64,000 nt of DNA from Stropharia rugosoannulata (lineage: Eukaryota > Basidiomycota > Agaricomycetes > Agaricales > Strophariaceae), in NCBI GenBank assembly GCA_028532985.1, contig JANCIK010000004.1, forward strand, positions 2,790,001 to 2,854,000. The letters run 5' to 3'. Position numbers and translations under genes: made by a program. Shown piece by piece: positions 1 to 64,000 of this stretch (position 1 is the stretch's first letter; each line of letters opens with the position of its first letter). A model generated the notes under the pieces. It saw only the letters and a program-made list of their open reading frames with translations, was not told where the DNA came from and searched no databases.

Positions 1-499
1 GTCACTCTCACTAAATTTAAACTACTGACGAGCGCCTAACCATGTCCCTGCATTACCTCACCAGTTCGTCTCCTTCAATCAACTCACTTTACCTAAAAGG
101 TGGCATAGCGCATAACTGCAAACACTTTTCTGAGGGAGTGAAATTGGGGGTCAAACTGCACCGCTTACCCCATTTAGGCTATGATCAGACACTTGGCGCG
201 CACGGTCTTTACAGGCCTTCAAGAGACACTCTAGATTCCAGAGTCAATGATACTATTATACCAGTGGATCCGGATGAATTGTAGCGTAAGGTTGCAATGC
301 TCAGGGTATATAAAACACAACGCAGAGCGAATGATGTAGAGGAACATAAACCTTAGCGTAGAAATGAGGTTAAATATTAAATGAAAAAAAAAGCATTTTG
401 CAATGCAATATATGAATGCGGCGTTGAGAGCACAATGTGTGCCCCAAACATATCCAGGCCGCTCCTTTAAACCTAAACTGAAAGATATGTATTGCTTGA
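1..499. other. Intergenic, no gene seen
   Basis: This is the 3' flank of the RlpA-like gene on the minus strand. Only short frames without recognisable protein features occur here. An AT-rich stretch around 370-400 could hold the polyadenylation region of the neighbour, but no clear signal decides this. Confidence 0.4.
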
Positions 500-1583
500 T
501 TACACGGCTCCGGCAGCGGCGATGAGGCCTCCAATTTGGATAATGCCCTGGTACAGGACGGCGACATTATCCGGTGTGCCTGCTGCCACGGGAGTGGAAG
601 AACCTGTTGGGATAGCAAGGCCTGACGCAGGTCCAGTCAAGTAGTTGATAGAGGAGGTAGAGGTCGAAGATGTAGACGAGCTGGATGGTGTAGTAGAAGA
701 CGAAGTCTTCGACGTGGACTTGGACTTGGAGGTCGAGGTACTGGAGCTTGATGGAGACCAAGTGGTGGTGGGAGGGGTCCAAGTTGATGTAGGAGTCTTT
801 GACTTGGAGGTACTGAGGATGGCCGGAGGTGTCCAAACGGGTGTTGGCTTCCATGTAGTCGACTTTTTGGTAGTGACAGGAGCTGGAGCAGGGGCAGGGG
901 CAGGGGCCGCCGCAGGAGCAGCGTCGGTAAACTCCCAGTCACCATAGATGATACCTACAGACTGAGGCGCAAAGAACGAGAAAAGGCCTTCAGTAAGATC
1001 AAGACCATTGAATGGGCAACCAGGACACTTCAACCGATGTTAGCCACGTTCATGTCGATTGACTTTGAGAAGACTTACAGTATCGGAAATAGTGGCAACT
1101 GTCGACTGTCCTCCATATGTGATGCGTATAGTCTTGAAGCACCATCCGCTATTCATTTGCTATTAAATTCATATCAACAAACATCAATTCAGTAAGTGCA
1201 TGTATATCATTGATGGTGAAAACTGACAGCAGCATTCATGGCCACAGTCTTTCACAACAGCGATCAGCGTTGACTCTTTATGTACACACTTCCGAACGAC
1301 TCACAAAGTCACTGTTTAGGTGGGGCTGGCCGCAGGAACCGCTTGAAAAACAGGATCAATGAACTTTGGTTGTGAACTGCGGCGCGCCAACTCACGCGTT
1401 TCCGGTCTGAACGTTGTAGAACGACATCCTGGCATTCCCGGCGCGACGGTCGAAAGTCGATACATTCCCAGCTGCGCGTTTTGCAAGATCGTTATGACGG
1501 TTGAGTAGCTTTCCGTGCGAGCTCGCGAGGGCCGCTAAGGGGAAGAGCGAAAGCAGTGAAAGATGCAGGATGTTAGCGAGCAT
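500..1583 (-). CDS. Secreted RlpA-like (expansin/barwin-like) protein with Ser/Thr-rich tail, probably GPI-anchored
   Basis: The protein starts at 1583 with a hydrophobic signal peptide (LSLLSLFPLAALASS). A double-psi beta-barrel domain of the RlpA/expansin-like type follows: MSFYNVQTGNAGSCG, then NSDF, CFKTIRITYGG, ATISDTCPGCPFNGLDL and FAPQSVGIIYGDWEF. After it come an Ala/Pro run and a long Ser/Thr/Pro tail, ending in a short hydrophobic segment that would suit GPI attachment. Supported exons are 1583-1396, 1341-1305, 1159-1079 and 1027-500. The stretch 1160-1304 probably hides one more short exon that I could not place, so the middle of the model is uncertain. The family acts in the cell wall or extracellular space; no enzymatic activity is established for most members, and the family-level call is the firm part. 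Confidence 0.8.
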
Positions 1584-2497
1584 GGTGGTGAGGAGGGGGG
1601 TGCGTTAATGAGCGTGGTTAGCAAGAGAATGAAACGGCTGCCAGGGAAAACAGAGGGGATCGTGAGTGGTATGGAAAGAGGAGGGCACAAAGAAATACAA
1701 CCACCCTGACAACCACCTCCAAACAATGACAGGCAAATGCCGAACAAATGTCCCCCGCATTCTCCCACTCCCCCTTTAGTCCTAGAATGGTATCTTTATC
1801 ATTCTATATCCTTTCCTACCTCATTCTTTTTGATGTCTTGCACATATCCGCCTCGACGGCAGGCTAGTCGCAGATTGTGACCACTGCTTTACTTTTCCCA
1901 ACCTCGTCACTAGCCGAGCGTCGCACACGAAGGCGCTGCATGGAGCTTATGAGCTGCAATCGCATGAATGTATCCATGATCATTATGTCAGTATGTCAGG
2001 AGTCGTCAGCTGTCCAACACGGTGCCAAGTGAAATATTGTACAAACTGTCCTCCAGTCATCTGCGAAGGTGCTTTTCTGTAAACATTTCCTCGAGGGACG
2101 TATGTACCTGGGCGTACCTGTCTCCGAAGGCCGACATTCAACAACATTGCGTATCCGCTTTCATGGACTCATGTAGGCTCATGTAGGCTGTACAGGCCGC
2201 CTGGATGGCTCTCTGACTGGCTTTTCCTTCCATATCATTGATTGCCCGTCAGGGACATACATACTGAAAGCGGGTGCCTGCGGGGCTTGATGCGCAATTA
2301 CATATCCTTATCACAAGGCTTCATCTGGCTTCATTCAGTTCAATGCTATCCTGGAACTTGTTAACCTTTCATCGGCTATGTAGATAATCACTGCTGGCAG
2401 TCACTGCCCTATCCAGCCTGCTCTCTGTGTCAGGTACAAAAGCGCACCATTGCCCTCAGACGAAAGACAACTTCGAAGCAGTCACCCAACTCCTGCG
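1584..2497. other. Divergent intergenic region, no gene seen
   Basis: This region separates the minus-strand RlpA-like gene from the plus-strand ZZ-finger gene and should contain both promoters. No convincing TATA box or coding frame was found. A short direct repeat (tcatgtaggc) lies near 2170-2190. Confidence 0.4.
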
Positions 2498-3598
2498 ATG
2501 GCGCACCTGCAACATAACTGCGATTCCTGCCGGCAGATGATCCCCGGCGTGAACGCGCGGGCTCGCTGTCTCGTTTGCCCTGATTACGACCTATGCGCCA
2601 ATTGTTACCTTGGTGAGCGGTTCACCCAGGGTCATCTGGTTGGACATGCCATGCAGGTGTTCAAGCAGAGCGGAGGGAACGGCATACAGCCGATCTTGGC
2701 CTCACGCAACGCCCCGTCGTCCCCACCGCCGCTACCTGAGAGAGGCCCCCCACCAATGCCGCCGCGCTCGTCAAATGCACAGCCGCCATCTTCAGCTTCT
2801 GCGCCTACCTCTGGATGGCAACCCTGGTTCCATCCTAATTCGTCGCCAACACCAGCTTTCATCACGCTAATGAACGATATATTTACCTATCTCGATACTT
2901 CCAACGTTGGCAACCTTGTACCAGAAACGTATTCAAGATTTTTGGACGATCTGGGTTATCTTCCGCATGAAAATCCGTGTGAGTTATACAATGGTGTTGG
3001 CTCAACATTTATTGATTTTATCTCTCTTTCATTCACGTAAATAGGGAAGGCTGGTCTGCAAGCCAACTTTGCACTCTCCAAGGAATCCATGGCCGATAAG
3101 GCGCTCAAGAACGCTTACGATCTGTTCTCCATCGAGCATATCCTGCTGCAGCGCAACCAGCCGCCGCACGTCGACCCGACCGGGCTGACCTCAACATTTC
3201 AGCGCGTCCTCGGCTCCGCGTTCAAGCCCTCCATGGTGAGCACCAGCGCCGTGACCACCATAGGTCCCATGCCCGCGGTCACGCGCAACGGTTTCATCGA
3301 GATCATGCGCGTTGAGCTGCTATGCGACCCGTCGAAAGAGTGGGGCAACTTCAGCCGCATGCTCAAGAAGTACAATCTGCCCAGGTATAGGGGGTGGGGC
3401 GATCTGCCGCGCAGCGTGCTGCCTGAGATGCCGGACGAGGCGATGCTGCAGCGCGTGGCCGGCGTTACCGCGCACGCGCGCAGGCAAGGTGAGGAGCAAC
3501 TTGCAGCAGCGCGGGCCGAGGCGCAGATACGGGCCAGGGGCAGGGAGGCGGCACTGGATTTGGTCAGTGATACAAGAAGAGTTTACCATTATTACTAG
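2498..3598 (+). CDS. ZZ-type zinc-finger protein with a DUF7514-like central domain
   Basis: Two exons, 2498-2978 and 3045-3598, encode 344 residues. The N-terminus is a ZZ zinc finger: paired cysteines in CDSC, CLVCPDYDLCANC, then GHLVGHAM with the histidines. A proline-rich linker follows (SSPPPLPERGPPPMPP). The second half has the layout of fungal ZZ proteins with a DUF7514-type region (FLDDLGYLPHENP, then MLKKYNLPRYRGWGDLPRS). The intron has donor GTGAGT and acceptor AATAG and splits a Trp codon. The ATG at 2498 was chosen because the frame upstream has only a TTG. The C-terminus carries a basic, Ala/Arg-rich helix. ZZ domains bind protein tails such as modified N-termini or histone tails; the partner here is unknown. 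Confidence 0.75.
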
Positions 3599-4479
3599 GG
3601 TTTTGGGCAATCATTCAAAGGGTGTATAGTAAGTTTTTTGTGTTGCGTATATGCAAAATCAAATAAATGTATCAACACTTGCTTCCTGGAGTGAAATGGA
3701 ACAATGCATGGATATTGGATGGAGCGAGTGATAAAAGAGTCTACAGGCGTTGCCACTCATGACAGTGACCAAGAGTAGATCTTACCGAAATTATTCATCC
3801 CGGACTGCATCCTGCTGCATCTTTCTGGGTTCCATTTCAACGAGGAGACCAATACAGTTTATTCTTGCGTACTACTTCGAAATAACAAATGCCCCTAATA
3901 GGCGCTTAAAACACGGACTCTTGAGCTCTAAGAAGGTTCAGACTGCTATTATTACCATTAACCAAAAACTAAATCAAACTAGGTAAAGGGATCCCACGGA
4001 CACCAGAAAAATCACAAATCTCTTCTAACTTTCCCTTTAAATTGCGGACCAGCAGCTGTGAGTAAATAATAAACGAGTGAGAAAGAAGAAAAAATAACTA
4101 TTAAGGTCATTCGCCGTTAGGTGGTGTGTAACAAGTACTGTGTGTTAAGTTCGTGCGGGTGGGAGTGGTTGGGTGGGTGTTAGTGGCCCGGGTATAGGGA
4201 GAAAAATCAAAACATGAAAATGAAAGAAAAAAAATGCAAAAAGTGTACTACACAAATTGGGCGATATAGAAGTTGACTAGCGTGATTACGTTGAGCTGTA
4301 CCGGGTGCGGATGATGGAGTTATGAATTGCAAGTGACTATGTTCAAAGGCCCGCAGAAAGGTGGTCTTTGCCAAAACTGTAAGAGAAAAAGCACAAGAGA
4401 TACCATTATAAACCGGAGCAGATGTGCAACACTTTTGGATGTGGGTGGCCGTAGTATGATAGCTGTGTCAGTTGTTGTG
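3599..4479. other. Convergent intergenic region, no gene seen
   Basis: The region lies between the 3' ends of the ZZ-finger gene and the KNR4-like gene. It is AT-rich with A-runs around 4200-4240. Short frames at 3750-3986 and 4327-4584 have no recognisable features. Confidence 0.4.
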
Positions 4480-6598
4480 CTACTTTATCAAGGGCGAGAT
4501 CGCGTCTTTCGTGCTGGATATCGACTCGGATTTCCGCATGTTGCCAAGTTGACTTATCCGCTTCAGGGCCAGGCTGCTCTTTGACTTTTTGTGCGTCTTT
4601 TCTTGCTTCTTGTCCAGCTCCGGGGTAGTAGCCACGTCTGAAGTTTCTGCGGGCACTTCGGGCTCTTGAAGGTCAATAACATCAGGCTCCTCGGTTTCTG
4701 GTGCGGCAACGCCAACAACTCCTCCTCCACCAACTAGCCGAATAGTATCAGTATTTACATCTTCGTTTTCTTTTTCTGGTTGAGGCGCAGGTGTCGTTTC
4801 GGTGTCGGATGAAGCCTGCAAAACTACCAACGGTTCATCTACTAGGAGGTCGGGTACCACAGAGGGGGGAGAGGATGACGACGCGATAGGGGCTGTCTCG
4901 ACTTTTGGGGTCAAAGGAGACAATGGCAGCGCAGAAGCACTGGTATCAGAGGTATCCCGACGGAGGGGGGATTTTCCTGTCCTTGCTTTCTTGGTTGCCG
5001 TAACTAGTCCAATATTTTCACCGTCGCGTGGGCGGCCGGCCTCGACATCATCATTGAAAGTGACATTTTCGATAGGCGATGACGGTGCAATGTCGAGTAC
5101 CGTCGGCAGCGATACTGGCATGGGCATAGGAGGCTTTGTGATGGAAATAGTAGGCAGGGCAGAAGACATTGAAGATGAGCCGCGCTTGGTGTCGGATGGC
5201 CCGGCAACTTGAGAGTTAGGAATTTGCGCAATTGGCGATGCAATGTTGTCGGTGGAGCTTTGCAAGACAGGGATAGGAACTTCCGTAGCTGGGCCTTGCA
5301 TGGCGAGTTCGACTATATCGAGATCCGTAGCATGCTCGGGCTAATTCAAGTTAGACATCAAACGAACACTTGAGAGAGTCCTTACTCACCTTCTCATCGA
5401 TGGGTGCTAAAGCCGCGTCTGTTATAACACCAGCTTCATGCCATTTCCTTAAGCTTCGGTCTGCCCAAGCCTCCAATACATTCCAGCCACGGTAGTCGCC
5501 CGTGTAACGCAAGCCCATGCCAGCATCACCACCGCTATCGCCTTGCCCGCGCCCATTGCCATCATAAAAGTAGCTGCCGTACCCAACCTCGTCTTCGCTA
5601 TCTTCGCTCGTATCAGCGCCACCCAATTCGAAACCTTCTCCGCTTTCCAACTCGTCAACAAAGCTAGCCAACCAACGTGCCCAACCTGTCATGCCGTCGC
5701 CGTTCCATAACACAACCTTGGTGTCAAAGTCGCGCCCGAAAACTATAACCTGACCAACCGAGCCACTCTCCGCAGGATTGAGATCAACACCAAGGTAGTT
5801 ACCAGCTTTGTCGGCGATAAGAGGTATCCAGCCCCTTTGGGAGTACTCTTTTCTGATCCAGCCAGGAGGCAGGGACTGCATCGATTGCCGTAATGCCGGG
5901 TTCGCGCCTGTACTGGGGTCGTTATCGACCTCTCTCCAGAACCTCCATTCTTCGAGAACGCTTTCCAGGGGAAGAAGAGTCAGACCGAAAAATAAGCCCT
6001 CCGAGCAGCCGGCCGAAGATTCTGCCTCCTGGCCGTCTACACAAAGGTAGGACTCGCGAACGACAGCAGGAAGTGCAAATCCAAACTGCAACTCTATCTG
6101 GGCAAGGTCCTGCGGCAGAATTCCGTAGTTGAGCGTGTCGCCAAGTTCAGGATACTCCCGACTGAGCCATGCCTGGAGCCGGGCCCAAGTTTTTGCGAGT
6201 GGTGGGTAGTTTGAGTTCAGTGCAAATGGTGTATGAAGCTGGTCCATGTGTGTTGGTAATAACGAAGCAGAGGTAGGTCGCGACCCGAATCCTGAACTGT
6301 TGGAAGGAGATCAAAGCTGCAGACGGTCCGTGAAGCAGGTCAGAGAGTATGCTCACGATGACGGTAAGTGGCCATATGTCGGTGTTCCCTGTGGAGGATA
6401 TGTATATGTCGCTGAACGCGCCGTATCCGGAATTGGGGTCGCCAGAGTATCTGGGTTGAAGGCGTCGGGGTGGTGGGAGGGGAAGACTGGAGATGTAGTG
6501 GGGAGAGAGAAAGCGTCGTGAGTGGTGTTGAATATCTGACCCTTCCTTGTGCGCTGTGAGGAAGAATCAAAGCTGAACAGGGAGGAAAGCCAGCCCAT
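4480..6598 (-). CDS. KNR4: SMI1/KNR4-family cell wall assembly regulator
   Basis: Three exons (6598-6357, 6296-5390, 5340-4480) give 669 residues; both introns are GT..AG and keep the frame. The start MGWLSSLF matches the usual basidiomycete N-terminus. The SMI1/KNR4 domain is in exon 2: an N-terminal helix region, DLAQIELQFGFALP, CVDGQE, GLFFGLTLLPLESV, and the signature RGWIPLIADKAGNYLGVDL followed by VIVFGRDFDTKVV. An acidic loop and then a low-complexity Ser/Pro/Glu tail (exon 3) follow, ending in Lys-rich sequence. In yeast, Knr4 coordinates cell wall glucan synthesis with the Slt2 cell-integrity pathway and has long disordered tails like this one. The domain assignment is firm; the exact role in this species is inferred. 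Confidence 0.9.
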
Positions 6599-8868
6599 GG
6601 GTGTAACAGCAATAGGACAGCCTGACCACCCAACGACTTGTGCCAGTCACTTCCTGCTAGATTACATAATATCTCATCCCACTCCGCAATCTCGTGATGA
6701 TCATCCTTCAAGCTTCAAGACTGTCTCTCCAGAACCACTACCAATGGCAGACATAGCCTACAGAAGATCGCGTCTAGTTTAGCCTTGCTCCGAGCTGGCC
6801 ACCTGACTACCGCTCTACATACAACAGCTATCTTTGGTTGATCTTTTCGGACTCCTTGGAGCGGCTGGAGCCTGTCCTCCTACTATTCAGAAGCCTGCTC
6901 GGCAGTTAATGTTAAGCAGTGGCATAAATACCAGTTTCTGCTGCGCTATAGACTCGTGTACATCATCTATCAAGACGATTACTTGAAACTTCCTGACTAC
7001 GACCAAGAATTCGGCATCACCCTCAATGATCTTACCATGGTGATTGATCGTTACTTTTGCTCAGGCGCTCAGAGCTTTCCTATATGATTTTCACTCCTGT
7101 TTTCTACTCAATAACAATTACCATCAGTAAGCGCGGGCTTTCATGGCCGTCGTCCAAAAACGTTGGTTTCAACTTTCAAGCCGTTCCGATTCGTCTCAAA
7201 TCATTCCATTCTCGTCTTCTAGCCTAGGAGTGCTATTAACAACATGTTATGTGATTGCCAGAATGCACCTTCGACGAGGAGAGGACAACAATGAAGACAA
7301 CTTAATACGGATAGTCAGGTGAAGTCTGGTGAAGTGCAGTCCCCGTTCCTACATTTGCTCATTCTTTATTGACCGGACTACAAATGGTCAGGAGATGCCG
7401 CGTCCTGGTCATTTTTACCCTTACGACTTCAGCTCTGTGACTTCCCCTTGGTTTTGATGTCTTCGGATTGCGCTGGCATCACAAGGATGGACTGAACCGT
7501 TCAAAGGATGCATACCCGAACATGATGGCAGTATTTTTAGTTAAACAGGTTGAGCTAATTTTAGACGATATATCTAAGGCCGGCTAACTGGAACATTCAA
7601 TGCATATCCGGGTAGGGTTAAGCGACTACATGCATGAGTTTGTTACTTACTGTGACTTTTCAGTGTTCTCTTTCTTTCCTAGGAGGCACCACTAAAATTG
7701 TTTCGGCCCCGTCACCGTCTCGAAGTTTTACAGTAACAGGTTCGACGTCCTCCATCCAACAGACTTGACTCAAGCTTGAGGGGCATACATAGCTTCGTCA
7801 CTTATGCAATTTCTTCTTCTCATACTACAATGCCAAAGTCGAGCTAGGGAAAATGCTTATACGAAGAAGTGGCAACACACTTCTATGAATAAAAGGTGAT
7901 ACAACTTCACGAAACGCCGGATACCCTGAACGTCCACCTGAAACGCGCGAGGCGAGTACTGGTTTTGTTCTTGACGGGCACTGGCATAGATTCCAAAAGC
8001 TGGTGGTCAAGAGCAGTTGTCGGGTCAACTCATCCGTCATAGTAACGATCGATATCCCTTCCAGCTCCGCACCTCCAGACTTCTAACGTCGACATCCAAT
8101 CTGCAATAAACGAATTCGACTTGGGGAATCTCCACTGGATCCTTTATTCATCGGAGGTGACGCTCCAATGTTAAGCCACTTTTCTTGCAATGGCAACCTC
8201 TTTTCCCTCAATCCTCGGTGGATGGGCAACTGCATTCGCTTTTGATTCACGAAGCTGTTTCAGTTGGTGATGTCCTGGATACTTTATCGGTCGCAGTAAG
8301 CTTGAAGCTGTCGAACCTGACGCTGGAACCATTACCCTCTCGCACAATCGAAGTACTGTCTAGTAGCTCTCCAGATCTATTGCTAGGCTCGACAGCCTCT
8401 TCAGTCATATTTCGACTATTCAGATATTGAAAATAAAGGCGAAATCGTAAGTACGACGATGATGATCGATGGCTTGCTAAGTACCTTTTGAATACTTGCA
8501 TCCTTGTATTTCGGTTCCTTTTATGTATCGTTATTGTTAGCCGCGATGTAACTAATCTTCAGGCTTGTTTCGGACTCTCGACTAACCAGTTTATGATTAT
8601 TTCCGATATCTTCTTCCTCATCCAACCCAAGCGAGTCAAGTGATACTTTATATGAGATACTAATAATACATTAATTCAAAAAACGCAAAAAGAAAAAATT
8701 TGAGCAAAGCAAGGAATGACGCCTAGCATATTAAATAAATGATGAAACCAATCAAGTCGAAGTGATAGGTAGAGAATGGCAGAAGGGGGGAATAAAGACC
8801 GTGGCGAAGGCGCTGAAAGGTAGAAAGGCACTGAGCAGTGGGCCATCCGGCGGGGGTTCTTTTCATTA
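6599..8868. other. Intergenic 2.3 kb, no gene seen
   Basis: Upstream of the KNR4-like gene and downstream of the phosphatase gene, both on the minus strand. Frames at 7825-8040, 8185-8430 and the reverse 8247-8501 show no domain, signal peptide or splice pattern I recognise. It may hold the KNR4 promoter and decayed sequence. Confidence 0.4.
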
Positions 8869-11800
8869 CTACCAAAGAGGTTGTGGGACTTGCGTCGAAT
8901 AGCTGGAAAACCAAAGAAGCAGCCAACCGGTCAGATCTCTGGTCACAGGACACTCAGGGTAAGAAAGAAAAGGGAAGACGCACCCAACAGTCTCTCCGTA
9001 CCCCTTCTCCCTTTCGACACGTATATCAAACAGCAAGCCGCCCGTCGTCTCGTCAAAGTCCACTTGGCACCAGTTCCGCCGGCCCATGATGAACTTCTGC
9101 TTGCGCGACTGGCCGAGCGGCTCCTTGGTGAACAGCGGAAGCTACAAGAAATGTGGCAATGTGTGTGAGTTCTGGCGCAAAAAGAACGAGTTAAAGTTGT
9201 GAGAGTAAGTAGTACGTACCATAGTCTCGTCCGTCTGTATGCCATGCAGTGTTTTGTGCACCTTTGACGCGAGCGACGAGACCAGAGTGATTACTCCATT
9301 CGGTCTGCGGGAAAAGCCAATCAACATCGTCCTCCATCTAGCAAAAAGAGCGGCACATACGGGGGTGTATTCACAATCGCACCTGGGACGCAAAAAAAAA
9401 AACACAAAAAAACAGTTTAACCCAACCACGTTCACCAACCAAAGAAAAAAGACACAAGACATACTAGTGACCACGTTGACCATATACCGATAATCCTCCG
9501 CGGGCGGCACCTCGGGCGTATTCTTGGTCTTGAGCGTCTTGAGCACGCCCGCCGCCGCGCAGTGCACGTCCCCAGACAAAAACGTCACCCTGATCCGCTT
9601 GATCTTGGCAAAATTCTGCAGCTGCTCGATGAACCAGTTGCGCTCTTTCTATCCGAGGCGCACAATTAACTCAACTCTACGCTGGCGGTCGACGCATATA
9701 TGCATATACGGCAGCGTCCCACACACACCTTATGGTTCCGCGCCGTCCAGTGGTCGTTCTGTGGATACACCATTGTGTTGGTCAGTGCCGCGCCAGAACG
9801 GGATAAGAATGTGAGAAACAGACCAGATCGTCCAATAGCTCCGCCTCTGCATTGAACTTGTTCACGAAGCCGGACAGGCCGAGGCTCCCCGTACGTCCGA
9901 GAGCGACGAGCGGGTTGAACTTGCTCTCCAGCGCGGCCTCGAGGAACACCATGCGCGGGTACGCGATGGGGATCCCGAGCTGTACGACGACGTGCGTTAC
10001 TCCAGGCGGGAGCGCATTCAGCCGCTCAAAGACACGCGTATACTGCGCGGGGCTGCACACCTGCTCCTTTTTCCGCTCCGCGCTGCGCAAATATGATGCC
10101 GTGATATGGTATTGAGTCACAGAGAGGAAAGAAAAGAAACACGTCGCGTCAACGTTGATATAAATATCACATTATAAATAAAAGTCGCTACTCACCGGCA
10201 GTCCAAGAGCAGCATGTACACCTTCGGACCCAGCCTTGCCAAGAATGAATGCGAGGGGAAGCGCACATAAGGACCAGGCTCGCCCAGGATCAACGATTTG
10301 TAGATGTGCTTCCCGGGAGCGTCGTCCAGGCCATCAACTTCCACTGTAATCCATCGCATCAGTTATGCACCTACAAAGGTATACACATAGTAGAACAACC
10401 TACCTTGAATAAAGCATTGGAAGAGCAAGAAGAAAAAGTAGCCCCGGGCGCCTATTCTATACACGCCAAACGCCGTAACCGCGCCAAGCAGAAGAGCGAG
10501 GAACAAATGAGAAAACGTCATAACAAACCGCAGGGTCAACAATATAACCACATAAAACGCAAGCAAAACACGCACTGTCGGAACACAGGCGAGCGCTGCA
10601 GGTCGTCCGGATCTTAATGAGCGGGGAGAAGCGCGATTAGAAATGCACATTGTCAGCATTTGGGCCAGCGCCACCAGCCAGCAGCATCTGTCAGCCGGGG
10701 ACACGGGATGGGCATCACTCACAGCTTCCGAATCCGTCAATCTGCACCACACAGAGGGGGCGGGGGCGAGGTGTTAGTGCATTCAGATTGCAATTCAATT
10801 GCACACCAATTTTTGGCAGGTCGTGTCGTCGAGACGGGGCAAGGCGGGGCAGAATCGGGATATGCGCATATATAAAAGGAAATAACCATACGTCAGCGCA
10901 CACGTCTATTTCCAGGTCCACACCGCCCCTAGGCACCGGAGGGCGCACGCGAGCAGGAGCGGGGCGGGACGAGGCAAGACAGACGTGCCACGCACCAGAT
11001 CTGCGGGGACAAAACGGGGAAGCAGACGACGTCATCAATCAAAACATGCCCCGGAACGGAGGGACGCACCATGATCGTCACACATATTCAGCATCGGTCT
11101 AGAAAGCAAAGGCGCGTAAGTAAAATACCCGTACGTAAGTAAAGGTAACTCTAAAAGGCCCCTATACGCAGAAGCGCGCTATGGAGCCAGGGGCGAAGAC
11201 GAAGGATCAGAGATGAAAATAGAAAAACCACGCACATAGAACAATTCGCTCTTGCGAACGCACCGCGCCTGAAGCTCTGGCAATAATGATTGAAGAAGAA
11301 TCGGTCGATCGCGAGCTCTAACTCCTCCGACAGGGGATACGCCTTCTTATCCTCAGGCTTCATCTTCCCGCCCCACTCTTGCATTTCTGGCTCCCGCATG
11401 AGGCTGCATCGTGTAGTGCGCCATTTTCAAGAAATGAGATGCATGGACGTTAGGAGAGGGTAGCCACGACAAACGAAGAGGAGCGGTGGCAGTAATGCGA
11501 GGGGCGAGAAGAAAAGGATAATAGCGGTCAGCAAGCCTGAGCTAGAATCATGGTCGTATGATATGAGAACTCACGCGTCGCAGTAGAGCTGATCGCCGCC
11601 ACCCACGAGAACGTGGAAGGGCGCCACTTGATGTTTGGCGAGCAGGTCCATCCATAGGGGGTCGTACCCGCTGCTGAACCCCGGCCCGCGGAAGTCGTCT
11701 GGATTCACACCAGAGGAGAATCCGTTGCACTGAGCGAAAAGTCATTAACGCATATATGCAATGTGTGTATGTATGCGCACCGAATGCGCGGCCCAGCGCA

Positions 11801-13179
11801 TATTATCTCCCCGGCCTGGAACCCAGAATTCAATCTGCTGACCTCCGTTTACGGAATAGCGCACGGCCATCTCATGGTCCGTCAGCGGGATTGCGAGCTT
11901 GAATCGCCAAAACGTAAAAGTGCTGTCCACGAAGCAAACGCTCGATAAGCAAGCCGCGCGTCAAGGCACGAGATACGATAACTCACCCGCCAGAGCCCGC
12001 ATACACCCATAGCTCCTGGCCCAGCGCGCGCACGATATGGGCTGATCCTGCGCCGTTCTCTGTACCATCCGCGTTGGGCATAGGGATGTGCATTGGCATG
12101 CTAGGCGCGGTGTCGTACCCATTCCCTTTGATGTCCGGGACGGGGAAGCCGCCGTTCTTCGCGCCGGGCGAGCCCAAGCCCATCATCCCGATACCGAGAC
12201 CGGCGCCTAGCGCGTTGCCAACTGGAGAACCGGGTATGACGACTGAGTGGGGATCGGCGGGGTGGGGACCGAGCTCGAACGCGATACTGGGACGCGTGGG
12301 CGACGAGGACGGGACGTGCGTGTTTCTAGATGCGGTCGAGTGGTGCGATGCGGTGGGCGAGGAGATGGCAGACTCGGCGCGCGTGAAGTCGTGTGCCGGA
12401 ACTGCTGCCGCAGGGTCCCAAGTGTAGGTCAGCGTGGGGTGGGGATCGTAGATGGACCCCGAATCGGCCGCTGTGGATATGTTAGTTGTGATGCGTTGGG
12501 GACGGTAAAGGAGCCGTTACTGACTGACAATGAGCGCGGCGCCATGCCATGTACCAGTAGAGTCGATAGTATCATACCTGTGGGAGCGAAATCAACAGAG
12601 TGCTGCGTAGCGAAAAAGGCGCTGCGAACTTGAGAAGAGGTCCACACATGAACTAATATTATTGTATGCGGTGTCATGGCGAACGCAGTGCATGCATGCA
12701 GGTATCATTCATCCGTCAGCCAACGCGCGCAGGTGAGACAAGAAGTGGAACCGACCTGCAGGTGGGGGTCCATGCGCGCGATCCTGAGGGCCTCTGAGCG
12801 CTCAATGGCGTTCATTTGGGCGAGCTGGTTGGTGGAGATGGCGACAGCGTGCTGGCCGCCCACAAACGTGTGCTGCTGGCCGTCGTGGCCCGGCTGGGGC
12901 GGCGGGTGGTTTTGGATGTGGTAACGGCCTGGAAGATGGGGGTAGTCCTTGGGTGGGGGCGGCGGCGGACGAGGCTCGGGCGGCTGGAGGTTTCTGAAGC
13001 CGCCGATGAAGGCTTCGTCCATCGGGGCGACATCCTCAACGGGCTGATGGATGCCTGAGCGACGGTACTCACGGACATAGGCCTCGTTTTCCTGGACGGG
13101 GATGAGTAGGGTGCTGACGGCATGATGTGACGCGGACCTTCTGTGCCCTGCGTTGGGCGTGCCAGCCTGGGTTGTCCAT
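8869..13179 (-). CDS. PhoD-like metallophosphatase, 21 exons
   Basis: Fungal PhoD-like phosphatase of 821 residues. Exons: 13179-13138, 13091-12756, 12652-12630, 12577-12525, 12470-11987, 11922-11781, 11729-11575, 11403-11236, 11098-11070, 11000-10996, 10741-10723, 10612-10576, 10456-10404, 10343-10196, 10082-9824, 9758-9729, 9648-9465, 9382-9361, 9304-9220, 9141-8984, 8902-8869. All junctions are GT..AG and the phase closes over the full length. Conserved blocks include SGIHQPVEDVAPMDEA, ERSEALRIARMDPHLQ, FHVLVGGGDQLYCD and DDHDLIDGFGS (metal-site motif, around residues 475-485), LGIPIAYPRMVFLE, TFLSGDVHCAA and RNWCQVDF. The domain hydrolyses phosphoester or related substrates with bound metals; the physiological substrate of this fungal branch is unknown to me. 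No signal peptide is seen. The first exon and its 46-nt intron are the least certain part. Confidence 0.9.
10996..11000 (-). other. 5-nt microexon (ATCTG) of the PhoD-like gene
   Basis: Flanked by acceptor CCGCAG and donor GTGCGT on the minus strand. The previous exon ends in CAT G and the next begins ATT GAC GGA. Only insertion of ATCTG gives His-Asp-Leu-Ile-Asp and completes the conserved DDHDLIDGFGS motif. Direct joining of the neighbours breaks the frame. Confidence 0.85.
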
Positions 13180-13428
13180 TTGAGTGTGGAGAGACGAAAG
13201 AAGATATTTACGCGCGCGGTGGCTGTGACGGAGCGGTGCGCAGTGCCTGCACGGCAATTGCCATTCACGGCGCGGGGCTGCCGGGTTTGACAGATTACCT
13301 GTTCTGCGCAGGGCAGGGATCGATGAAGAATGGCCGCAATTCGGCCGGCTGTCCATATTTGGCTGTGTTGTGGCCCATGGCTTAAAGCGCTCCGTTTTGG
13401 ATAACCGCTCTCTTCTCGGCGTTCCACC
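13180..13428. promoter_or_regulatory. Short divergent promoter region
   Basis: 249 bp separate the proposed starts of the PhoD-like gene (minus) and the proline-rich gene (plus), so both core promoters and 5' UTRs must fit here. No clear TATA box is visible. If the first PhoD-like exon is wrong, the region would be slightly longer. Confidence 0.45.
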
Positions 13429-14368
13429 ATGACAGAGTACGACTATTCCCCAGAGGCCATCGACGCCTACCTCAGAAAGCAGCAGCAGATTGCGCGATGG
13501 GTCGATAACACCAACCACACTCCCCTCAAAAACCCCTACACCCCCGCCACACCCGCCACCCCCTTTGCCCGCCGCAACATCCAGGACGACTATGACGACG
13601 CTCCCCGCAGGCGGGGCTCCGCGGATCGACGGGATCGCCACCGCGACCGGGACCGCGACAATACCAGAGACAGAGAGCGGGAGCGCGACCGAGACCGAGA
13701 CCGCGAGGTGCCCAGGGAGCACCGTCCCGCCAAACCGCACTCAAAGCGTCACCGCTCTGCGTCCCACTCAGGGCCCACCTCATTCCGCCCAGATCCACAG
13801 CGATCACACACAGTCCCCCCGCCCCTCCCCATCCCCGCCTACCCCAACAAGTACGCCAGCGGCTACACAGGCTATCCCTCCGCGCCCCCGAAGCTCACGT
13901 CGCCCCGGGACTCAAAACACTCGTCCCGCTCGTCGTCCACAACCCGGCTTCCCCAGGTGCCCTCGCCCACCTCCTATTTCCCCCAGCAACAACCCCCCTA
14001 CTCCGCACCCGTCTATCTACCAAACAACGTGCGTCCACCCGTCCGCTCGCAGACCTCCCCCGCATACTATCCCTACGACTCCAAGTACCCACCATCTTCT
14101 TCCGCATCCTCCCCCTACTTCCACCCCAATCTCTCAAACTATCCAAATACATCTCCGCCCCAGAAACAATACGACTGGGCAGTAAGTCCCCCATCTTGTC
14201 CACCCCGTGCGACTACTAATTTATTTTCCCCAGGCACCCCAATATCCCCATTCCATGTACCAGCCCAACAAACCCCCTCCACTGCTCAAGCGTCTCTTCA
14301 TGACTATTACCGGCACAAATAAGCAGAGTACCATGAAGAAACAGCGAGCCCGGGGTGGCAGCTTCTAG
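13429..14368 (+). CDS. Proline/serine-rich protein with an Arg-Asp repeat, function unknown
   Basis: Two exons (13429-14181, 14234-14368) encode 295 residues; the intron has donor GTAAGT and a pyrimidine-rich acceptor CCCCAG. The start is an ATG in ACCATGA context. After an N-terminal helix (EAIDAYLRKQQQIARWV) the protein is mostly disordered. It has an RD/RE dipeptide stretch around residues 63-92 resembling SR-like or RD proteins, then Pro/Ser/Tyr-rich sequence. The second exon ends in a basic tail (LLKRLFMTITG, then MKKQRARGGSF). RD repeats are common in RNA-binding or splicing factors, but no folded domain supports a function here. Confidence 0.75.
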
Positions 14369-17300
14369 GCCGGAGCATCATGAGTATCTCCAGGGTATCG
14401 TCCTCTCTCCTTCTATTCTCTTTTCTCCTTTCCGCCGTTCCTCCTATCTTCACCTGCGGACAGCGAGCCTCCCGATCGACTACATTGCCCAGCAGCCTGC
14501 ATTGTCTTCCTTGCCGATGATGCCGACACCAGCATAGCCTGCATGCGATTCCATTGTGCGACCCATTCATCCATTGCAGAACCACAGCTCACAGCTGCTC
14601 CCCACACGCCACAGTGCTTCCGCTAGCACATCTTGGCGCGCATATGCGGATTAGACTAACGGTAGGTGGGCGTGCGGGCGCATACACACACACACACACA
14701 CGTAACCGCCGTGACACCTTTCCGGAACTCCTCAGAGTGCATACTCCCACCCGATCGTGTTTGCGACTTCCCCGCAGTGTCAATTTACCCTAACAGCGCG
14801 GCGCTCCGGAAGGCGGTGTGTGCTTCGCGGCCAGGCCACACGAGGCAGCCGTCCCACGTCGTGCCTCATGCCTATGATCCGCCTGCCTCGTTTCTCCCAG
14901 ATCTGATAGGCCAGGGTTAGATAGTCTAGTGGTCATGACGCCAGCCGCTACGCACAGGGTACGCCACAAAGCTTATCGCACTCGCGTCGCATCGCTCTGG
15001 GGTTATGCAATGCCAATCCCACAACGCACTCGCACACATGCACATGTTCACGTCGCTCAGGTCCTGCCTAGTCTTTTGTCGTCATCTATTTCCTCATCTT
15101 GTCTCCGCTCCATCCCATCTCATCGATATATGCATTCTCATCTGGTCCCTGCTTCTTGTCCTGGGTTCTCTCCCTGCACGATATGATATGATCCTCCCAT
15201 GATTGCTTTCCCACTACACACGACACAAAATATCATGATACGCCAACTACCCCGCATTGCGTCTATTACTCTATACCAGTCTTACATACTACACCTCTGC
15301 TTCTTTTCGTTTCCCCATTATGCTTTTGTAGTTTCTGCTCCGCTGCGGGCGGCTCCCACATCTCGGATATCTAGCATATGCCCGTCCTATGCCGCATGCC
15401 ATACATCATCCTATGCCCGTACCCCAAACCTCTAATCCAAAAGTATTCTTACTCTACCCCACCGTCCGCGGCCGTCCGACGTAGCGTACCTACTCGTATA
15501 GCAGGCTGTTTCTTCCCAGAATACGGACTGCATACCATTCCTATTTCTGGCCCTTTCTCACCGGATCCTGAGTGCCCATTGCTCTTCGGTCCTCTATGAT
15601 CTATTTTACGTTTCGTGTCAATGTTCATATACATCTTGACTGCTTTCACACTTCTTGCTCACACCCACGTATATTATATAATTTAGTTACATTACGCCAC
15701 TCTATTGGATTACTTATTCTACGTACCCTTTCACCTTTCATGTCCACCTCCAAACACCGATCGTTTCTTTTGTGTAGCTATTCGTATTTGTACTAGAATA
15801 TATACTTACATACTCAGCTTTGTTTTGTTAATGAATATAACGCTTCATATCTGATTCGACCTTATTATTCATTCTCTCAATTCGGCACGTCGATCGCCAT
15901 TGACTAGACCAAATCCTGCGCTGATGCGCGAGATGAGGCCTTTTTGGAGCCTGATACAGCAGTACCTCGCCACAGAACGACAGGCCCGATCGAGGTGGTG
16001 TATCTATGAGCCAGCTTTACCTGCCTGGTTTGGGAGGGCCTATCGAGGGGCATCGCGCGTCTCCGATTCGCTGCCTGGCCCTGGGCATGGGGGAACGTTC
16101 CTGTTCCTATTTCGAACTGTATACTATCCCGTCCTATTCATCGTGACTCGTGCCCAGGCGAACGATCACCGTGCGCATGTCGTGCTCCTCTGCTGATATA
16201 CTGTAATCACTTGTATTGCCATTGTTCAAACGTTCACTCGTGGCGGCGAGTTCTCTGTGGTGTACAACTTGGTTAAGATGGGTATCTGCGCCCGGAGATT
16301 ATCCGATGCTACTGTGCGCGAAGTTCGAGAGCGGTATATGCGTCTGGGCCGCTTAAGGATAAGAATAAAAATAAGAAATAGTACCGCGCCGGCTGATGGG
16401 GTGCGGTGGGACTCGGGAGCGAGAGGCGGAGGCGGAGAGTAGGAAGGGGTGATAATGCCGAACTTTCCTTACGGGCGACGGGCGACGGCGACTCGGACTC
16501 GCACGCGTACACGGCGCACTGCGCACTGCGCCCGCGCTTCTCCCCCCGCCGCCGCCGCGGTATGCCGCCGCTCAGAGAAGAGCTTGTTAATAGACGCAGG
16601 TGTTCTTTGCTTAGGCTCGCCGCACCTCAGAAGCGAAGCGTCTCAACTTCCTTGCAGAGGTCCCGTGCACAATACACACTTTAACGCCCGTGTCACTGCA
16701 CTGCTAACTCTATTAGACAGCACACTGCGGGGTAGACAAGGAATGGTCCAGTGACCACTGATAGTGACTGGCCAGACTGACAGAAGACGGGCGTGGGCAG
16801 GCGGAGGCACGCACGCGCAGGCTCGACCGTACCTCGACGCACGCGTGTGCGCTGTTCAGCTCTTTGCGGGTCGCCTTTCTCCCATGGGCGTGTCAGGTGC
16901 AAAACAGGCCGTGATGCGTCCCAGCACGGCGACACCATGACACGTCCAGGGAGCCTCTACGCAATCCTACTGGGCAGGTCTACCGTCTCGGGTACGCTGA
17001 TGGTGCCCTGTTTGTCTGACAGTGGTCACAAGATCCGGGGTAGATGTTCGCAATATAATTAACGGTACATTTAGCTTACCTCTATCTATAGGTAATAGAT
17101 GGCACAGATTAGACGGACAATTGTCCTCTGGACCAGGGCGCGCTCGCACCGCCCGCTAAGTTCATTAATGATAATTGTTTGTGACGGCACACCCAGCTTG
17201 GATGTGTAGCAAGTAAGATGACGGTGGGCACCGCCGCGCTGCACGTGAAGAAGCGCCTGGCGCCCCGCCACCACGCAGCGGCGCTCAACGCGCGGTGGAA

Positions 17301-20300
17301 CGGTGGCGAGAAGCGCACCACGCACGCTCCAACGCGCCGGGCATGGGAGCGCACGCGCCTCGCCCCCGCCTCGCGAAGAAATTGGACACCGCCTCGTGCA
17401 CTCGCACCGGGATCCGGGACATGTCATAATTACATATTAACCCTGCCCGCTTGGGCGCGCGTAGTACGGAGCGCGAGAACCTCGCGAGCCCATCTCCACA
17501 TTGGCGCTCTGTGCAAACGCGCATACTACATAATCTGCAGTCATCGCTCCGCAGCGGCTGCACTCGGGGGCAGATGGTCCGGCCTTATGAACCGGTATGC
17601 AAGTCTGTTAGCCTATACATACCGTAATGGATAGTAATCCCGAGACGGGTCGGACGTTATCCTGCTGATATCGCTTTGAAAGCCAAATGCTCCTGTTTTT
17701 CCACGGTGGATGCTCATCAAGTTTTCTGGATCCTTGCGACCCCCACGGCGTCACTTCCCCAACCCCAGCCCAGCGCCAACGTGTGCTTTACGGCACAAGA
17801 AGGACGCCTTGTCAACCTTGTGTGCCGCACACGCCGCACACCTCAAGAAAAAAATAAGAAAGCGGTGGGCTGCATCTGTCAACCCTTCCCTATTTCGGAC
17901 TGGGCACGCCGACCGGGCTCTGGTCAGCTGCCCGGGGCCTGGGAGCGCGCACGCGCGAAGCCGCTCGTTATAGTTCCCCACCCACACTGATGTGCTAGTG
18001 GCGCATACCGCCGTGTGCGCGCGCGTGAAGCGACAGTGTGCAAACAATGTGTACAGGCGGGGATACCGAGGAATACGCGAGCGCTGTGGGCGCCCGACGG
18101 TGCTCATAGCTACATGGTGTGCAGCGTACTTCGGCGTCTAACCGCACCCTCTTGCTCGCACGAGACCAAGCGGCCCAGAGTTTCCCGTGATCGCGGGGAT
18201 GAGCTAGAGACCCTGTCCAATGTCCGCTTTTCGTACTGCGCACGTCACTCTCGGCTGTGGCAGCGATAAGTAAGATATTTGAGACCCGTGCCGGGGGCAG
18301 GGCGCATGCCACAAATAACTGTGGGTAATTGACGGTGGCTGAGCAGGGACTGCCTAAAAATAGCTGGTCACCGACACGACGCGCACCGGAGATTAGGCTA
18401 TGCAAGCAGGCCTGTAATTTGACTACCCATGTGGGCAGTGGGCACGGACCTTGCTGTGCGCAGTAGCCTCGAGGACGAACGAAATGCGTCAAATTTTCTC
18501 CCTAGGGACTTGGGTTTCCCGGAACGACAGCCGGAAAGCTCGAGTGGTAGCACGCTGTCGTACCCCATACGCACCTCACCAACTTGGAGAATAATGGTAA
18601 ATAGATAGAAAGATAATCAATGCATTTACTCAGTAACCTCGACTGAAAGCTTGGCGCTTCATCTGTGTTCTTCACTCAATACGATAGCGCACATGAACCG
18701 AGCTTCTGTACGCATGCAGGTGTTAGCCGCCTTTCTCCAAGTTATGCTTAATCTCGCAGTTAACAGTCCTCGCTCGCAAATGAAAGGCGGCCTCTGGGCT
18801 TCTCAGCTCCCCTTTCTTTCAAGTTTCTATTTTCAAAGCGCCTGTTAAGATGAAAGCCAAAGTGTCAACTTTTACCTGGTTATGACCATCCATAAAGACT
18901 CATTGAAGCTCCGCCCGGTATCGCATAATTTGGTATGTCAGAAAAAGCCTTCTTCCTTCTTCACTGAGTCTCCCGAGTACATGCGGAGAGTTACCATAGC
19001 ACTTTACGGCTCAAGGTTGTCAGCGTGCCCGTCTAGACCTCTGTATTTTCGCTCTTTCTTCTTTACTAAGTCTCAAACGTCATTTATATCCCAGGCCCTG
19101 TTCTGTGAGCTTGTTCCATCTTTTCAAGGACAGGGTATACATGATCGATCATAGTCTTTCTCACTATTAATGTCGTGTGCTTAGATGAACAGCAAATGAA
19201 AACGACTTTCACAGCTCGGCAAGTCAATTGAGAAGCTCGAATGCGGCAGTTTCCCTTCCAGGTGCAGTACTCGTGTGCCACTTAATTTGGACCACAATGT
19301 ACCCTAATTGTGTCATAAGTTGTCGTCTTCTCTGTTCAAAGAGTATTCATGTTACAAGAACTACGCCTTAATTTGGAATTTGACACGCCCCACAGGTGCT
19401 GCAAAATTGCTTGGTCCCTGAGCGGTATTAAATTAGAGTCAATAGCTTGTATGGTGAGATAATACTGCTCTTTCGTCAAAAAGGACGTCATGGCAGTACG
19501 AGTGTATCCACCGTGAAGTCAAGGTTTCAATTGCGTGAACGCATATGAGGTGATTATGATTCGAAGAGTGAAGGCTTCCTCAGAGGGTTTGCAGAGGACG
19601 GGAGAAGAGAAGAGCATTTGTCTATGTCATTTGACACTGAAGCCGTACTAGAAACTCCACAAGTGCGCGTTCAGAGCTGTCAATGCAACGAGAGGCCAAG
19701 CAAGTTTACTCGGGGGACGCAAAGCTAAGTTTAAGTTACGAGCAGAGGGAATAGATATTCCATACAATAACATCACCTTGTGTAAGGTGACTCCAAGGAT
19801 TTAGTTATGAAGTGGATCAGAACTAAAAGATTTTTTCTTTATGGAAGCTTCATAGACGTCCTTCTCGCTGTGCAATCGTAAACGCTGGACACGGTCGCAC
19901 ATAGCCACACACTCCATCGGACTCGGTATTACCGCTGCTCATGTGGGTTTGAAAGTCCCCGCGTTTCAGTCCACTTTCTCCCATGCATACTAATTAGTTA
20001 CTTCACCAGTGCAGCGGCAAAAGGTCCACACCGATGACCCGTGCTTAAAGGCATGAAGACCAGGAAGATGTTGACGTTGATTTAGGATTAGCCAATAATG
20101 GCATCAGTGGGTCCCGGCGTTACACTACAGTGACCGTGGGCGCTCTCCGACCCAAGCGGTTACCAGTATTTCCTGGGAACAATTTCGAGATGAAGCTAAC
20201 TTTCAAGTACACTCAGTACTTAAGTATACTGTCGGGCCATAGTTCTAGAATGTGATGATTAAGCGTGTATAGATTGTTGGAATAACTAAGTACAAGAAAT

Positions 20301-20390
20301 GGCTATGGGTAAATATAATGTCCCTAAAAACAATACAAATACATCGTTGGCGAGTGAGAGCTTTGCGTGTGGGTTTTTATGAGGCGACAT
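14369..20390. other. Six-kilobase region without a supported gene
   Basis: Many frames of 60-150 codons occur because parts (16.3-18.5 kb) are GC-rich, but they overlap on both strands. They show no domains, no signal peptides and no consistent splice chain. 14.4-15.9 kb is pyrimidine-rich and may be 3' UTR of the proline-rich gene. The right part (18.6-20.4 kb) is AT-rich. No complete tRNA, rRNA or transposon end was found. Confidence 0.4.
14684..14701. repeat. (AC)n microsatellite
   Basis: An uninterrupted AC dinucleotide run of nine units in non-coding sequence. Confidence 0.95.
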
Positions 20391-21905
20391 TTACACCATA
20401 TTTTGCGCTGCTGGATTTCCCGTTGTTGCGGTAGGCCCAGTATGAGTGCCATTGAACCCAGTATTATTGAGCCCTCCACCATTGACGCCGGTATGACCAT
20501 TGATACCTGTATGATTAAGCCCTCCACCACTGACGCCGGTTTGACCATTGGCACCAGTGCGATTGAATCCTCCACCATTAACGGTGTTGCCGTCCCTTCC
20601 AATGCCATGCCCTGTGGTTCCGGTGACGTTTCCTGTTTGATTCATCAACCCAGACCCAGTGTTTAGCACAGTAGCGTCTCCGGGTGCGCCAACCATTTGT
20701 TCTCCGCCTCCATAGCCCCAACCGCCCTCTCTCGTGAACGGCAAGTCATAGGAAACAAATTCGGGCATAGGCTGATATGTAAAATATGGCCCGCGGCCTG
20801 CAAGCGGGAGGAAGGGTTGGCGGTGGAAGAGCGAGGTGGCGCGCGGGAGCAGGAGGTGGTTGAAGCGGAAATCGAAGATGGACGCGAAGGTCTGCCGGAA
20901 AGCGACGAGCGCTGTGCAGATGCCAATGATAGCTCCCGCCACGACATCGTACCAGTTGTGAACTATGAGGAATCCGTAAGTAAATATTCCAAAAAATAAA
21001 AATAAAGATAGAGAGAAGAGAACGTACATTCGTCAATGGTCAAGGCCCCAGAAATGAGAGTGGCACCAAGAATAGGTGCGAAGAAGAGAATCATCTTCCA
21101 ATATGCAGGGTTATGTGCGCTCATGACTTTGAGTTGCGCATTGAAGTAAAGGGCAAGGTAGAACAGCCCCGCCCATGCCGCTGTCGAATGGCCAGACGGC
21201 ATCGACTCTAATGAATCGTTGATTTGCTTGCGATCCCCAGTGCAAATTGACCGATCGTACATCAGACTCGCAAAGCCTACTCCAGAGGGGGCAGATCCTG
21301 GCTGAATGTTCGGCTGGCAGACGGAATAGAAATGTGGTCGGAGGCCCCCAATGAGCCACTTAACGAAGACCTGGAAAACGGCCGCTGTGATCAAACCTGT
21401 TCAAGCTATTAGCAAGTTAAGCAGGAATTGTAATACTCAAGCGTACTTACTCTTTAACAAACCGAAATTCGTCGTCAGCCAGTCGTCCATGCTTCTTCTG
21501 CGAATTTGGAATAGGGTGAAAAAGAAAAAAGGAACGAAGAAAGCGATGAGAGCTGCTGCCCAGATAGGAATAATTTCTCTCCGAAGCGGGTATGCGAATT
21601 GTGGGTATACAACAGTGCCGTCTTGGAAGAACACTGGGAAGGACCGGCTGGGGGCAGGGTCTGGTAGCAACGGTTGAGTCAAATAATCAGTGAGATAGTG
21701 CAGAGCAGAACCTACCCGCAAAGTATACACCTAACCCAAGGGCACCCATGAGGGCCATAGTTATGATATCAAATCCATGGAGGCGCACCCAGGAGCCAAA
21801 CCTGAAAGGCGCCCTTACGCTATTTCTGTTCCCGTTTCCATTTCTGTTACCAACAAGCTTGTTGTTGCCTTGCGGGGAATGCGTGCGTCGGGAGAAGAGG
21901 GGCAT
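20391..21905 (-). CDS. PAP2-family lipid phosphate phosphatase (DPP1-like)
   Basis: Four exons (21905-21716, 21660-21451, 21396-21028, 20962-20391) encode 446 residues, with GT..AG junctions and phase closing. Membrane helices include IITMALMGALGLGVYFA, IIPIWAAALIAFFVPFFFF and MILFFAPILGATLISGAL. PAP2 signature elements are KWLIGGLRP (residues 146-154), SMPSGHS (about 198-204) and FHNWYDV (257-263), which supplies the third-motif His and Asp. This family dephosphorylates phosphatidate, diacylglycerol pyrophosphate or related lipids in ER, vacuole or Golgi membranes. The start at 21905 is the first ATG; the frame upstream offers only GTG. The C-terminal 80 residues are an odd Gly/Asn/Thr tandem repeat. 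Confidence 0.92.
20440..20577 (-). repeat. In-frame 48-nt tandem repeat in the PAP2 C-terminus
   Basis: About three imperfect 16-residue units of the type GGGLNHTGINGHTGVN lie in the cytosolic or lumenal tail. Each unit contains NxT sites that could be N-glycosylated if the tail is lumenal. Confidence 0.85.
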
Positions 21906-22185
21906 AGCTACCACAGCGGCTTTGAAGAGTCGTCTTCTTGCTTAGTCCTCGTCTGAAATAGCTCCTTTTTATAAGTTCAGTTTGGAGTTTACCTCTGCGT
22001 CATTGGGTGTCATGAGAGGTCCACAAAACGTTGAAGCCCAATTGGGCTATAAATAGATTGACTGTTATGGCCAAGTTATGGCGTCATAAGCAACTTCACT
22101 TTACTCTCTGACGTTCGCCAAGAGTTTGCTCTCTCTGGTTGGTTGCAGGTAAGTACGTATATCATTCTGCAAGCGTACATTGTTT

Positions 22186-25100
22186 CTAGTAGTACTTTTC
22201 AGAAAGAACTAAATTCATAACTCAGTATTACAGAGATTATGCATTCAAAAGGAAACACTCACTCAAAGCTGTCAACGATGTCCACCCAGTGAAGGGATGG
22301 CTAAAAACCTGTTAGCACAAGAAATGCCTGATAGGTGGGTGCTGACCTTCTTTTGCCCTCGCCTGTGGTAGCATCGTACTGCTCCCAAACATACCCCGTA
22401 CGTTCATACTCCTGAAATCGATGACTGAATAATGCATCAAATACTCCAAACAATGAAACGCACCTTAACGACGTTGTCAACGACATTTTTGCGGAGCTCA
22501 TTGTAAATTTGTTGAGCTTTGGCCTGGTAAGGCCCTGATTGGGCCGCATAGGTCTAAAAGATCCGTGAGTCTCTACAAATTTCCCGAAGGCTGCAGATTG
22601 GCCTACTTTCTTGAGTGCTCTTAGCGCAAGATAATTCATCTGAATCCAGATGGGCCCTTTCCAGTAGTTTTCCCCTTGCCCAAACTCAGGGTGGGAGAGC
22701 GACAAGCTACGGATTCCATATGAAGACCAAAGGTGTTCAGGATCATGTAGGAGGTCCAATATATGTCCCAAATGGGGTGAAGTGGGTGAAAGGTGCTCCA
22801 AGAGGAAGGGGAAAAGAGACAGGTATCCTTTATGGCACACGGGGTATGATTCGTCTGAACAGATCGATGAGATGACCGTAAACGAAATGTGCAAAGATTT
22901 CATTACCTTCATCGTCCACGTTCAGGTCACAGTACATTTTCTCGGATTCAACCCAGTGTAGGTCTTAAGTAAACATCAGTCCCGCTATGAGAACATCGAC
23001 ATAGAGCAAATACCTTCGATGTTATTCAAAACATCCTCTTCAATCTTGGCGTATGTGGTCTCGTCTTCCTTCTCGCCGATGAATGCTGCTATCTCCCGCA
23101 TAGTCCTCGAAAAGAACCCGACCCATGAAATCAGGTCCAAATGCAGCTCTCCTGCATGTGGCGGGCCGCGGGGGTAGTCGTCCATTCCACTTGTCAAGAC
23201 ATGCATTTGCGATCGACCTCTCCAACGGTAGGCCTCAGTCCTTGAACGTGCCTTCCTGGAGTATTGCTTAATCTGGCCGCGTTGCGTCCGTCTGAACCAT
23301 TCATAGTGTCTCTTGAGGGGTTGATATATCTCCTTGAGATACGACATAGCGAGCTCAGGATTATCGATGTATCGACTTTCCACTGCGGAGACGCGCGAGG
23401 TTGTAACACCCATCGGCACTTGAGCACCCGCACCGCCCAACCCCATATCCATACCAAGTTCAGCATCCGAAATACCACGGTTGGCAGAGGCTTCTTTCAC
23501 GCGTTCGATGAATGCAGTGACCGCCATAGTGAGAGTTGGGGGGTTGGCATAGTTGGGGACTTGCGTCTGGAATTCGTCTGGGACCTTATGAGAATTAGCT
23601 TGGATAGTGTGTAATCAAGGACACAGCCGGTTACCTTGCTACGGGCCTCTTCACCCAGAATTTGCTCCCTGGCGACCCAGCCATCTTCATCAATTAGTCC
23701 AATCCAGTCCTTAAGAATTTCCAAGCTATGGATAAAGCTTTACCTATGCGCGTAGTGTCACAAATTGAATCAACGTACCTGAAATCGTTATCCCAAGCGC
23801 CGATATGTAAAAGATGGAAACCTTCGTCCCTTTGAACGAGTCAGTGAGATTAACAAATCTGAAATAGATCGATTTACCAGTAGAACCCGCGAGGGAAGAA
23901 GCTGCGACTCGGCGTAGCAGTAAGTAGAGACTTTGGTTCTGTCAGCTTGGCGCCCTTCTCACTGTCATCTACTTCGTTTGCGAGGGCATCTTCTTCCTCA
24001 TCCCACTCATACGAGAATTTACGGTTGACTATGGATGTACCATAGAAATAACCGACTCCGCCTACCAGGTTAGACGTGACGGCCTTAGAGAACGCTTCTA
24101 ATGAAGCTTGCTTGTCTGCAGGGTAATCGGCTGGGTAGGGGAGAACTTCGCGGAATCGTTTGCCGTATGCTTCTACTAAAGCGGGTATGCCCTCGTCTAA
24201 AGTTTGGGCTGTATACAACAGTGTTAATAACATGACTTCACACACCACAGCTTATATTCTTTACTCACGGGTCAGCTTCTGTTTGACACTCGCGCTGTCG
24301 AAGTAAACGTCGAACTGGAAGGGCCCTTCAAAGAACTTCTGAACACCGAAGAGGTTGCTATTGATAGCATTTTCGTCTGGTAGCTGAAGAATGAAAGAAG
24401 GATCCGGTGCACCAACGGCTGGGTCTTGGTAGGGCGCAATGAGGGGACGGGCCCTCTCCATTATAGACCTGAGAATGTACTCTGACCCTAATATAAGCTT
24501 AAATCAAGGAAACAATCACAATAATACGCACGACTGGCTTGCCAGATATCACCTGGCCTAATAGGAAGACCGACATAGTGGGTTTTACCAAGCCGTTCCT
24601 CAAACTTTTCACTGTGAAGACCGGATGAAACATAGCTATTATCAGGGCCTGGCGAAATGTTTTATGAATTGAGCAACCAAGAGTATTTCGAAGTACTTAC
24701 CGTCAACAATGCGGATGGTAAAGTCGTCAAGCTGTTGTGTGGATCCGCTGAGCTTGAACTCTCCCGTAATTCCCTGAAGCATTTGTTAACTGAAAGGAAG
24801 ACACAAAATGCGGCATGAAATGTACATTTTCTTCTTCTGGTGTCTCCATGCTCATTCCACCGATACCCTCTAATCCGAAATAGAAAATAGTTGATATCCG
24901 CGAGGGTTTGTCTTTCGAGAGGTAAATAGGTCGGTAAATCCAGAAACAGTAAAGAGGCTGATAACACACCATGGTCAATGGGTTCCCCTTTGATACGCGC
25001 TCCCCAGCTACCTCCTTGATCACCCCCAGCAACTTTCAAGAATTCGGTAGTTATTTTGACATTATTATGCGAGTCTTTGAGGACTTGGACGCCTCCCTCC

Positions 25101-25441
25101 CTGGTATCATACTCTGTCCAGGAGTAGCTATCGAGATTGTCCCCTTGGTCGCAGGCATGGCGCACCCCTAAGTATAGTGCACTCGTTAGCCCTCCCCCCA
25201 AGGCGCATGTGAACGTAATGGACATTCACTCACTCGTAACAGACTGATAGTCCTGCGTTCCGAACCACATAAGACCAGCCATAAGCGACTCGGGAATCCT
25301 CGGCCTCAGACCAAAGTACAGGTTGGGCCTGTATGCGCCCCATAGTAAGGTGCTATTAAGTTCGTTCGCCGTCGAAAGCGATTCCGAGACCACGGCCGGC
25401 GTTAACGACAACACCAAGCCGACCCAAGCTAGCTGCATCAT
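22186..25441 (-). CDS. Mannosyl-oligosaccharide glucosidase (ER glucosidase I, GH63)
   Basis: Removes the terminal alpha-1,2-glucose from Glc3Man9GlcNAc2 on new glycoproteins in the ER. Sixteen exons: 25441-25234, 25167-24970, 24911-24826, 24773-24701, 24648-24532, 24487-24269, 24208-23878, 23829-23779, 23725-23635, 23584-23014, 22963-22907, 22854-22607, 22553-22464, 22411-22347, 22300-22263, 22208-22186. They give 821 residues, the normal family length, with no lesion. A signal peptide ([19 protein letters not shown]) is followed by [35 protein letters not shown] and [12 protein letters not shown], then [51 protein letters not shown] and, near the end, GYVWEQYD. The last two junctions, which give the ending ILSEKYY, rest on similarity to other glucosidases I. 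Confidence 0.95.
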
Positions 25442-26554
25442 GCAGAGGGCTGTAATTCTTCAGACGTCGTTTTAAAGGTGAATGGTGAAAGGGTATATTC
25501 CGAAGTATGTGTATGGCCACCAGTTCCACGGTCGGTCGAGCTCATCGCGAACGCGACGTGGCGAGAGACGGTCATGTGCCGCTTCATATTGCCGCGGTAA
25601 CTAACGTTAGTACGTCATTGTATCTCCTCCGTCAGGACTTCCAATACGATAGTGAGAAATTTTAGTAGCAAACGGGAATCGTAAACAATCCAAGAGCCTG
25701 TGTTATTACTATACAGCATTAATTTAAGAATACAGCGTCAAGGGTTTTAACGACTAGTGCGGTAGAGGCTTGCATTTCATGTATGTCCGACCGGGGTCTA
25801 TGGGCAATGCGCAGAAAAATCCCTGGTCCTGTAAACGAGAAGCAGGACTACTGTTGGCATATATTCTATCTTCTCTCAATTAAAATATAGGCGCACCTGC
25901 ATTGCTTGAAAGAGGTCTTTCGCATTCATCTTTAACTGTGTAGTAGCAATGACTCTGGTCAACGATAGTAGGCCAGGATGTCAAATTCTCGCTACCTACA
26001 CCTATGCATTCCTTGCCTCCGTCTCTACACAGCTCAGATACTTCGCTCTCTCTTTCACTGTCAAATGTGTATTCTTTATTAGGTTGGTGCTGCGTTCATG
26101 GATGAGCATTTGAGGTACATCAAGGGCCGTTGAAGCGCAGAACTCTTCACCTTTATAAATGCTTTGAGTACATCTTCTTGCTGGATTGTTGGTTTTGACA
26201 TGTTTCTTTTTAAAGCTAGGTAGAAAAGTCCTGAGATGGTATTTCCGATATATAGTGGGTGGATGTTTAGGAGAAGAGAGTACGGCTGGAGTAGAACGTT
26301 ATTTTGAACCGTGATTGAGCCCCGCAAACCGCTATGACGTCATAGGCAGTGTTCTTAATCTGCAAGCGCTTGCTCAGTGCGTGGGCTTTTCATGTCGGCC
26401 ACAGTGTTTATATGTATAGAGACGGCCTCGCACCATTTACAGAAGTTGGTTTGTATAGAAAACGAATATAGAACTCCCCCAGATGATGAATTTAAACTTA
26501 GAAGTATAAGATGAAATAAAGTAGACACCTAGTCTGCCTTTGGTGCAGGGTATT
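25442..26554. other. Intergenic, no gene seen
   Basis: This region contains the upstream part of the glucosidase gene and the downstream part of PDX1. One 82-codon minus frame at 26079-26327 has no recognisable feature and is probably chance. Confidence 0.4.
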
Positions 26555-28177
26555 TTATACACCCCGGGTGGCATAATTTCCTCCCTTTAGGTTAGAATCT
26601 CTGCAGGTAGTGTTATTGTGTATATAAAGAAGAGATATGTTGAACAGACTTACATGGTTAAACCAACCATGGCAGGCCCCAGATTCTCAGATACTTCAGC
26701 CAGCAATTTCGGGTTGTTGAAGTGAGTGACCTATTGAAAAACATTTCAGCAAAAAAATTATTGAAACGGACATCTCTTCAGCTTACAGCTTGTACGATAG
26801 CGCGTGCACGCTTAGCGGGGTCTCCAGACTAATAAATTGGCATTCAAAATTATTACATCAGGATGAGTACTTTCATATGATAAACTTACATGGAAGATGC
26901 CAGAACCAACGAAAACTATCGAAATCATCAGAAAATTTTATATTATAATGAGGTTTGGCCGTACCTCCATCACATCCAAGTTGCATCATAAGCGCAGCAT
27001 CAGCTAAAAAAGTACGGACTTTGTTACTGGGGACATCGAAGCTAATTTGGCACTGAGACGCACCTGGAGTTGCAACACCGCCAGCTGCAAAGTTCACCAC
27101 CGGGAGCCTCTTTAGTCTGGCAGTTTCCTTGAGAAGATGGAAAGGAGCCCCAATCTGCTTGGCAAATAGGTAAAGTTCCTCCTCGTCCATTACGCTTGCC
27201 TGCCTGATTTGGCTCATGACGGCACGCTGGTGGCGAACGGCCTCAACAACGTTTCCGGTACCAGCCTCACCTTTGGTACGAATCATGGCAGCACCCTCTG
27301 AAATGCGGCGCAGAGCCTCTCCGAGGTCGCGTGCGCCGCAAACGAAGGGAACCTTGAATGGATGCTTGTTGATGTGGTATTGGTCGTCGGCAGGGGTAAG
27401 AACTTCGGATTCATCTATATAGTCGACGCCAATGGCTTGCAGAATCTGAATGTATTTCAATAACCAGGTTATAATATTTGTAGCATCTGATGACTGCTCA
27501 CCTGAGCCTCTACAAAGTGCCCGATACGAGCCTTCGCCATTACAGGGATGGTAACCGCATCGACAATAGACTTGATCATCTCCGGATCACTCTAATCACA
27601 GTGATGTACCTTGGATTAGATAACGCCAAGAAGCGAAAAATTAGCATACCATTCGGGCAACACCACCTGGCAGGAACAGATTGGAGTTCTAAACTTGTAT
27701 CGAAAAGTAGTGCAAAGCAGTCTCACCTTCTGCTCTAATGTCAGCGGGGACACGTTCTAGGGCCATTACTGCACATGCTCCGGCTTCCTCAGCAATACGG
27801 GCCTAGGATGCGGCATGAGGCCATGGCTGGAGCAGAGATAGGGATTAGAGCTTACCTGTTCAGCGTTAACAACATCCATGATCACTCCTCCCTACTTTCA
27901 ATTAGCCCGACGGCCTGAATACTAGAATACGGACATACTTTGAGCATCTGCGCCAAACCGGACTTAACCTGTCGTGCGATCAGAGTGTCGAGTGAGTCGA
28001 GGGATGCGGCATGAAACAAGAGGAAGCGCGTACACCGAACGTTCCAAGGTTACTACTTCCATCGCGCTGCGTAACTCCAACGCGAGCGGGAGCCGTGCTG
28101 GGAGTCGCAGCGCTTCCCGCTCCCTGGGGAATGGGAGGGGACTGCAGAGAAGAGGGACCGTTGGCGGGGGTGGACAT
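26555..28177 (-). CDS. PDX1: Pyridoxal 5'-phosphate synthase, PDX1/SNZ subunit
   Basis: Makes vitamin B6 from ribose 5-phosphate, glyceraldehyde 3-phosphate and ammonia supplied by the PDX2/SNO glutaminase. Twelve exons: 28177-28034, 27968-27939, 27891-27856, 27802-27727, 27666-27650, 27591-27502, 27445-27064, 27003-26965, 26915-26890, 26828-26787, 26730-26654, 26600-26555, for 334 residues. One exon is only 17 nt. After a Pro/Ser-rich leader come [51 protein letters not shown] and [15 protein letters not shown] (with the catalytic lysine region). Then follow [30 protein letters not shown], the loop [16 protein letters not shown] and GVFVGSGIF. The protein ends in a basic YATRGV-type tail. 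It is divergent from the aldehyde dehydrogenase gene. Confidence 0.95.
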
Positions 28178-29192
28178 CGTACAGTATAGATTGCTTGAAA
28201 AAAATCTGGGGATTTGCGAAGGTGATTGGGCGATTAAATATGACTCGGATGCAATTCTGACTCGCAGAGTTGCCAATGCTTGGAGTCGCCTGGGTGAGCT
28301 TTGGATTACAGATCGATCCGGAACGGAGGAACGGACGGCCGAAGCCCTAACCATATTATTTTTGTAACTTGCCTCTTTTGTCAACTTGCACTCTCCACCT
28401 CCTTCGTCCCTGTGCTAGTGCCCAGCGCCATGCCTATGATATTTGTAAGAACGCCCATTAATTCTTCTAAGCGCCACTCAAACATAACAACAAATTTAAT
28501 TAGATGCATGCATTCTGTACTGCGATCACCAGTCTTTCTCTCACAGAGTGACAGAGACGACATGATGAGAACGGTTAGAAGAGCTGGTGACCAGGCCGAA
28601 CATTCGTAACAGCACTTTCTAGAAATTCACCTCGGTTTGAACTTTGGATGGAACCGCATTTTTACTTGAGTGCCCCTACGCCAGCGCGAGTGCCCACTTA
28701 AAATCCGTTGTTGGTCCCGTTCTCGCGATACCTGGTATGATCCATGTATGTCCCGTTCCTCCTATGGGTTTAGTAAACCTTTCCATGATAGTTGGCGTTA
28801 TATACAAGTCATATATACAGGTGCCTCCTGCCTCTTCAGGAAATTGGTGGACCAACGGGTTATCAAAAGCAGAAATAGTCTACACAAGTTTAAGAGGTGT
28901 TGTGAGACTGTCACTAGAACTATGTCAAGGGTTGAAGTAAGAGCGCGAATTTTGCAGAAATTAGCCGTGTGGCCCGGGTGGATAACTTGAGGCCTGAGGC
29001 TGTTTGGCTTCAAAGTTCAAAGTTAAGAAACAAAAAACAAGAACACTCTTGCACAAGTCACGTCATGGAGGTGCATCACGTGTCCAATAATTCGGGCGCG
29101 GCAACAAGTCGTGTGTTGGTTGAATCTGCTCGACACGTTCCAAGTTTAACGCCAACTTCTGACGCCCATCCCTTGTGGGGTTCTCTCCTGCC
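28178..29192. promoter_or_regulatory. Divergent promoter region of PDX1 and the aldehyde dehydrogenase
   Basis: About 1 kb between two divergent start codons. Short overlapping frames have no support. The region should contain both promoters; no shared motif stood out. Confidence 0.4.
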
Positions 29193-31641
29193 ATGGATAC
29201 CCTAATAGACCTCATGAATCACCCTTACCTGACGCTCAGGTTGGGTCAGGGTTCAGACACGAAACGCAACGTTGATGCCGTTTATCCTATCACGATTTTC
29301 TTTGCTTTCGGAATCTATCTAGTTTACCAACGTTACCAGCAAACACATAACAGTCCTATTCCCTTCGACGTACCGACCCCTCAAGTTAGTATGCGCGTCA
29401 TGTATAGATTTATACACCATTAACATCAGTTTCTCTATGTAGGAGGCCGACCCAACATGGCAGGGCCAGCAGCTTACGGACCCACATATTGAAATACATC
29501 TCACAAACCCGGACGTTCTCCCAATGATGGCTGTACCCGACCGCCGCTACATCACGTCGTTCGACCCTTCTACTGGACTCCATCTCGGGACGTACCTTGC
29601 AGACAATGAGGCGGAGATCGAAGCAAAGATTGAAAAGGCCAAGATTGCGCAGAAACAATGGAAAAAGACGACTTTTCAGCAACGTAGGCGCGTTGTGCGC
29701 AGCTTGCTCAAATGGTTGGTCGACCACCAGGAGGTGTGCGCGCGTGTTGCGTGCCGGGACACTGGAAAGACGTGTAAGTTAGAGTTACTGGGCTTCACGT
29801 CTTTTACGCGTACTATTCGATCTAATGCATCATCATGAATAGTGCTTGATGCGGCCTTAGGAGAGATACTGACGACTTGCTCCAAAATGGAGTGGTTGTT
29901 AAACCACGGAGAAGATGCTATAAAGCCAGAGACAAGACATTCCAACCTTATGATGTCCTACAAGAAATCACAAGTCATTTACGAACCGCTGGGTGTAGTT
30001 GCTGGTATCGTATCGTGGAATTATCGTTCGTACTTTTCTTCTCTCGTCTACTCTGATGTTTGCTTACTGTGTCGCTCAAAGCTCTGCACAACGCGTGGTC
30101 CCCTATTCTTGCTGCTATCTTCTCCGGTAACGGAATCGTACTTAAGTGCTCCGAACATGTTATTTGGTCTACCACTTGGTTTGTTGGCGCAATTAAAAAA
30201 TGCCTAAGGGCCTGTGGGCATGATCCCGAGCTCATTCAGGTCGTATGCTGCTACCCAGAACAAGCTGATGCTCTTACACGTTCTCCTGATATCAAACACA
30301 TAACCTTTATTGGCTCTGAAAATGTTGGGCGAAAGGTAAATATAGCTTCCATGGTATGTGTGCTTAGGCTGAATTTTTATTAGGTCGCTATGGCTGCCAC
30401 TGAACACTTGACACCTGTAACGCTTGAACTCGGAGGGAAGGACCCAGCAGTTATTCTCCCAGGAACAGACCTAAACAAATGGGCGTCTTTATGGATGCGC
30501 GGTGTATAGTGAGTTTTAGAATGTTAGAATCTGGGTAGGATTATGCTCATAGATGCCAGTCAAAACATGGGTCAGAACTGCATCGGAATCGAGCGTCTCA
30601 TTGTCCACGCGGATCAGTACGACGATCTATACACTATATTCTCGGAGCGTGTCGAGAAAATGCGCGTCGGCTCAGTAATGGCTCCCGGTCAGGCTGGATA
30701 CGTTCTCACAGTCGACGGGGGCTCTATGATCAATGCAGACCGCTTCCGTGGCCTGGAGAAGCTTATACATGATGCAAGTGACGGCAATGCCTACGTTGTT
30801 GGTGGCGAACAATATGAACATAAACATCAAGAATATGGTTATTACTTCCAGCCGACGGTGGTTGGTCCAGTTGACGCATCTATGGACATTGCTAAAGAAG
30901 AACGTGCGTGTATTCGCGTATGCGTCGTTTGGCTTATTGACTCTAAAATATAATAACAGTCTTTGCCCCCGTTGCTCTGCTCATGCCTTATGAGACCGTA
31001 GAGGAGGCCATTGAAATTGCTAACGGAACCAAGTTCGGGCTCGGAGCTAGTGTATTTGGCCCTGATCAAGAAGATTGCCTGAAAGTCGCCAAGCGCCTGG
31101 AATGCGGCATGGTGTCGATTAACGACTTTGGCGTTTTCTATGTAAGCTAACTTTTTCCTTTTTGCATGGTATTTGACTAATTCTAAATTTTCTTCATCCA
31201 GATTAAGTTGGTTTGATATATTTATTCATGCTGGATACAATACTGACTTTTCTTCAAAGCCAAGATCTTCCTTTCGGAGGTTTCAAAGCTAGTGGTTACG
31301 GTCGTTTCGGTAAGATATCTATACGTCTGTCGCAACATGCATCGTTGACCAGGTCATAGGTGGACCCGAAGGCCTGCGCTCGTTGACAAACCCCAAGGCG
31401 TTGATTTATGACAGATGGCCGTCTTTGATCCAAACTAGCATTCCCAAGGTCCTGGACTATCCTCTACGCTCCCTCTATAACTCTTGGTCAGTCTTTCTAC
31501 AAATGCCTTGTCACCGAGTGACCTTACCAATTATTTCATTTCAGGGACTTCACCAGCAACCTTGTTCGGTTCTTGTATGGCTACGGCTGGCGCACTAGGA
31601 TCGCTGGGCTAACTGGTGTGATGAGTGCTGCGCGCAAGTAA
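29193..31641 (+). CDS. Membrane-anchored aldehyde dehydrogenase, MSC7 type
   Basis: NAD(P)-dependent aldehyde oxidation; the fungal MSC7 branch is ER-associated. Eleven exons: 29193-29384, 29443-29773, 29843-30025, 30082-30335, 30384-30508, 30560-30903, 30960-31141, 31202-31206, 31260-31309, 31360-31486, 31545-31641, for 629 residues. An N-terminal membrane helix ([16 protein letters not shown]) precedes the enzyme domain. Cofactor and catalytic elements are [31 protein letters not shown] (general base Glu335) and [11 protein letters not shown] (nucleophile Cys369). Further conserved sequence is [18 protein letters not shown] and [19 protein letters not shown]. The start is the first ATG, in CCATGG context. 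A 5-nt exon is required near the end (separate entry). Confidence 0.93.
31202..31206 (+). other. 5-nt microexon (ATTAA) of the aldehyde dehydrogenase gene
   Basis: Flanked by acceptor CATCCAG and donor GTTGGT. The exon before ends in phase 0 with Phe-Tyr, and the exon after begins C CAA GAT. ATT AA|C yields Ile-Asn and the conserved FYINQDLPFGG. Joining without it shifts the frame and destroys the family's LPFGG motif. Confidence 0.8.
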
Positions 31642-32537
31642 ACTGACTTGTGGAACATTTACCAATTATGTTATGTATAACGCTTCATACTCAAAATATC
31701 TCTGGTGCTATGTTCATTCTATATACCTCGTCTACTTTTGTCTTCTGCTGTAATGAAATCATACCCATATCTTGGCCAATGGCTTCGGTAGTGTTACCTT
31801 CTTTGGGCACTCAAGTTGAGGATGTAGGATGTTCTAGGCTCCTTTGAGCAACCTGTAGAATAGCCCCTGGTAGCTTCTCTTAGTCTCTATTCAAGTCAAT
31901 ATTTCGGTGCGTTATACATGCAGCTCTCTGCGGACAGATCACTTAAATCTCTACTCTATTTGTCATAGAATTGGCGCTCGGCAACGTCGCGGATCAATGT
32001 GATGGGCGTTAATCTAATCGATAGTTACTGTACTTATGGACATTGAAAAGCCACGGAGACCCCTACGCCGAAATTTGACAAATTCAGTCAAATTGATGTC
32101 TAACATGTCTGACGTCTACTCTACTTATGAGCATAGGGCCTGCGCAGACCTTGTGCCTTGGACGACAGACGTATAAAATCAATGTAAAAAACATTTCGTA
32201 GAGAAGGAACCCCTAAACCCGTAGTCATTTCAGATTGTGATAATTTATTGGACACATGAGTGTAGCGAGGGAGCTCATAGGACTAAACCCGTTATTGTTA
32301 TGGGGGAGACACAGCGAGGCACTATCGATTACAGATTACAGCAGAAACCAACTTTAATTACTCAGTACTCATTCATTATTGACATACTAGAAGAACTTTA
32401 TAGCTGGCAAGTAGCTCGCTGCATGCAAAAAGTGTCGTGGTCCTGAAATTTAGTGACGTTATCTTGGGCATAGCAGTACCACGCTCAAGTATTGATGAGA
32501 CCGTTAATCGACCATTTCTCTTAAGGCCCAAGGTTTG
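31642..32537. other. Intergenic, no gene seen
   Basis: 3' flank of the aldehyde dehydrogenase up to the left boundary of the giant element. Only short frames occur. Confidence 0.4.
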
Positions 32538-32545
32538 TAGAGTAT
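32538..32545. repeat. Left copy of proposed 8-bp target site duplication
   Basis: TAGAGTAT immediately precedes the left terminal repeat region. An identical octamer immediately follows the right end at 59026-59033. Confidence 0.55.
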
Positions 32546-32556
32546 TTTGTAGGCCG

Positions 32557-32570
32557 CCAGCGGACATAAT
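32557..32570. repeat. Left terminal inverted repeat core
   Basis: CCAGCGGACATAAT, read inward. The reverse complement of 59003-59016 is CCAGCGGACAAAAT. Confidence 0.65.
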
Positions 32571-32579
32571 ATATTTCGT

Positions 32580-32840
32580 CTTCGGGATTTCAATTTCGGC
32601 TTCAGAAAATTGACTTTAACTTCGGCAGCACGGACTTCAACTTCGGCAGCACTGATTTCAACTTCAGTTTGACAGTTTCAACTTCAGTTTGACAGCTTCA
32701 ACTTCAGTTTGACAGTTTCAACTTCGGCTAGTGCTAATTTTAACTTGAGTTTGACAGCTTGACTTCGGCAACTCCATTTCAACTTCGGGTTGACAGCTTC
32801 AACTTCGGCTGTGCTAATTTTAACTTCGGCTAAACCTCGG
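32580..32840. repeat. Left subterminal repeat array (TTCAACTTCGG-like)
   Basis: Roughly a dozen imperfect units with the core TTTCAACTTCGG or TTCAACTTCAG, spaced by about 15-25 bp, including several TTTGACAG spacers. The same units occur in opposite orientation at 58.85-58.99 kb. Such arrays usually serve as transposase-binding sites. Confidence 0.8.
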
Positions 32841-33233
32841 CACTGGTCGAAGTGCTTCTCTTTTTATCGAAGCTGCAAAGCTGGAAGAGACCAAGTAAGG
32901 CCCAGTCAGTGACTACAGCTACTCAAACCCGTGTGATATACTCTACAAAGTGTATGTAACAACGTCCCCATAAATATAAGTGTTAAATAGATGGCACCTT
33001 ACATTTGCCTTGCATGCCTGGAGAGACAAAGTAAGGGATGGTCAAGCCCGGTGACTGAGTTGAAGATGCAAAGCGTGCTGGATCAATAAAAGCTTGATAA
33101 AGAAAGTAAATAAGACAGCCCATAAATTTGTTAGAAAACAAGTCAGGGACTTGCAGTCACAAGGTACAGAGACACGGCCTTATGTCGCAGACCTGAAGAA
33201 ACCGAATGGGGTCGGGTAGTAGGATGTTCTCAA

Positions 33234-33240
33234 TATATAA
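33234..33240 (+). promoter_or_regulatory. TATA box of the integrase-core gene
   Basis: TATATAA lies 110 bp upstream of the proposed start codon, with a pyrimidine-rich stretch between. Confidence 0.5.
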
Positions 33241-33349
33241 ACCTAGACTCTCAGACGTTTTATACCCAGGCTTATTTTTCAGAAAACATCTTCTGTATCC
33301 CCTTGCACCCTGATATCCGCTATCTCTCGCTTTCATTTAAATTTCACAT

Positions 33350-35151
33350 ATGTCCCTTGTTCAGCACAATCTTCAAGTCCGATTTCAAGAGCTAGGGCGC
33401 ACAGTGGATATAGCCCTCCAGACGCAGTTAGGTGACGCTGCCAGGCTAAATGAATGTAAAAGGCAATGTTTACAGTTTCTTGGCCTCTTGCAAGCGGTAA
33501 GAACTTACATCTACATTAATATAAATTTATAATGTTGCTGAATGCATCAAAGAATCCATCCGGGTTGTCGCTAAATGATATCAATACCATGACATCTAGT
33601 GTCGAGTGTATGGTCACCGCTTTAGAGCAAGGCGTCACATCATCCCGAGACCCTCCCGATAGACCTTCTTTGCCACTTGGTGGAACGGTTTCTTCTAATG
33701 GTCAAGTTGGACGTCCCTCTATTGACATTCGTCCAGAGGACCTTGAGCTGCTCGCTAGGGGCCGCACAACTCTCACAGCAATCGCTGAAATATATAATTG
33801 CAATGCAAGAACAATTAGGCGCCGTCTCCTGGACTATGGTCTTTCTGAGCCGGGACCACCTGTCTACACCCCACAAATACAACCTAATGGAGAAGTACGC
33901 CGTGTTTACTCTGCCGGAAGATCCAGTAATCTTTCCCTTCTAACTGATGATGAACTTGATGAAATTATGCTCCGCATTTATGAGCAATTTCCATCGTTTG
34001 GGAGAAGGATGATTGATGGCTATTTTATGTCTCTTCAGGAAAGGGTACCCAGACGTCGAATTCAAGAATCATACCATAGAGTTATTGGCCCTCCTGTTGG
34101 TACTTTTGGTAACCGGCGCATTCAACGCCGTGTCTATTCTGTCCAGGGACCAAATTCATTATGGCATCATGACGGGCAGCATGGTAAGGTTTGATACCTG
34201 TTGATGAATATAATGACCCATACTATTAATTAGGTCTAATACGCTGGAAGATTGTGATACATGCCTTTATTGATGGATATTCTCGCTTTCTTGTTGGAAT
34301 AAAGGCCAGTAACAACAACCAAGCTGCGACAGTGCTTGAGCTTTTTGAAGCAATTGTTGAGACGTTTGGCTATCCAAGTAGAGTGCGTGGCAACCATGGG
34401 ACAGAGAATTTGTTGGTTGCTGGAGTGATGGAGCAGATCCGAGGCGAAGGATGCGGATCATATATATGGGGAAAGTAAGTATCACAAATGAACTCAAGGA
34501 CGTGCTATTTACTCACTTGCAGTGGTAACTAGAAGTGTTCATAATATTCGCATTGAGCGTCTTTGGGTCGATATAACATCTGGTTTTGGAGCTAAGTGGA
34601 AAACATTTTTTGAAGTCATAGAGGCAAACGACGGACTAGACACAAACTCTGATGCACATATCTGGCTCTTGCATCACCTTTTTCTCCCAGCTATTAACAC
34701 AGATGCTAGGACATGGACGGAAACCTGGAATAATCACACATTAGCCAGACGATCTCAGGAACATAGGTCACCATCCCAAATGTATGTTCAAGGCATGATT
34801 CACCAAGGAGTACGAGGGATCCATGTGCAGCTAGCAGAAGAGGATGTCAGGGATGTTCAAGAGTATGGCATTGACTGGGATGACATTCACCAACCTCGAA
34901 TTCGCCAACACCATGATGTCCATAACCCTATACTAAACGAAGGAGTAGACGATAATCCCTTTGTTATCAATCAGCCTACTCGCCTTTCCCATATTGATGT
35001 TCCAGATACCCGTTGCCCATTCACTCCAGAACAAGTAGCCTTCCTAGATACACAGCTTTCCCGTATTCCTACTTTCCATTTAAAAGACATGAACTCTCGT
35101 CGTTTGACCTGGATAGAGGCTTTAGCAATTGCTACTAATATCTTTAGATAG
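33350..35151 (+). CDS. Integrase core (rve/DDE) domain protein of a eukaryotic transposon, active-site Asp replaced
   Basis: Four exons (33350-33496, 33553-34183, 34234-34474, 34533-35151) give an uninterrupted 545-residue protein. An N-terminal coiled region is followed by a helix-turn-helix-like segment (LTAIAEIYNCNARTIRRRL, about residues 121-139). The integrase core then has WHHDGQH (Asp256), IRWKIVIHAFIDGYSRF, the block YPSRVRGNHGTEN and SVHNIRIERLWVD (Glu348). Related proteins, as I recall them, have RGDHG in the third block; here the codon at 34392-34394 is AAC, so the middle Asp is Asn313. The rest of the protein is preserved, including the C-terminal RSPSQMY block. The protein should cut and join DNA ends if active; the substitution predicts loss of catalysis. 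Confidence 0.85.
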
Positions 35152-36868
35152 TCATTTACTGTATAAATTCTGCAGGGGATGAAGGTTCCTTTTCTTAGAT
35201 GATATGCCGGTTGTGGTAGTAAAGTCAGTCAAGTTTTTAACAGGAAGAACATCAGAGCACACCTGCAAGGCCCAAGACTACTAGTATGCCTGGCGCAGCA
35301 ATGCCGGAAACGGCCTTGGTCTTCTGAGCCTTTTATTGGGGCGACGCGAAGTCAGCCCTGCTAGTGGCAGACGCGTAGTCTATACCACCTGAGTGAGACT
35401 TCTGGACGACGCAAAGTCAATCCGACAGTGCCATTGGGAATGGGAGAGCCTGAGCTTGTGCAAAGGGGAGGTAGCCGACAAGATGGAACACGGGACACAC
35501 GGTAAGTAGCCGGACGTGGCATGCTGTTTCAATCTCAGCTTGAAAACAATTTGTATGTTGCAAGGCCGACATTTTCAAATAAGCGCCCATCACGGAATTT
35601 ACCGAGGAGCAAGCGCTTATTTCCTGGTCAGATCCTCTGTCAAATATATGCTGAAGGCGAACACCTTGGGGAATGAGAAAGCATTTAAATCAATTTATTT
35701 GACAGTGTCTAGAGGCTAATGATATGTATGCTGAGGTTTATCGACTGGCTACTAATAAATTACAGGAGTGATTGCACATTCCTGTCTGTTTCTTGGCTAT
35801 GCTGGATTTGGAACCTGATGTGAGAGGGGTAAAGGCTCCGGAATGAGCCATGTGAATGTCCTTTGACGGGCTTGAGGTGACAGCAGGGCGCATAGAAGCT
35901 GCTATTATTTGATAACCATGTAATGGGCATTACACATGTTCTACGCAGAGAGGTATGGTCTGAATATCGTTACATCCACTGCGCTGCTACTCGCGACTTG
36001 AAAGGAATGGCTATCTTCTGTATCTCTTCATCTGGATCTATGTGTGTCTCTCAAGATACCGCCTCCGACCTTCGGTCATAGGCTGATCTTGCTGAGCCCA
36101 GACGGATCTAAAATGCTGTGTTAACAGCCCGCTGCTCGCTTTATACCTCTTGGAATTCCCACTGAACGACTGGGAAGAAATGTCCATGATATCTTCGGAA
36201 GTGCTATCTTTGTAAGATCATATAGAAATAGTCTTGTTCGTCTTTTTCAAGTAATATTCTGTGTTATAGATCAATGACGGTGAGATTTTAATGCTCCTCC
36301 AGAGGTCATGCCTGTTTAAGAAAGCACGCACCGGGACGGACTTCTGTCTGCAAATAAGAATGAATGACGTTTGTGCGCGTGGCCACCTCGGAAGTGATAG
36401 GAGTCGAATCGGAACCTTGATAATCAGCAAGAAGCAGAACCTATATCCTGGAGTAAGAGCAATCCTACCAAGTCACAACGGATCAAGGTTGAAGTTCACT
36501 GTAAATTCAATGCGTATCAGAGCGTGATTGTCATATGTAGGTACTATAATACATGTGGCGTAACAAACCGAGCCAGAGAACCAAAAGAGAAGCCACGAAC
36601 TAGCGTTGGGGCCAAACTGGAAAAGGGTTAAGGGGGTAGATGGGCGTGCGTAGATCGTAGCTAAAATCGAGACCAAAGATGTGTCAATGGGGGTTATGCA
36701 ATGCAGTCCATACGGTCCATAAGTGTCCAGCAATCCACTGGATTGCGATGATGATGTGCGCGTTTCCGTTCCGGAGACCATATTATGTGCTTGGAGTGCG
36801 GCCGAAGGCGTTTATCTTCCACTGTCTGGCACTTTCAAACATTAGAGTCGGTCGTGTCGGCCGCTTGT
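35152..36868. other. Non-coding stretch inside the giant element, no gene seen
   Basis: Contains the left inverted array of the nested 3.4-kb unit and then sequence with no supported gene. Short opposing frames at 36218-36530 and 36473-36781 include hydrophobic stretches but no recognisable domain. Confidence 0.4.
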
Positions 36869-38750
36869 TCATTGACAGTTATTAAAGCATGATGAATGCG
36901 CTAAGTGCACCGAGACAAAGAAGAGCGTTGTATCCTCCAGGACGGCGCGCTGAGAGAGGGTACCGGAACCCAGAGCAGTTGATGTCCCCGAAGATGAGGA
37001 ACTGGATGTAACCGTAACAGGGACAGTTGCCGTGCTTTGAGCAGCGCTGCTCGTAGAGCTGTCCGTGGGCTTGACTTGCGTGGTTACTGATCCCGTAACT
37101 GAGCCTGTCGAAGAGTCGCTGTTAGTAATACTTGTTCCAGTAAATGGTGGCGAGGGCGGGTTTGGGTCTGTGCCGGTGGGCGAAACAGTCGGGGTAGTCA
37201 GGTTCACACTAGAAGTGCTGCTTTGCGTAGTCGAAGAGGCAGGCAACGAGGATGAAGTGTTTCCACCTGGCGCCGAAATACGTGTAATGGAGAACGCAGG
37301 GCTTGTGTTACCCGAGTCGCCGAACACTGATGAAGATGTGATTATTAGATGTTCATTTATTCAAAATAATACCCATGCACTTACAGACAATAAGATAGTC
37401 ATCGCGGGGGGACATTCGGAACAGTGACGTTCACACTTCCATCAGTGATGTTGAAGTTCTGCGCGAGAGGGTGATCTGTCGAATAAGAGACATGTCAGTA
37501 CAACGTTCGTTATCTCCGTGCGTCTGTCAACGGCGTTAGTGCAGATATGCACGTAATCGCAGGAGTGTGTAAATACACTGCGCCTAGTGCTAAGCTATAT
37601 CGCACATGGAGACCATATACGCGACTCCAAGCTGAACAAACTGGACAGGCTCCATGGGGTGAACATCATGGGCTCTAACCTCTTCCACAGCGTCTAGCCT
37701 ATGCATAAGCATGCAAGGTAGACATGATTCCTGTGCAGGCTACATGACCTTCACCAACTGGAATGCTCGGAAGAGGCAGCCGAAGGGGCATATATGCGGT
37801 CCAATGGCGCTCACTCGCTGCCTGCAACTGGTTGGTGCTTGATATGTGCCAACTCTCGTCATCCAGACGGGCCTTAGCGAGCTGCTATCCGGCAAGCCCA
37901 TTTCTTGTAATGCATTCCGCTCGCCGGCGGAATGATAACAGCACCGACGGATCATGCATGATAAGTGTCAGATAAAACTACTTACTAAAGTCAAGGTTGA
38001 GGCTGTCGTTGGCCTGGAACCCCAGTATGACCTGACCCAGTATGTTCGTGATCTGGGAGACGGGCGAGAAGTTGGACGTGTCCCTACAAGATAACAGACA
38101 AGTTGTTATTCGCCATGTGCCGCAGTATGGACACGCATCAAGTCACTGTCTGGACGGTCCCAATTGGCCATACCGACTCTGCATTCGGGCTTGTGATTTT
38201 GGGAGCAATGACGTCCCGGCGGACCAAGGGAGAAGCCAAGGTGGGGAGGGCGAGGGCAGCGCCTAGTACAACGGCCAGGGGGCGGAGGAGGCTGCTGAAC
38301 GTGGCGGGCTCGTTGGTTAGCGTCGTGGACGTGGAAGGAAGCGTCAAGAGGACCATATGTTTCGTTGTCGTTTATATATGGATAGTTTCACCAAAATGCT
38401 GAGTCACATGGGGTCTCCATGTTCTAACCGAATGTCCCGACGAATTCAAGCGGAGCTTGAAATGACTCAAAGAGTCGCGTGGGCGATGTTCATCACTGTT
38501 CCTTCTACCCCGTCGCTTGCCATTCTACCCCGCGTCTCTCTTTATCTCTCCCTGACGACGCACAACCTCAATACGCGCCTTATCCGCTGTCCCGACTTGG
38601 CTACAAAGACCACAACCACGCAAAGAAGAACAACGATCACTGCCAATAAAAAGTGAGTTGCTGTTCTGCTGCTCTGGGATTGACTTCGCGTCGTCCCGCC
38701 TGGAATGACTTCGCGTCTTCCACCTCAAAGGGTTAGACTTTGCGTCGCCC
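35338..38750. mobile_element. Nested 3.4-kb unit bounded by inverted three-unit arrays
   Basis: 35338-35423 holds three units of the type GGGCGACGCGAAGTCA, GACGCGTAGTCTA and GGACGACGCAAAGTCAATCC. 38677-38750 holds the same three in the same order on the other strand. This is the architecture of a small DNA transposon or a rearranged end pair. The unit encloses the KRE9-like pseudogene. No target duplication is obvious at its edges. Confidence 0.5.
36869..38356 (-). pseudogene. KRE9/KNH1-like GPI-anchored Ser/Thr-rich cell wall protein, disrupted
   Basis: Exons 38356 to about 38137, 38083-37986, 37475-37385 and 37326-36869. The N-terminus has a signal peptide (LRPLAVVLGAALALPTLAS), then the Kre9/Knh1 N-terminal domain (ITSPNAESVWPIGTVQTV, then WDTSNFSPVSQITNILG, NFNITDGSVNVTVPNVPP, LFGDSGNTSPAFSITR). 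A long Ser/Thr tail follows. Three lesions are visible. The first donor reads ATGCGT instead of GTGCGT after the half-codon for Trp, giving an early stop if unspliced. A six-C run in exon 3 shifts the frame before the DDYLIV block. The hydrophobic GPI-like C-terminus (LGALSAFIML) is in a different frame from the Ser/Thr tail. Family members bind or organise beta-1,6-glucan; this copy probably does not function. Confidence 0.75.
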
Positions 38751-40126
38751 ACTTTTTCGGACCAGCGGCGACACAGTGCAGGCCGTGCAGAGGGTTGGAC
38801 CTCGCTGCTCCCGCTTGTTCTTGGACCCGCGACTCACCCGGACACACTGCCCTGGACGACAGAATTCAACCAACACTTACGAAACTACGCTAGTATAGTT
38901 CGACATGACCGTTGTAAGGCCTGAAGACCTTCGCAAAAGCCCGGAAATTCTCCTGAAGCAGGCGCAGCCATGGATGCGTATGTTCTTGCATTGCTCTAAT
39001 ATCTTTTGCATGTTAACCGACGTTTATTTAGCTATTTCTGATGCCTTTACTGGCAAAGTGGGTGCTGTAATTAACGAGGGCACGCACTTCATGATTTCTC
39101 CCAACATGGACTACATTCCTCATCCCTCAACCACCTCCACTACAACGATAAAGATGGACTGCCGATGGGGCGACAGGGATCCTCTAAACTGGCCTGACTG
39201 TTACTATGAATACAATTGTCACTTCCCCGCCATCCCACAACACCGGCCTGGGCTCGATCTTGCAAAAGACGACGACGCTGTCGTACACATTGACTTCTCG
39301 CCTGATTTTTTTGTATCGGTTTCGACCACCCTGGCTGGGTTAGGCCATCTGCGCTCTGATGTCTTGTGTGCCATACGCAAGGTGCTTTCAAAATATCGAG
39401 ATGACTGGGCAAAAATCAAGGAGCAGCAGGGCAGCAGGACGCCGTTACTCTCTATACTTGCTCAGAATCTGGCCCGCGGCGTTGATCTCCTGGAGCGACT
39501 GCCGATGTCAAGAAAGCAAGTCCAGTTCCTCTTTCGATTTTACCAGCGACAAATGTTGGAGGCCATGGCTCTCTGTCATTATCTTCTTGTCATAAAACCC
39601 AAGATGGAGGAACTAGAACCAGACTTGGCAAGAGCACAGCGCGAGCCAGAGGAGCTAATGGGCGCCGTATTTTATAATCCACGCTTTGCCTATGCGTTTT
39701 GGAGAGCTGCAGTTCCTGTTTGGATAGTGTTTCCAGCTAGCATGGCTGGCTCCATACGCGTTGACAAGCTTGTGCAGCCTAGATATAGTCAGGAAGTCGG
39801 AATAGAAATGGTTGACCATCCAGCACACAGCAGCGTTTATTTTTGTGGAAGCGATCCGTTGGAGAGGTACAAGTTCATGATGGAATACGCGCGGCGCTAT
39901 CTTACGGGGTCAAACCCTTTCCACATACCTACTGGACCCTCCTCAATGGGCGCCTTGGGCACACTTACAGCTCCATCTACATCGGCATCTGAGGCCTCAT
40001 CTTCACATGGCGGCCCAGTGCGCACTAGGAAAGAAGCCTCATCTAGAAAATCCGGACCCTGTATGTGTCTTACTCTTAATCTCACCTTATATGTTCTCAT
40101 CGTATGATAGACGTCAAGTCCATCAC

Positions 40127-42989
40127 GAAAATGACTTTTGATCGGAGGGCACTTTAGGAAAGTGCGATCAGATCATCAATTGATGGGGCCTTTAACTACT
40201 TTAGGATGTCATGAGATGCCTTGGCATGTCCTGGCATGCCCTGGCATGCTTTGAATTTCCATGCAACGTGGGGAAATAAAGCCAGCTTGAACGACTTTTC
40301 CCACCTTCATTGTTGATTTTCAAACATTAAAATTATACACATTATGTGGGTGACATGCCCATTTAAGTACTTCAAATAGTGCGATAATTTGATTATGTAA
40401 GCCTATCCAATATCGCACTAAGTCGACTAAGTCCTCTAAGTTCACTTGCACTTCACTCTCATGTTCCCCACTCCCCTTCCTCAACTTTTCTTGTATGCTT
40501 AGGCTCTACTCTACTCAGGTAGTTCTTGATGGCTGCTACCTTGTTGGATCCTGACCTGGGCTTAGGGCAGACAAGGATGGATCATGGAATGGGCCTGTTC
40601 CAATAGAGATTGCTGTATATCGTCGGAACGGTGAACCGCATTATAAAGCGGTTTTTTGGTACGTCTTTAGCTCAAATATGCGTTTCTAACGCACCCAAGA
40701 ACACTCCAAACGAACCAGTATTTGACGTGCAAACTTAGCACCATCTGGAGATCCCTATTGGTACAGTTCACCATTTCCCTTCTCATCCGTTTATTCCGAG
40801 CCCTCGGTCGCCCCAGATTCATAATGTGGGCAATTATGCGATTCTAACGAACTCAAGACCGAAGATTTTGGATGTCTGGAAGGCCAGAACCAGCTATGTC
40901 TCTCTCCTTCCCCTGTTTTCCGATGTTTTATCGGTTTTAAAGGTATGTATTGGGTTTATTGCATCGTTCTTTTCACATATGAGCTCCTGAAGATTAGGGT
41001 ATTCTATCGAGTACTTGAACGTTCGATTCTGACGCCTGGAAGCCGTCCAACTGTGATGTGCTCCTCCTGCCCCTGGACTGCCTCTGCTTGTAAGTGCCAT
41101 AACTCCGGATCCTGTCCACCTTCACTCTCAATTCTTTTTGAACCTTCAAGACCATCTTAGTCCTCTGCCAACCGTCTCCAAGATCATGCCAATTCATCCT
41201 GTACTTGCCAAGTATCATCTTATAGGTGTCAAGTCCCCTTTCACCACTTTCTATCTTGTCCGTTTCCTCCGAGCCCTCGGTTACCGCATATTCATATTGT
41301 GGGCAATTATGCGATTCTAACGAGCTCAAGACCGATGGATTTGGTTGCCTGGAAGGCGAGAACCAGCTATGTCTCCCTCCTTCCCCTATTTTCCGATGTT
41401 TTATCGATTTTAAAGGTATGTGTTGGATTTATTGCGTCGTTCTTTTCACATATGAGCTCCTGAAGATTAGGGGATTCCATAGAGTGCTTGAACGTTCGAT
41501 TCCGACGCCTAGAAGCCATACAACTGTGATGTGCTCCTCCTGCCCCTGGACTGCCTCTGCTTGTAAGTGCCATAACTCCGGATCCTGTCCACCTTCACTC
41601 CTAATTCCTTTTGCACCTTCAAGACCATCTTAGTCCTCTGCAAACCGTCCCCAAGATTATGCTAATCCATCCTGTACTTGCCAAGTACCATCTTATAGGT
41701 GTCAAGTGCCCTTAGGACGCATTTTCCCTCATATATCTGTCAATACCCGGCCAAACAGTATGATTTCTGCATTTCCTGGTTCGTCTCATTAATACCTATC
41801 GAACAGTACCATTAATTGCGCGATTTGACAAGCTTGAGGGCGATCTCACTCTGTGTGTCCTCCTACCCCTAGGTGGGACAAATTAATTCATAGGTGCGCT
41901 TCTAGATGTCCTGAGTGTCTCAAACTTTGGGAAAACTTACTCAACTGCATAAGGTACCCTCTGCTGTGACGGATTAATTTTTGGGGCCACCAAGCGTCCT
42001 TCATCTCAAGTTGCTAGTCAACTTCGGAGTTTCGGAGTATTTCTTTGATTCTGACATAGGTTCGTCTCCAATCTCCTTAATTCTTTCTATGATGAACTCA
42101 CCTTGATTGTAGCTTTCTAACAAGCCCTCAAACACTATATATCGTCACTTAGAATCCAAAAATCCGCCATGTGCTCCTCCTCCCCCTCCCTCCTCCAGGT
42201 AAAGTACTTCATATCTTGGGTTCCTGTTTGTATTTTTGGCTAATTCTTTTTGGAGTCTTTTACTATAGATATGTATCGACTAATCGACCAGTTTATGGCG
42301 TCCGATACGCCCTCAATATCCGATGTCCCTATTGACCATATGACTACTATTGCAGAGTTGAATATCATCTCCTTCCTTCAATTTTCAACAAAGGCTTTCG
42401 CAACTTGGCATGTTTATTCACCATTTATGTGGGGTTTGAACGCGTTCCTTACACAAATTTTGAGATTCCTGGATGCCTGTGAGTAGCCATGTCCTCCTCC
42501 ATCTCCCTGTCTTGGACTAATTTTGCTCTAAGATGGGAAATACTTCTTCAATTGCGTCGCGGTTTTTTGGAGCTTCTTCGTGTTAATTCAGGCTTTCTAA
42601 TGAGCCCCTGAACGCGTTATTCCGAGCAGAATTACCATCTTCATAAGCGCCCTATCACTGTGTTGTATTATATGTATCTACATGAATACTGTATTATCTA
42701 GTGTAGTTAGAGTCAATATATAACTTGTTTTTTATAAGAAGTTTGAATAGTACTTGTTAAATGGCATTATATATAAACATCTTTGAATGATACAAGGCCC
42801 ATCTGGTGGATCCTAGGATGCCTTGAGCTGCCCTGGATTGCCTTGGGAAAGTTGTACCTGGTAGTTTGCAGAGGGACCTTGCCCTGAGTGCACCTAAGGG
42901 CCCTGGCTGCTTTGCATGCCCTGGCTGCCTTAGGATCTCTAAGGCAGTGCCAGGGAGATACAAAGCCCCTGGGGACAAAAGTCATTTTC
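40127..42989. mobile_element. 2.9-kb TIR element inserted in the large unknown gene
   Basis: GAAAATGACTTTTG at 40127-40140 and its reverse complement at 42976-42989 form perfect 14-bp terminal inverted repeats, with further similarity inward (AGGGC). The element interrupts a coding exon just after a normal 50-nt intron ending at 40110. It encodes no protein I can recognise and contains a 473-bp tandem duplication, so it is probably non-autonomous. Clusters of TGGCATGCC-like motifs lie near both ends. No clear target duplication is visible. Confidence 0.7.
40787..41715. repeat. 473-bp tandem duplication
   Basis: Copy 1 (40787-41259) and copy 2 (41260-41715) share long identical runs, for example GTGGGCAATTATGCGATTCT at 40826 and again at 41299, exactly 473 bp apart. 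Scattered substitutions show it is not very recent. Confidence 0.9.
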
Positions 42990-43150
42990 CTGATGTCCTC
43001 CAACAAGTCTGCAGCAGGCTCAAGCGGGCGAGATAAATTCACGGATCTCCGGGATGATTTGTTGCCAGAAGCTGTGCCTGCATGGGCAGCCGCTCTCCTG
43101 AACGTGGATCGTAGCAGGACTCGGGCATCCTCAGGCCCTCCTGTTGGGTA

Positions 43151-43155
43151 CGCAC
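43151..43155. repeat. Left target site duplication of the LTR retrotransposon
   Basis: CGCAC directly before the 5' LTR; the same five bases follow the 3' LTR at 49329-49333. Confidence 0.9.
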
Positions 43156-43597
43156 TGTAAGGGGACGCTGTGCGTCACCCTTTATTTTTATTCATTTCGT
43201 CTTCCTTCACTTTCTTTTATTTTATTTTATTTTTATTTCTTACGCCGCGCGCTCGACCAGTGTACACTATGCTCTGCGAGTGTACTGTGCGCACAGGCGC
43301 GCGGTTTACATCATGTGACGTGCGGATGGGACGTCCATCATGTGTTGTGCATGATGTATGATGCACATCACATGAGGACGTGATGTGGTGGCTTCTTGTG
43401 GCGGATCAACTGATAGTTTATTCTCACGCATCAATCAACGCTTCTATGTATATGGCGCCCAGCGGGTTTCCTTAGGCTTTGTCTTCGGAATCCTCTGCTG
43501 GAGTGCGCTTCTATTGTATTTATAGTTTCTGACAATAAACTTCGGAATCCCTCTCTGGAGTCTCGTGAGCTCGACACTGCGCAGAGTCGCCCTGACA
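43156..43597 (+). repeat. 5' long terminal repeat
   Basis: 442 bp, begins TGTAAGGGGACGC and ends GCCCTGACA. It aligns over its whole length with the 3' LTR but differs by many small indels and substitutions. Confidence 0.93.
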
Positions 43598-43799
43598 GTA
43601 CAAAGCCTCTGCCTGGGACCAGTTTTGGACGCCTGTACTGCCTTCGGAAACGGCCTAGGACCCAACACCCCTCCTGCTTCGATGTCGATGGATACAGACG
43701 CCTCTGCAGCCCTGAGGCGAAATACCTTGTCCAGACCCGCCCTCACCCACGTCGCTTCTGGAGTACGTCGACCACAATAACGCGATTTTTCGGAAGGAA

Positions 43800-44828
43800 T
43801 TGGCCGACGTTTCGAGCTCCCTTCACACTATCCGCACCTCCTCGAGACTACACTTGCCAGCTCGCATTCTGCACCTGCACCCGCCCCTCCTGCGCCTCAG
43901 ATCCCCCTCCTCATCTCGACGCCACACGGCTCCTGCAGCTGCAGTTCCCACTGTCTCTCGCCTCAAACCTGCGTCTCCCAAACCATTTGATGGTTCACGC
44001 GAAAAAGGGCGCTCTTTTTCTTAATTCTTGCACCATTTATTTCGCCCTGGCTGGCTCGCGCAGTTTCTGACGAATTCTCTCGAGTTCTTTGGGCCCTTTC
44101 TTTCATGAACGAGGCCGCGCCGCCCAGTTCTCGAAACGCGCCATGATGTCTGGATTTTCCGACTTCAATCTGCGTAGCTGGGACGCCTTTGAAGCCGTGT
44201 TCATTCGCGATTTTGCGAAAGCAGCACGAGGCCGAGCACGCTCAGCTCGCCCTCGAGAGCACCTCCTACCATCAAGGCCGCCGCTCTGCTGAAGAATACG
44301 TCGACGCCTTCATGGACCTTGTCCTCAAGTCTGGGTACATTGACGAAGGCGTTGATTATGAAGTTCCGTCGTGGTCTATCCCCTTCGCTGGACAGTCGAG
44401 TCGCCAACCTGCCCTCGGAGAGTCGAATCGCCTCGCTTCAGGATGGTATGAACGCGCCGTGGAGGTTGCTCGCAACCGCGAGACCAACCAGCTCTTCCGT
44501 GCAGCACACCCTACGCCTTCTGGTCCCCCCGCGGCTTCGCGTTCATCCGCCTCCTGCAAACCGGGTTCCACGTGCTTTCTGCCCATTATTCCTGCCCCTC
44601 GCGCCTGCTGCCCCTGCTCTTCCTCTGGGCGCTCCCATGGACATTGATCGTGCTCGTAGTGCAGGGAAGACACCCCCTACCTGCTATCGCTGTGGTAAAC
44701 CTGGTCACATCACTCGAGATTGTCCCCGGGCTTTCGACATTCGCCACATGACTCTCACGGAGCTTCAGGAGCAACTCGAGCAAATGCGCTGCGGAGGGCC
44801 AGGAGGATGCTATTCCGCCGGTGGATGA
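43800..44828 (+). pseudogene. Retrotransposon gag remnant with CCHC zinc knuckle
   Basis: Gag-like pieces lie in alternating frames: PKPFDGSREKG, SGFSDFNLRSWDAFEAVFI, YHQGRRSAEEYVDAFMDLV, and a zinc knuckle CYRCGKPGHITRDC near 44680-44720. At least three frame changes separate them, so no full-length Gag can be made. Confidence 0.85.
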
Positions 44829-45020
44829 AAGGAAGGAGGATGATGTCCAGGGAGGAGGAGGATTTTGTGCATCGCGACGAGTGAGCGGCGTGCCCTCGTT
44901 CGCGCGTGGCAGTCGTTATAGTGTACTGTCGGTAGAGCCCCTGCGAATCTATTTCTGTTCCAGACCTACCTTCACGACTGCCTGACACGCCTAAATCCCC
45001 TGCTCCCAAGTCTCACTCCA

Positions 45021-48000
45021 TTGCTGCGTTACGCATCCAGGCCCGTGCTCGCCGCTGGGAGCGCGCACTTCCCTCTCATTACACCATTGCCGCTACTCCG
45101 GTCCCAACTCCCTTCACCTTCCAGTGGAGATCGAGACCACGGACACGGGCCAGGCGTTTTCGCCTTCAGGCCCCTGGTTGACTGCGGCGCTGACCAGTGC
45201 TTCATCAGTCGCAAGTACGTCCAGCAGCACAAGCTGACGACGGAACGCCCTCTCTTGGTCCCCATTCCAGTCCACAACGTTGACGGTTCACTCAATGAAG
45301 ACGGCTCTATCACGTCCATTGTGGAGCTCATCCTTCGCTACAAGGACTACCACACTGAACGCGCCGTCTTCCCCGTCACCAACCTCGGACGTCAGGATAT
45401 GATTCTGGGCCACACCCTGGCTTCGAGAACACAACCTGAAGTGGACTGGATCACTGAGAGGTGAAGATGTCACGGTGCCCACGCCGGTGCTCCACGTGCC
45501 GTGATGAGATCCGTGCGGAGAATCTAAGCTTCGCGCAGAGATCAGAGCGGTAGAGACCTGTACCCAGGGCCCCATGCCCCTCCTTATGGAGCTGGAGGAC
45601 GATGACGGACGAAGTCCCCGAGATGGAGTTGGAGGAAGTTGAACCGCTGCCTGCTCCTAAGGACGCTTGCAGCTTATTAGAGGCCTCCACTCTGTCTGGG
45701 AGGCGACGACAACCGGCTGTTTGCGGCGTCGTTACCCCCCGAGTCCCAGTTCATTCAGTCTACCTCCACCGTGTCCCAGCGGCTCGCAGAAGCCTTTGCG
45801 TCCAACTCTGGACAGAAGGACTTCCGCGACGACGTTCCTAACCATTTGCATGACTTCAAGGACGTCTTCTCAAAGGAGTCCTTTGATGTCTTGCCAGAAT
45901 GTCGACCTTGGGATCACGCCATTGAACTGGAACTCGGAGCAACACCCAGCAACTGCAAGGTGTATCCTATGACGCTTCCTGAGCAGAAGGAACTAGATGC
46001 GTTCTTACGGAGAACCTCGCCACTGGCCGTATTCGTCCCTCTAAGTCTCCGATGGCTGCCTCCTGTCTTCTTTATCAAGAAGAAGGACGGGTCATTGCGC
46101 CTCATCCAGGACTACCGTGTGCTGAACGCCATGACCATCAGAACCGCTACCCGCTTCCTCTCGTCTCTGACCTCATCCAACAACTCCGTGGTGCCAGCTA
46201 CTTCACCAAGCTTGACGTGCGGTGGGGGTACAACAATGTGCGCATCAAGGAGGGAGATGAGTGGAAGGCAGCGTTCCGAACAAACCGCGGTCTGTTCCGA
46301 GCCTCACGGTTATGTTCTCCTTGGTCTCACCAACTCGCCTGCAACGTTCCAGACCATGATGAAGAGATATTCAACGACCTCATTTTCGAGGGCATTGTCT
46401 GTGTCTACCTTGACGATATCCTCATCTACACCAAGACCTCGAGGAACATCGTCGGGTGACATGTCTGGTCATGGAGCGTGCCTGCGACTCCACCGGTTGT
46501 ATCTCAAGCCGGAGAAGTGCGAGCTTGAGAAGCGTCGCATTGAGTATCTGGGGCTCATCATCTCGAAGGTCAGGTGGAGATGGACCCGGTCAAGATTGCA
46601 GGTGTAGCAGAGTGGCCGGTTCCCAAGTCACGCAAGGGTACAGAGCTTCTACTTGGGCCAACTTCTATCGCCGCCTTCATCGAGGACTTCTCTCACCATG
46701 CCCGTCCGCTTTTGAGCTGACGCGTAAGGATACTCCTGGTCGTGGTCCTCTGATGCTCAGGCCGCCTTTGATATGTTGCGTACTGCGGTGACTTCGGCTC
46801 CCATCCTGGCTTTCCCGCGACGACCTGCCCTACCGCGTTGAGGCAGACTCCTCGGACTTTGCTACTGGTGCTGTGCTCTCTCAGCAGTCGGCGTGAAGAT
46901 GGGAAATGGCACCCTGTCGCCTATTACTCCAAGAGCCTCAGTCCCGTACAGCGTAAACTCTGAGATCCATGACAAGGAGATGCTAGCGGTCATTCGAGCT
47001 CCTGGAGAGTGGAGACATTCTTTGAAGGTGCAGCTCATCCGGTGGAGATCTGGACAGACCACAAGAATCTGGAGTACTTCATGACGGCCAAAAAGCTTAA
47101 CCGCAGACAGGCCCGCTGGTCCCTCTACCTCTCCTGCTTCTCGACTTCACGCTCCGCCACCGCCCTGGCTGTTCCATGGAAACCTGATGCCCTCTCGCGA
47201 CAGGCTGATCATGGAGACGGCGCTGGGGATAATGCTGAGATGACACTCCTCAAGCCCGCCTTCTTTTGCTATCCGGCGCTCGAGGCGGTGGAGCTGGTGG
47301 GCGAGGAGAAGGACTTGTTGCACGAGATCCGGAAGGAAACCGTCGGGGAAACATGAGGAGATGGTGGCGAAGGCAGCAAAGGGTTTGTTGAGCAGTGGGG
47401 CCTGCGTTCTGTGCGATCCTCGAGTGGAGGATGCAAGATGGTCTCTCAGCTTCTGGGATAAGATCTACGCCCCAACGACCCTGATCTCCGCCGCCGTATT
47501 GTCTCCTTACACCACGCCGACACCAAGGTAGCTGGTCATGCTGGACGTTGGAAGACACTGGAGTTAGTATCGCGCAACTACTGGTGGCCCCAGATGTCTC
47601 GGTACATTGACAGTACTGCAAGACCTGTGACCTCTGTATTCGCACCAAGATCCAGCGCCACCGCCCGGTTGGTGAGCTTCATCCTCTCCCTATCCCCTGA
47701 GCAGCGCTGGGCTGGGCGGTTATCGATGTGGACTTCATCGTGGAACTCCTCTCTCCAATGGACATGACGCCATCATGAACGTGATAGACCAGTCTCCGGC
47801 TCACTTTATCCCAACGACTACCACTGTTAGTGCACTTGGAGCGGCCCGGCTCTATCTCCGTTATGTCTGGCGCCACTTACGGTCTCCTCGATAGTCCTCT
47901 CGGATCGTAGACTCGATTCATTGCCGAGTTCACTAGAGAGCTTTACCGGTTGTTGGGAATCCGCCTGGCGACGTCCACTGCCTACCACCCCCAATCTGAC

Positions 48001-48240
48001 GGGTCAGACGGAGCGCGTTAACATGGAGTTGGAACAGTACTTGCGACCTTCGTGAATGAGCGTCAGGACGACTGGGAGGATCTCTTGCCTCTGGCCGAGT
48101 TCCAGTACAACAACCATGTCCACGCCTCCACCCAGTATACACCTTTCATGCTCGACACCGACGACACCTCGGATGGGCTTTGAACCTCATGAAGCTCCAT
48201 CGTCTCTGGAGACTGTGAATGAGTTCAAGGAGCGGATGGC
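45021..48240 (+). pseudogene. Retrotransposon pol remnant (protease, RT, RNase H, integrase)
   Basis: Protease with a DCGA active-site motif (VDCGADQCFISRKYV, about 45176-45222) is followed by RT blocks: FIKKKDGSLRLIQDYRVLN near 46070, FTKLDVRWGYNNVRIKEGDE near 46200, and the catalytic box YLDDILIY near 46405. RNase H pieces are [12 protein letters not shown] and [11 protein letters not shown] at 46.9-47.1 kb. Integrase pieces are the HHADTKVAGHAGRWKTLE zinc-finger region at 47.5 kb and the core end STAYHPQSDG at 47.98 kb. Frames change repeatedly, for example within RT near 46.13 and 46.32 kb. Confidence 0.9.
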
Positions 48241-48865
48241 TAGTACATTGGAAGAAGCCAAGTCAGCGCTGGCACAAGGCCATGGCCTAGCTTCTCACAA
48301 CCGGCGACGTGACCCTCCCGGTGTACAAACCAGGTGACAAGGTCATCGGATGCGCTGGTCAGACATCCTGTATTCTCCCGTCCCTCCAAGAAGTTGTCCA
48401 CACCGTCTTCCTGGGCCGTATACGGTCGAGGCCTGCTGTTGGATCTCATGCCTACCGTCTCAAACTCCCAGTTTCTCTCAAGCGTCTCACCCTGTCTTCC
48501 TAAGTTGTCAAGCTCACGCCCTGTCTCCCTGACCCTATTCGGCCGCATTAGCGGCCTTCCTCCGGAACCTGAGCTGGTGGATAACGAGCTCAGTACGAGG
48601 TTGAGGCCTCCTCAACAGCCGCATCCATCGAAACAGGCTTCAGTTCCTCGTCAAATGGAAGGGGTATGGGTATGAGGAGAACTCCCGGGAGCATGCGGAA
48701 GACGTCTTCTCACTTTCACCGGCTGGTGGCCAAGTTCTACCGGGAACGTCACTGATACTCCATGATTATTGGCTCCTGGCAATTGAAAGCCTGGACGGCA
48801 GAACAGTCAATGGTGGCGAGTGGATCACCTTGCCACGCCGGGACGCCGTGTCTTGAAGGGGGTGA

Positions 48866-49328
48866 TGTAAGGGGACGCTGTGCGTCACCCTTTATTTTTA
48901 TTCATTTCGTCTTCCTTCACTTTTTTATTTTATTTTATTTTTATTTCTTTACGCCGCGCGCAGCCCGTGCAGTGTACACTATGCTCTGCAGTGTGTACTG
49001 TGCACAGGCGCGCAGTTTACATCATGTGACGTACTGATGATGGGACACGTCCATCGTGTGTTGTGCATATGATGTATGATGCACATCACATGAGGACGTG
49101 ATGTGGTGGCTTCTTGTGGCGGATCAGCTGTATAGTTTATTCTCACGCATCAATCAACGCTTCTATTATGTACTGTGGCGCCCAGCAGCCGGGTTTCCTT
49201 AGGCTTTTGTCTTCTGGAATCCCTCTACAGTGCGCTTCTATTGTATTTATAGTTTACAGCTTAATAAACTTCGGAATCCCTCTGCTAGGTCTCGTGTGAG
49301 CTCGACACTGCGCAGAGTCGCCCTTACA
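48866..49328 (+). repeat. 3' long terminal repeat
   Basis: 463 bp, begins TGTAAGGGGACGC and ends GCCCTTACA. It is 21 bp longer than the 5' LTR because of scattered small indels. Confidence 0.93.
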
Positions 49329-49333
49329 CGCAC
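49329..49333. repeat. Right target site duplication of the LTR retrotransposon
   Basis: CGCAC directly after the 3' LTR, matching 43151-43155. Confidence 0.9.
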
Positions 49334-50112
49334 TGCCAGACCCACTACTTTTTGTCACGCCCTCTACAGAGGCTCGTAAAGCGTTGTTTTTCTCGAACTG
49401 GCTTAGAAATCGCACTGCTCTTCTTTACCGTCTGAGTGCTCCCGACCTCAAGCCCACTCCTATCTCTAGCCAAATGTGGCGTGACTTGCTAGGATCCACG
49501 CCTGAGCCTGCAAATACACACGCGGCAAACGGGTCATCCACCCGTACTAGCAAGCGAAAGGAGGTTGTGCAGAACATCTTAGCAGAGTGCATAAGTGCCT
49601 TGGAAAATATCTCCATTAATTCAGACGGCCATACTCGCAGCGTTTGGTGGAAAGAAACAGAGATAAAGAATGGCAGTCTGCCTCCTTTAGCCCTGGCACG
49701 CGAGATTCTTTGGGAAATCTCAGAGGTCAGTTTCCGACTGGAGTTTGCAGGACTTGATCGAGAAGCTCGCTCCATCACAGCGCCAAAGGAGGCTCGAGAG
49801 GAAATGCTTGGGAAGTGTTTCTGTGAAGGGTATGCTTCCGTTGTTGTTCATACAGAAAATGCTCGCAAGGGCTTGCAGGCAGACTCTTGGATGGAAAAGC
49901 GGACGTATATCGCCAACTTCGGAAACGTCGTCTCAACGTGGAGCGGTTTCTCTGAGTATGCGTCTTTGAAAAGGTTCAAGTATCTCCCACTGCACCCGGA
50001 GGCCATGGACGAATCGACTACACGTGCGACTGAACATTTTTTGGTCTCTTTTTATTTACAGACATTTTATGATTTTTTTGGTAGACCAGCCACCCTTCTT
50101 CGACATTTGTAA

Positions 50113-51182
50113 TACTCTTGTAATCTGTAACATGGAGATAGGTCTGATTCGGAACCGATGCGATATGGCAGACAGGCCTCTTGCTGTTGAGCCTAGAAGT
50201 TACCTTGCGCATGATGTTTAGGGGGTTAAAGGATGCTTAATGAGTCTATCCCTTGGGCAGGAACTGCCTTTCTTGCTGTGCGTTTTAAGGAAGAAGACTG
50301 ATCGACTGGTGGAAGCGGAAGAGGTTCGACAACTTCTTCCACATTGGCAGCCTTCAGCATCAATATTTAACTCAATATATCTTGGTACACATGGTGCGTG
50401 CATTTTGGTGCACCCTCCCATTTAGATCCATTGATTCAAGCCCTAGTTTGATTTTTAAGATATTTCAATAACATGGCCTCCTACAGCATGCGCACAACGT
50501 AGACGCTCAAACTGTCTGCTGAGGGCGATTTTATTTTTTATTTTTAGATACTTGTAGTGCTGTCAGCGTCTCGAATTCTTGGCTTTCCGATTTACATCGC
50601 CAATCTGATACATCTATCACAGTTTGAATGAAGGCTCTGTTCTTGCCCTGACATATCAAGACCTCAGCTTCATCTGGAAGCCTTCTCCTACCTGCTCTGG
50701 GAGTATGAAAGTGCGGGGCCTATCAAGTTGAGCCTCCCATTTTTGTTCCTTTGCTCTGTTGTCGTTCTCAATTACCTCGTAGCTTGCTTAGTATGCCCCT
50801 GTCGGATGATGATGATTCCCCTTGCCGGCTCTGTGAATGTGCAGATCCTATAGCTATGGTGTGCCAACTCATCTGAATGCATACATATCAGTGCTAAAGT
50901 CTAGTAGCGCACCAATTTCTGTGTATGCGGACATTCTTTAGCTGATCATGGCCAGAGAATACCAATATCAACTCGATACTGTCCAAACAATTCTGCTGGC
51001 CAACTGTTTTCATCCCTGAATGAGATCCAGTTTGTTTCTGTACGTGAAAAATCATGGATCACTAGGTCTGACGATAACAATTATACAACATCTTACAGAC
51101 ACCTCAAGAACTAGCTTCCCTTACTTGCCAACTATGTCAGAGACCTTATTCTCATCATCCCAGAAACCGCAATCCACCCCAA
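50113..51182. other. Region between the unknown gene and the HECT-like gene
   Basis: No supported gene. A 61-codon ATG frame at 50240-50425 (LPFLLCVLRKKTDRLVEAEE) might be a small gene or an extra exon, but nothing else supports it. Confidence 0.4.
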
Positions 51183-54100
51183 ATGGGAGACCAGGCTTTT
51201 GGTCAACTTTCTCAGCAATCTGCAGCTGCTGGCCAGTCAAGTCGCCTTGCTATCCAAAATGCGACTGTATCTCCCGTTTTATCTCAAGCCAGGCTCATCA
51301 CTAATCATCTCTTCTCTGGACCGAGCCAATCTCAGCCAGCCAGCTCAACGTCCCTAATTGCCCCGTGGTTCCCATCTACCCAACCACAGCAGCAAAACCA
51401 AAACCGCATGCAAGCTGCCGAGCGCCATCGCCCAGTTCCAAGGCAACTTCCTTTCAATACGAGGGGGGTAGCCCTCAATCCATTGGGGCCATTACCAACA
51501 GTCACGCTTCCAAGTTCCAGTAGAAACTCTGCAAGACCTCGTGGTTCACAGACTGCAGCAGCGCCACGCAGCTCCAATAAGCATGTGGACTACACAATTG
51601 TCATAAACCCGGTACCAGTGCGTATATCTTTTGCTCTATGATCAAATACTGATTTATTGCAATGCTAGTATGATGGCTATACTATGAAGAATGGCAGAAA
51701 CATCTCTGCAAAGCAACTGCGCTTGCCAGGTTCTGCAGACTCTAGAAGATTTATCCAAAATGCAAAATCGATCAAGCTTTGCTTTCAGATCAAAACAACA
51801 ATTACCGACACTGAATTATCATTATCTGTGGTTCCTCTTTTTCAAAAACATCTTGACGAACATATGCGCGCTAATCAGCTCCGCTTGGAGAATTTAGATC
51901 CCGAAAACGACGAAGAGATGCCCTTATCTTTATCTCCTGCATCTGCAGCTGAACCAGACTGGGAAATTTATGCCGCGACAATAAAAGGTCGGGCAGGTTC
52001 AAAACCAATCCTCCATCGAGTCAAACGTCTCTCATCCTCTATCACTTTCTCTTATCTTGAACGCGAACATTTCAAAGAAAAAAACGCATACAACTTGATG
52101 GGCGCTCAAGTAACAACAGTGCTTTTTATACGTGAGCCATTTTGTTTAACTCCTACCGGTTTCTAATAAAGTCGTAGTGCCGAAACGCAGTATCATTCTG
52201 GGACCTTTAAACAACGATGACAAATACCACATCTGCCTAGTCTCGCGTCTGTGGTACGGTTTTCTGGAAAAAGTCTTGACACCGGAATGCGACGAAGACT
52301 GTGTTTCTCAGGATGGAGAAAGCGTTGTAAGTTTTACTATTGCCTCTCTTACAATGTGGTGAACAAGTCTGTGATAGGAATTGTCTGCACCTCCTACTCC
52401 TGAGGCTGACGCTCTTCCCATTCCTGAGGTTGATATGCCTCTCATTCCTGAAACCGGCACCCCACCTGAAACAGTGGACCCTTACTTCAATGATGAGGTC
52501 GACTTTGCTCAACTCCTCAGGGAGTTTTACTTTTCTTTGGATTCCATGGCCATCTCGGAATGCCTTTATTCACAGCGTTTTTATGTTCAAGCACAAAGCG
52601 CCTCTGACGCAGCTGACCAGCTCTACAATGCTCTTTTTGTGTATTGTTTGGGCCCTCAACCTGAGCAACTCCAGCCGCCAGTCTCGTCCAACAGCAATGG
52701 AACTTTAAGAACCTTGACGTCCCATAATCTCAATAGCCAACACGGCATCAAAGCCTCCATGTGAGTGAGACATCCTTTCTACGCATCATTTGATATTCAA
52801 GTAGGCGCTCACTAGCGGCCCTGGTTCTGGAAATGGCCCCCTCAATGCCATGTGGGCGGCACTCTGGGCGAAGATCTTCCAGAATGAAAAGCACTGGGTA
52901 AAGACGTCAGAGGACAACTACTTTGTGCCGAGGAATCTTTTGCCTTCCACAGTAACACGTGCCGACATCCAGCTCTTTGTCTTTTACGGTTTGGTCCTCC
53001 GGCAGGCCCTTGTATGGGGACTTGATCCCCTTCCCTTGTCCCCTTGTGTCTTGGCCCTTGTTCTACAGGATGGGCTTGAAGGCATCGTTGATGATGCGTT
53101 CATTCAGAAAGTTGCACCCTCTTCTGCGCATCGCTTGCGGTCATGGCCTCCAAAGCGCGTATCGGTTAATCTTCCTGACGGATCCAGGGAAACTCAACTC
53201 GATCTTGTGAATGGTAGGGATCCAGTGACTCTTATCTATGAGTCGATTGAAGGTCTTGATGTAAGACATGAATTTGATTTTTATATCCCATGCTTATGTG
53301 CATCTAGATCTCTCAACTCCGAGCTCTTGATGATCAACAGTTGAATTCCCTCACACCATACTTGAAATACTGGACTCTCTTCCGGGTAACGACACGCGAA
53401 CCAGACGACTCAACGATTCTGAGCGTCCGTCACCCCTTTATCAAAGCGCTCCGTTCGGGATTCAGCAAACCTCATGACAGTGTCACTGATATCACAACTG
53501 TAAGTTTTCGTTTTTTTACATAGAACAGGCAAACTCAATGTGTGCAGATCTTTTCTGGTGCTATTTCGCCTCTACCGCTCATTTGCTCTTTGTATTGTGG
53601 TCGACAGTTTGTTGACCCTGCAGTCCTACTCGGAAGAATTTCCTATACAAACATAGGGCGGACTACAGCCGGCTACGACCCAGAATTTCCATATAGATAT
53701 GCTGTCGTTGAGGATCGATTCAGATGGATGCTTTCGCAGTATCTTCAAGGCCATGGCCATCCAGCTGGCTCCCTGCTTGTGGATGCAGAGGCAGAAGCGG
53801 CGAATCAAAGTGGCGAAGCCAGCTCATTGCATCGCGGCACCCTCTTCCTCCAGGGCACCACGGCCTGCAGATTCCTGCCCCTTGATCCTGACCAAAAAAT
53901 CCAAGTTAGTTTGCTTGTTTTTTGTTTGTTAATGTGCCCATGCTAATATATCTCATTAAGATTATCTTTGTGCCCGAGTTCCTTGACCCGCCCGCAGCTA
54001 CGAACGCGGTAAGATTTTGGCCAATCCTAGTGTTAGCAATTAACCTCTATTTGAAACAGGGGTATATGATTCGAACTTGCTTTCGCACAATGCATATCCT

Positions 54101-54230
54101 GATCAACGCTACCACAGCAGAGAATTTGTTCGCGGCAGGTCATGCAGAAGTCTCGCAAGAATGCCTTGATGCTTTCTATTGTTGGTTGCATAATGCTTTG
54201 CTTCACCCTGATACGTACAGCGACGTCTGA
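51183..54230 (+). CDS. Transposon-borne protein with a divergent HECT-like C-terminal lobe
   Basis: Nine exons (51183-51617, 51669-52131, 52172-52326, 52378-52760, 52816-53260, 53308-53499, 53548-53904, 53961-54008, 54060-54230) give an uninterrupted 882-residue protein. The N-terminal 145 residues are Gln/Ser/Pro-rich and disordered. The C-terminal half resembles a HECT ubiquitin ligase in order and spacing. IGPGSGNGPLNAMWAALW is like a HECT domain start. IQLFVFYGLVLRQALVWG is like the N-lobe helix, and GTLFLQGTTACRFLP is like the C-lobe strand. GYMIRTCFRTMHI puts Cys833 49 residues from the end, where HECT enzymes carry the catalytic cysteine. The HECT relation is inferred from pattern only. 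It is the only large gene of the element that still reads intact. Confidence 0.7.
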
Positions 54231-54888
54231 AGCTAAATTCTTACATATGCACCGCTCACCTGGTCTAATTATCAACCTAAATAAGTCTGCATGTCATAGT
54301 TTGTGAATCTGCTGTTGCTGGAGATGTATCAAGACACCTGTATTACTACCAAGACTCTCCAGGATGTCTTTTAATTAGAAAAACCTTATGCGATAATGGT
54401 CCTCAATAAAAGACCTCATACTGGCCAGGGCAGGTGGTTGGACCTGCGACGCATTTGTCGAGGTGATGATGACAAGGCAATCCCCCCCCCCTACCAGGAC
54501 ACCCTTACTACCCTACCCTTTCCCATCTTCAAACGACCATTGGGACGCACCCATCGCGCATCCGGCAACCCCTTTCATGATCGCCTCATAGACAAGACAA
54601 CAGAGCAGCCGTACCAGGACTCATATCCCGCTCCCATCCATCCAACGAAATGACCTCATTCACGGGTACGTCAGCCTTTTTCAGTCCAAGAGCTTCTCGT
54701 AAGAAGACGACGCGCTACCCGGAAGAAACAGAGCAATATGACGAACTGGAGCGTTCTTTTGCGTCAAATATTTCTTTGAACTCTCCGCCACGCGAACCTA
54801 TTGCCCTCGACATCCGCGCCAGCAGAAAAGGCTTTAACAAAATTTTCTACGACGGCTTCTCTCCGTCTGCGGCACCCGTATCATCGCG

Positions 54889-55490
54889 ATGCTCTTTCGA
54901 GTCACCATCCCAATCATCGTGTGCGCACTTCCTCTACAAAACGTAGCCCGCCTCTGGGGCTACATAAACTCGCTCGAGCTCCCGGTCTGGTTCCGCCCAT
55001 ATGGTTTTCGTCTATATACGTTCGCCTTGGGTCGCAATCTTGAAGAGGTAGAACACGATGACCTGCGTATATCCCTATCTCGGCGCGTTCTATCGCAACC
55101 TGAAGCCCGGCGCCCGTCCTGTAACCAAGCTATTCTCGTTTGTCCTTCTATGACAGTCTATCACCATAAACTTGAAACTCGAAACTCGATGCGGGGTCTC
55201 GGCCAGCGTCGTTCTGGAATCTCCGCAAGAAGCTGATACGGATGCCAATCCCAAGGGTCCACTCATTGACGACGCTGACTCAGAGCCATCTGCATCATCA
55301 TTGTCGCAGGCGTCTTCGTCCGGGAACTATCAGAAGCACAAGACGTGGTAGATCTTCGACACTGTTGGTATCCCGGGCCTTATTGTCAAGAACGACCCGG
55401 GGGAGATGGACATCGCCCCCACCCTGAACAGCAGTCCATGACCGACAAGGTCGTTCACGGCAGGTATTGATCCCTAGAGGACTTTGCGGT
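54889..55490 (+). pseudogene. Phosphatidylserine decarboxylase-like fragment
   Basis: The frame at 54889 encodes VARLWGYINSLELPVWFRPY followed by GFRLYTFALGRNLEEVEHDDL, matching the segment near the membrane anchor of mitochondrial PSD1 enzymes. The expected next block, YPYLGAFYRNLKPGARPV, follows in another frame. AILVCPS comes in the original frame again, so two shifts are present. Downstream coding-like sequence is stopped in frame by TAG at about 55349. The catalytic LGST region is absent, so this is a dead fragment. Confidence 0.65.
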
Positions 55491-56765
55491 ACGTGCTTGA
55501 CCAATTACGTTGCCTCACCTTGCCACTCCACTGACACGCCGCCCCTGTTACAGTCCGACCTCAAGCTTGTAACGAACAACGCGAAATTCGTCGTTTTGTA
55601 GGCACATTTGCACCAGCCGTCGACTCCTGGTCAGTAAAATAAAGGATACCGACATCCTAAGTCTCTTACCATAACATTCTGAGGTTCTAGCACAGAATTT
55701 TTCGTGTACTAGGCAAAGCTTAGTATACTGCATGTCGTCCTGTGGTATCGGTTAGGTTAGGCTCTACCCAACAAGCAGAAAACATAAGTATGGGTCGGCT
55801 GAAGGCTGGCAATAACTACACGGGCTGACTGTCTGGAGTAACCAAGGGCGGACTCAGATCCACACTGGCTCGCATGGTCGCCGCAACTCGTATCACGCAT
55901 GCGGGTGCCCTCTGTAATACAAAAGTAATTAAGCTAGAATGTACCTTGAAGACGAGAGCTTACGGATGTGAATGGGGTACAGGTCGCAAATCGGCCGGAT
56001 GCAAGGATACCCCCAAAAGTCAAATGCGCCAGCGTTCTCGTGCATCCGAAGTGGAAGAATTTCTACATGACAGTGCATATCATCGTGTTGGTGCGGTGCA
56101 TGGTGTAAACGCTGCCTATGCTTCGAGGCTCGAACTGAAGACGCTGGTAGCCCCGACCCCAGGCGGCCTTCCTCGTGTGCATGGTGCCCTGCCAGCATGA
56201 CTTTTCCTGTCAAGAACATAACGCGCCCGCCGCCTATGGCGTCCTCTTCTCGTGCATCTAGCAGTGGCCTACTACGTGGCACCGTCTCAACCTGCTTCTC
56301 CAGTGACATACAGCGCCTGAGCAGGGCTGCGCTGGGGGACATCTGCTGACCCGCAGGCGTCATGCAACCGCGTACCGGCACAGCGCGTCGTCGGCACAGC
56401 AGGGGCAAATGAGGGGGCTGCCTGCGCCGAACGATGTATCTCTGTGTGCACGTATATTGCCGTATGCAGGCAATACCTCATTCTTCTCCAGCCTGCACTC
56501 ATCCTCCGCCTTCATTTATTCGTTCAATTATGTTTATTGGACGCCATTAATCTCCAAGCCATTCCACCGCGGACGGTCCCTCCGCGACGGGGAATGACGA
56601 CAAATTGCGTGTGGGGCGAGCGTTCGATTTAATTTTACATAATTGAATGGGTTGGACAGCCTGCGTCTGGCGGCCGCCTTGTGCACGAAGATCTCATTAA
56701 GTCCAGCGGTCGTGTGCTGCAAGTATATGGCGGACAAGACGATCACGACAGTTGCAAGCTGGGAC

Positions 56766-57114
56766 GCAGCCGTATTCACGATCTCCTCGACCTGCTTCGA
56801 GGAGCTCTCAAGCAGGACCTCGAGCTCTTCGTGGTCGTGCTCCTCGCGCAGCCGGTGGTCGTCCAAGTCCAAGTCCGCATCCATGGCCGCCTCCCCTGCA
56901 TCTGCCTCCTCAGAACCTAACGCCGACTCCAAGCCCTCGGGCCTCTCACCCGCGCCCGTGCCCACACCCACACCCAGACTGCTCGTGCTGGTACTCGCAC
57001 CAAGCGGCCTGACGCCCTCCCTATCCGTACTCACACGGCGCTTCTTCTTCTCAGCCAGGTACATCGGGTCCATGTCCCGTCCTGGCTCAGCACTTCCGTT
57101 ATTGCCTCTTCGAC
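56766..57114 (-). pseudogene. MRS2/CorA-type magnesium transporter fragment
   Basis: Begins after an acceptor (CTTATAG) and encodes DMDPMYLAEKKKRR, a Ser/Gly-rich insert, then DHEELEVLLESSSKQVEEIV. In mitochondrial MRS2 proteins the DM..MYL.EK segment is followed by EVEMLLES and then the two membrane helices with GMN. Here the similarity stops at about 56766 and no GMN motif follows, so only a middle exon survives. Confidence 0.55.
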
Positions 57115-57830
57115 CTATAAGGGGAGCAAAAGGTCAGCGTTGGCCTTACTTCAAACATCCAAACCTCAAAACATCGAAACATCGAAAAGGCGCGTTTCAG
57201 CGGCCCGGCACAAGATAAAAAAGAAAGTCCGCGAGCTGAGCAGCTCATACCGTGGTCGTGGAATGGGTCCAGTGTGTCTGGGACATGGATTACAAAAAGC
57301 CCGGGACACGCAAAGACAGGCTGCTGGATCTCGAGAAAAGGGACAAAAGGTCAGTCCCTGCCAGTATAAAGTCAGAAGAGTAGACTCACAGGAATGCCCC
57401 ACAGCACGGCGTGCTGCTCCTTCCCTATCACTCGTTGTCGTTATTCACCCTCCTGAGGTCTTCTCAGCGAGATATGTCCTCGGCCTGGATGGTGCGGACG
57501 TGTGTTGGCATTGAAGGTACGTGATCCCATTGTTTGGATCTCACTGTCTTGTAACAGGGATTCGCAATGGATGGACCTGGACAGACGCTGAGGAGGAGGG
57601 CGTAGAATTTGTGGAGGGTCTCGAGAAGCCTGCGGCTGAGAGGTTACGACGGTGGTGAAGTGCTTCAAGCTGGAGACGCATGAACGCCAGCCAATCATGT
57701 GTTGTTCAGGGCGTGCTTCGTTCACTGAAGTCACGTACGACGGCCGCGAGTCACTGTATGAAGACCCCACTAGTAAGTCAATTTAGTCAACTCAGGATTT
57801 AACTCGCTCATCTCCCTTTCAGAAATAACT

Positions 57831-58391
57831 ATGTCATCATTTAGCCTCTACTTACCTCAGCACATCTTGTCCTCGCCTTCACCCGCTTCTGCAAAAAAGC
57901 GTGTACGCGCTAGTGAAGTGTTTCGCAAGGCGGTATTAGAGGTTTTGCCCGATATCGACGCACAGTTAGGTCATCAGGAATGGTATGTTGTTATCTTGTG
58001 AATTTTTTTTTTCGTTGTGAAGTGCTCTGTAAATCTGAATACCTTTGCTTGTATACCAGTCGGCCATGCCTCCATTTTTCAGATACATCACCTGGCGGAT
58101 CTCGCCGTACGCGTTACGCGCCCTTGAAAGTCAACCGGGCTCATTATACGGCTTTCGGCTACGTCTACGACGACAGCTTAGGTGTTCTTATTGAGTCGTG
58201 GTGGATGCATGTTGACGACGACGAGAACGTTGAACATGGGGTCCACAAGCAAGGATCACGCAATTGGAAGAGGCAGATGGAACTTGGAGGTGTAACCTTC
58301 CTTGATGTACGTTGGTTTGTTCGTCCTTTTCACATTCGTACTAAACAAGTCATTACAGGGACCGTTTTCGCCTAACTGTACTAAACAATAG
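57831..58391 (+). CDS. Small hypothetical protein
   Basis: Three exons (57831-57982, 58060-58306, 58359-58391) with GT..AG junctions and closing phase would encode 143 residues, starting MSSFSLYLPQHILSSPSP and ending DGPFSPNCTKQ. The middle contains a dense aromatic/acidic patch (IESWWMHVDDDENVEHG). No family is recognised. A different acceptor at 58081 would give another C-terminus. It lies at the right end of the giant element and may be cargo or chance. Confidence 0.4.
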
Positions 58392-58411
58392 GAACTCATC
58401 TAATGCACTAG

Positions 58412-58565
58412 TCTGTTGCTTTCTTCGTGTATTCAAAATTCTGTCTTTCTTGTTACAATCATCAGTTCTTTTCCTTTGTGTAATCAAAATTATATTGATC
58501 TTGTCACATTCGTCTGTTGTTTTTCTTTGTGTAATCGAACTTATGTTCATCTTGTTGCAATCTAC
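58412..58565. repeat. Three-copy imperfect tandem repeat
   Basis: About 50-bp units with the pattern TCTGTTGCTTTCTTTGTGTA then TCAAAATT, and TTGATCTTGTTGCAATC at the end. The copies differ at many positions. Confidence 0.75.
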
Positions 58566-58844
58566 TTCATGTATCCACGTAAATAAATGATTTAATGTCC
58601 ATAGTGTATTGCGGGAATATCATACAGGAAGTTGAAGAGATATATGACAAAAGTACTCGACATACATTCATATAAACAAATTCAGAACAGACCCAAAATA
58701 TTTCCTTCATTAATCTATATGGATAAATAACGTATTGCCCATAGTGTAACAACCTTTGCGTGCGCATGGACTTGCGAAACGGCAGCGAGGCACTCGCGAG
58801 GTCCCACTGCGCCGCCTTGATCGCGATCTATAAGATCTGAGGTC

Positions 58845-58990
58845 AGCTGAAGTTGAAACTGAAGTTATGAAGTCAAAAGAGCAACAAAAGAGCTTGAAGT
58901 CGTGAAGTTGAAGTCAACATTTTGAAGTCGAAGTTGAAATGATGAAATCGAATCTGCCAAATTGAAACTCCGAAGTTGAAATCAAAACCG
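58845..58990. repeat. Right subterminal repeat array
   Basis: Repeated GAAGTTGAAGTC and CCGAAGTTGAAAT units, the reverse complement of the TTCAACTTCGG units at 32.58-32.84 kb. They place the right terminal repeat in inverted orientation to the left one. Confidence 0.8.
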
Positions 58991-59002
58991 TCAAGCCCAA
59001 TA

Positions 59003-59016
59003 ATTTTGTCCGCTGG
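59003..59016. repeat. Right terminal inverted repeat core
   Basis: ATTTTGTCCGCTGG, followed by GGCCCCCCA and then the octamer TAGAGTAT. Confidence 0.65.
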
Positions 59017-59025
59017 GGCCCCCCA

Positions 59026-59033
59026 TAGAGTAT
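59026..59033. repeat. Right copy of proposed 8-bp target site duplication
   Basis: TAGAGTAT, identical to 32538-32545. Confidence 0.55.
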
Positions 59034-59036
59034 ACT

Positions 59037-59044
59037 TATAAATA
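59037..59044 (+). promoter_or_regulatory. TATA-like box next to the element boundary
   Basis: TATAAATA lies four bases beyond the proposed right target duplication and about 450 bp upstream of the first GST start codon. It could drive that gene with a long or spliced leader. Confidence 0.35.
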
Positions 59045-59491
59045 GACGAGTTACATTTAGATCGGCCTTCGTCGGAGGTCCTGTACTCTAGGATTTACAC
59101 CACGTAATATTGTTTGTAAGCCGTCTTTCAATTCACTGTCAGTGTTTGTCTTACTAAGGACAAGTACCGCGGATGACTTTTTCTAGCGTTGGCTTCTAAT
59201 CTATGTGACTCCCGCTCTCTACATGTGTCTCTAGACATACATACGATCCGATGAGCAAGCAGAGCTCTCGACATCTTGTTCTTCGCGTTGCGCTGACAAA
59301 TCCCCCTCTGCTTAGTACTTACCTTAGTACTTATCATCGTTTGGAAAGAGCAGTTATGTCTATTTTTGAATTATCGAACTTGTGCGCTTTATGTAAGTGT
59401 TTCCTCGCCGTATAAAGGCTGATATGTACATGGGATGCCTCACAGCAGATCCTAGCCTTGTCATACTTGTACTTCTAACACCTCTAGCAAT

Positions 59492-60290
59492 ATGTCGCTC
59501 ATCTTCTACGATATCGTATCCAACCTGCCGAAAAAGGCCATCGCGCCTAATACATGGAAAGCGAGGTGAGTACTATCACAGTCTGACAATTAAATAGATA
59601 ATTTACTTTTGAAATAGATTTGCTTTGAATTACTATGGAGTACCGTACAAGACTGAGTGGGTTGAGTGGAAAGACGTCGATAGTCATTGCAAGAAGCTCG
59701 GCATTGCTCCGACAAAGACCTGGCCGGACGGGCGTCCATACTACACACTCCCAGCCATTTACGACCCGACTGCTGGCATCTACGTCTCTGACTCGCTCGA
59801 AATTGCGCGGTACATCGAGAAGACATATGCAAAGCCTGAGCGCACTTTGTTTCCGGGAAACACTATTGTGCTCCAGGGGCTGGTCGAGGACGCTTTGAGG
59901 AATACCGCCCTCAAGCATATGACGAGATTGGTTAATATAGACGTCATTCACCACCTCGACAAGAGCAGAGACTACTGGGTGCGCTCCAGGGAGGAGATAT
60001 ACGGCGTTCCCTACAATCAAATTGCACCTCAGGGACGCGAAAGAGAGGCAGCGTGGGCTGAGACTGAGGCCGGCTGGGGCAAAATCGACGATTTATTCAA
60101 TAAAAGCGCTGGCCCGTTCATCCTTGGGGACAAGCCTTCTTGGGGTGATTTTGTCATCAGCGCTTGGTTGATCTTTGCCAGGCTTGTTTGGGGACAGGAC
60201 GGTGAGAAGTGGAAGCGCGTAGCTTCTTGGCACAACGGACGCTGGGAGAAATTGTTGGAAGATTTGAAGGAGTACCAAAGAGTTGACTAA
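59492..60290 (+). CDS. LigE-like (etherase-type) glutathione S-transferase, copy 1, presumed catalytic Ser is Ala
   Basis: Two exons (59492-59565, 59618-60290) give 248 residues. The thioredoxin-like N-domain starts MSLIFYDIVSNLPKKA and continues VPYKTEWVEW, then YYTLPAIYDP and VSDSLEIARYIEKTY. The helical C-domain ends SWHNGRWEKLLEDL. These are basidiomycete etherase-type GSTs involved in detoxification of aromatic compounds. Copies 2 and 3 have FSPN and WSPN at positions 17-20, where the family carries its presumed catalytic serine; this copy has IAPN, so the serine is missing. The intron sits after 24 codons plus two bases, exactly as in the other copies. Confidence 0.9.
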
Positions 60291-60618
60291 GTGCAGTACT
60301 TACTGGTACCTAGGCCGTAGACAGAAGCCACCGTCTGTAAATATATATATATTATATATCAGATCTCGACGCATTGTTCATTTTTTGGGGGAGGATAAGT
60401 ATGTCAAAAGAGCGGAGAGATATATTTAGACTGTTTGTAACATGACTAAATATGGGAAAGTAGATATTTGCAAAATCAATTGCAATTCTACACGGAAGGC
60501 CAGTGAACGTAAGACTATGTGAATGCTCGCAGATAGTAGATTATGTTGGTCTTAAGATTTCTATCAGAAGATTTTAAAAGGACTAGCTGGTAGATGACGG
60601 TATAATTCAACTGGCAAC
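60291..60618. other. Spacer between GST copies 1 and 2
   Basis: AT-rich (a TATATATATATTATATATC run near 60340). It should hold the terminator of copy 1 and the promoter of copy 2. No gene. Confidence 0.5.
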
Positions 60619-61426
60619 ATGAGCATCATACTGTACGACATACCTTCTATTGTCAGTGACAAGGCGTTTTCTCCTAACGTCTGGAAAGTAAGGTAAATTG
60701 TGGAATTGTATAATTTTACTTCGACTCAACATTTGAATTTTCACCTACAGGTTCTGTCTTAATTATAAGAACCTGCCGTATAAAACAGAATGGGTCAAAC
60801 TCCCAGATATCGAAGCGACCTGCAAATTGATCGGAATACCACCTTCCTCCCGGAAGCCCGATGGCAGTTATTGCTATACACTGCCAGCTATTTTAGACAC
60901 AGAAACAGGTGTTGCTCTTTCGGAGTCGTTTTTGATTGCTCAATACCTGGAGGGTGTGTGTCCCCTCCCCAGCATCTTCCCGCAGCAAACGGTCGCCCTT
61001 CAATCGTGCTACGACACAGCACTATGCAGCAGCGCCCTAGCGTCGCTCTCTCGGTTCTTGGTCTTCGACACATATTTACGTCTTAGCACAAAGAGCGCAG
61101 AATACTACCGACCAGTCAGGGAGAAAATGTTTGGTGGGATGGCATTGGAAAATATTCCCCCAAAGGAAGAGCATGCCGTGATGCAGTGGGATGCCTTCAA
61201 AGCCGGAATGGGCGTAGTAAACGTGTGGTACAAGAAGAGTGGAGGGCCGTTTCTTATGGGAGAAAGTCCATCGTGGGCGGATTTTCTCCTGGCCGCAAGG
61301 CTAACCTGGGCGAAAAAGATTTGGGGAGAACACCACCCGAGGTGGACGGACATTATCTCATGGCATGATGGACGTTGGGGAGCGTTGCTAGGCGCTCTGG
61401 AACCCTTCTCAGAAGTCAAAGTCTGA
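60619..61426 (+). CDS. LigE-like glutathione S-transferase, copy 2
   Basis: Two exons (60619-60692, 60751-61426) give 249 residues. N-domain: MSIILYDIPSIVSDKAFSPN with the expected Ser18, then LPYKTEWVKLPDIE, YTLPAILDTETGVALSES and FLIAQYLEG. C-domain: YYRPVREKMFGGMALENIPP and SWADFLLAARLTWAKKIWGE. It is close to copy 3 in sequence, intron position and length, so the pair looks like a younger duplication than copy 1. Confidence 0.93.
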
Positions 61427-61715
61427 AAGACGGATAATGTGACAATTGCAAGCTTTCGAATATATTTCTCTAGATGTTTTCTCGATAGAATAAAAATAAC
61501 AGCCGTAGTTATATTTATGTTGTGTGATTTGAAGTTAAATATAGACGAGTGGAGAGTGCAGAGGAAACAAACGTAGTCAAAGTTCATATTTTGTCTTGGC
61601 TGCTTCAAATCCGGCACTTGCGACGAAATCATGACGCGTCTCGCAGCCGCAAGTCTCAGACCGCCGTGGAGATTCGCATACGCCCTTCCTCTTCTAACCA
61701 GATCCATATCATCTG

Positions 61716-61723
61716 TATATAAA
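61716..61723 (+). promoter_or_regulatory. TATA box of GST copy 3
   Basis: TATATAAA lies 65 bp upstream of the start codon at 61788, with pyrimidine-rich sequence between. Confidence 0.6.
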
Positions 61724-61787
61724 GCGCTCACTCTAAGCAGACCATTAAACCTACGCTACTTAATTGGATTTGACTCAGACTTCTAAT

Positions 61788-62599
61788 ATGACAATCATAT
61801 TCTATGACATTCCTTCGAACGTCAAGAACAAACCTTGGTCTCCAAACACTTGGAAAGTCAGGTAAGAAACAAAGAAGTGATGTTAACGTACCACTTGATG
61901 AACCTCAATGCTGCTATGGCCAGGTTCTGTCTTAATTATAAGGAGCTGCCGTACAAGACGGAATGGGTCGAGCTTCCCGACATAGAGGAGACTTGTAAGA
62001 AAGTTGGCATCCCACCGACATCGACAAAAGCAGATGGGACTCCGTTCTACACACTCCCCGCTATCCATGACACAGATACGGGGGTCGCCCTTGCTGAGGC
62101 ATTTCGGATCGCAGAGTATCTCGAGAAGACGTATCCAGCACGAAGCGTATTCCCTTACCACACCGTCGCTTTCCAGTCGACCTATGACGACACATTGCGC
62201 AGAACTGCCCTAAGTTATTTCTACGCCTTCCTCGTCTACGACACATTTTCGCACCTCAATCCCAGAAGCGCAGATTATTACAGGCCGACCAGAGAAAAGA
62301 TGTTCGGGGGGAAAGCACTGAAAGATATCGCGCCGAACGGCGATGAAGCGATTGCACAGTGGGCTGCTTTTAAAGATGGTCTGGGGACAGTCAAAAAGTG
62401 GTACGACAAGACTGGCAGTACGTTCATATTAGGCGAGACAGCATCTTGGGCGGATTTCCTTTTAGCTGCCAGGTTAATGTGGGCTAAGCGGGTATGGGGA
62501 GAAGACCACCCGAAGTGGCTCGACCTTATCTCATGGCATGACGGACGTTGGAGGAAACTGTTGGAAGTCTTGGAACCGTATTCGAGAGTGGCGGATTGA
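61788..62599 (+). CDS. LigE-like glutathione S-transferase, copy 3
   Basis: Two exons (61788-61861, 61924-62599) give 249 residues: MTIIFYDIPSNVKNKPWSPN with Ser18, LPYKTEWVELPDIE, FYTLPAIHDTDTGVALAEA, YYRPTREKMFGGKALKDI, SWADFLLAARLMWAKRVWGE and SWHDGRWRKLLEVL. It shares intron position and phase with the two upstream copies. A TATA box 65 bp upstream suggests its own promoter rather than readthrough. Confidence 0.94.
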
Positions 62600-62958
62600 T
62601 ATGTTTTGGCGAACCTAATTGTAGCGAATTATTTGTAATAATCGTTTTAGTATCTGGGCACAGAGAATCTGAAAGTTGATGAAGAAACGCATGAAGTTCA
62701 AAATAAATAAATATTGCAAGTGGATAGCAGCTCGAGAACTCCGTTGTGTACTATGATACAGAAAGAGTCAGTTGTCAGTTCGGATAATCCGTGTGAACAC
62801 CGCGTGAAATGTGAATACAGAAAGCAAGAAACAGGGTGATAAGGAGAGCAAAGTGAAGTACTTGTGAGTGTGAATCTCTAGTGTAGGTTACGATGGGCTG
62901 GACACGAGGAAAGACACATAAAATTCAGAGCACACTGGAATAACGGGGACGTTACATA
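62600..62958. other. Convergent intergenic region
   Basis: Between the 3' ends of GST copy 3 and the DCN1-like gene. Contains AATAAATAAA near 62702, a possible polyadenylation signal on the plus strand. No gene. Confidence 0.5.
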
Positions 62959-64000
62959 TCAGTGCCCAGCACCGGTAATGTCAGAGGCACCGTTTGCTGT
63001 TTTGCTTTTCTTCCATAGCACGAAGTCATCCAGCAGGGTGGGCCATGCCTGTCACATACATAATTTATGTAAGTGAATAAGATCAAAATAAAGGGAAAAA
63101 GCATTCTGCTGACCCCATCAGCTTCATACTCGTCTAAACTAGGCTTCACGGTGTCACAAAACTCGAGCATCTATACCACAAGAACTTAATTGAAATCCAG
63201 CATTAAGAATCGGCGAACATACCATTGACCAGAGATCCTTGTTAGTCGCTCTGTATGTGCCCTTTTCCTATTCTTATTGTAAGAAAAACGACCACTGCAA
63301 AGTCATGAACGACGTACAGTTATGTATTCCACGACATCAGCCATAATAGGATACTTAGGAACCAACAGGACACTCCACAGTGCGATAGACGTCTATAATC
63401 AATAGATAAGCCCCGTAAGTACTGGTAGCATGCATAGAAATAAAAATAGCCTAGGCAAAAATAGCGCACCTCCATGTCTATGTTCCTCGAGGTTCTGTTG
63501 GCGCATAGATTAGCAACTTCACAGCACTCACAGATGCTAAGCATGCTACGCACTCGGGTTTGGCCAGCGTGAAAGAGAACTGGTATAGACTTTGGAACGC
63601 GGATTTGGGGTTGGCGACGTGGGAGAAGTATGTCGTCTTGTCGTAATCCTGATCTTTCTTCGACGTTGCCTTTAAAGGCGACTTCCCCTCGATTAGGACG
63701 GCTTCTAGATCGCTTACGGTCAGTGCCAGTTGTGGGAGAGAAGACACCCTAAACATGGGCATCGAGAAGTAAGCGCAAAGCATTGTCACGCAGACTGCGA
63801 ATGACGTACTTCAGAGTAGTTGTCCCAGCAGCCCATTCACTTTTCGATATCTTCGCCATCTCTTTCGCCCCCATAAGCCACGCTAGTATCAGGGGACAGC
63901 ATCCGTCCATGGAGATGCCCGCCTCCGTACACAATTGTTCGAATCCCTCCGGACCGATGGTGCTGGGATCATCACTATCGGCATATGTGCTGAAAAGGTC
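62959..64000 (-). CDS. DCN1-like cullin neddylation factor, partial (N-terminus beyond the window)
   Basis: Exons within the window: 64000-63810, 63748-63554, 63494-63470 (25 nt), 63392-63318, 63267-63223, 63170-63114 and 63048-62959, encoding the last 225 residues in phase. The potentiating-neddylation domain is recognised by FEQLCTEAGISMDG, LAWLMGAKEMAKISKSEW, SLYQFSFTLAKPE and SIALWSVLLVPKYP. It ends TVKPSLDEYEADGAWPTLLDDF, split here by an exon junction after DG, which contains the Asp-Ala-Asp patch region that contacts cullin. Dcn1 promotes NEDD8 transfer from Ubc12 to cullins. The N-terminal UBA segment, if present, lies outside the window. Confidence 0.93.

Follow-up and report, generated by a model that had tools for sequence, protein, structure and literature searches.

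Gene capture in fungi is not new as such, and the Starships are giant fungal transposons, tens of kilobases long, that carry cargo inside them and have a tyrosine recombinase. The IS3EU elements are a described class (PMC12730594, PMC10045372, PMC10853768), with fungal members reported in the first of these sources and Styx in the last; as these sources put it, TA ends are constant for complete IS3EU families (PMC10045372), and the termini are TAYGG..CCRTA in TET-bearing families of Pucciniales. The shuffling of host-gene pieces by transposons with inverted repeats is best described in plants (PMC8903248). In titles and abstract openings among the matches listed, we found neither work linking IS3EU, or the DNA transposons of fungi or basidiomycetes, to HECT, to ubiquitin or to the capture of host fragments nor an IS3EU element with such fragments inside.

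Here we analyzed a window of 64,000 nucleotides from contig JANCIK010000004.1 of Stropharia rugosoannulata. We read 26,482 bp of it (Table 1) as an IS3EU-class cut-and-paste transposon that has turned into a 26.5-kb mosaic, with a probability of about 0.8. Its termini match as inverted repeats at 16 of the 21 outermost bases and at 20 of 30 over a longer span; the inverted cores claimed by an earlier, sequence-only reading lie at positions 12–25 inward and do match at 13 of 14 bases. The inverted subterminal arrays of one repeat family were likewise recovered: allowing up to one mismatch, TTCAACTTCRG would be expected 2.38 times in the window and occurs 16 times: 10 sites are on the forward strand in the left array, four on the reverse strand in the right array and two elsewhere.

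Other copies with the same ends had been proposed as a check, and two elements of 3.5 kb at other sites in this genome (L014 and L015), in which no genes were recognized, carry the same end pair; the two ends of the large element therefore belong together. All three copies begin TTTGT and have the right end CCATA, and all three are flanked by 6-bp duplications (GAGTAT, GCTTTG and GTTTTT). Direct repeats thus abut both ends, as had been noted, at 6 bp and not as an octamer. Only six bases are common to both flanks of each 3.5-kb copy, and comparison of the three copies assigns the extra TA to the right end of the element and to a chance match on the left. A 5-bp duplication, with the element ending in CATAG, would require that a G happened to precede the duplication in all three left flanks, and 6 bp is favored. 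Shared ends, duplications and the transposase match described below support the earlier view that this is a mobile DNA transposon: it has one end pair, a target duplication and a transposase of the DDE type.

The two 3.5-kb elements are 99.2% identical over aligned columns. They were rejected as gene carriers: the longest stop-to-stop frame in L014 is 150 aa, with nothing recognized, and L015 is 98.5% identical to it. They would probably have been moved in trans by the transposase of the 26.5-kb element before its catalytic Asp changed to Asn, or by a relative outside the assembly.

Table 1. Features of the mosaic element, with positions in the window. Host matches are given as contig (C) and coordinates, with nucleotide identity.
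Feature	Positions	Strand	Remarks
Left target site duplication GAGTAT	32540..32545	.	Same as 59028-59033; length set by two other copies
Whole element	32546..59027	+	End pair common to two 3.5-kb elements elsewhere in genome
Left terminal inverted repeat TTTGTAGGCCGCCAGCGGACA	32546..32566	+	16/21 bases pair with right end
Left subterminal array, TTCAACTTCRG-type repeats	32589..32829	+	Spacing mostly ~20-21 bp
Transposase gene, 4 exons, 545 aa	33350..35151 (33350-33496, 33553-34183, 34234-34474, 34533-35151)	+	Spliced frame open
GACGCGAAGTC repeat cluster of tnp2/interrupted-gene module	35343..35418	+	
Host fragment, C3:3620461-3620667, 91%	35909..36115	.	
Host fragment, C9:804114-806405 (-), 96%	36115..38387	.	
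Upstream region of interrupted gene	38528..38898	+	Inverted GACGCGAAGTC cluster (38682-38746); 86-88% to C14, C9 copies
Interrupted gene, first open piece, 402 codons	38899..40104	+	In L032-L035 and other paralogues, directly next to second piece
Nested high-copy element, CATCA..TGATG ends	40121..42996	.	2-bp duplication TC; PlavakaB-like ends
Interrupted gene, short middle piece	42997..43155	+	
Nested Ty3-like LTR retrotransposon	43156..49328	+	Duplication CGCAC; gag/RT frames (family name by eye)
Interrupted gene, second open piece	49329..50109	+	67% to C14, 66% to C9 paralogues
Large orphan gene, 11 exons, 976 aa, fully open	50793..54230	+	10 introns, all GT..AG, 40-59 bp
Two host fragments, joined, C4:2751671-2751956 (88%), C4:2752381-2752482 (90%)	54529..54907	.	
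Host fragment, C3:3710756-3711001, 90%	54923..55162	.	Match 31 bp from phosphatidylserine-decarboxylase frame
Host fragment, C5:577408-577713 (-), 72%	55176..55432	.	
Host fragment, C12:226255-226404, 90%	55436..55585	.	Inside frame with sub-threshold bromodomain match
Host fragment, C10:1986445-1986570 (-), 83%	55697..55818	.	
Two host fragments, joined gapless, C7:632963-633753 (90%), C7:634996-635482 (84%)	56009..57222	.	
Host fragment, C12:1271075-1271253 (-), 80%	57324..57503	.	
Host fragment, C6:1917732-1917862 (-), 87%	57561..57687	.	
Host fragment, C11:347825-348000 (-), 74%	58139..58314	.	Also C11:102082-102257 (-), 73%
Right subterminal array, inverted	58847..58980	-	
Right terminal inverted repeat, end inward TATGGGGGGCCCCAGCGGACA	59007..59027	-	TATGG start also in four other elements examined
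Right target site duplication GAGTAT	59028..59033	.	

The gene earlier recognized as an integrase core encodes, in a predicted model drawn from sequence alone with splice sites picked by hand, a protein matching Pfam rva_4 (PF24764; E 1.8e-63) and rve (E 3.2e-8). It has a DDE core and no HHCC zinc motif; Pfam gave no zinc-domain match, and HTH matches fell below the cut-off. A related transposase is encoded at six other places in the genome. The ends of four of these elements were examined, and each opens with TATGG and closes with CCATA; they measure 5.6–6.4 kb, and three have direct duplications (6, 6 and 7 bp), while the fourth sits in a palindromic flank. Judged by its sequence, the 26.5-kb element is an IS3EU-class member with an off-type left end, the step from rva_4 to the Repbase name IS3EU being made through the ends and duplications of these four relatives and not by Repbase comparison. 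The 6-bp duplications and the right end fit that class in all three copies sharing the end pair; the left end does not, since it opens with TT instead of TA. The sequence-only reading knew of no described fungal element with this combination, which holds for the gene content, unmentioned in the literature searched, and not for the class, which is known.

The large copy is probably dead, because its second catalytic Asp reads Asn (D256, N313, E348) and an accessory gene within it is split. That position is D in 119 of 120 aligned relatives, with a gap in the remaining one.

This split gene had been taken for two things, a large unknown gene and one of several dead host-gene pieces; these prove to be one gene, cut by two nested elements. 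One of the two, with CATCA..TGATG ends, recurs at no fewer than 39 other places (best 40 of 140 candidates scored), and the LTRs of the other show 46 differences over 436 aligned positions (10.6%). Four of the seven other near-full-length copies of the gene family lie directly downstream of tnp2-type transposase genes, and the gene is an accessory gene of tnp2-type transposons. Nineteen tnp2 matches occur in the genome, none of them inside the element. A further locus (L053), near a C7 transposase match and with a short match to the interrupted gene, was set aside, having no DNA match to the window. Neither this gene nor the orphan gene is present in ten stretches around the 3.5-kb elements and the four other transposases (L014–L023).

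The orphan gene, a predicted model with hand-picked splice sites, had been called HECT-like. Its protein has, on visual inspection, features that resemble what we take to be HECT landmarks: a GPG segment, YFVP, a helical stretch and IRTCFR at its terminus. Even so, it seems to us unlikely that the gene encodes a HECT-type ubiquitin ligase serving the transposon, and the label found no support in any of four sources. PF00632 is absent from matches at E up to 10, where HMMER filters discard most weak matches. A profile built on six of this genome's HECT genes, rough, unvalidated and containing intron read-through, fails to report the protein, while 261 of 2,000 shuffles were reported. The PDB matches, taken to E 10, include no HECT chain, and structure models of two pieces (mean pLDDT 33 and 42) are uninformative on a HECT fold. 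Among 5.8 billion proteins, no homologue was found at E 1e-3 (residues 230–976; 7994 candidates scored) or at E 1 (residues 573–760; 457 candidates), in searches that require shared 5-residue words and that diverged relatives may escape. We found no second copy of the gene in this genome, and no other copy of the element shows the three genes together, an arrangement that the sequence-only reading had proposed to look for. Its proposed gene set of DDE recombinase, large unknown protein and ubiquitin-ligase-like protein does not stand: the second gene belongs to a tnp2-linked family, and the ligase label is unsupported.

CpG depletion hints weakly that the orphan gene is a long-time resident of the element. 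Over genomic spans, CpG is 0.67 in the transposase gene and 0.73 in the orphan gene, below all like-sized, overlapping host-flank windows (170 with a minimum of 0.71 and 154 with a minimum of 0.81, respectively), and 0.99 in the fragment block. The argument is weak because the IS3EU elements here do not carry such depletion consistently, the four others having 0.77–0.92 and the 3.5-kb elements 0.92.

Of the supposed dead host-gene pieces, one is the part of the interrupted gene described above; the others include 13 pieces that match 11 host loci at 72–96% identity, the one other match given per fragment being a lower bound, as only the best candidates were scored. Pfam-named reading frames were present at three of the four fragment loci read, one below the cut-off, and the match of the second C7 fragment overlaps the frame of an MRS2-like transporter. 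In the six pieces whose matches were read (four of the 11 loci), each of the 15 gaps is a loss from the window copy, and C>T/G>A changes exceed the reverse (73 versus 46, p 0.017); both would be expected of a decaying copy in the window. Helitrons are well-known collectors of gene fragments in plants and animals (PMC4289320), and Helitrons nested in the element might have captured these pieces. We regard this as very improbable: two separate Helitrons would be required, the block at 54240–58830 is without a high-copy end, two matches being seen for the 176-bp C11 piece alone, and Pleurotus ostreatus helitrons are reported in that source to take up no host fragments. The whole element, moreover, has inverted repeats and a duplication, in contrast to the TC..CTRR ends, hairpin and lack of duplication of Helitrons.

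A stronger competitor, which we hold at somewhat less than even odds, accepts the IS3EU core and differs on when the pieces entered. A small IS3EU element (transposase and orphan gene, perhaps 6–10 kb) would have inserted, and the tnp2 module, host fragments and nested elements would have gathered later, at a silent site, through insertions and the repair of breaks; the mosaic itself would never have moved. The modest size of the four other IS3EU elements and the catalytic Asn agree with this, as does the finding of one large copy. In addition, the 91% and 96% fragments lie between two GACGCGAAGTC clusters whose spacing in a C11 paralogue is ~0.5 kb, and hence these fragments entered an existing module. 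The 96% fragment also appears younger than the Ty3-like insertion, and some capture may therefore have happened in place. However, the element holds fragments from nine contigs, placed to the left as well as to the right of the orphan gene, while the host flanks carry ordinary-looking frames. L014, which has moved, also has joined pieces that are ~0.9 kb apart at a match, although these pieces match repeated loci. The host-like frames on both flanks, named by eye, bear out the ordinary genes reported outside the element. They comprise SNZ/PdxS-like and aldehyde-dehydrogenase-like frames on the left and three GST-like frames on the right.

Under the preferred reading, an IS3EU-class transposon turned mosaic, the transposase would have recognized the subterminal repeats by binding them, made its cuts at the element's ends and placed the element into GAGTAT. 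Pieces of the host would have been pasted in during repair of internal breaks or gaps from other chromosomal templates, as filler or by template switching, and the accessory genes would have served the element, not the host. With only one large copy found, joint movement of the whole mosaic is no more than a possibility; all copies come from one assembly. We speculate further, and with little confidence, that mushroom IS3EU elements collect host gene fragments in the fashion of plant Pack-TYPE elements, encode a transposase themselves and exchange accessory genes with transposons of the tnp2 type, and that the orphan protein is a very diverged ubiquitin-ligase-like transposition helper. A patchwork of 13 pieces in an IS3EU element would mean that a further transposon class takes up fragments.

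Compared with known systems, the element resembles Starships in being tens of kilobases long with cargo inside, and differs in its inverted repeats, 6-bp duplication and DDE transposase in place of a tyrosine recombinase. With tnp2-type transposons (Transposase_21), which are Plavaka/CACTA-like, it has in common the interrupted gene and upstream repeat clusters, which match the module behind tnp2 genes in this genome; unlike them it has no internal tnp2 match, and the module is a borrowed or nested piece. An accessory gene in two fungal transposon superfamilies would add to the TET/JBP genes described in PMC12730594. The IS3EU superfamily shares the DDE integrase-type transposase, 6-bp duplication, right end CCATA and extra genes beside the transposase, whereas the left end TTTGT, 26.5-kb length, large orphan gene and internal host fragments set this element apart; no alpha-kinase or TET domain was found among the element frames scanned with Pfam. 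As in the Pack-TYPE plant transposons described in PMC8903248, several joined host fragments lie between terminal inverted repeats flanked by a target duplication. Pack-TYPE elements are non-autonomous and moved in trans; this one, fungal, of the IS3EU class and found as one large copy, carries a transposase gene, in which a catalytic residue is changed.

Comparison of three copies redefined the limits of the candidate transposon in the window. In DNA searches of the 48-Mb genome, in which the window occupies C4:2790001-2854000, 143 bp from the element's left end and 194 bp from its right end both matched the same two other regions. The elements found there on contigs C2 and C6, of 3,553 and 3,528 bp, have both termini exactly as in the window element. 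Flanking repeats are GCTTTG and GTTTTT at the short copies and GAGTAT at the window element; this sets the target duplication at 6 bp and the element's limits at 32546-59027. The sequence-only reading had proposed an element at 32538..59033 bounded by a duplicated octamer. Its mobile-element ends stand and recur in these two other copies, but its exact limits do not: the octamer appears because the right end terminates in TA and the left flank carries TA by chance. One 3.5-kb element (stretch L014) also holds a few joined pieces; these match repeated loci, and the parallel to the large element's mosaic is weak.

Block 54240-58830 contains 11 pieces that match nine host loci (72-90% identity, genome DNA search), covering ~2,845 of its 4,591 bp when summed by hand. 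Block 35150-38900 holds two more (91% and 96%) in addition to tnp2-module stretches, giving 13 pieces with matches at eleven loci on nine contigs. Twelve pieces have one other match and the C11 piece two, both minimum counts, as scoring was confined to the best candidates. The C4 pair and the C7 pair are neighbors in the element but lie 424 and 1,242 bp apart at the matching loci. For the six pieces whose host matches were read in detail (four of the eleven loci), each of the 15 gaps is sequence missing from the window copy, and C>T/G>A changes outnumber the reverse 73 to 46; host-to-element copying thus appears the better direction for these six.

We favor an IS3EU transposon turned mosaic. 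An alternative with the same IS3EU core, to which we give somewhat less than an even chance, differs solely in when the pieces entered: a small IS3EU element inserted and the others accumulated later in place. The long terminal repeats (LTRs) of the nested retrotransposon differ at 46 of 436 sites, exceeding the 4% divergence of the C9 fragment; some of the patchwork may therefore have formed after the retrotransposon inserted. Because a single large copy was found, movement of the mosaic as a unit cannot be shown.

Positions and properties of features in the window (bare coordinates) and elsewhere in the genome (C, contigs; L, sequence stretches)
Feature	Location	Properties
Nested DNA element	40121-42996	2,876 bp; CATCA..TGATG ends; 2-bp duplication; at least 39 other places (40 scored of 140 candidates); internal tandem duplication of 474 bp
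Nested LTR retrotransposon		6,173 bp; duplication CGCAC; splits unknown gene
Glutathione-S-transferase-like frames	59613-62599	three in tandem directly right of element; named by eye
Short copy regions	C2 ~264.5-268.0 kb; C6 ~1194.8-1198.4 kb	both minus strand; match window element ends
C3 piece match		31 bp from phosphatidylserine decarboxylase frame
Second C7 piece match		overlaps MRS2-like transporter frame
C12 piece match		inside frame with sub-threshold bromodomain match
C4 pieces' match		two frames without Pfam name
IS3EU pair	L016+L017 C8:327409-333770; L018+L019 C2:149362-155665	6.3-6.4 kb; 98-99% identity across aligned blocks; inverted repeats ~709 bp
Further IS3EU elements	L020+L021 C8:3404314-3410254; L022+L023 C7:3184999-3190577	6-bp duplications
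C11 array	L054, L034, L055 (C11:1099001-1114700)	in line: tnp2-type transposase, unknown accessory gene, long Lys/Arg/Ala-rich repeat frame

The large unknown gene had been counted among the element's own. Its ORFs 38899-40104 and 49300-50109 adjoin as parts of one gene in paralogues and are interrupted in the window by the two nested elements, the DNA element having the ends given for PlavakaB in PMC12730594. Four of seven other near-full-length copies in the genome (C14, C9:2687k, C11, C12) have a Transposase_21/tnp2 match ~4-10 kb upstream on the same strand; for the other three (C10, C13, C9:3009k), none of the genome's 19 tnp2 matches is close by. Clusters of GACGCGAAGTC, + then -, precede the gene and are seen again in C11 and C12, and C14 and C9 match the same cluster stretches. 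Only this clustering is informative, not frequency, the window-wide count being at chance level (18 sites versus 15.7 expected). We read the gene as a probable accessory gene of tnp2-type transposons, here borrowed or nested. The C11 array looks like a multi-gene tnp2 transposon.

The gene previously labeled HECT-like joins 11 exons through GT-AG introns of 40-59 bp into a single open frame of 976 codons. A genome search found no second copy, and protein searches with E cut-offs of 1e-3 and 1 gave no relatives. The label drew no support from Pfam or PDB, and a rough profile of six HECT genes from the same genome left the gene unreported while reporting 261 of 2,000 shuffles. Fragment structure predictions of its product were uninformative. 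CpG depletion is common to this orphan gene (genomic 0.73) and the transposase (0.67), which would fit long residence in a methylated transposon; the argument is only suggestive because other IS3EU elements of the genome range from 0.77 to 0.92.

The proposed integrase-core gene was borne out: 33350-35151 is open across four exons and its product matches Pfam rva_4 (E 1.8e-63) and rve. Searching 5.8 billion proteins yielded 549 relatives with E no higher than 1e-3; the 120 listed belong, judged from names, to mushroom-forming fungi and class mates, the top-scoring among them being from Arthromyces matolae (58% identity). The triad columns of the window's transposase read D256, N313 and E348, where the 120 relatives have D in 114, D in 119 and E in 111; catalysis is doubtful, the open frame notwithstanding.

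A related transposase is encoded at six other places in the genome, C7:1636 kb and C13:2071 kb among them; the ends of the remaining four were read. These four elements, 5.6-6.4 kb long, start with TATGG and finish with CCATA. Duplications are 6 bp in two (CATACG, CGGCGC) and 7 bp in one (AACCATG); the fourth, C8:327409-333770, has a palindromic flank without direct repeat because it lies within an inverted duplication with 1,825-bp, 100% identical arms. In each of the two further elements, more reading frames follow the transposase in the same orientation; those of the C7 element open with a Cys/His-rich stretch that, by eye, resembles the beginning of the orphan gene in the window. Ends of the TATGG..CCATA type and such duplications are published marks of IS3EU (PMC12730594; PMC10045372, section 3.3). 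By this comparison the window element would belong to the IS3EU class but with an atypical left end, since its family keeps CCATA at the right whereas the left end, TTTGT, departs in all three copies.
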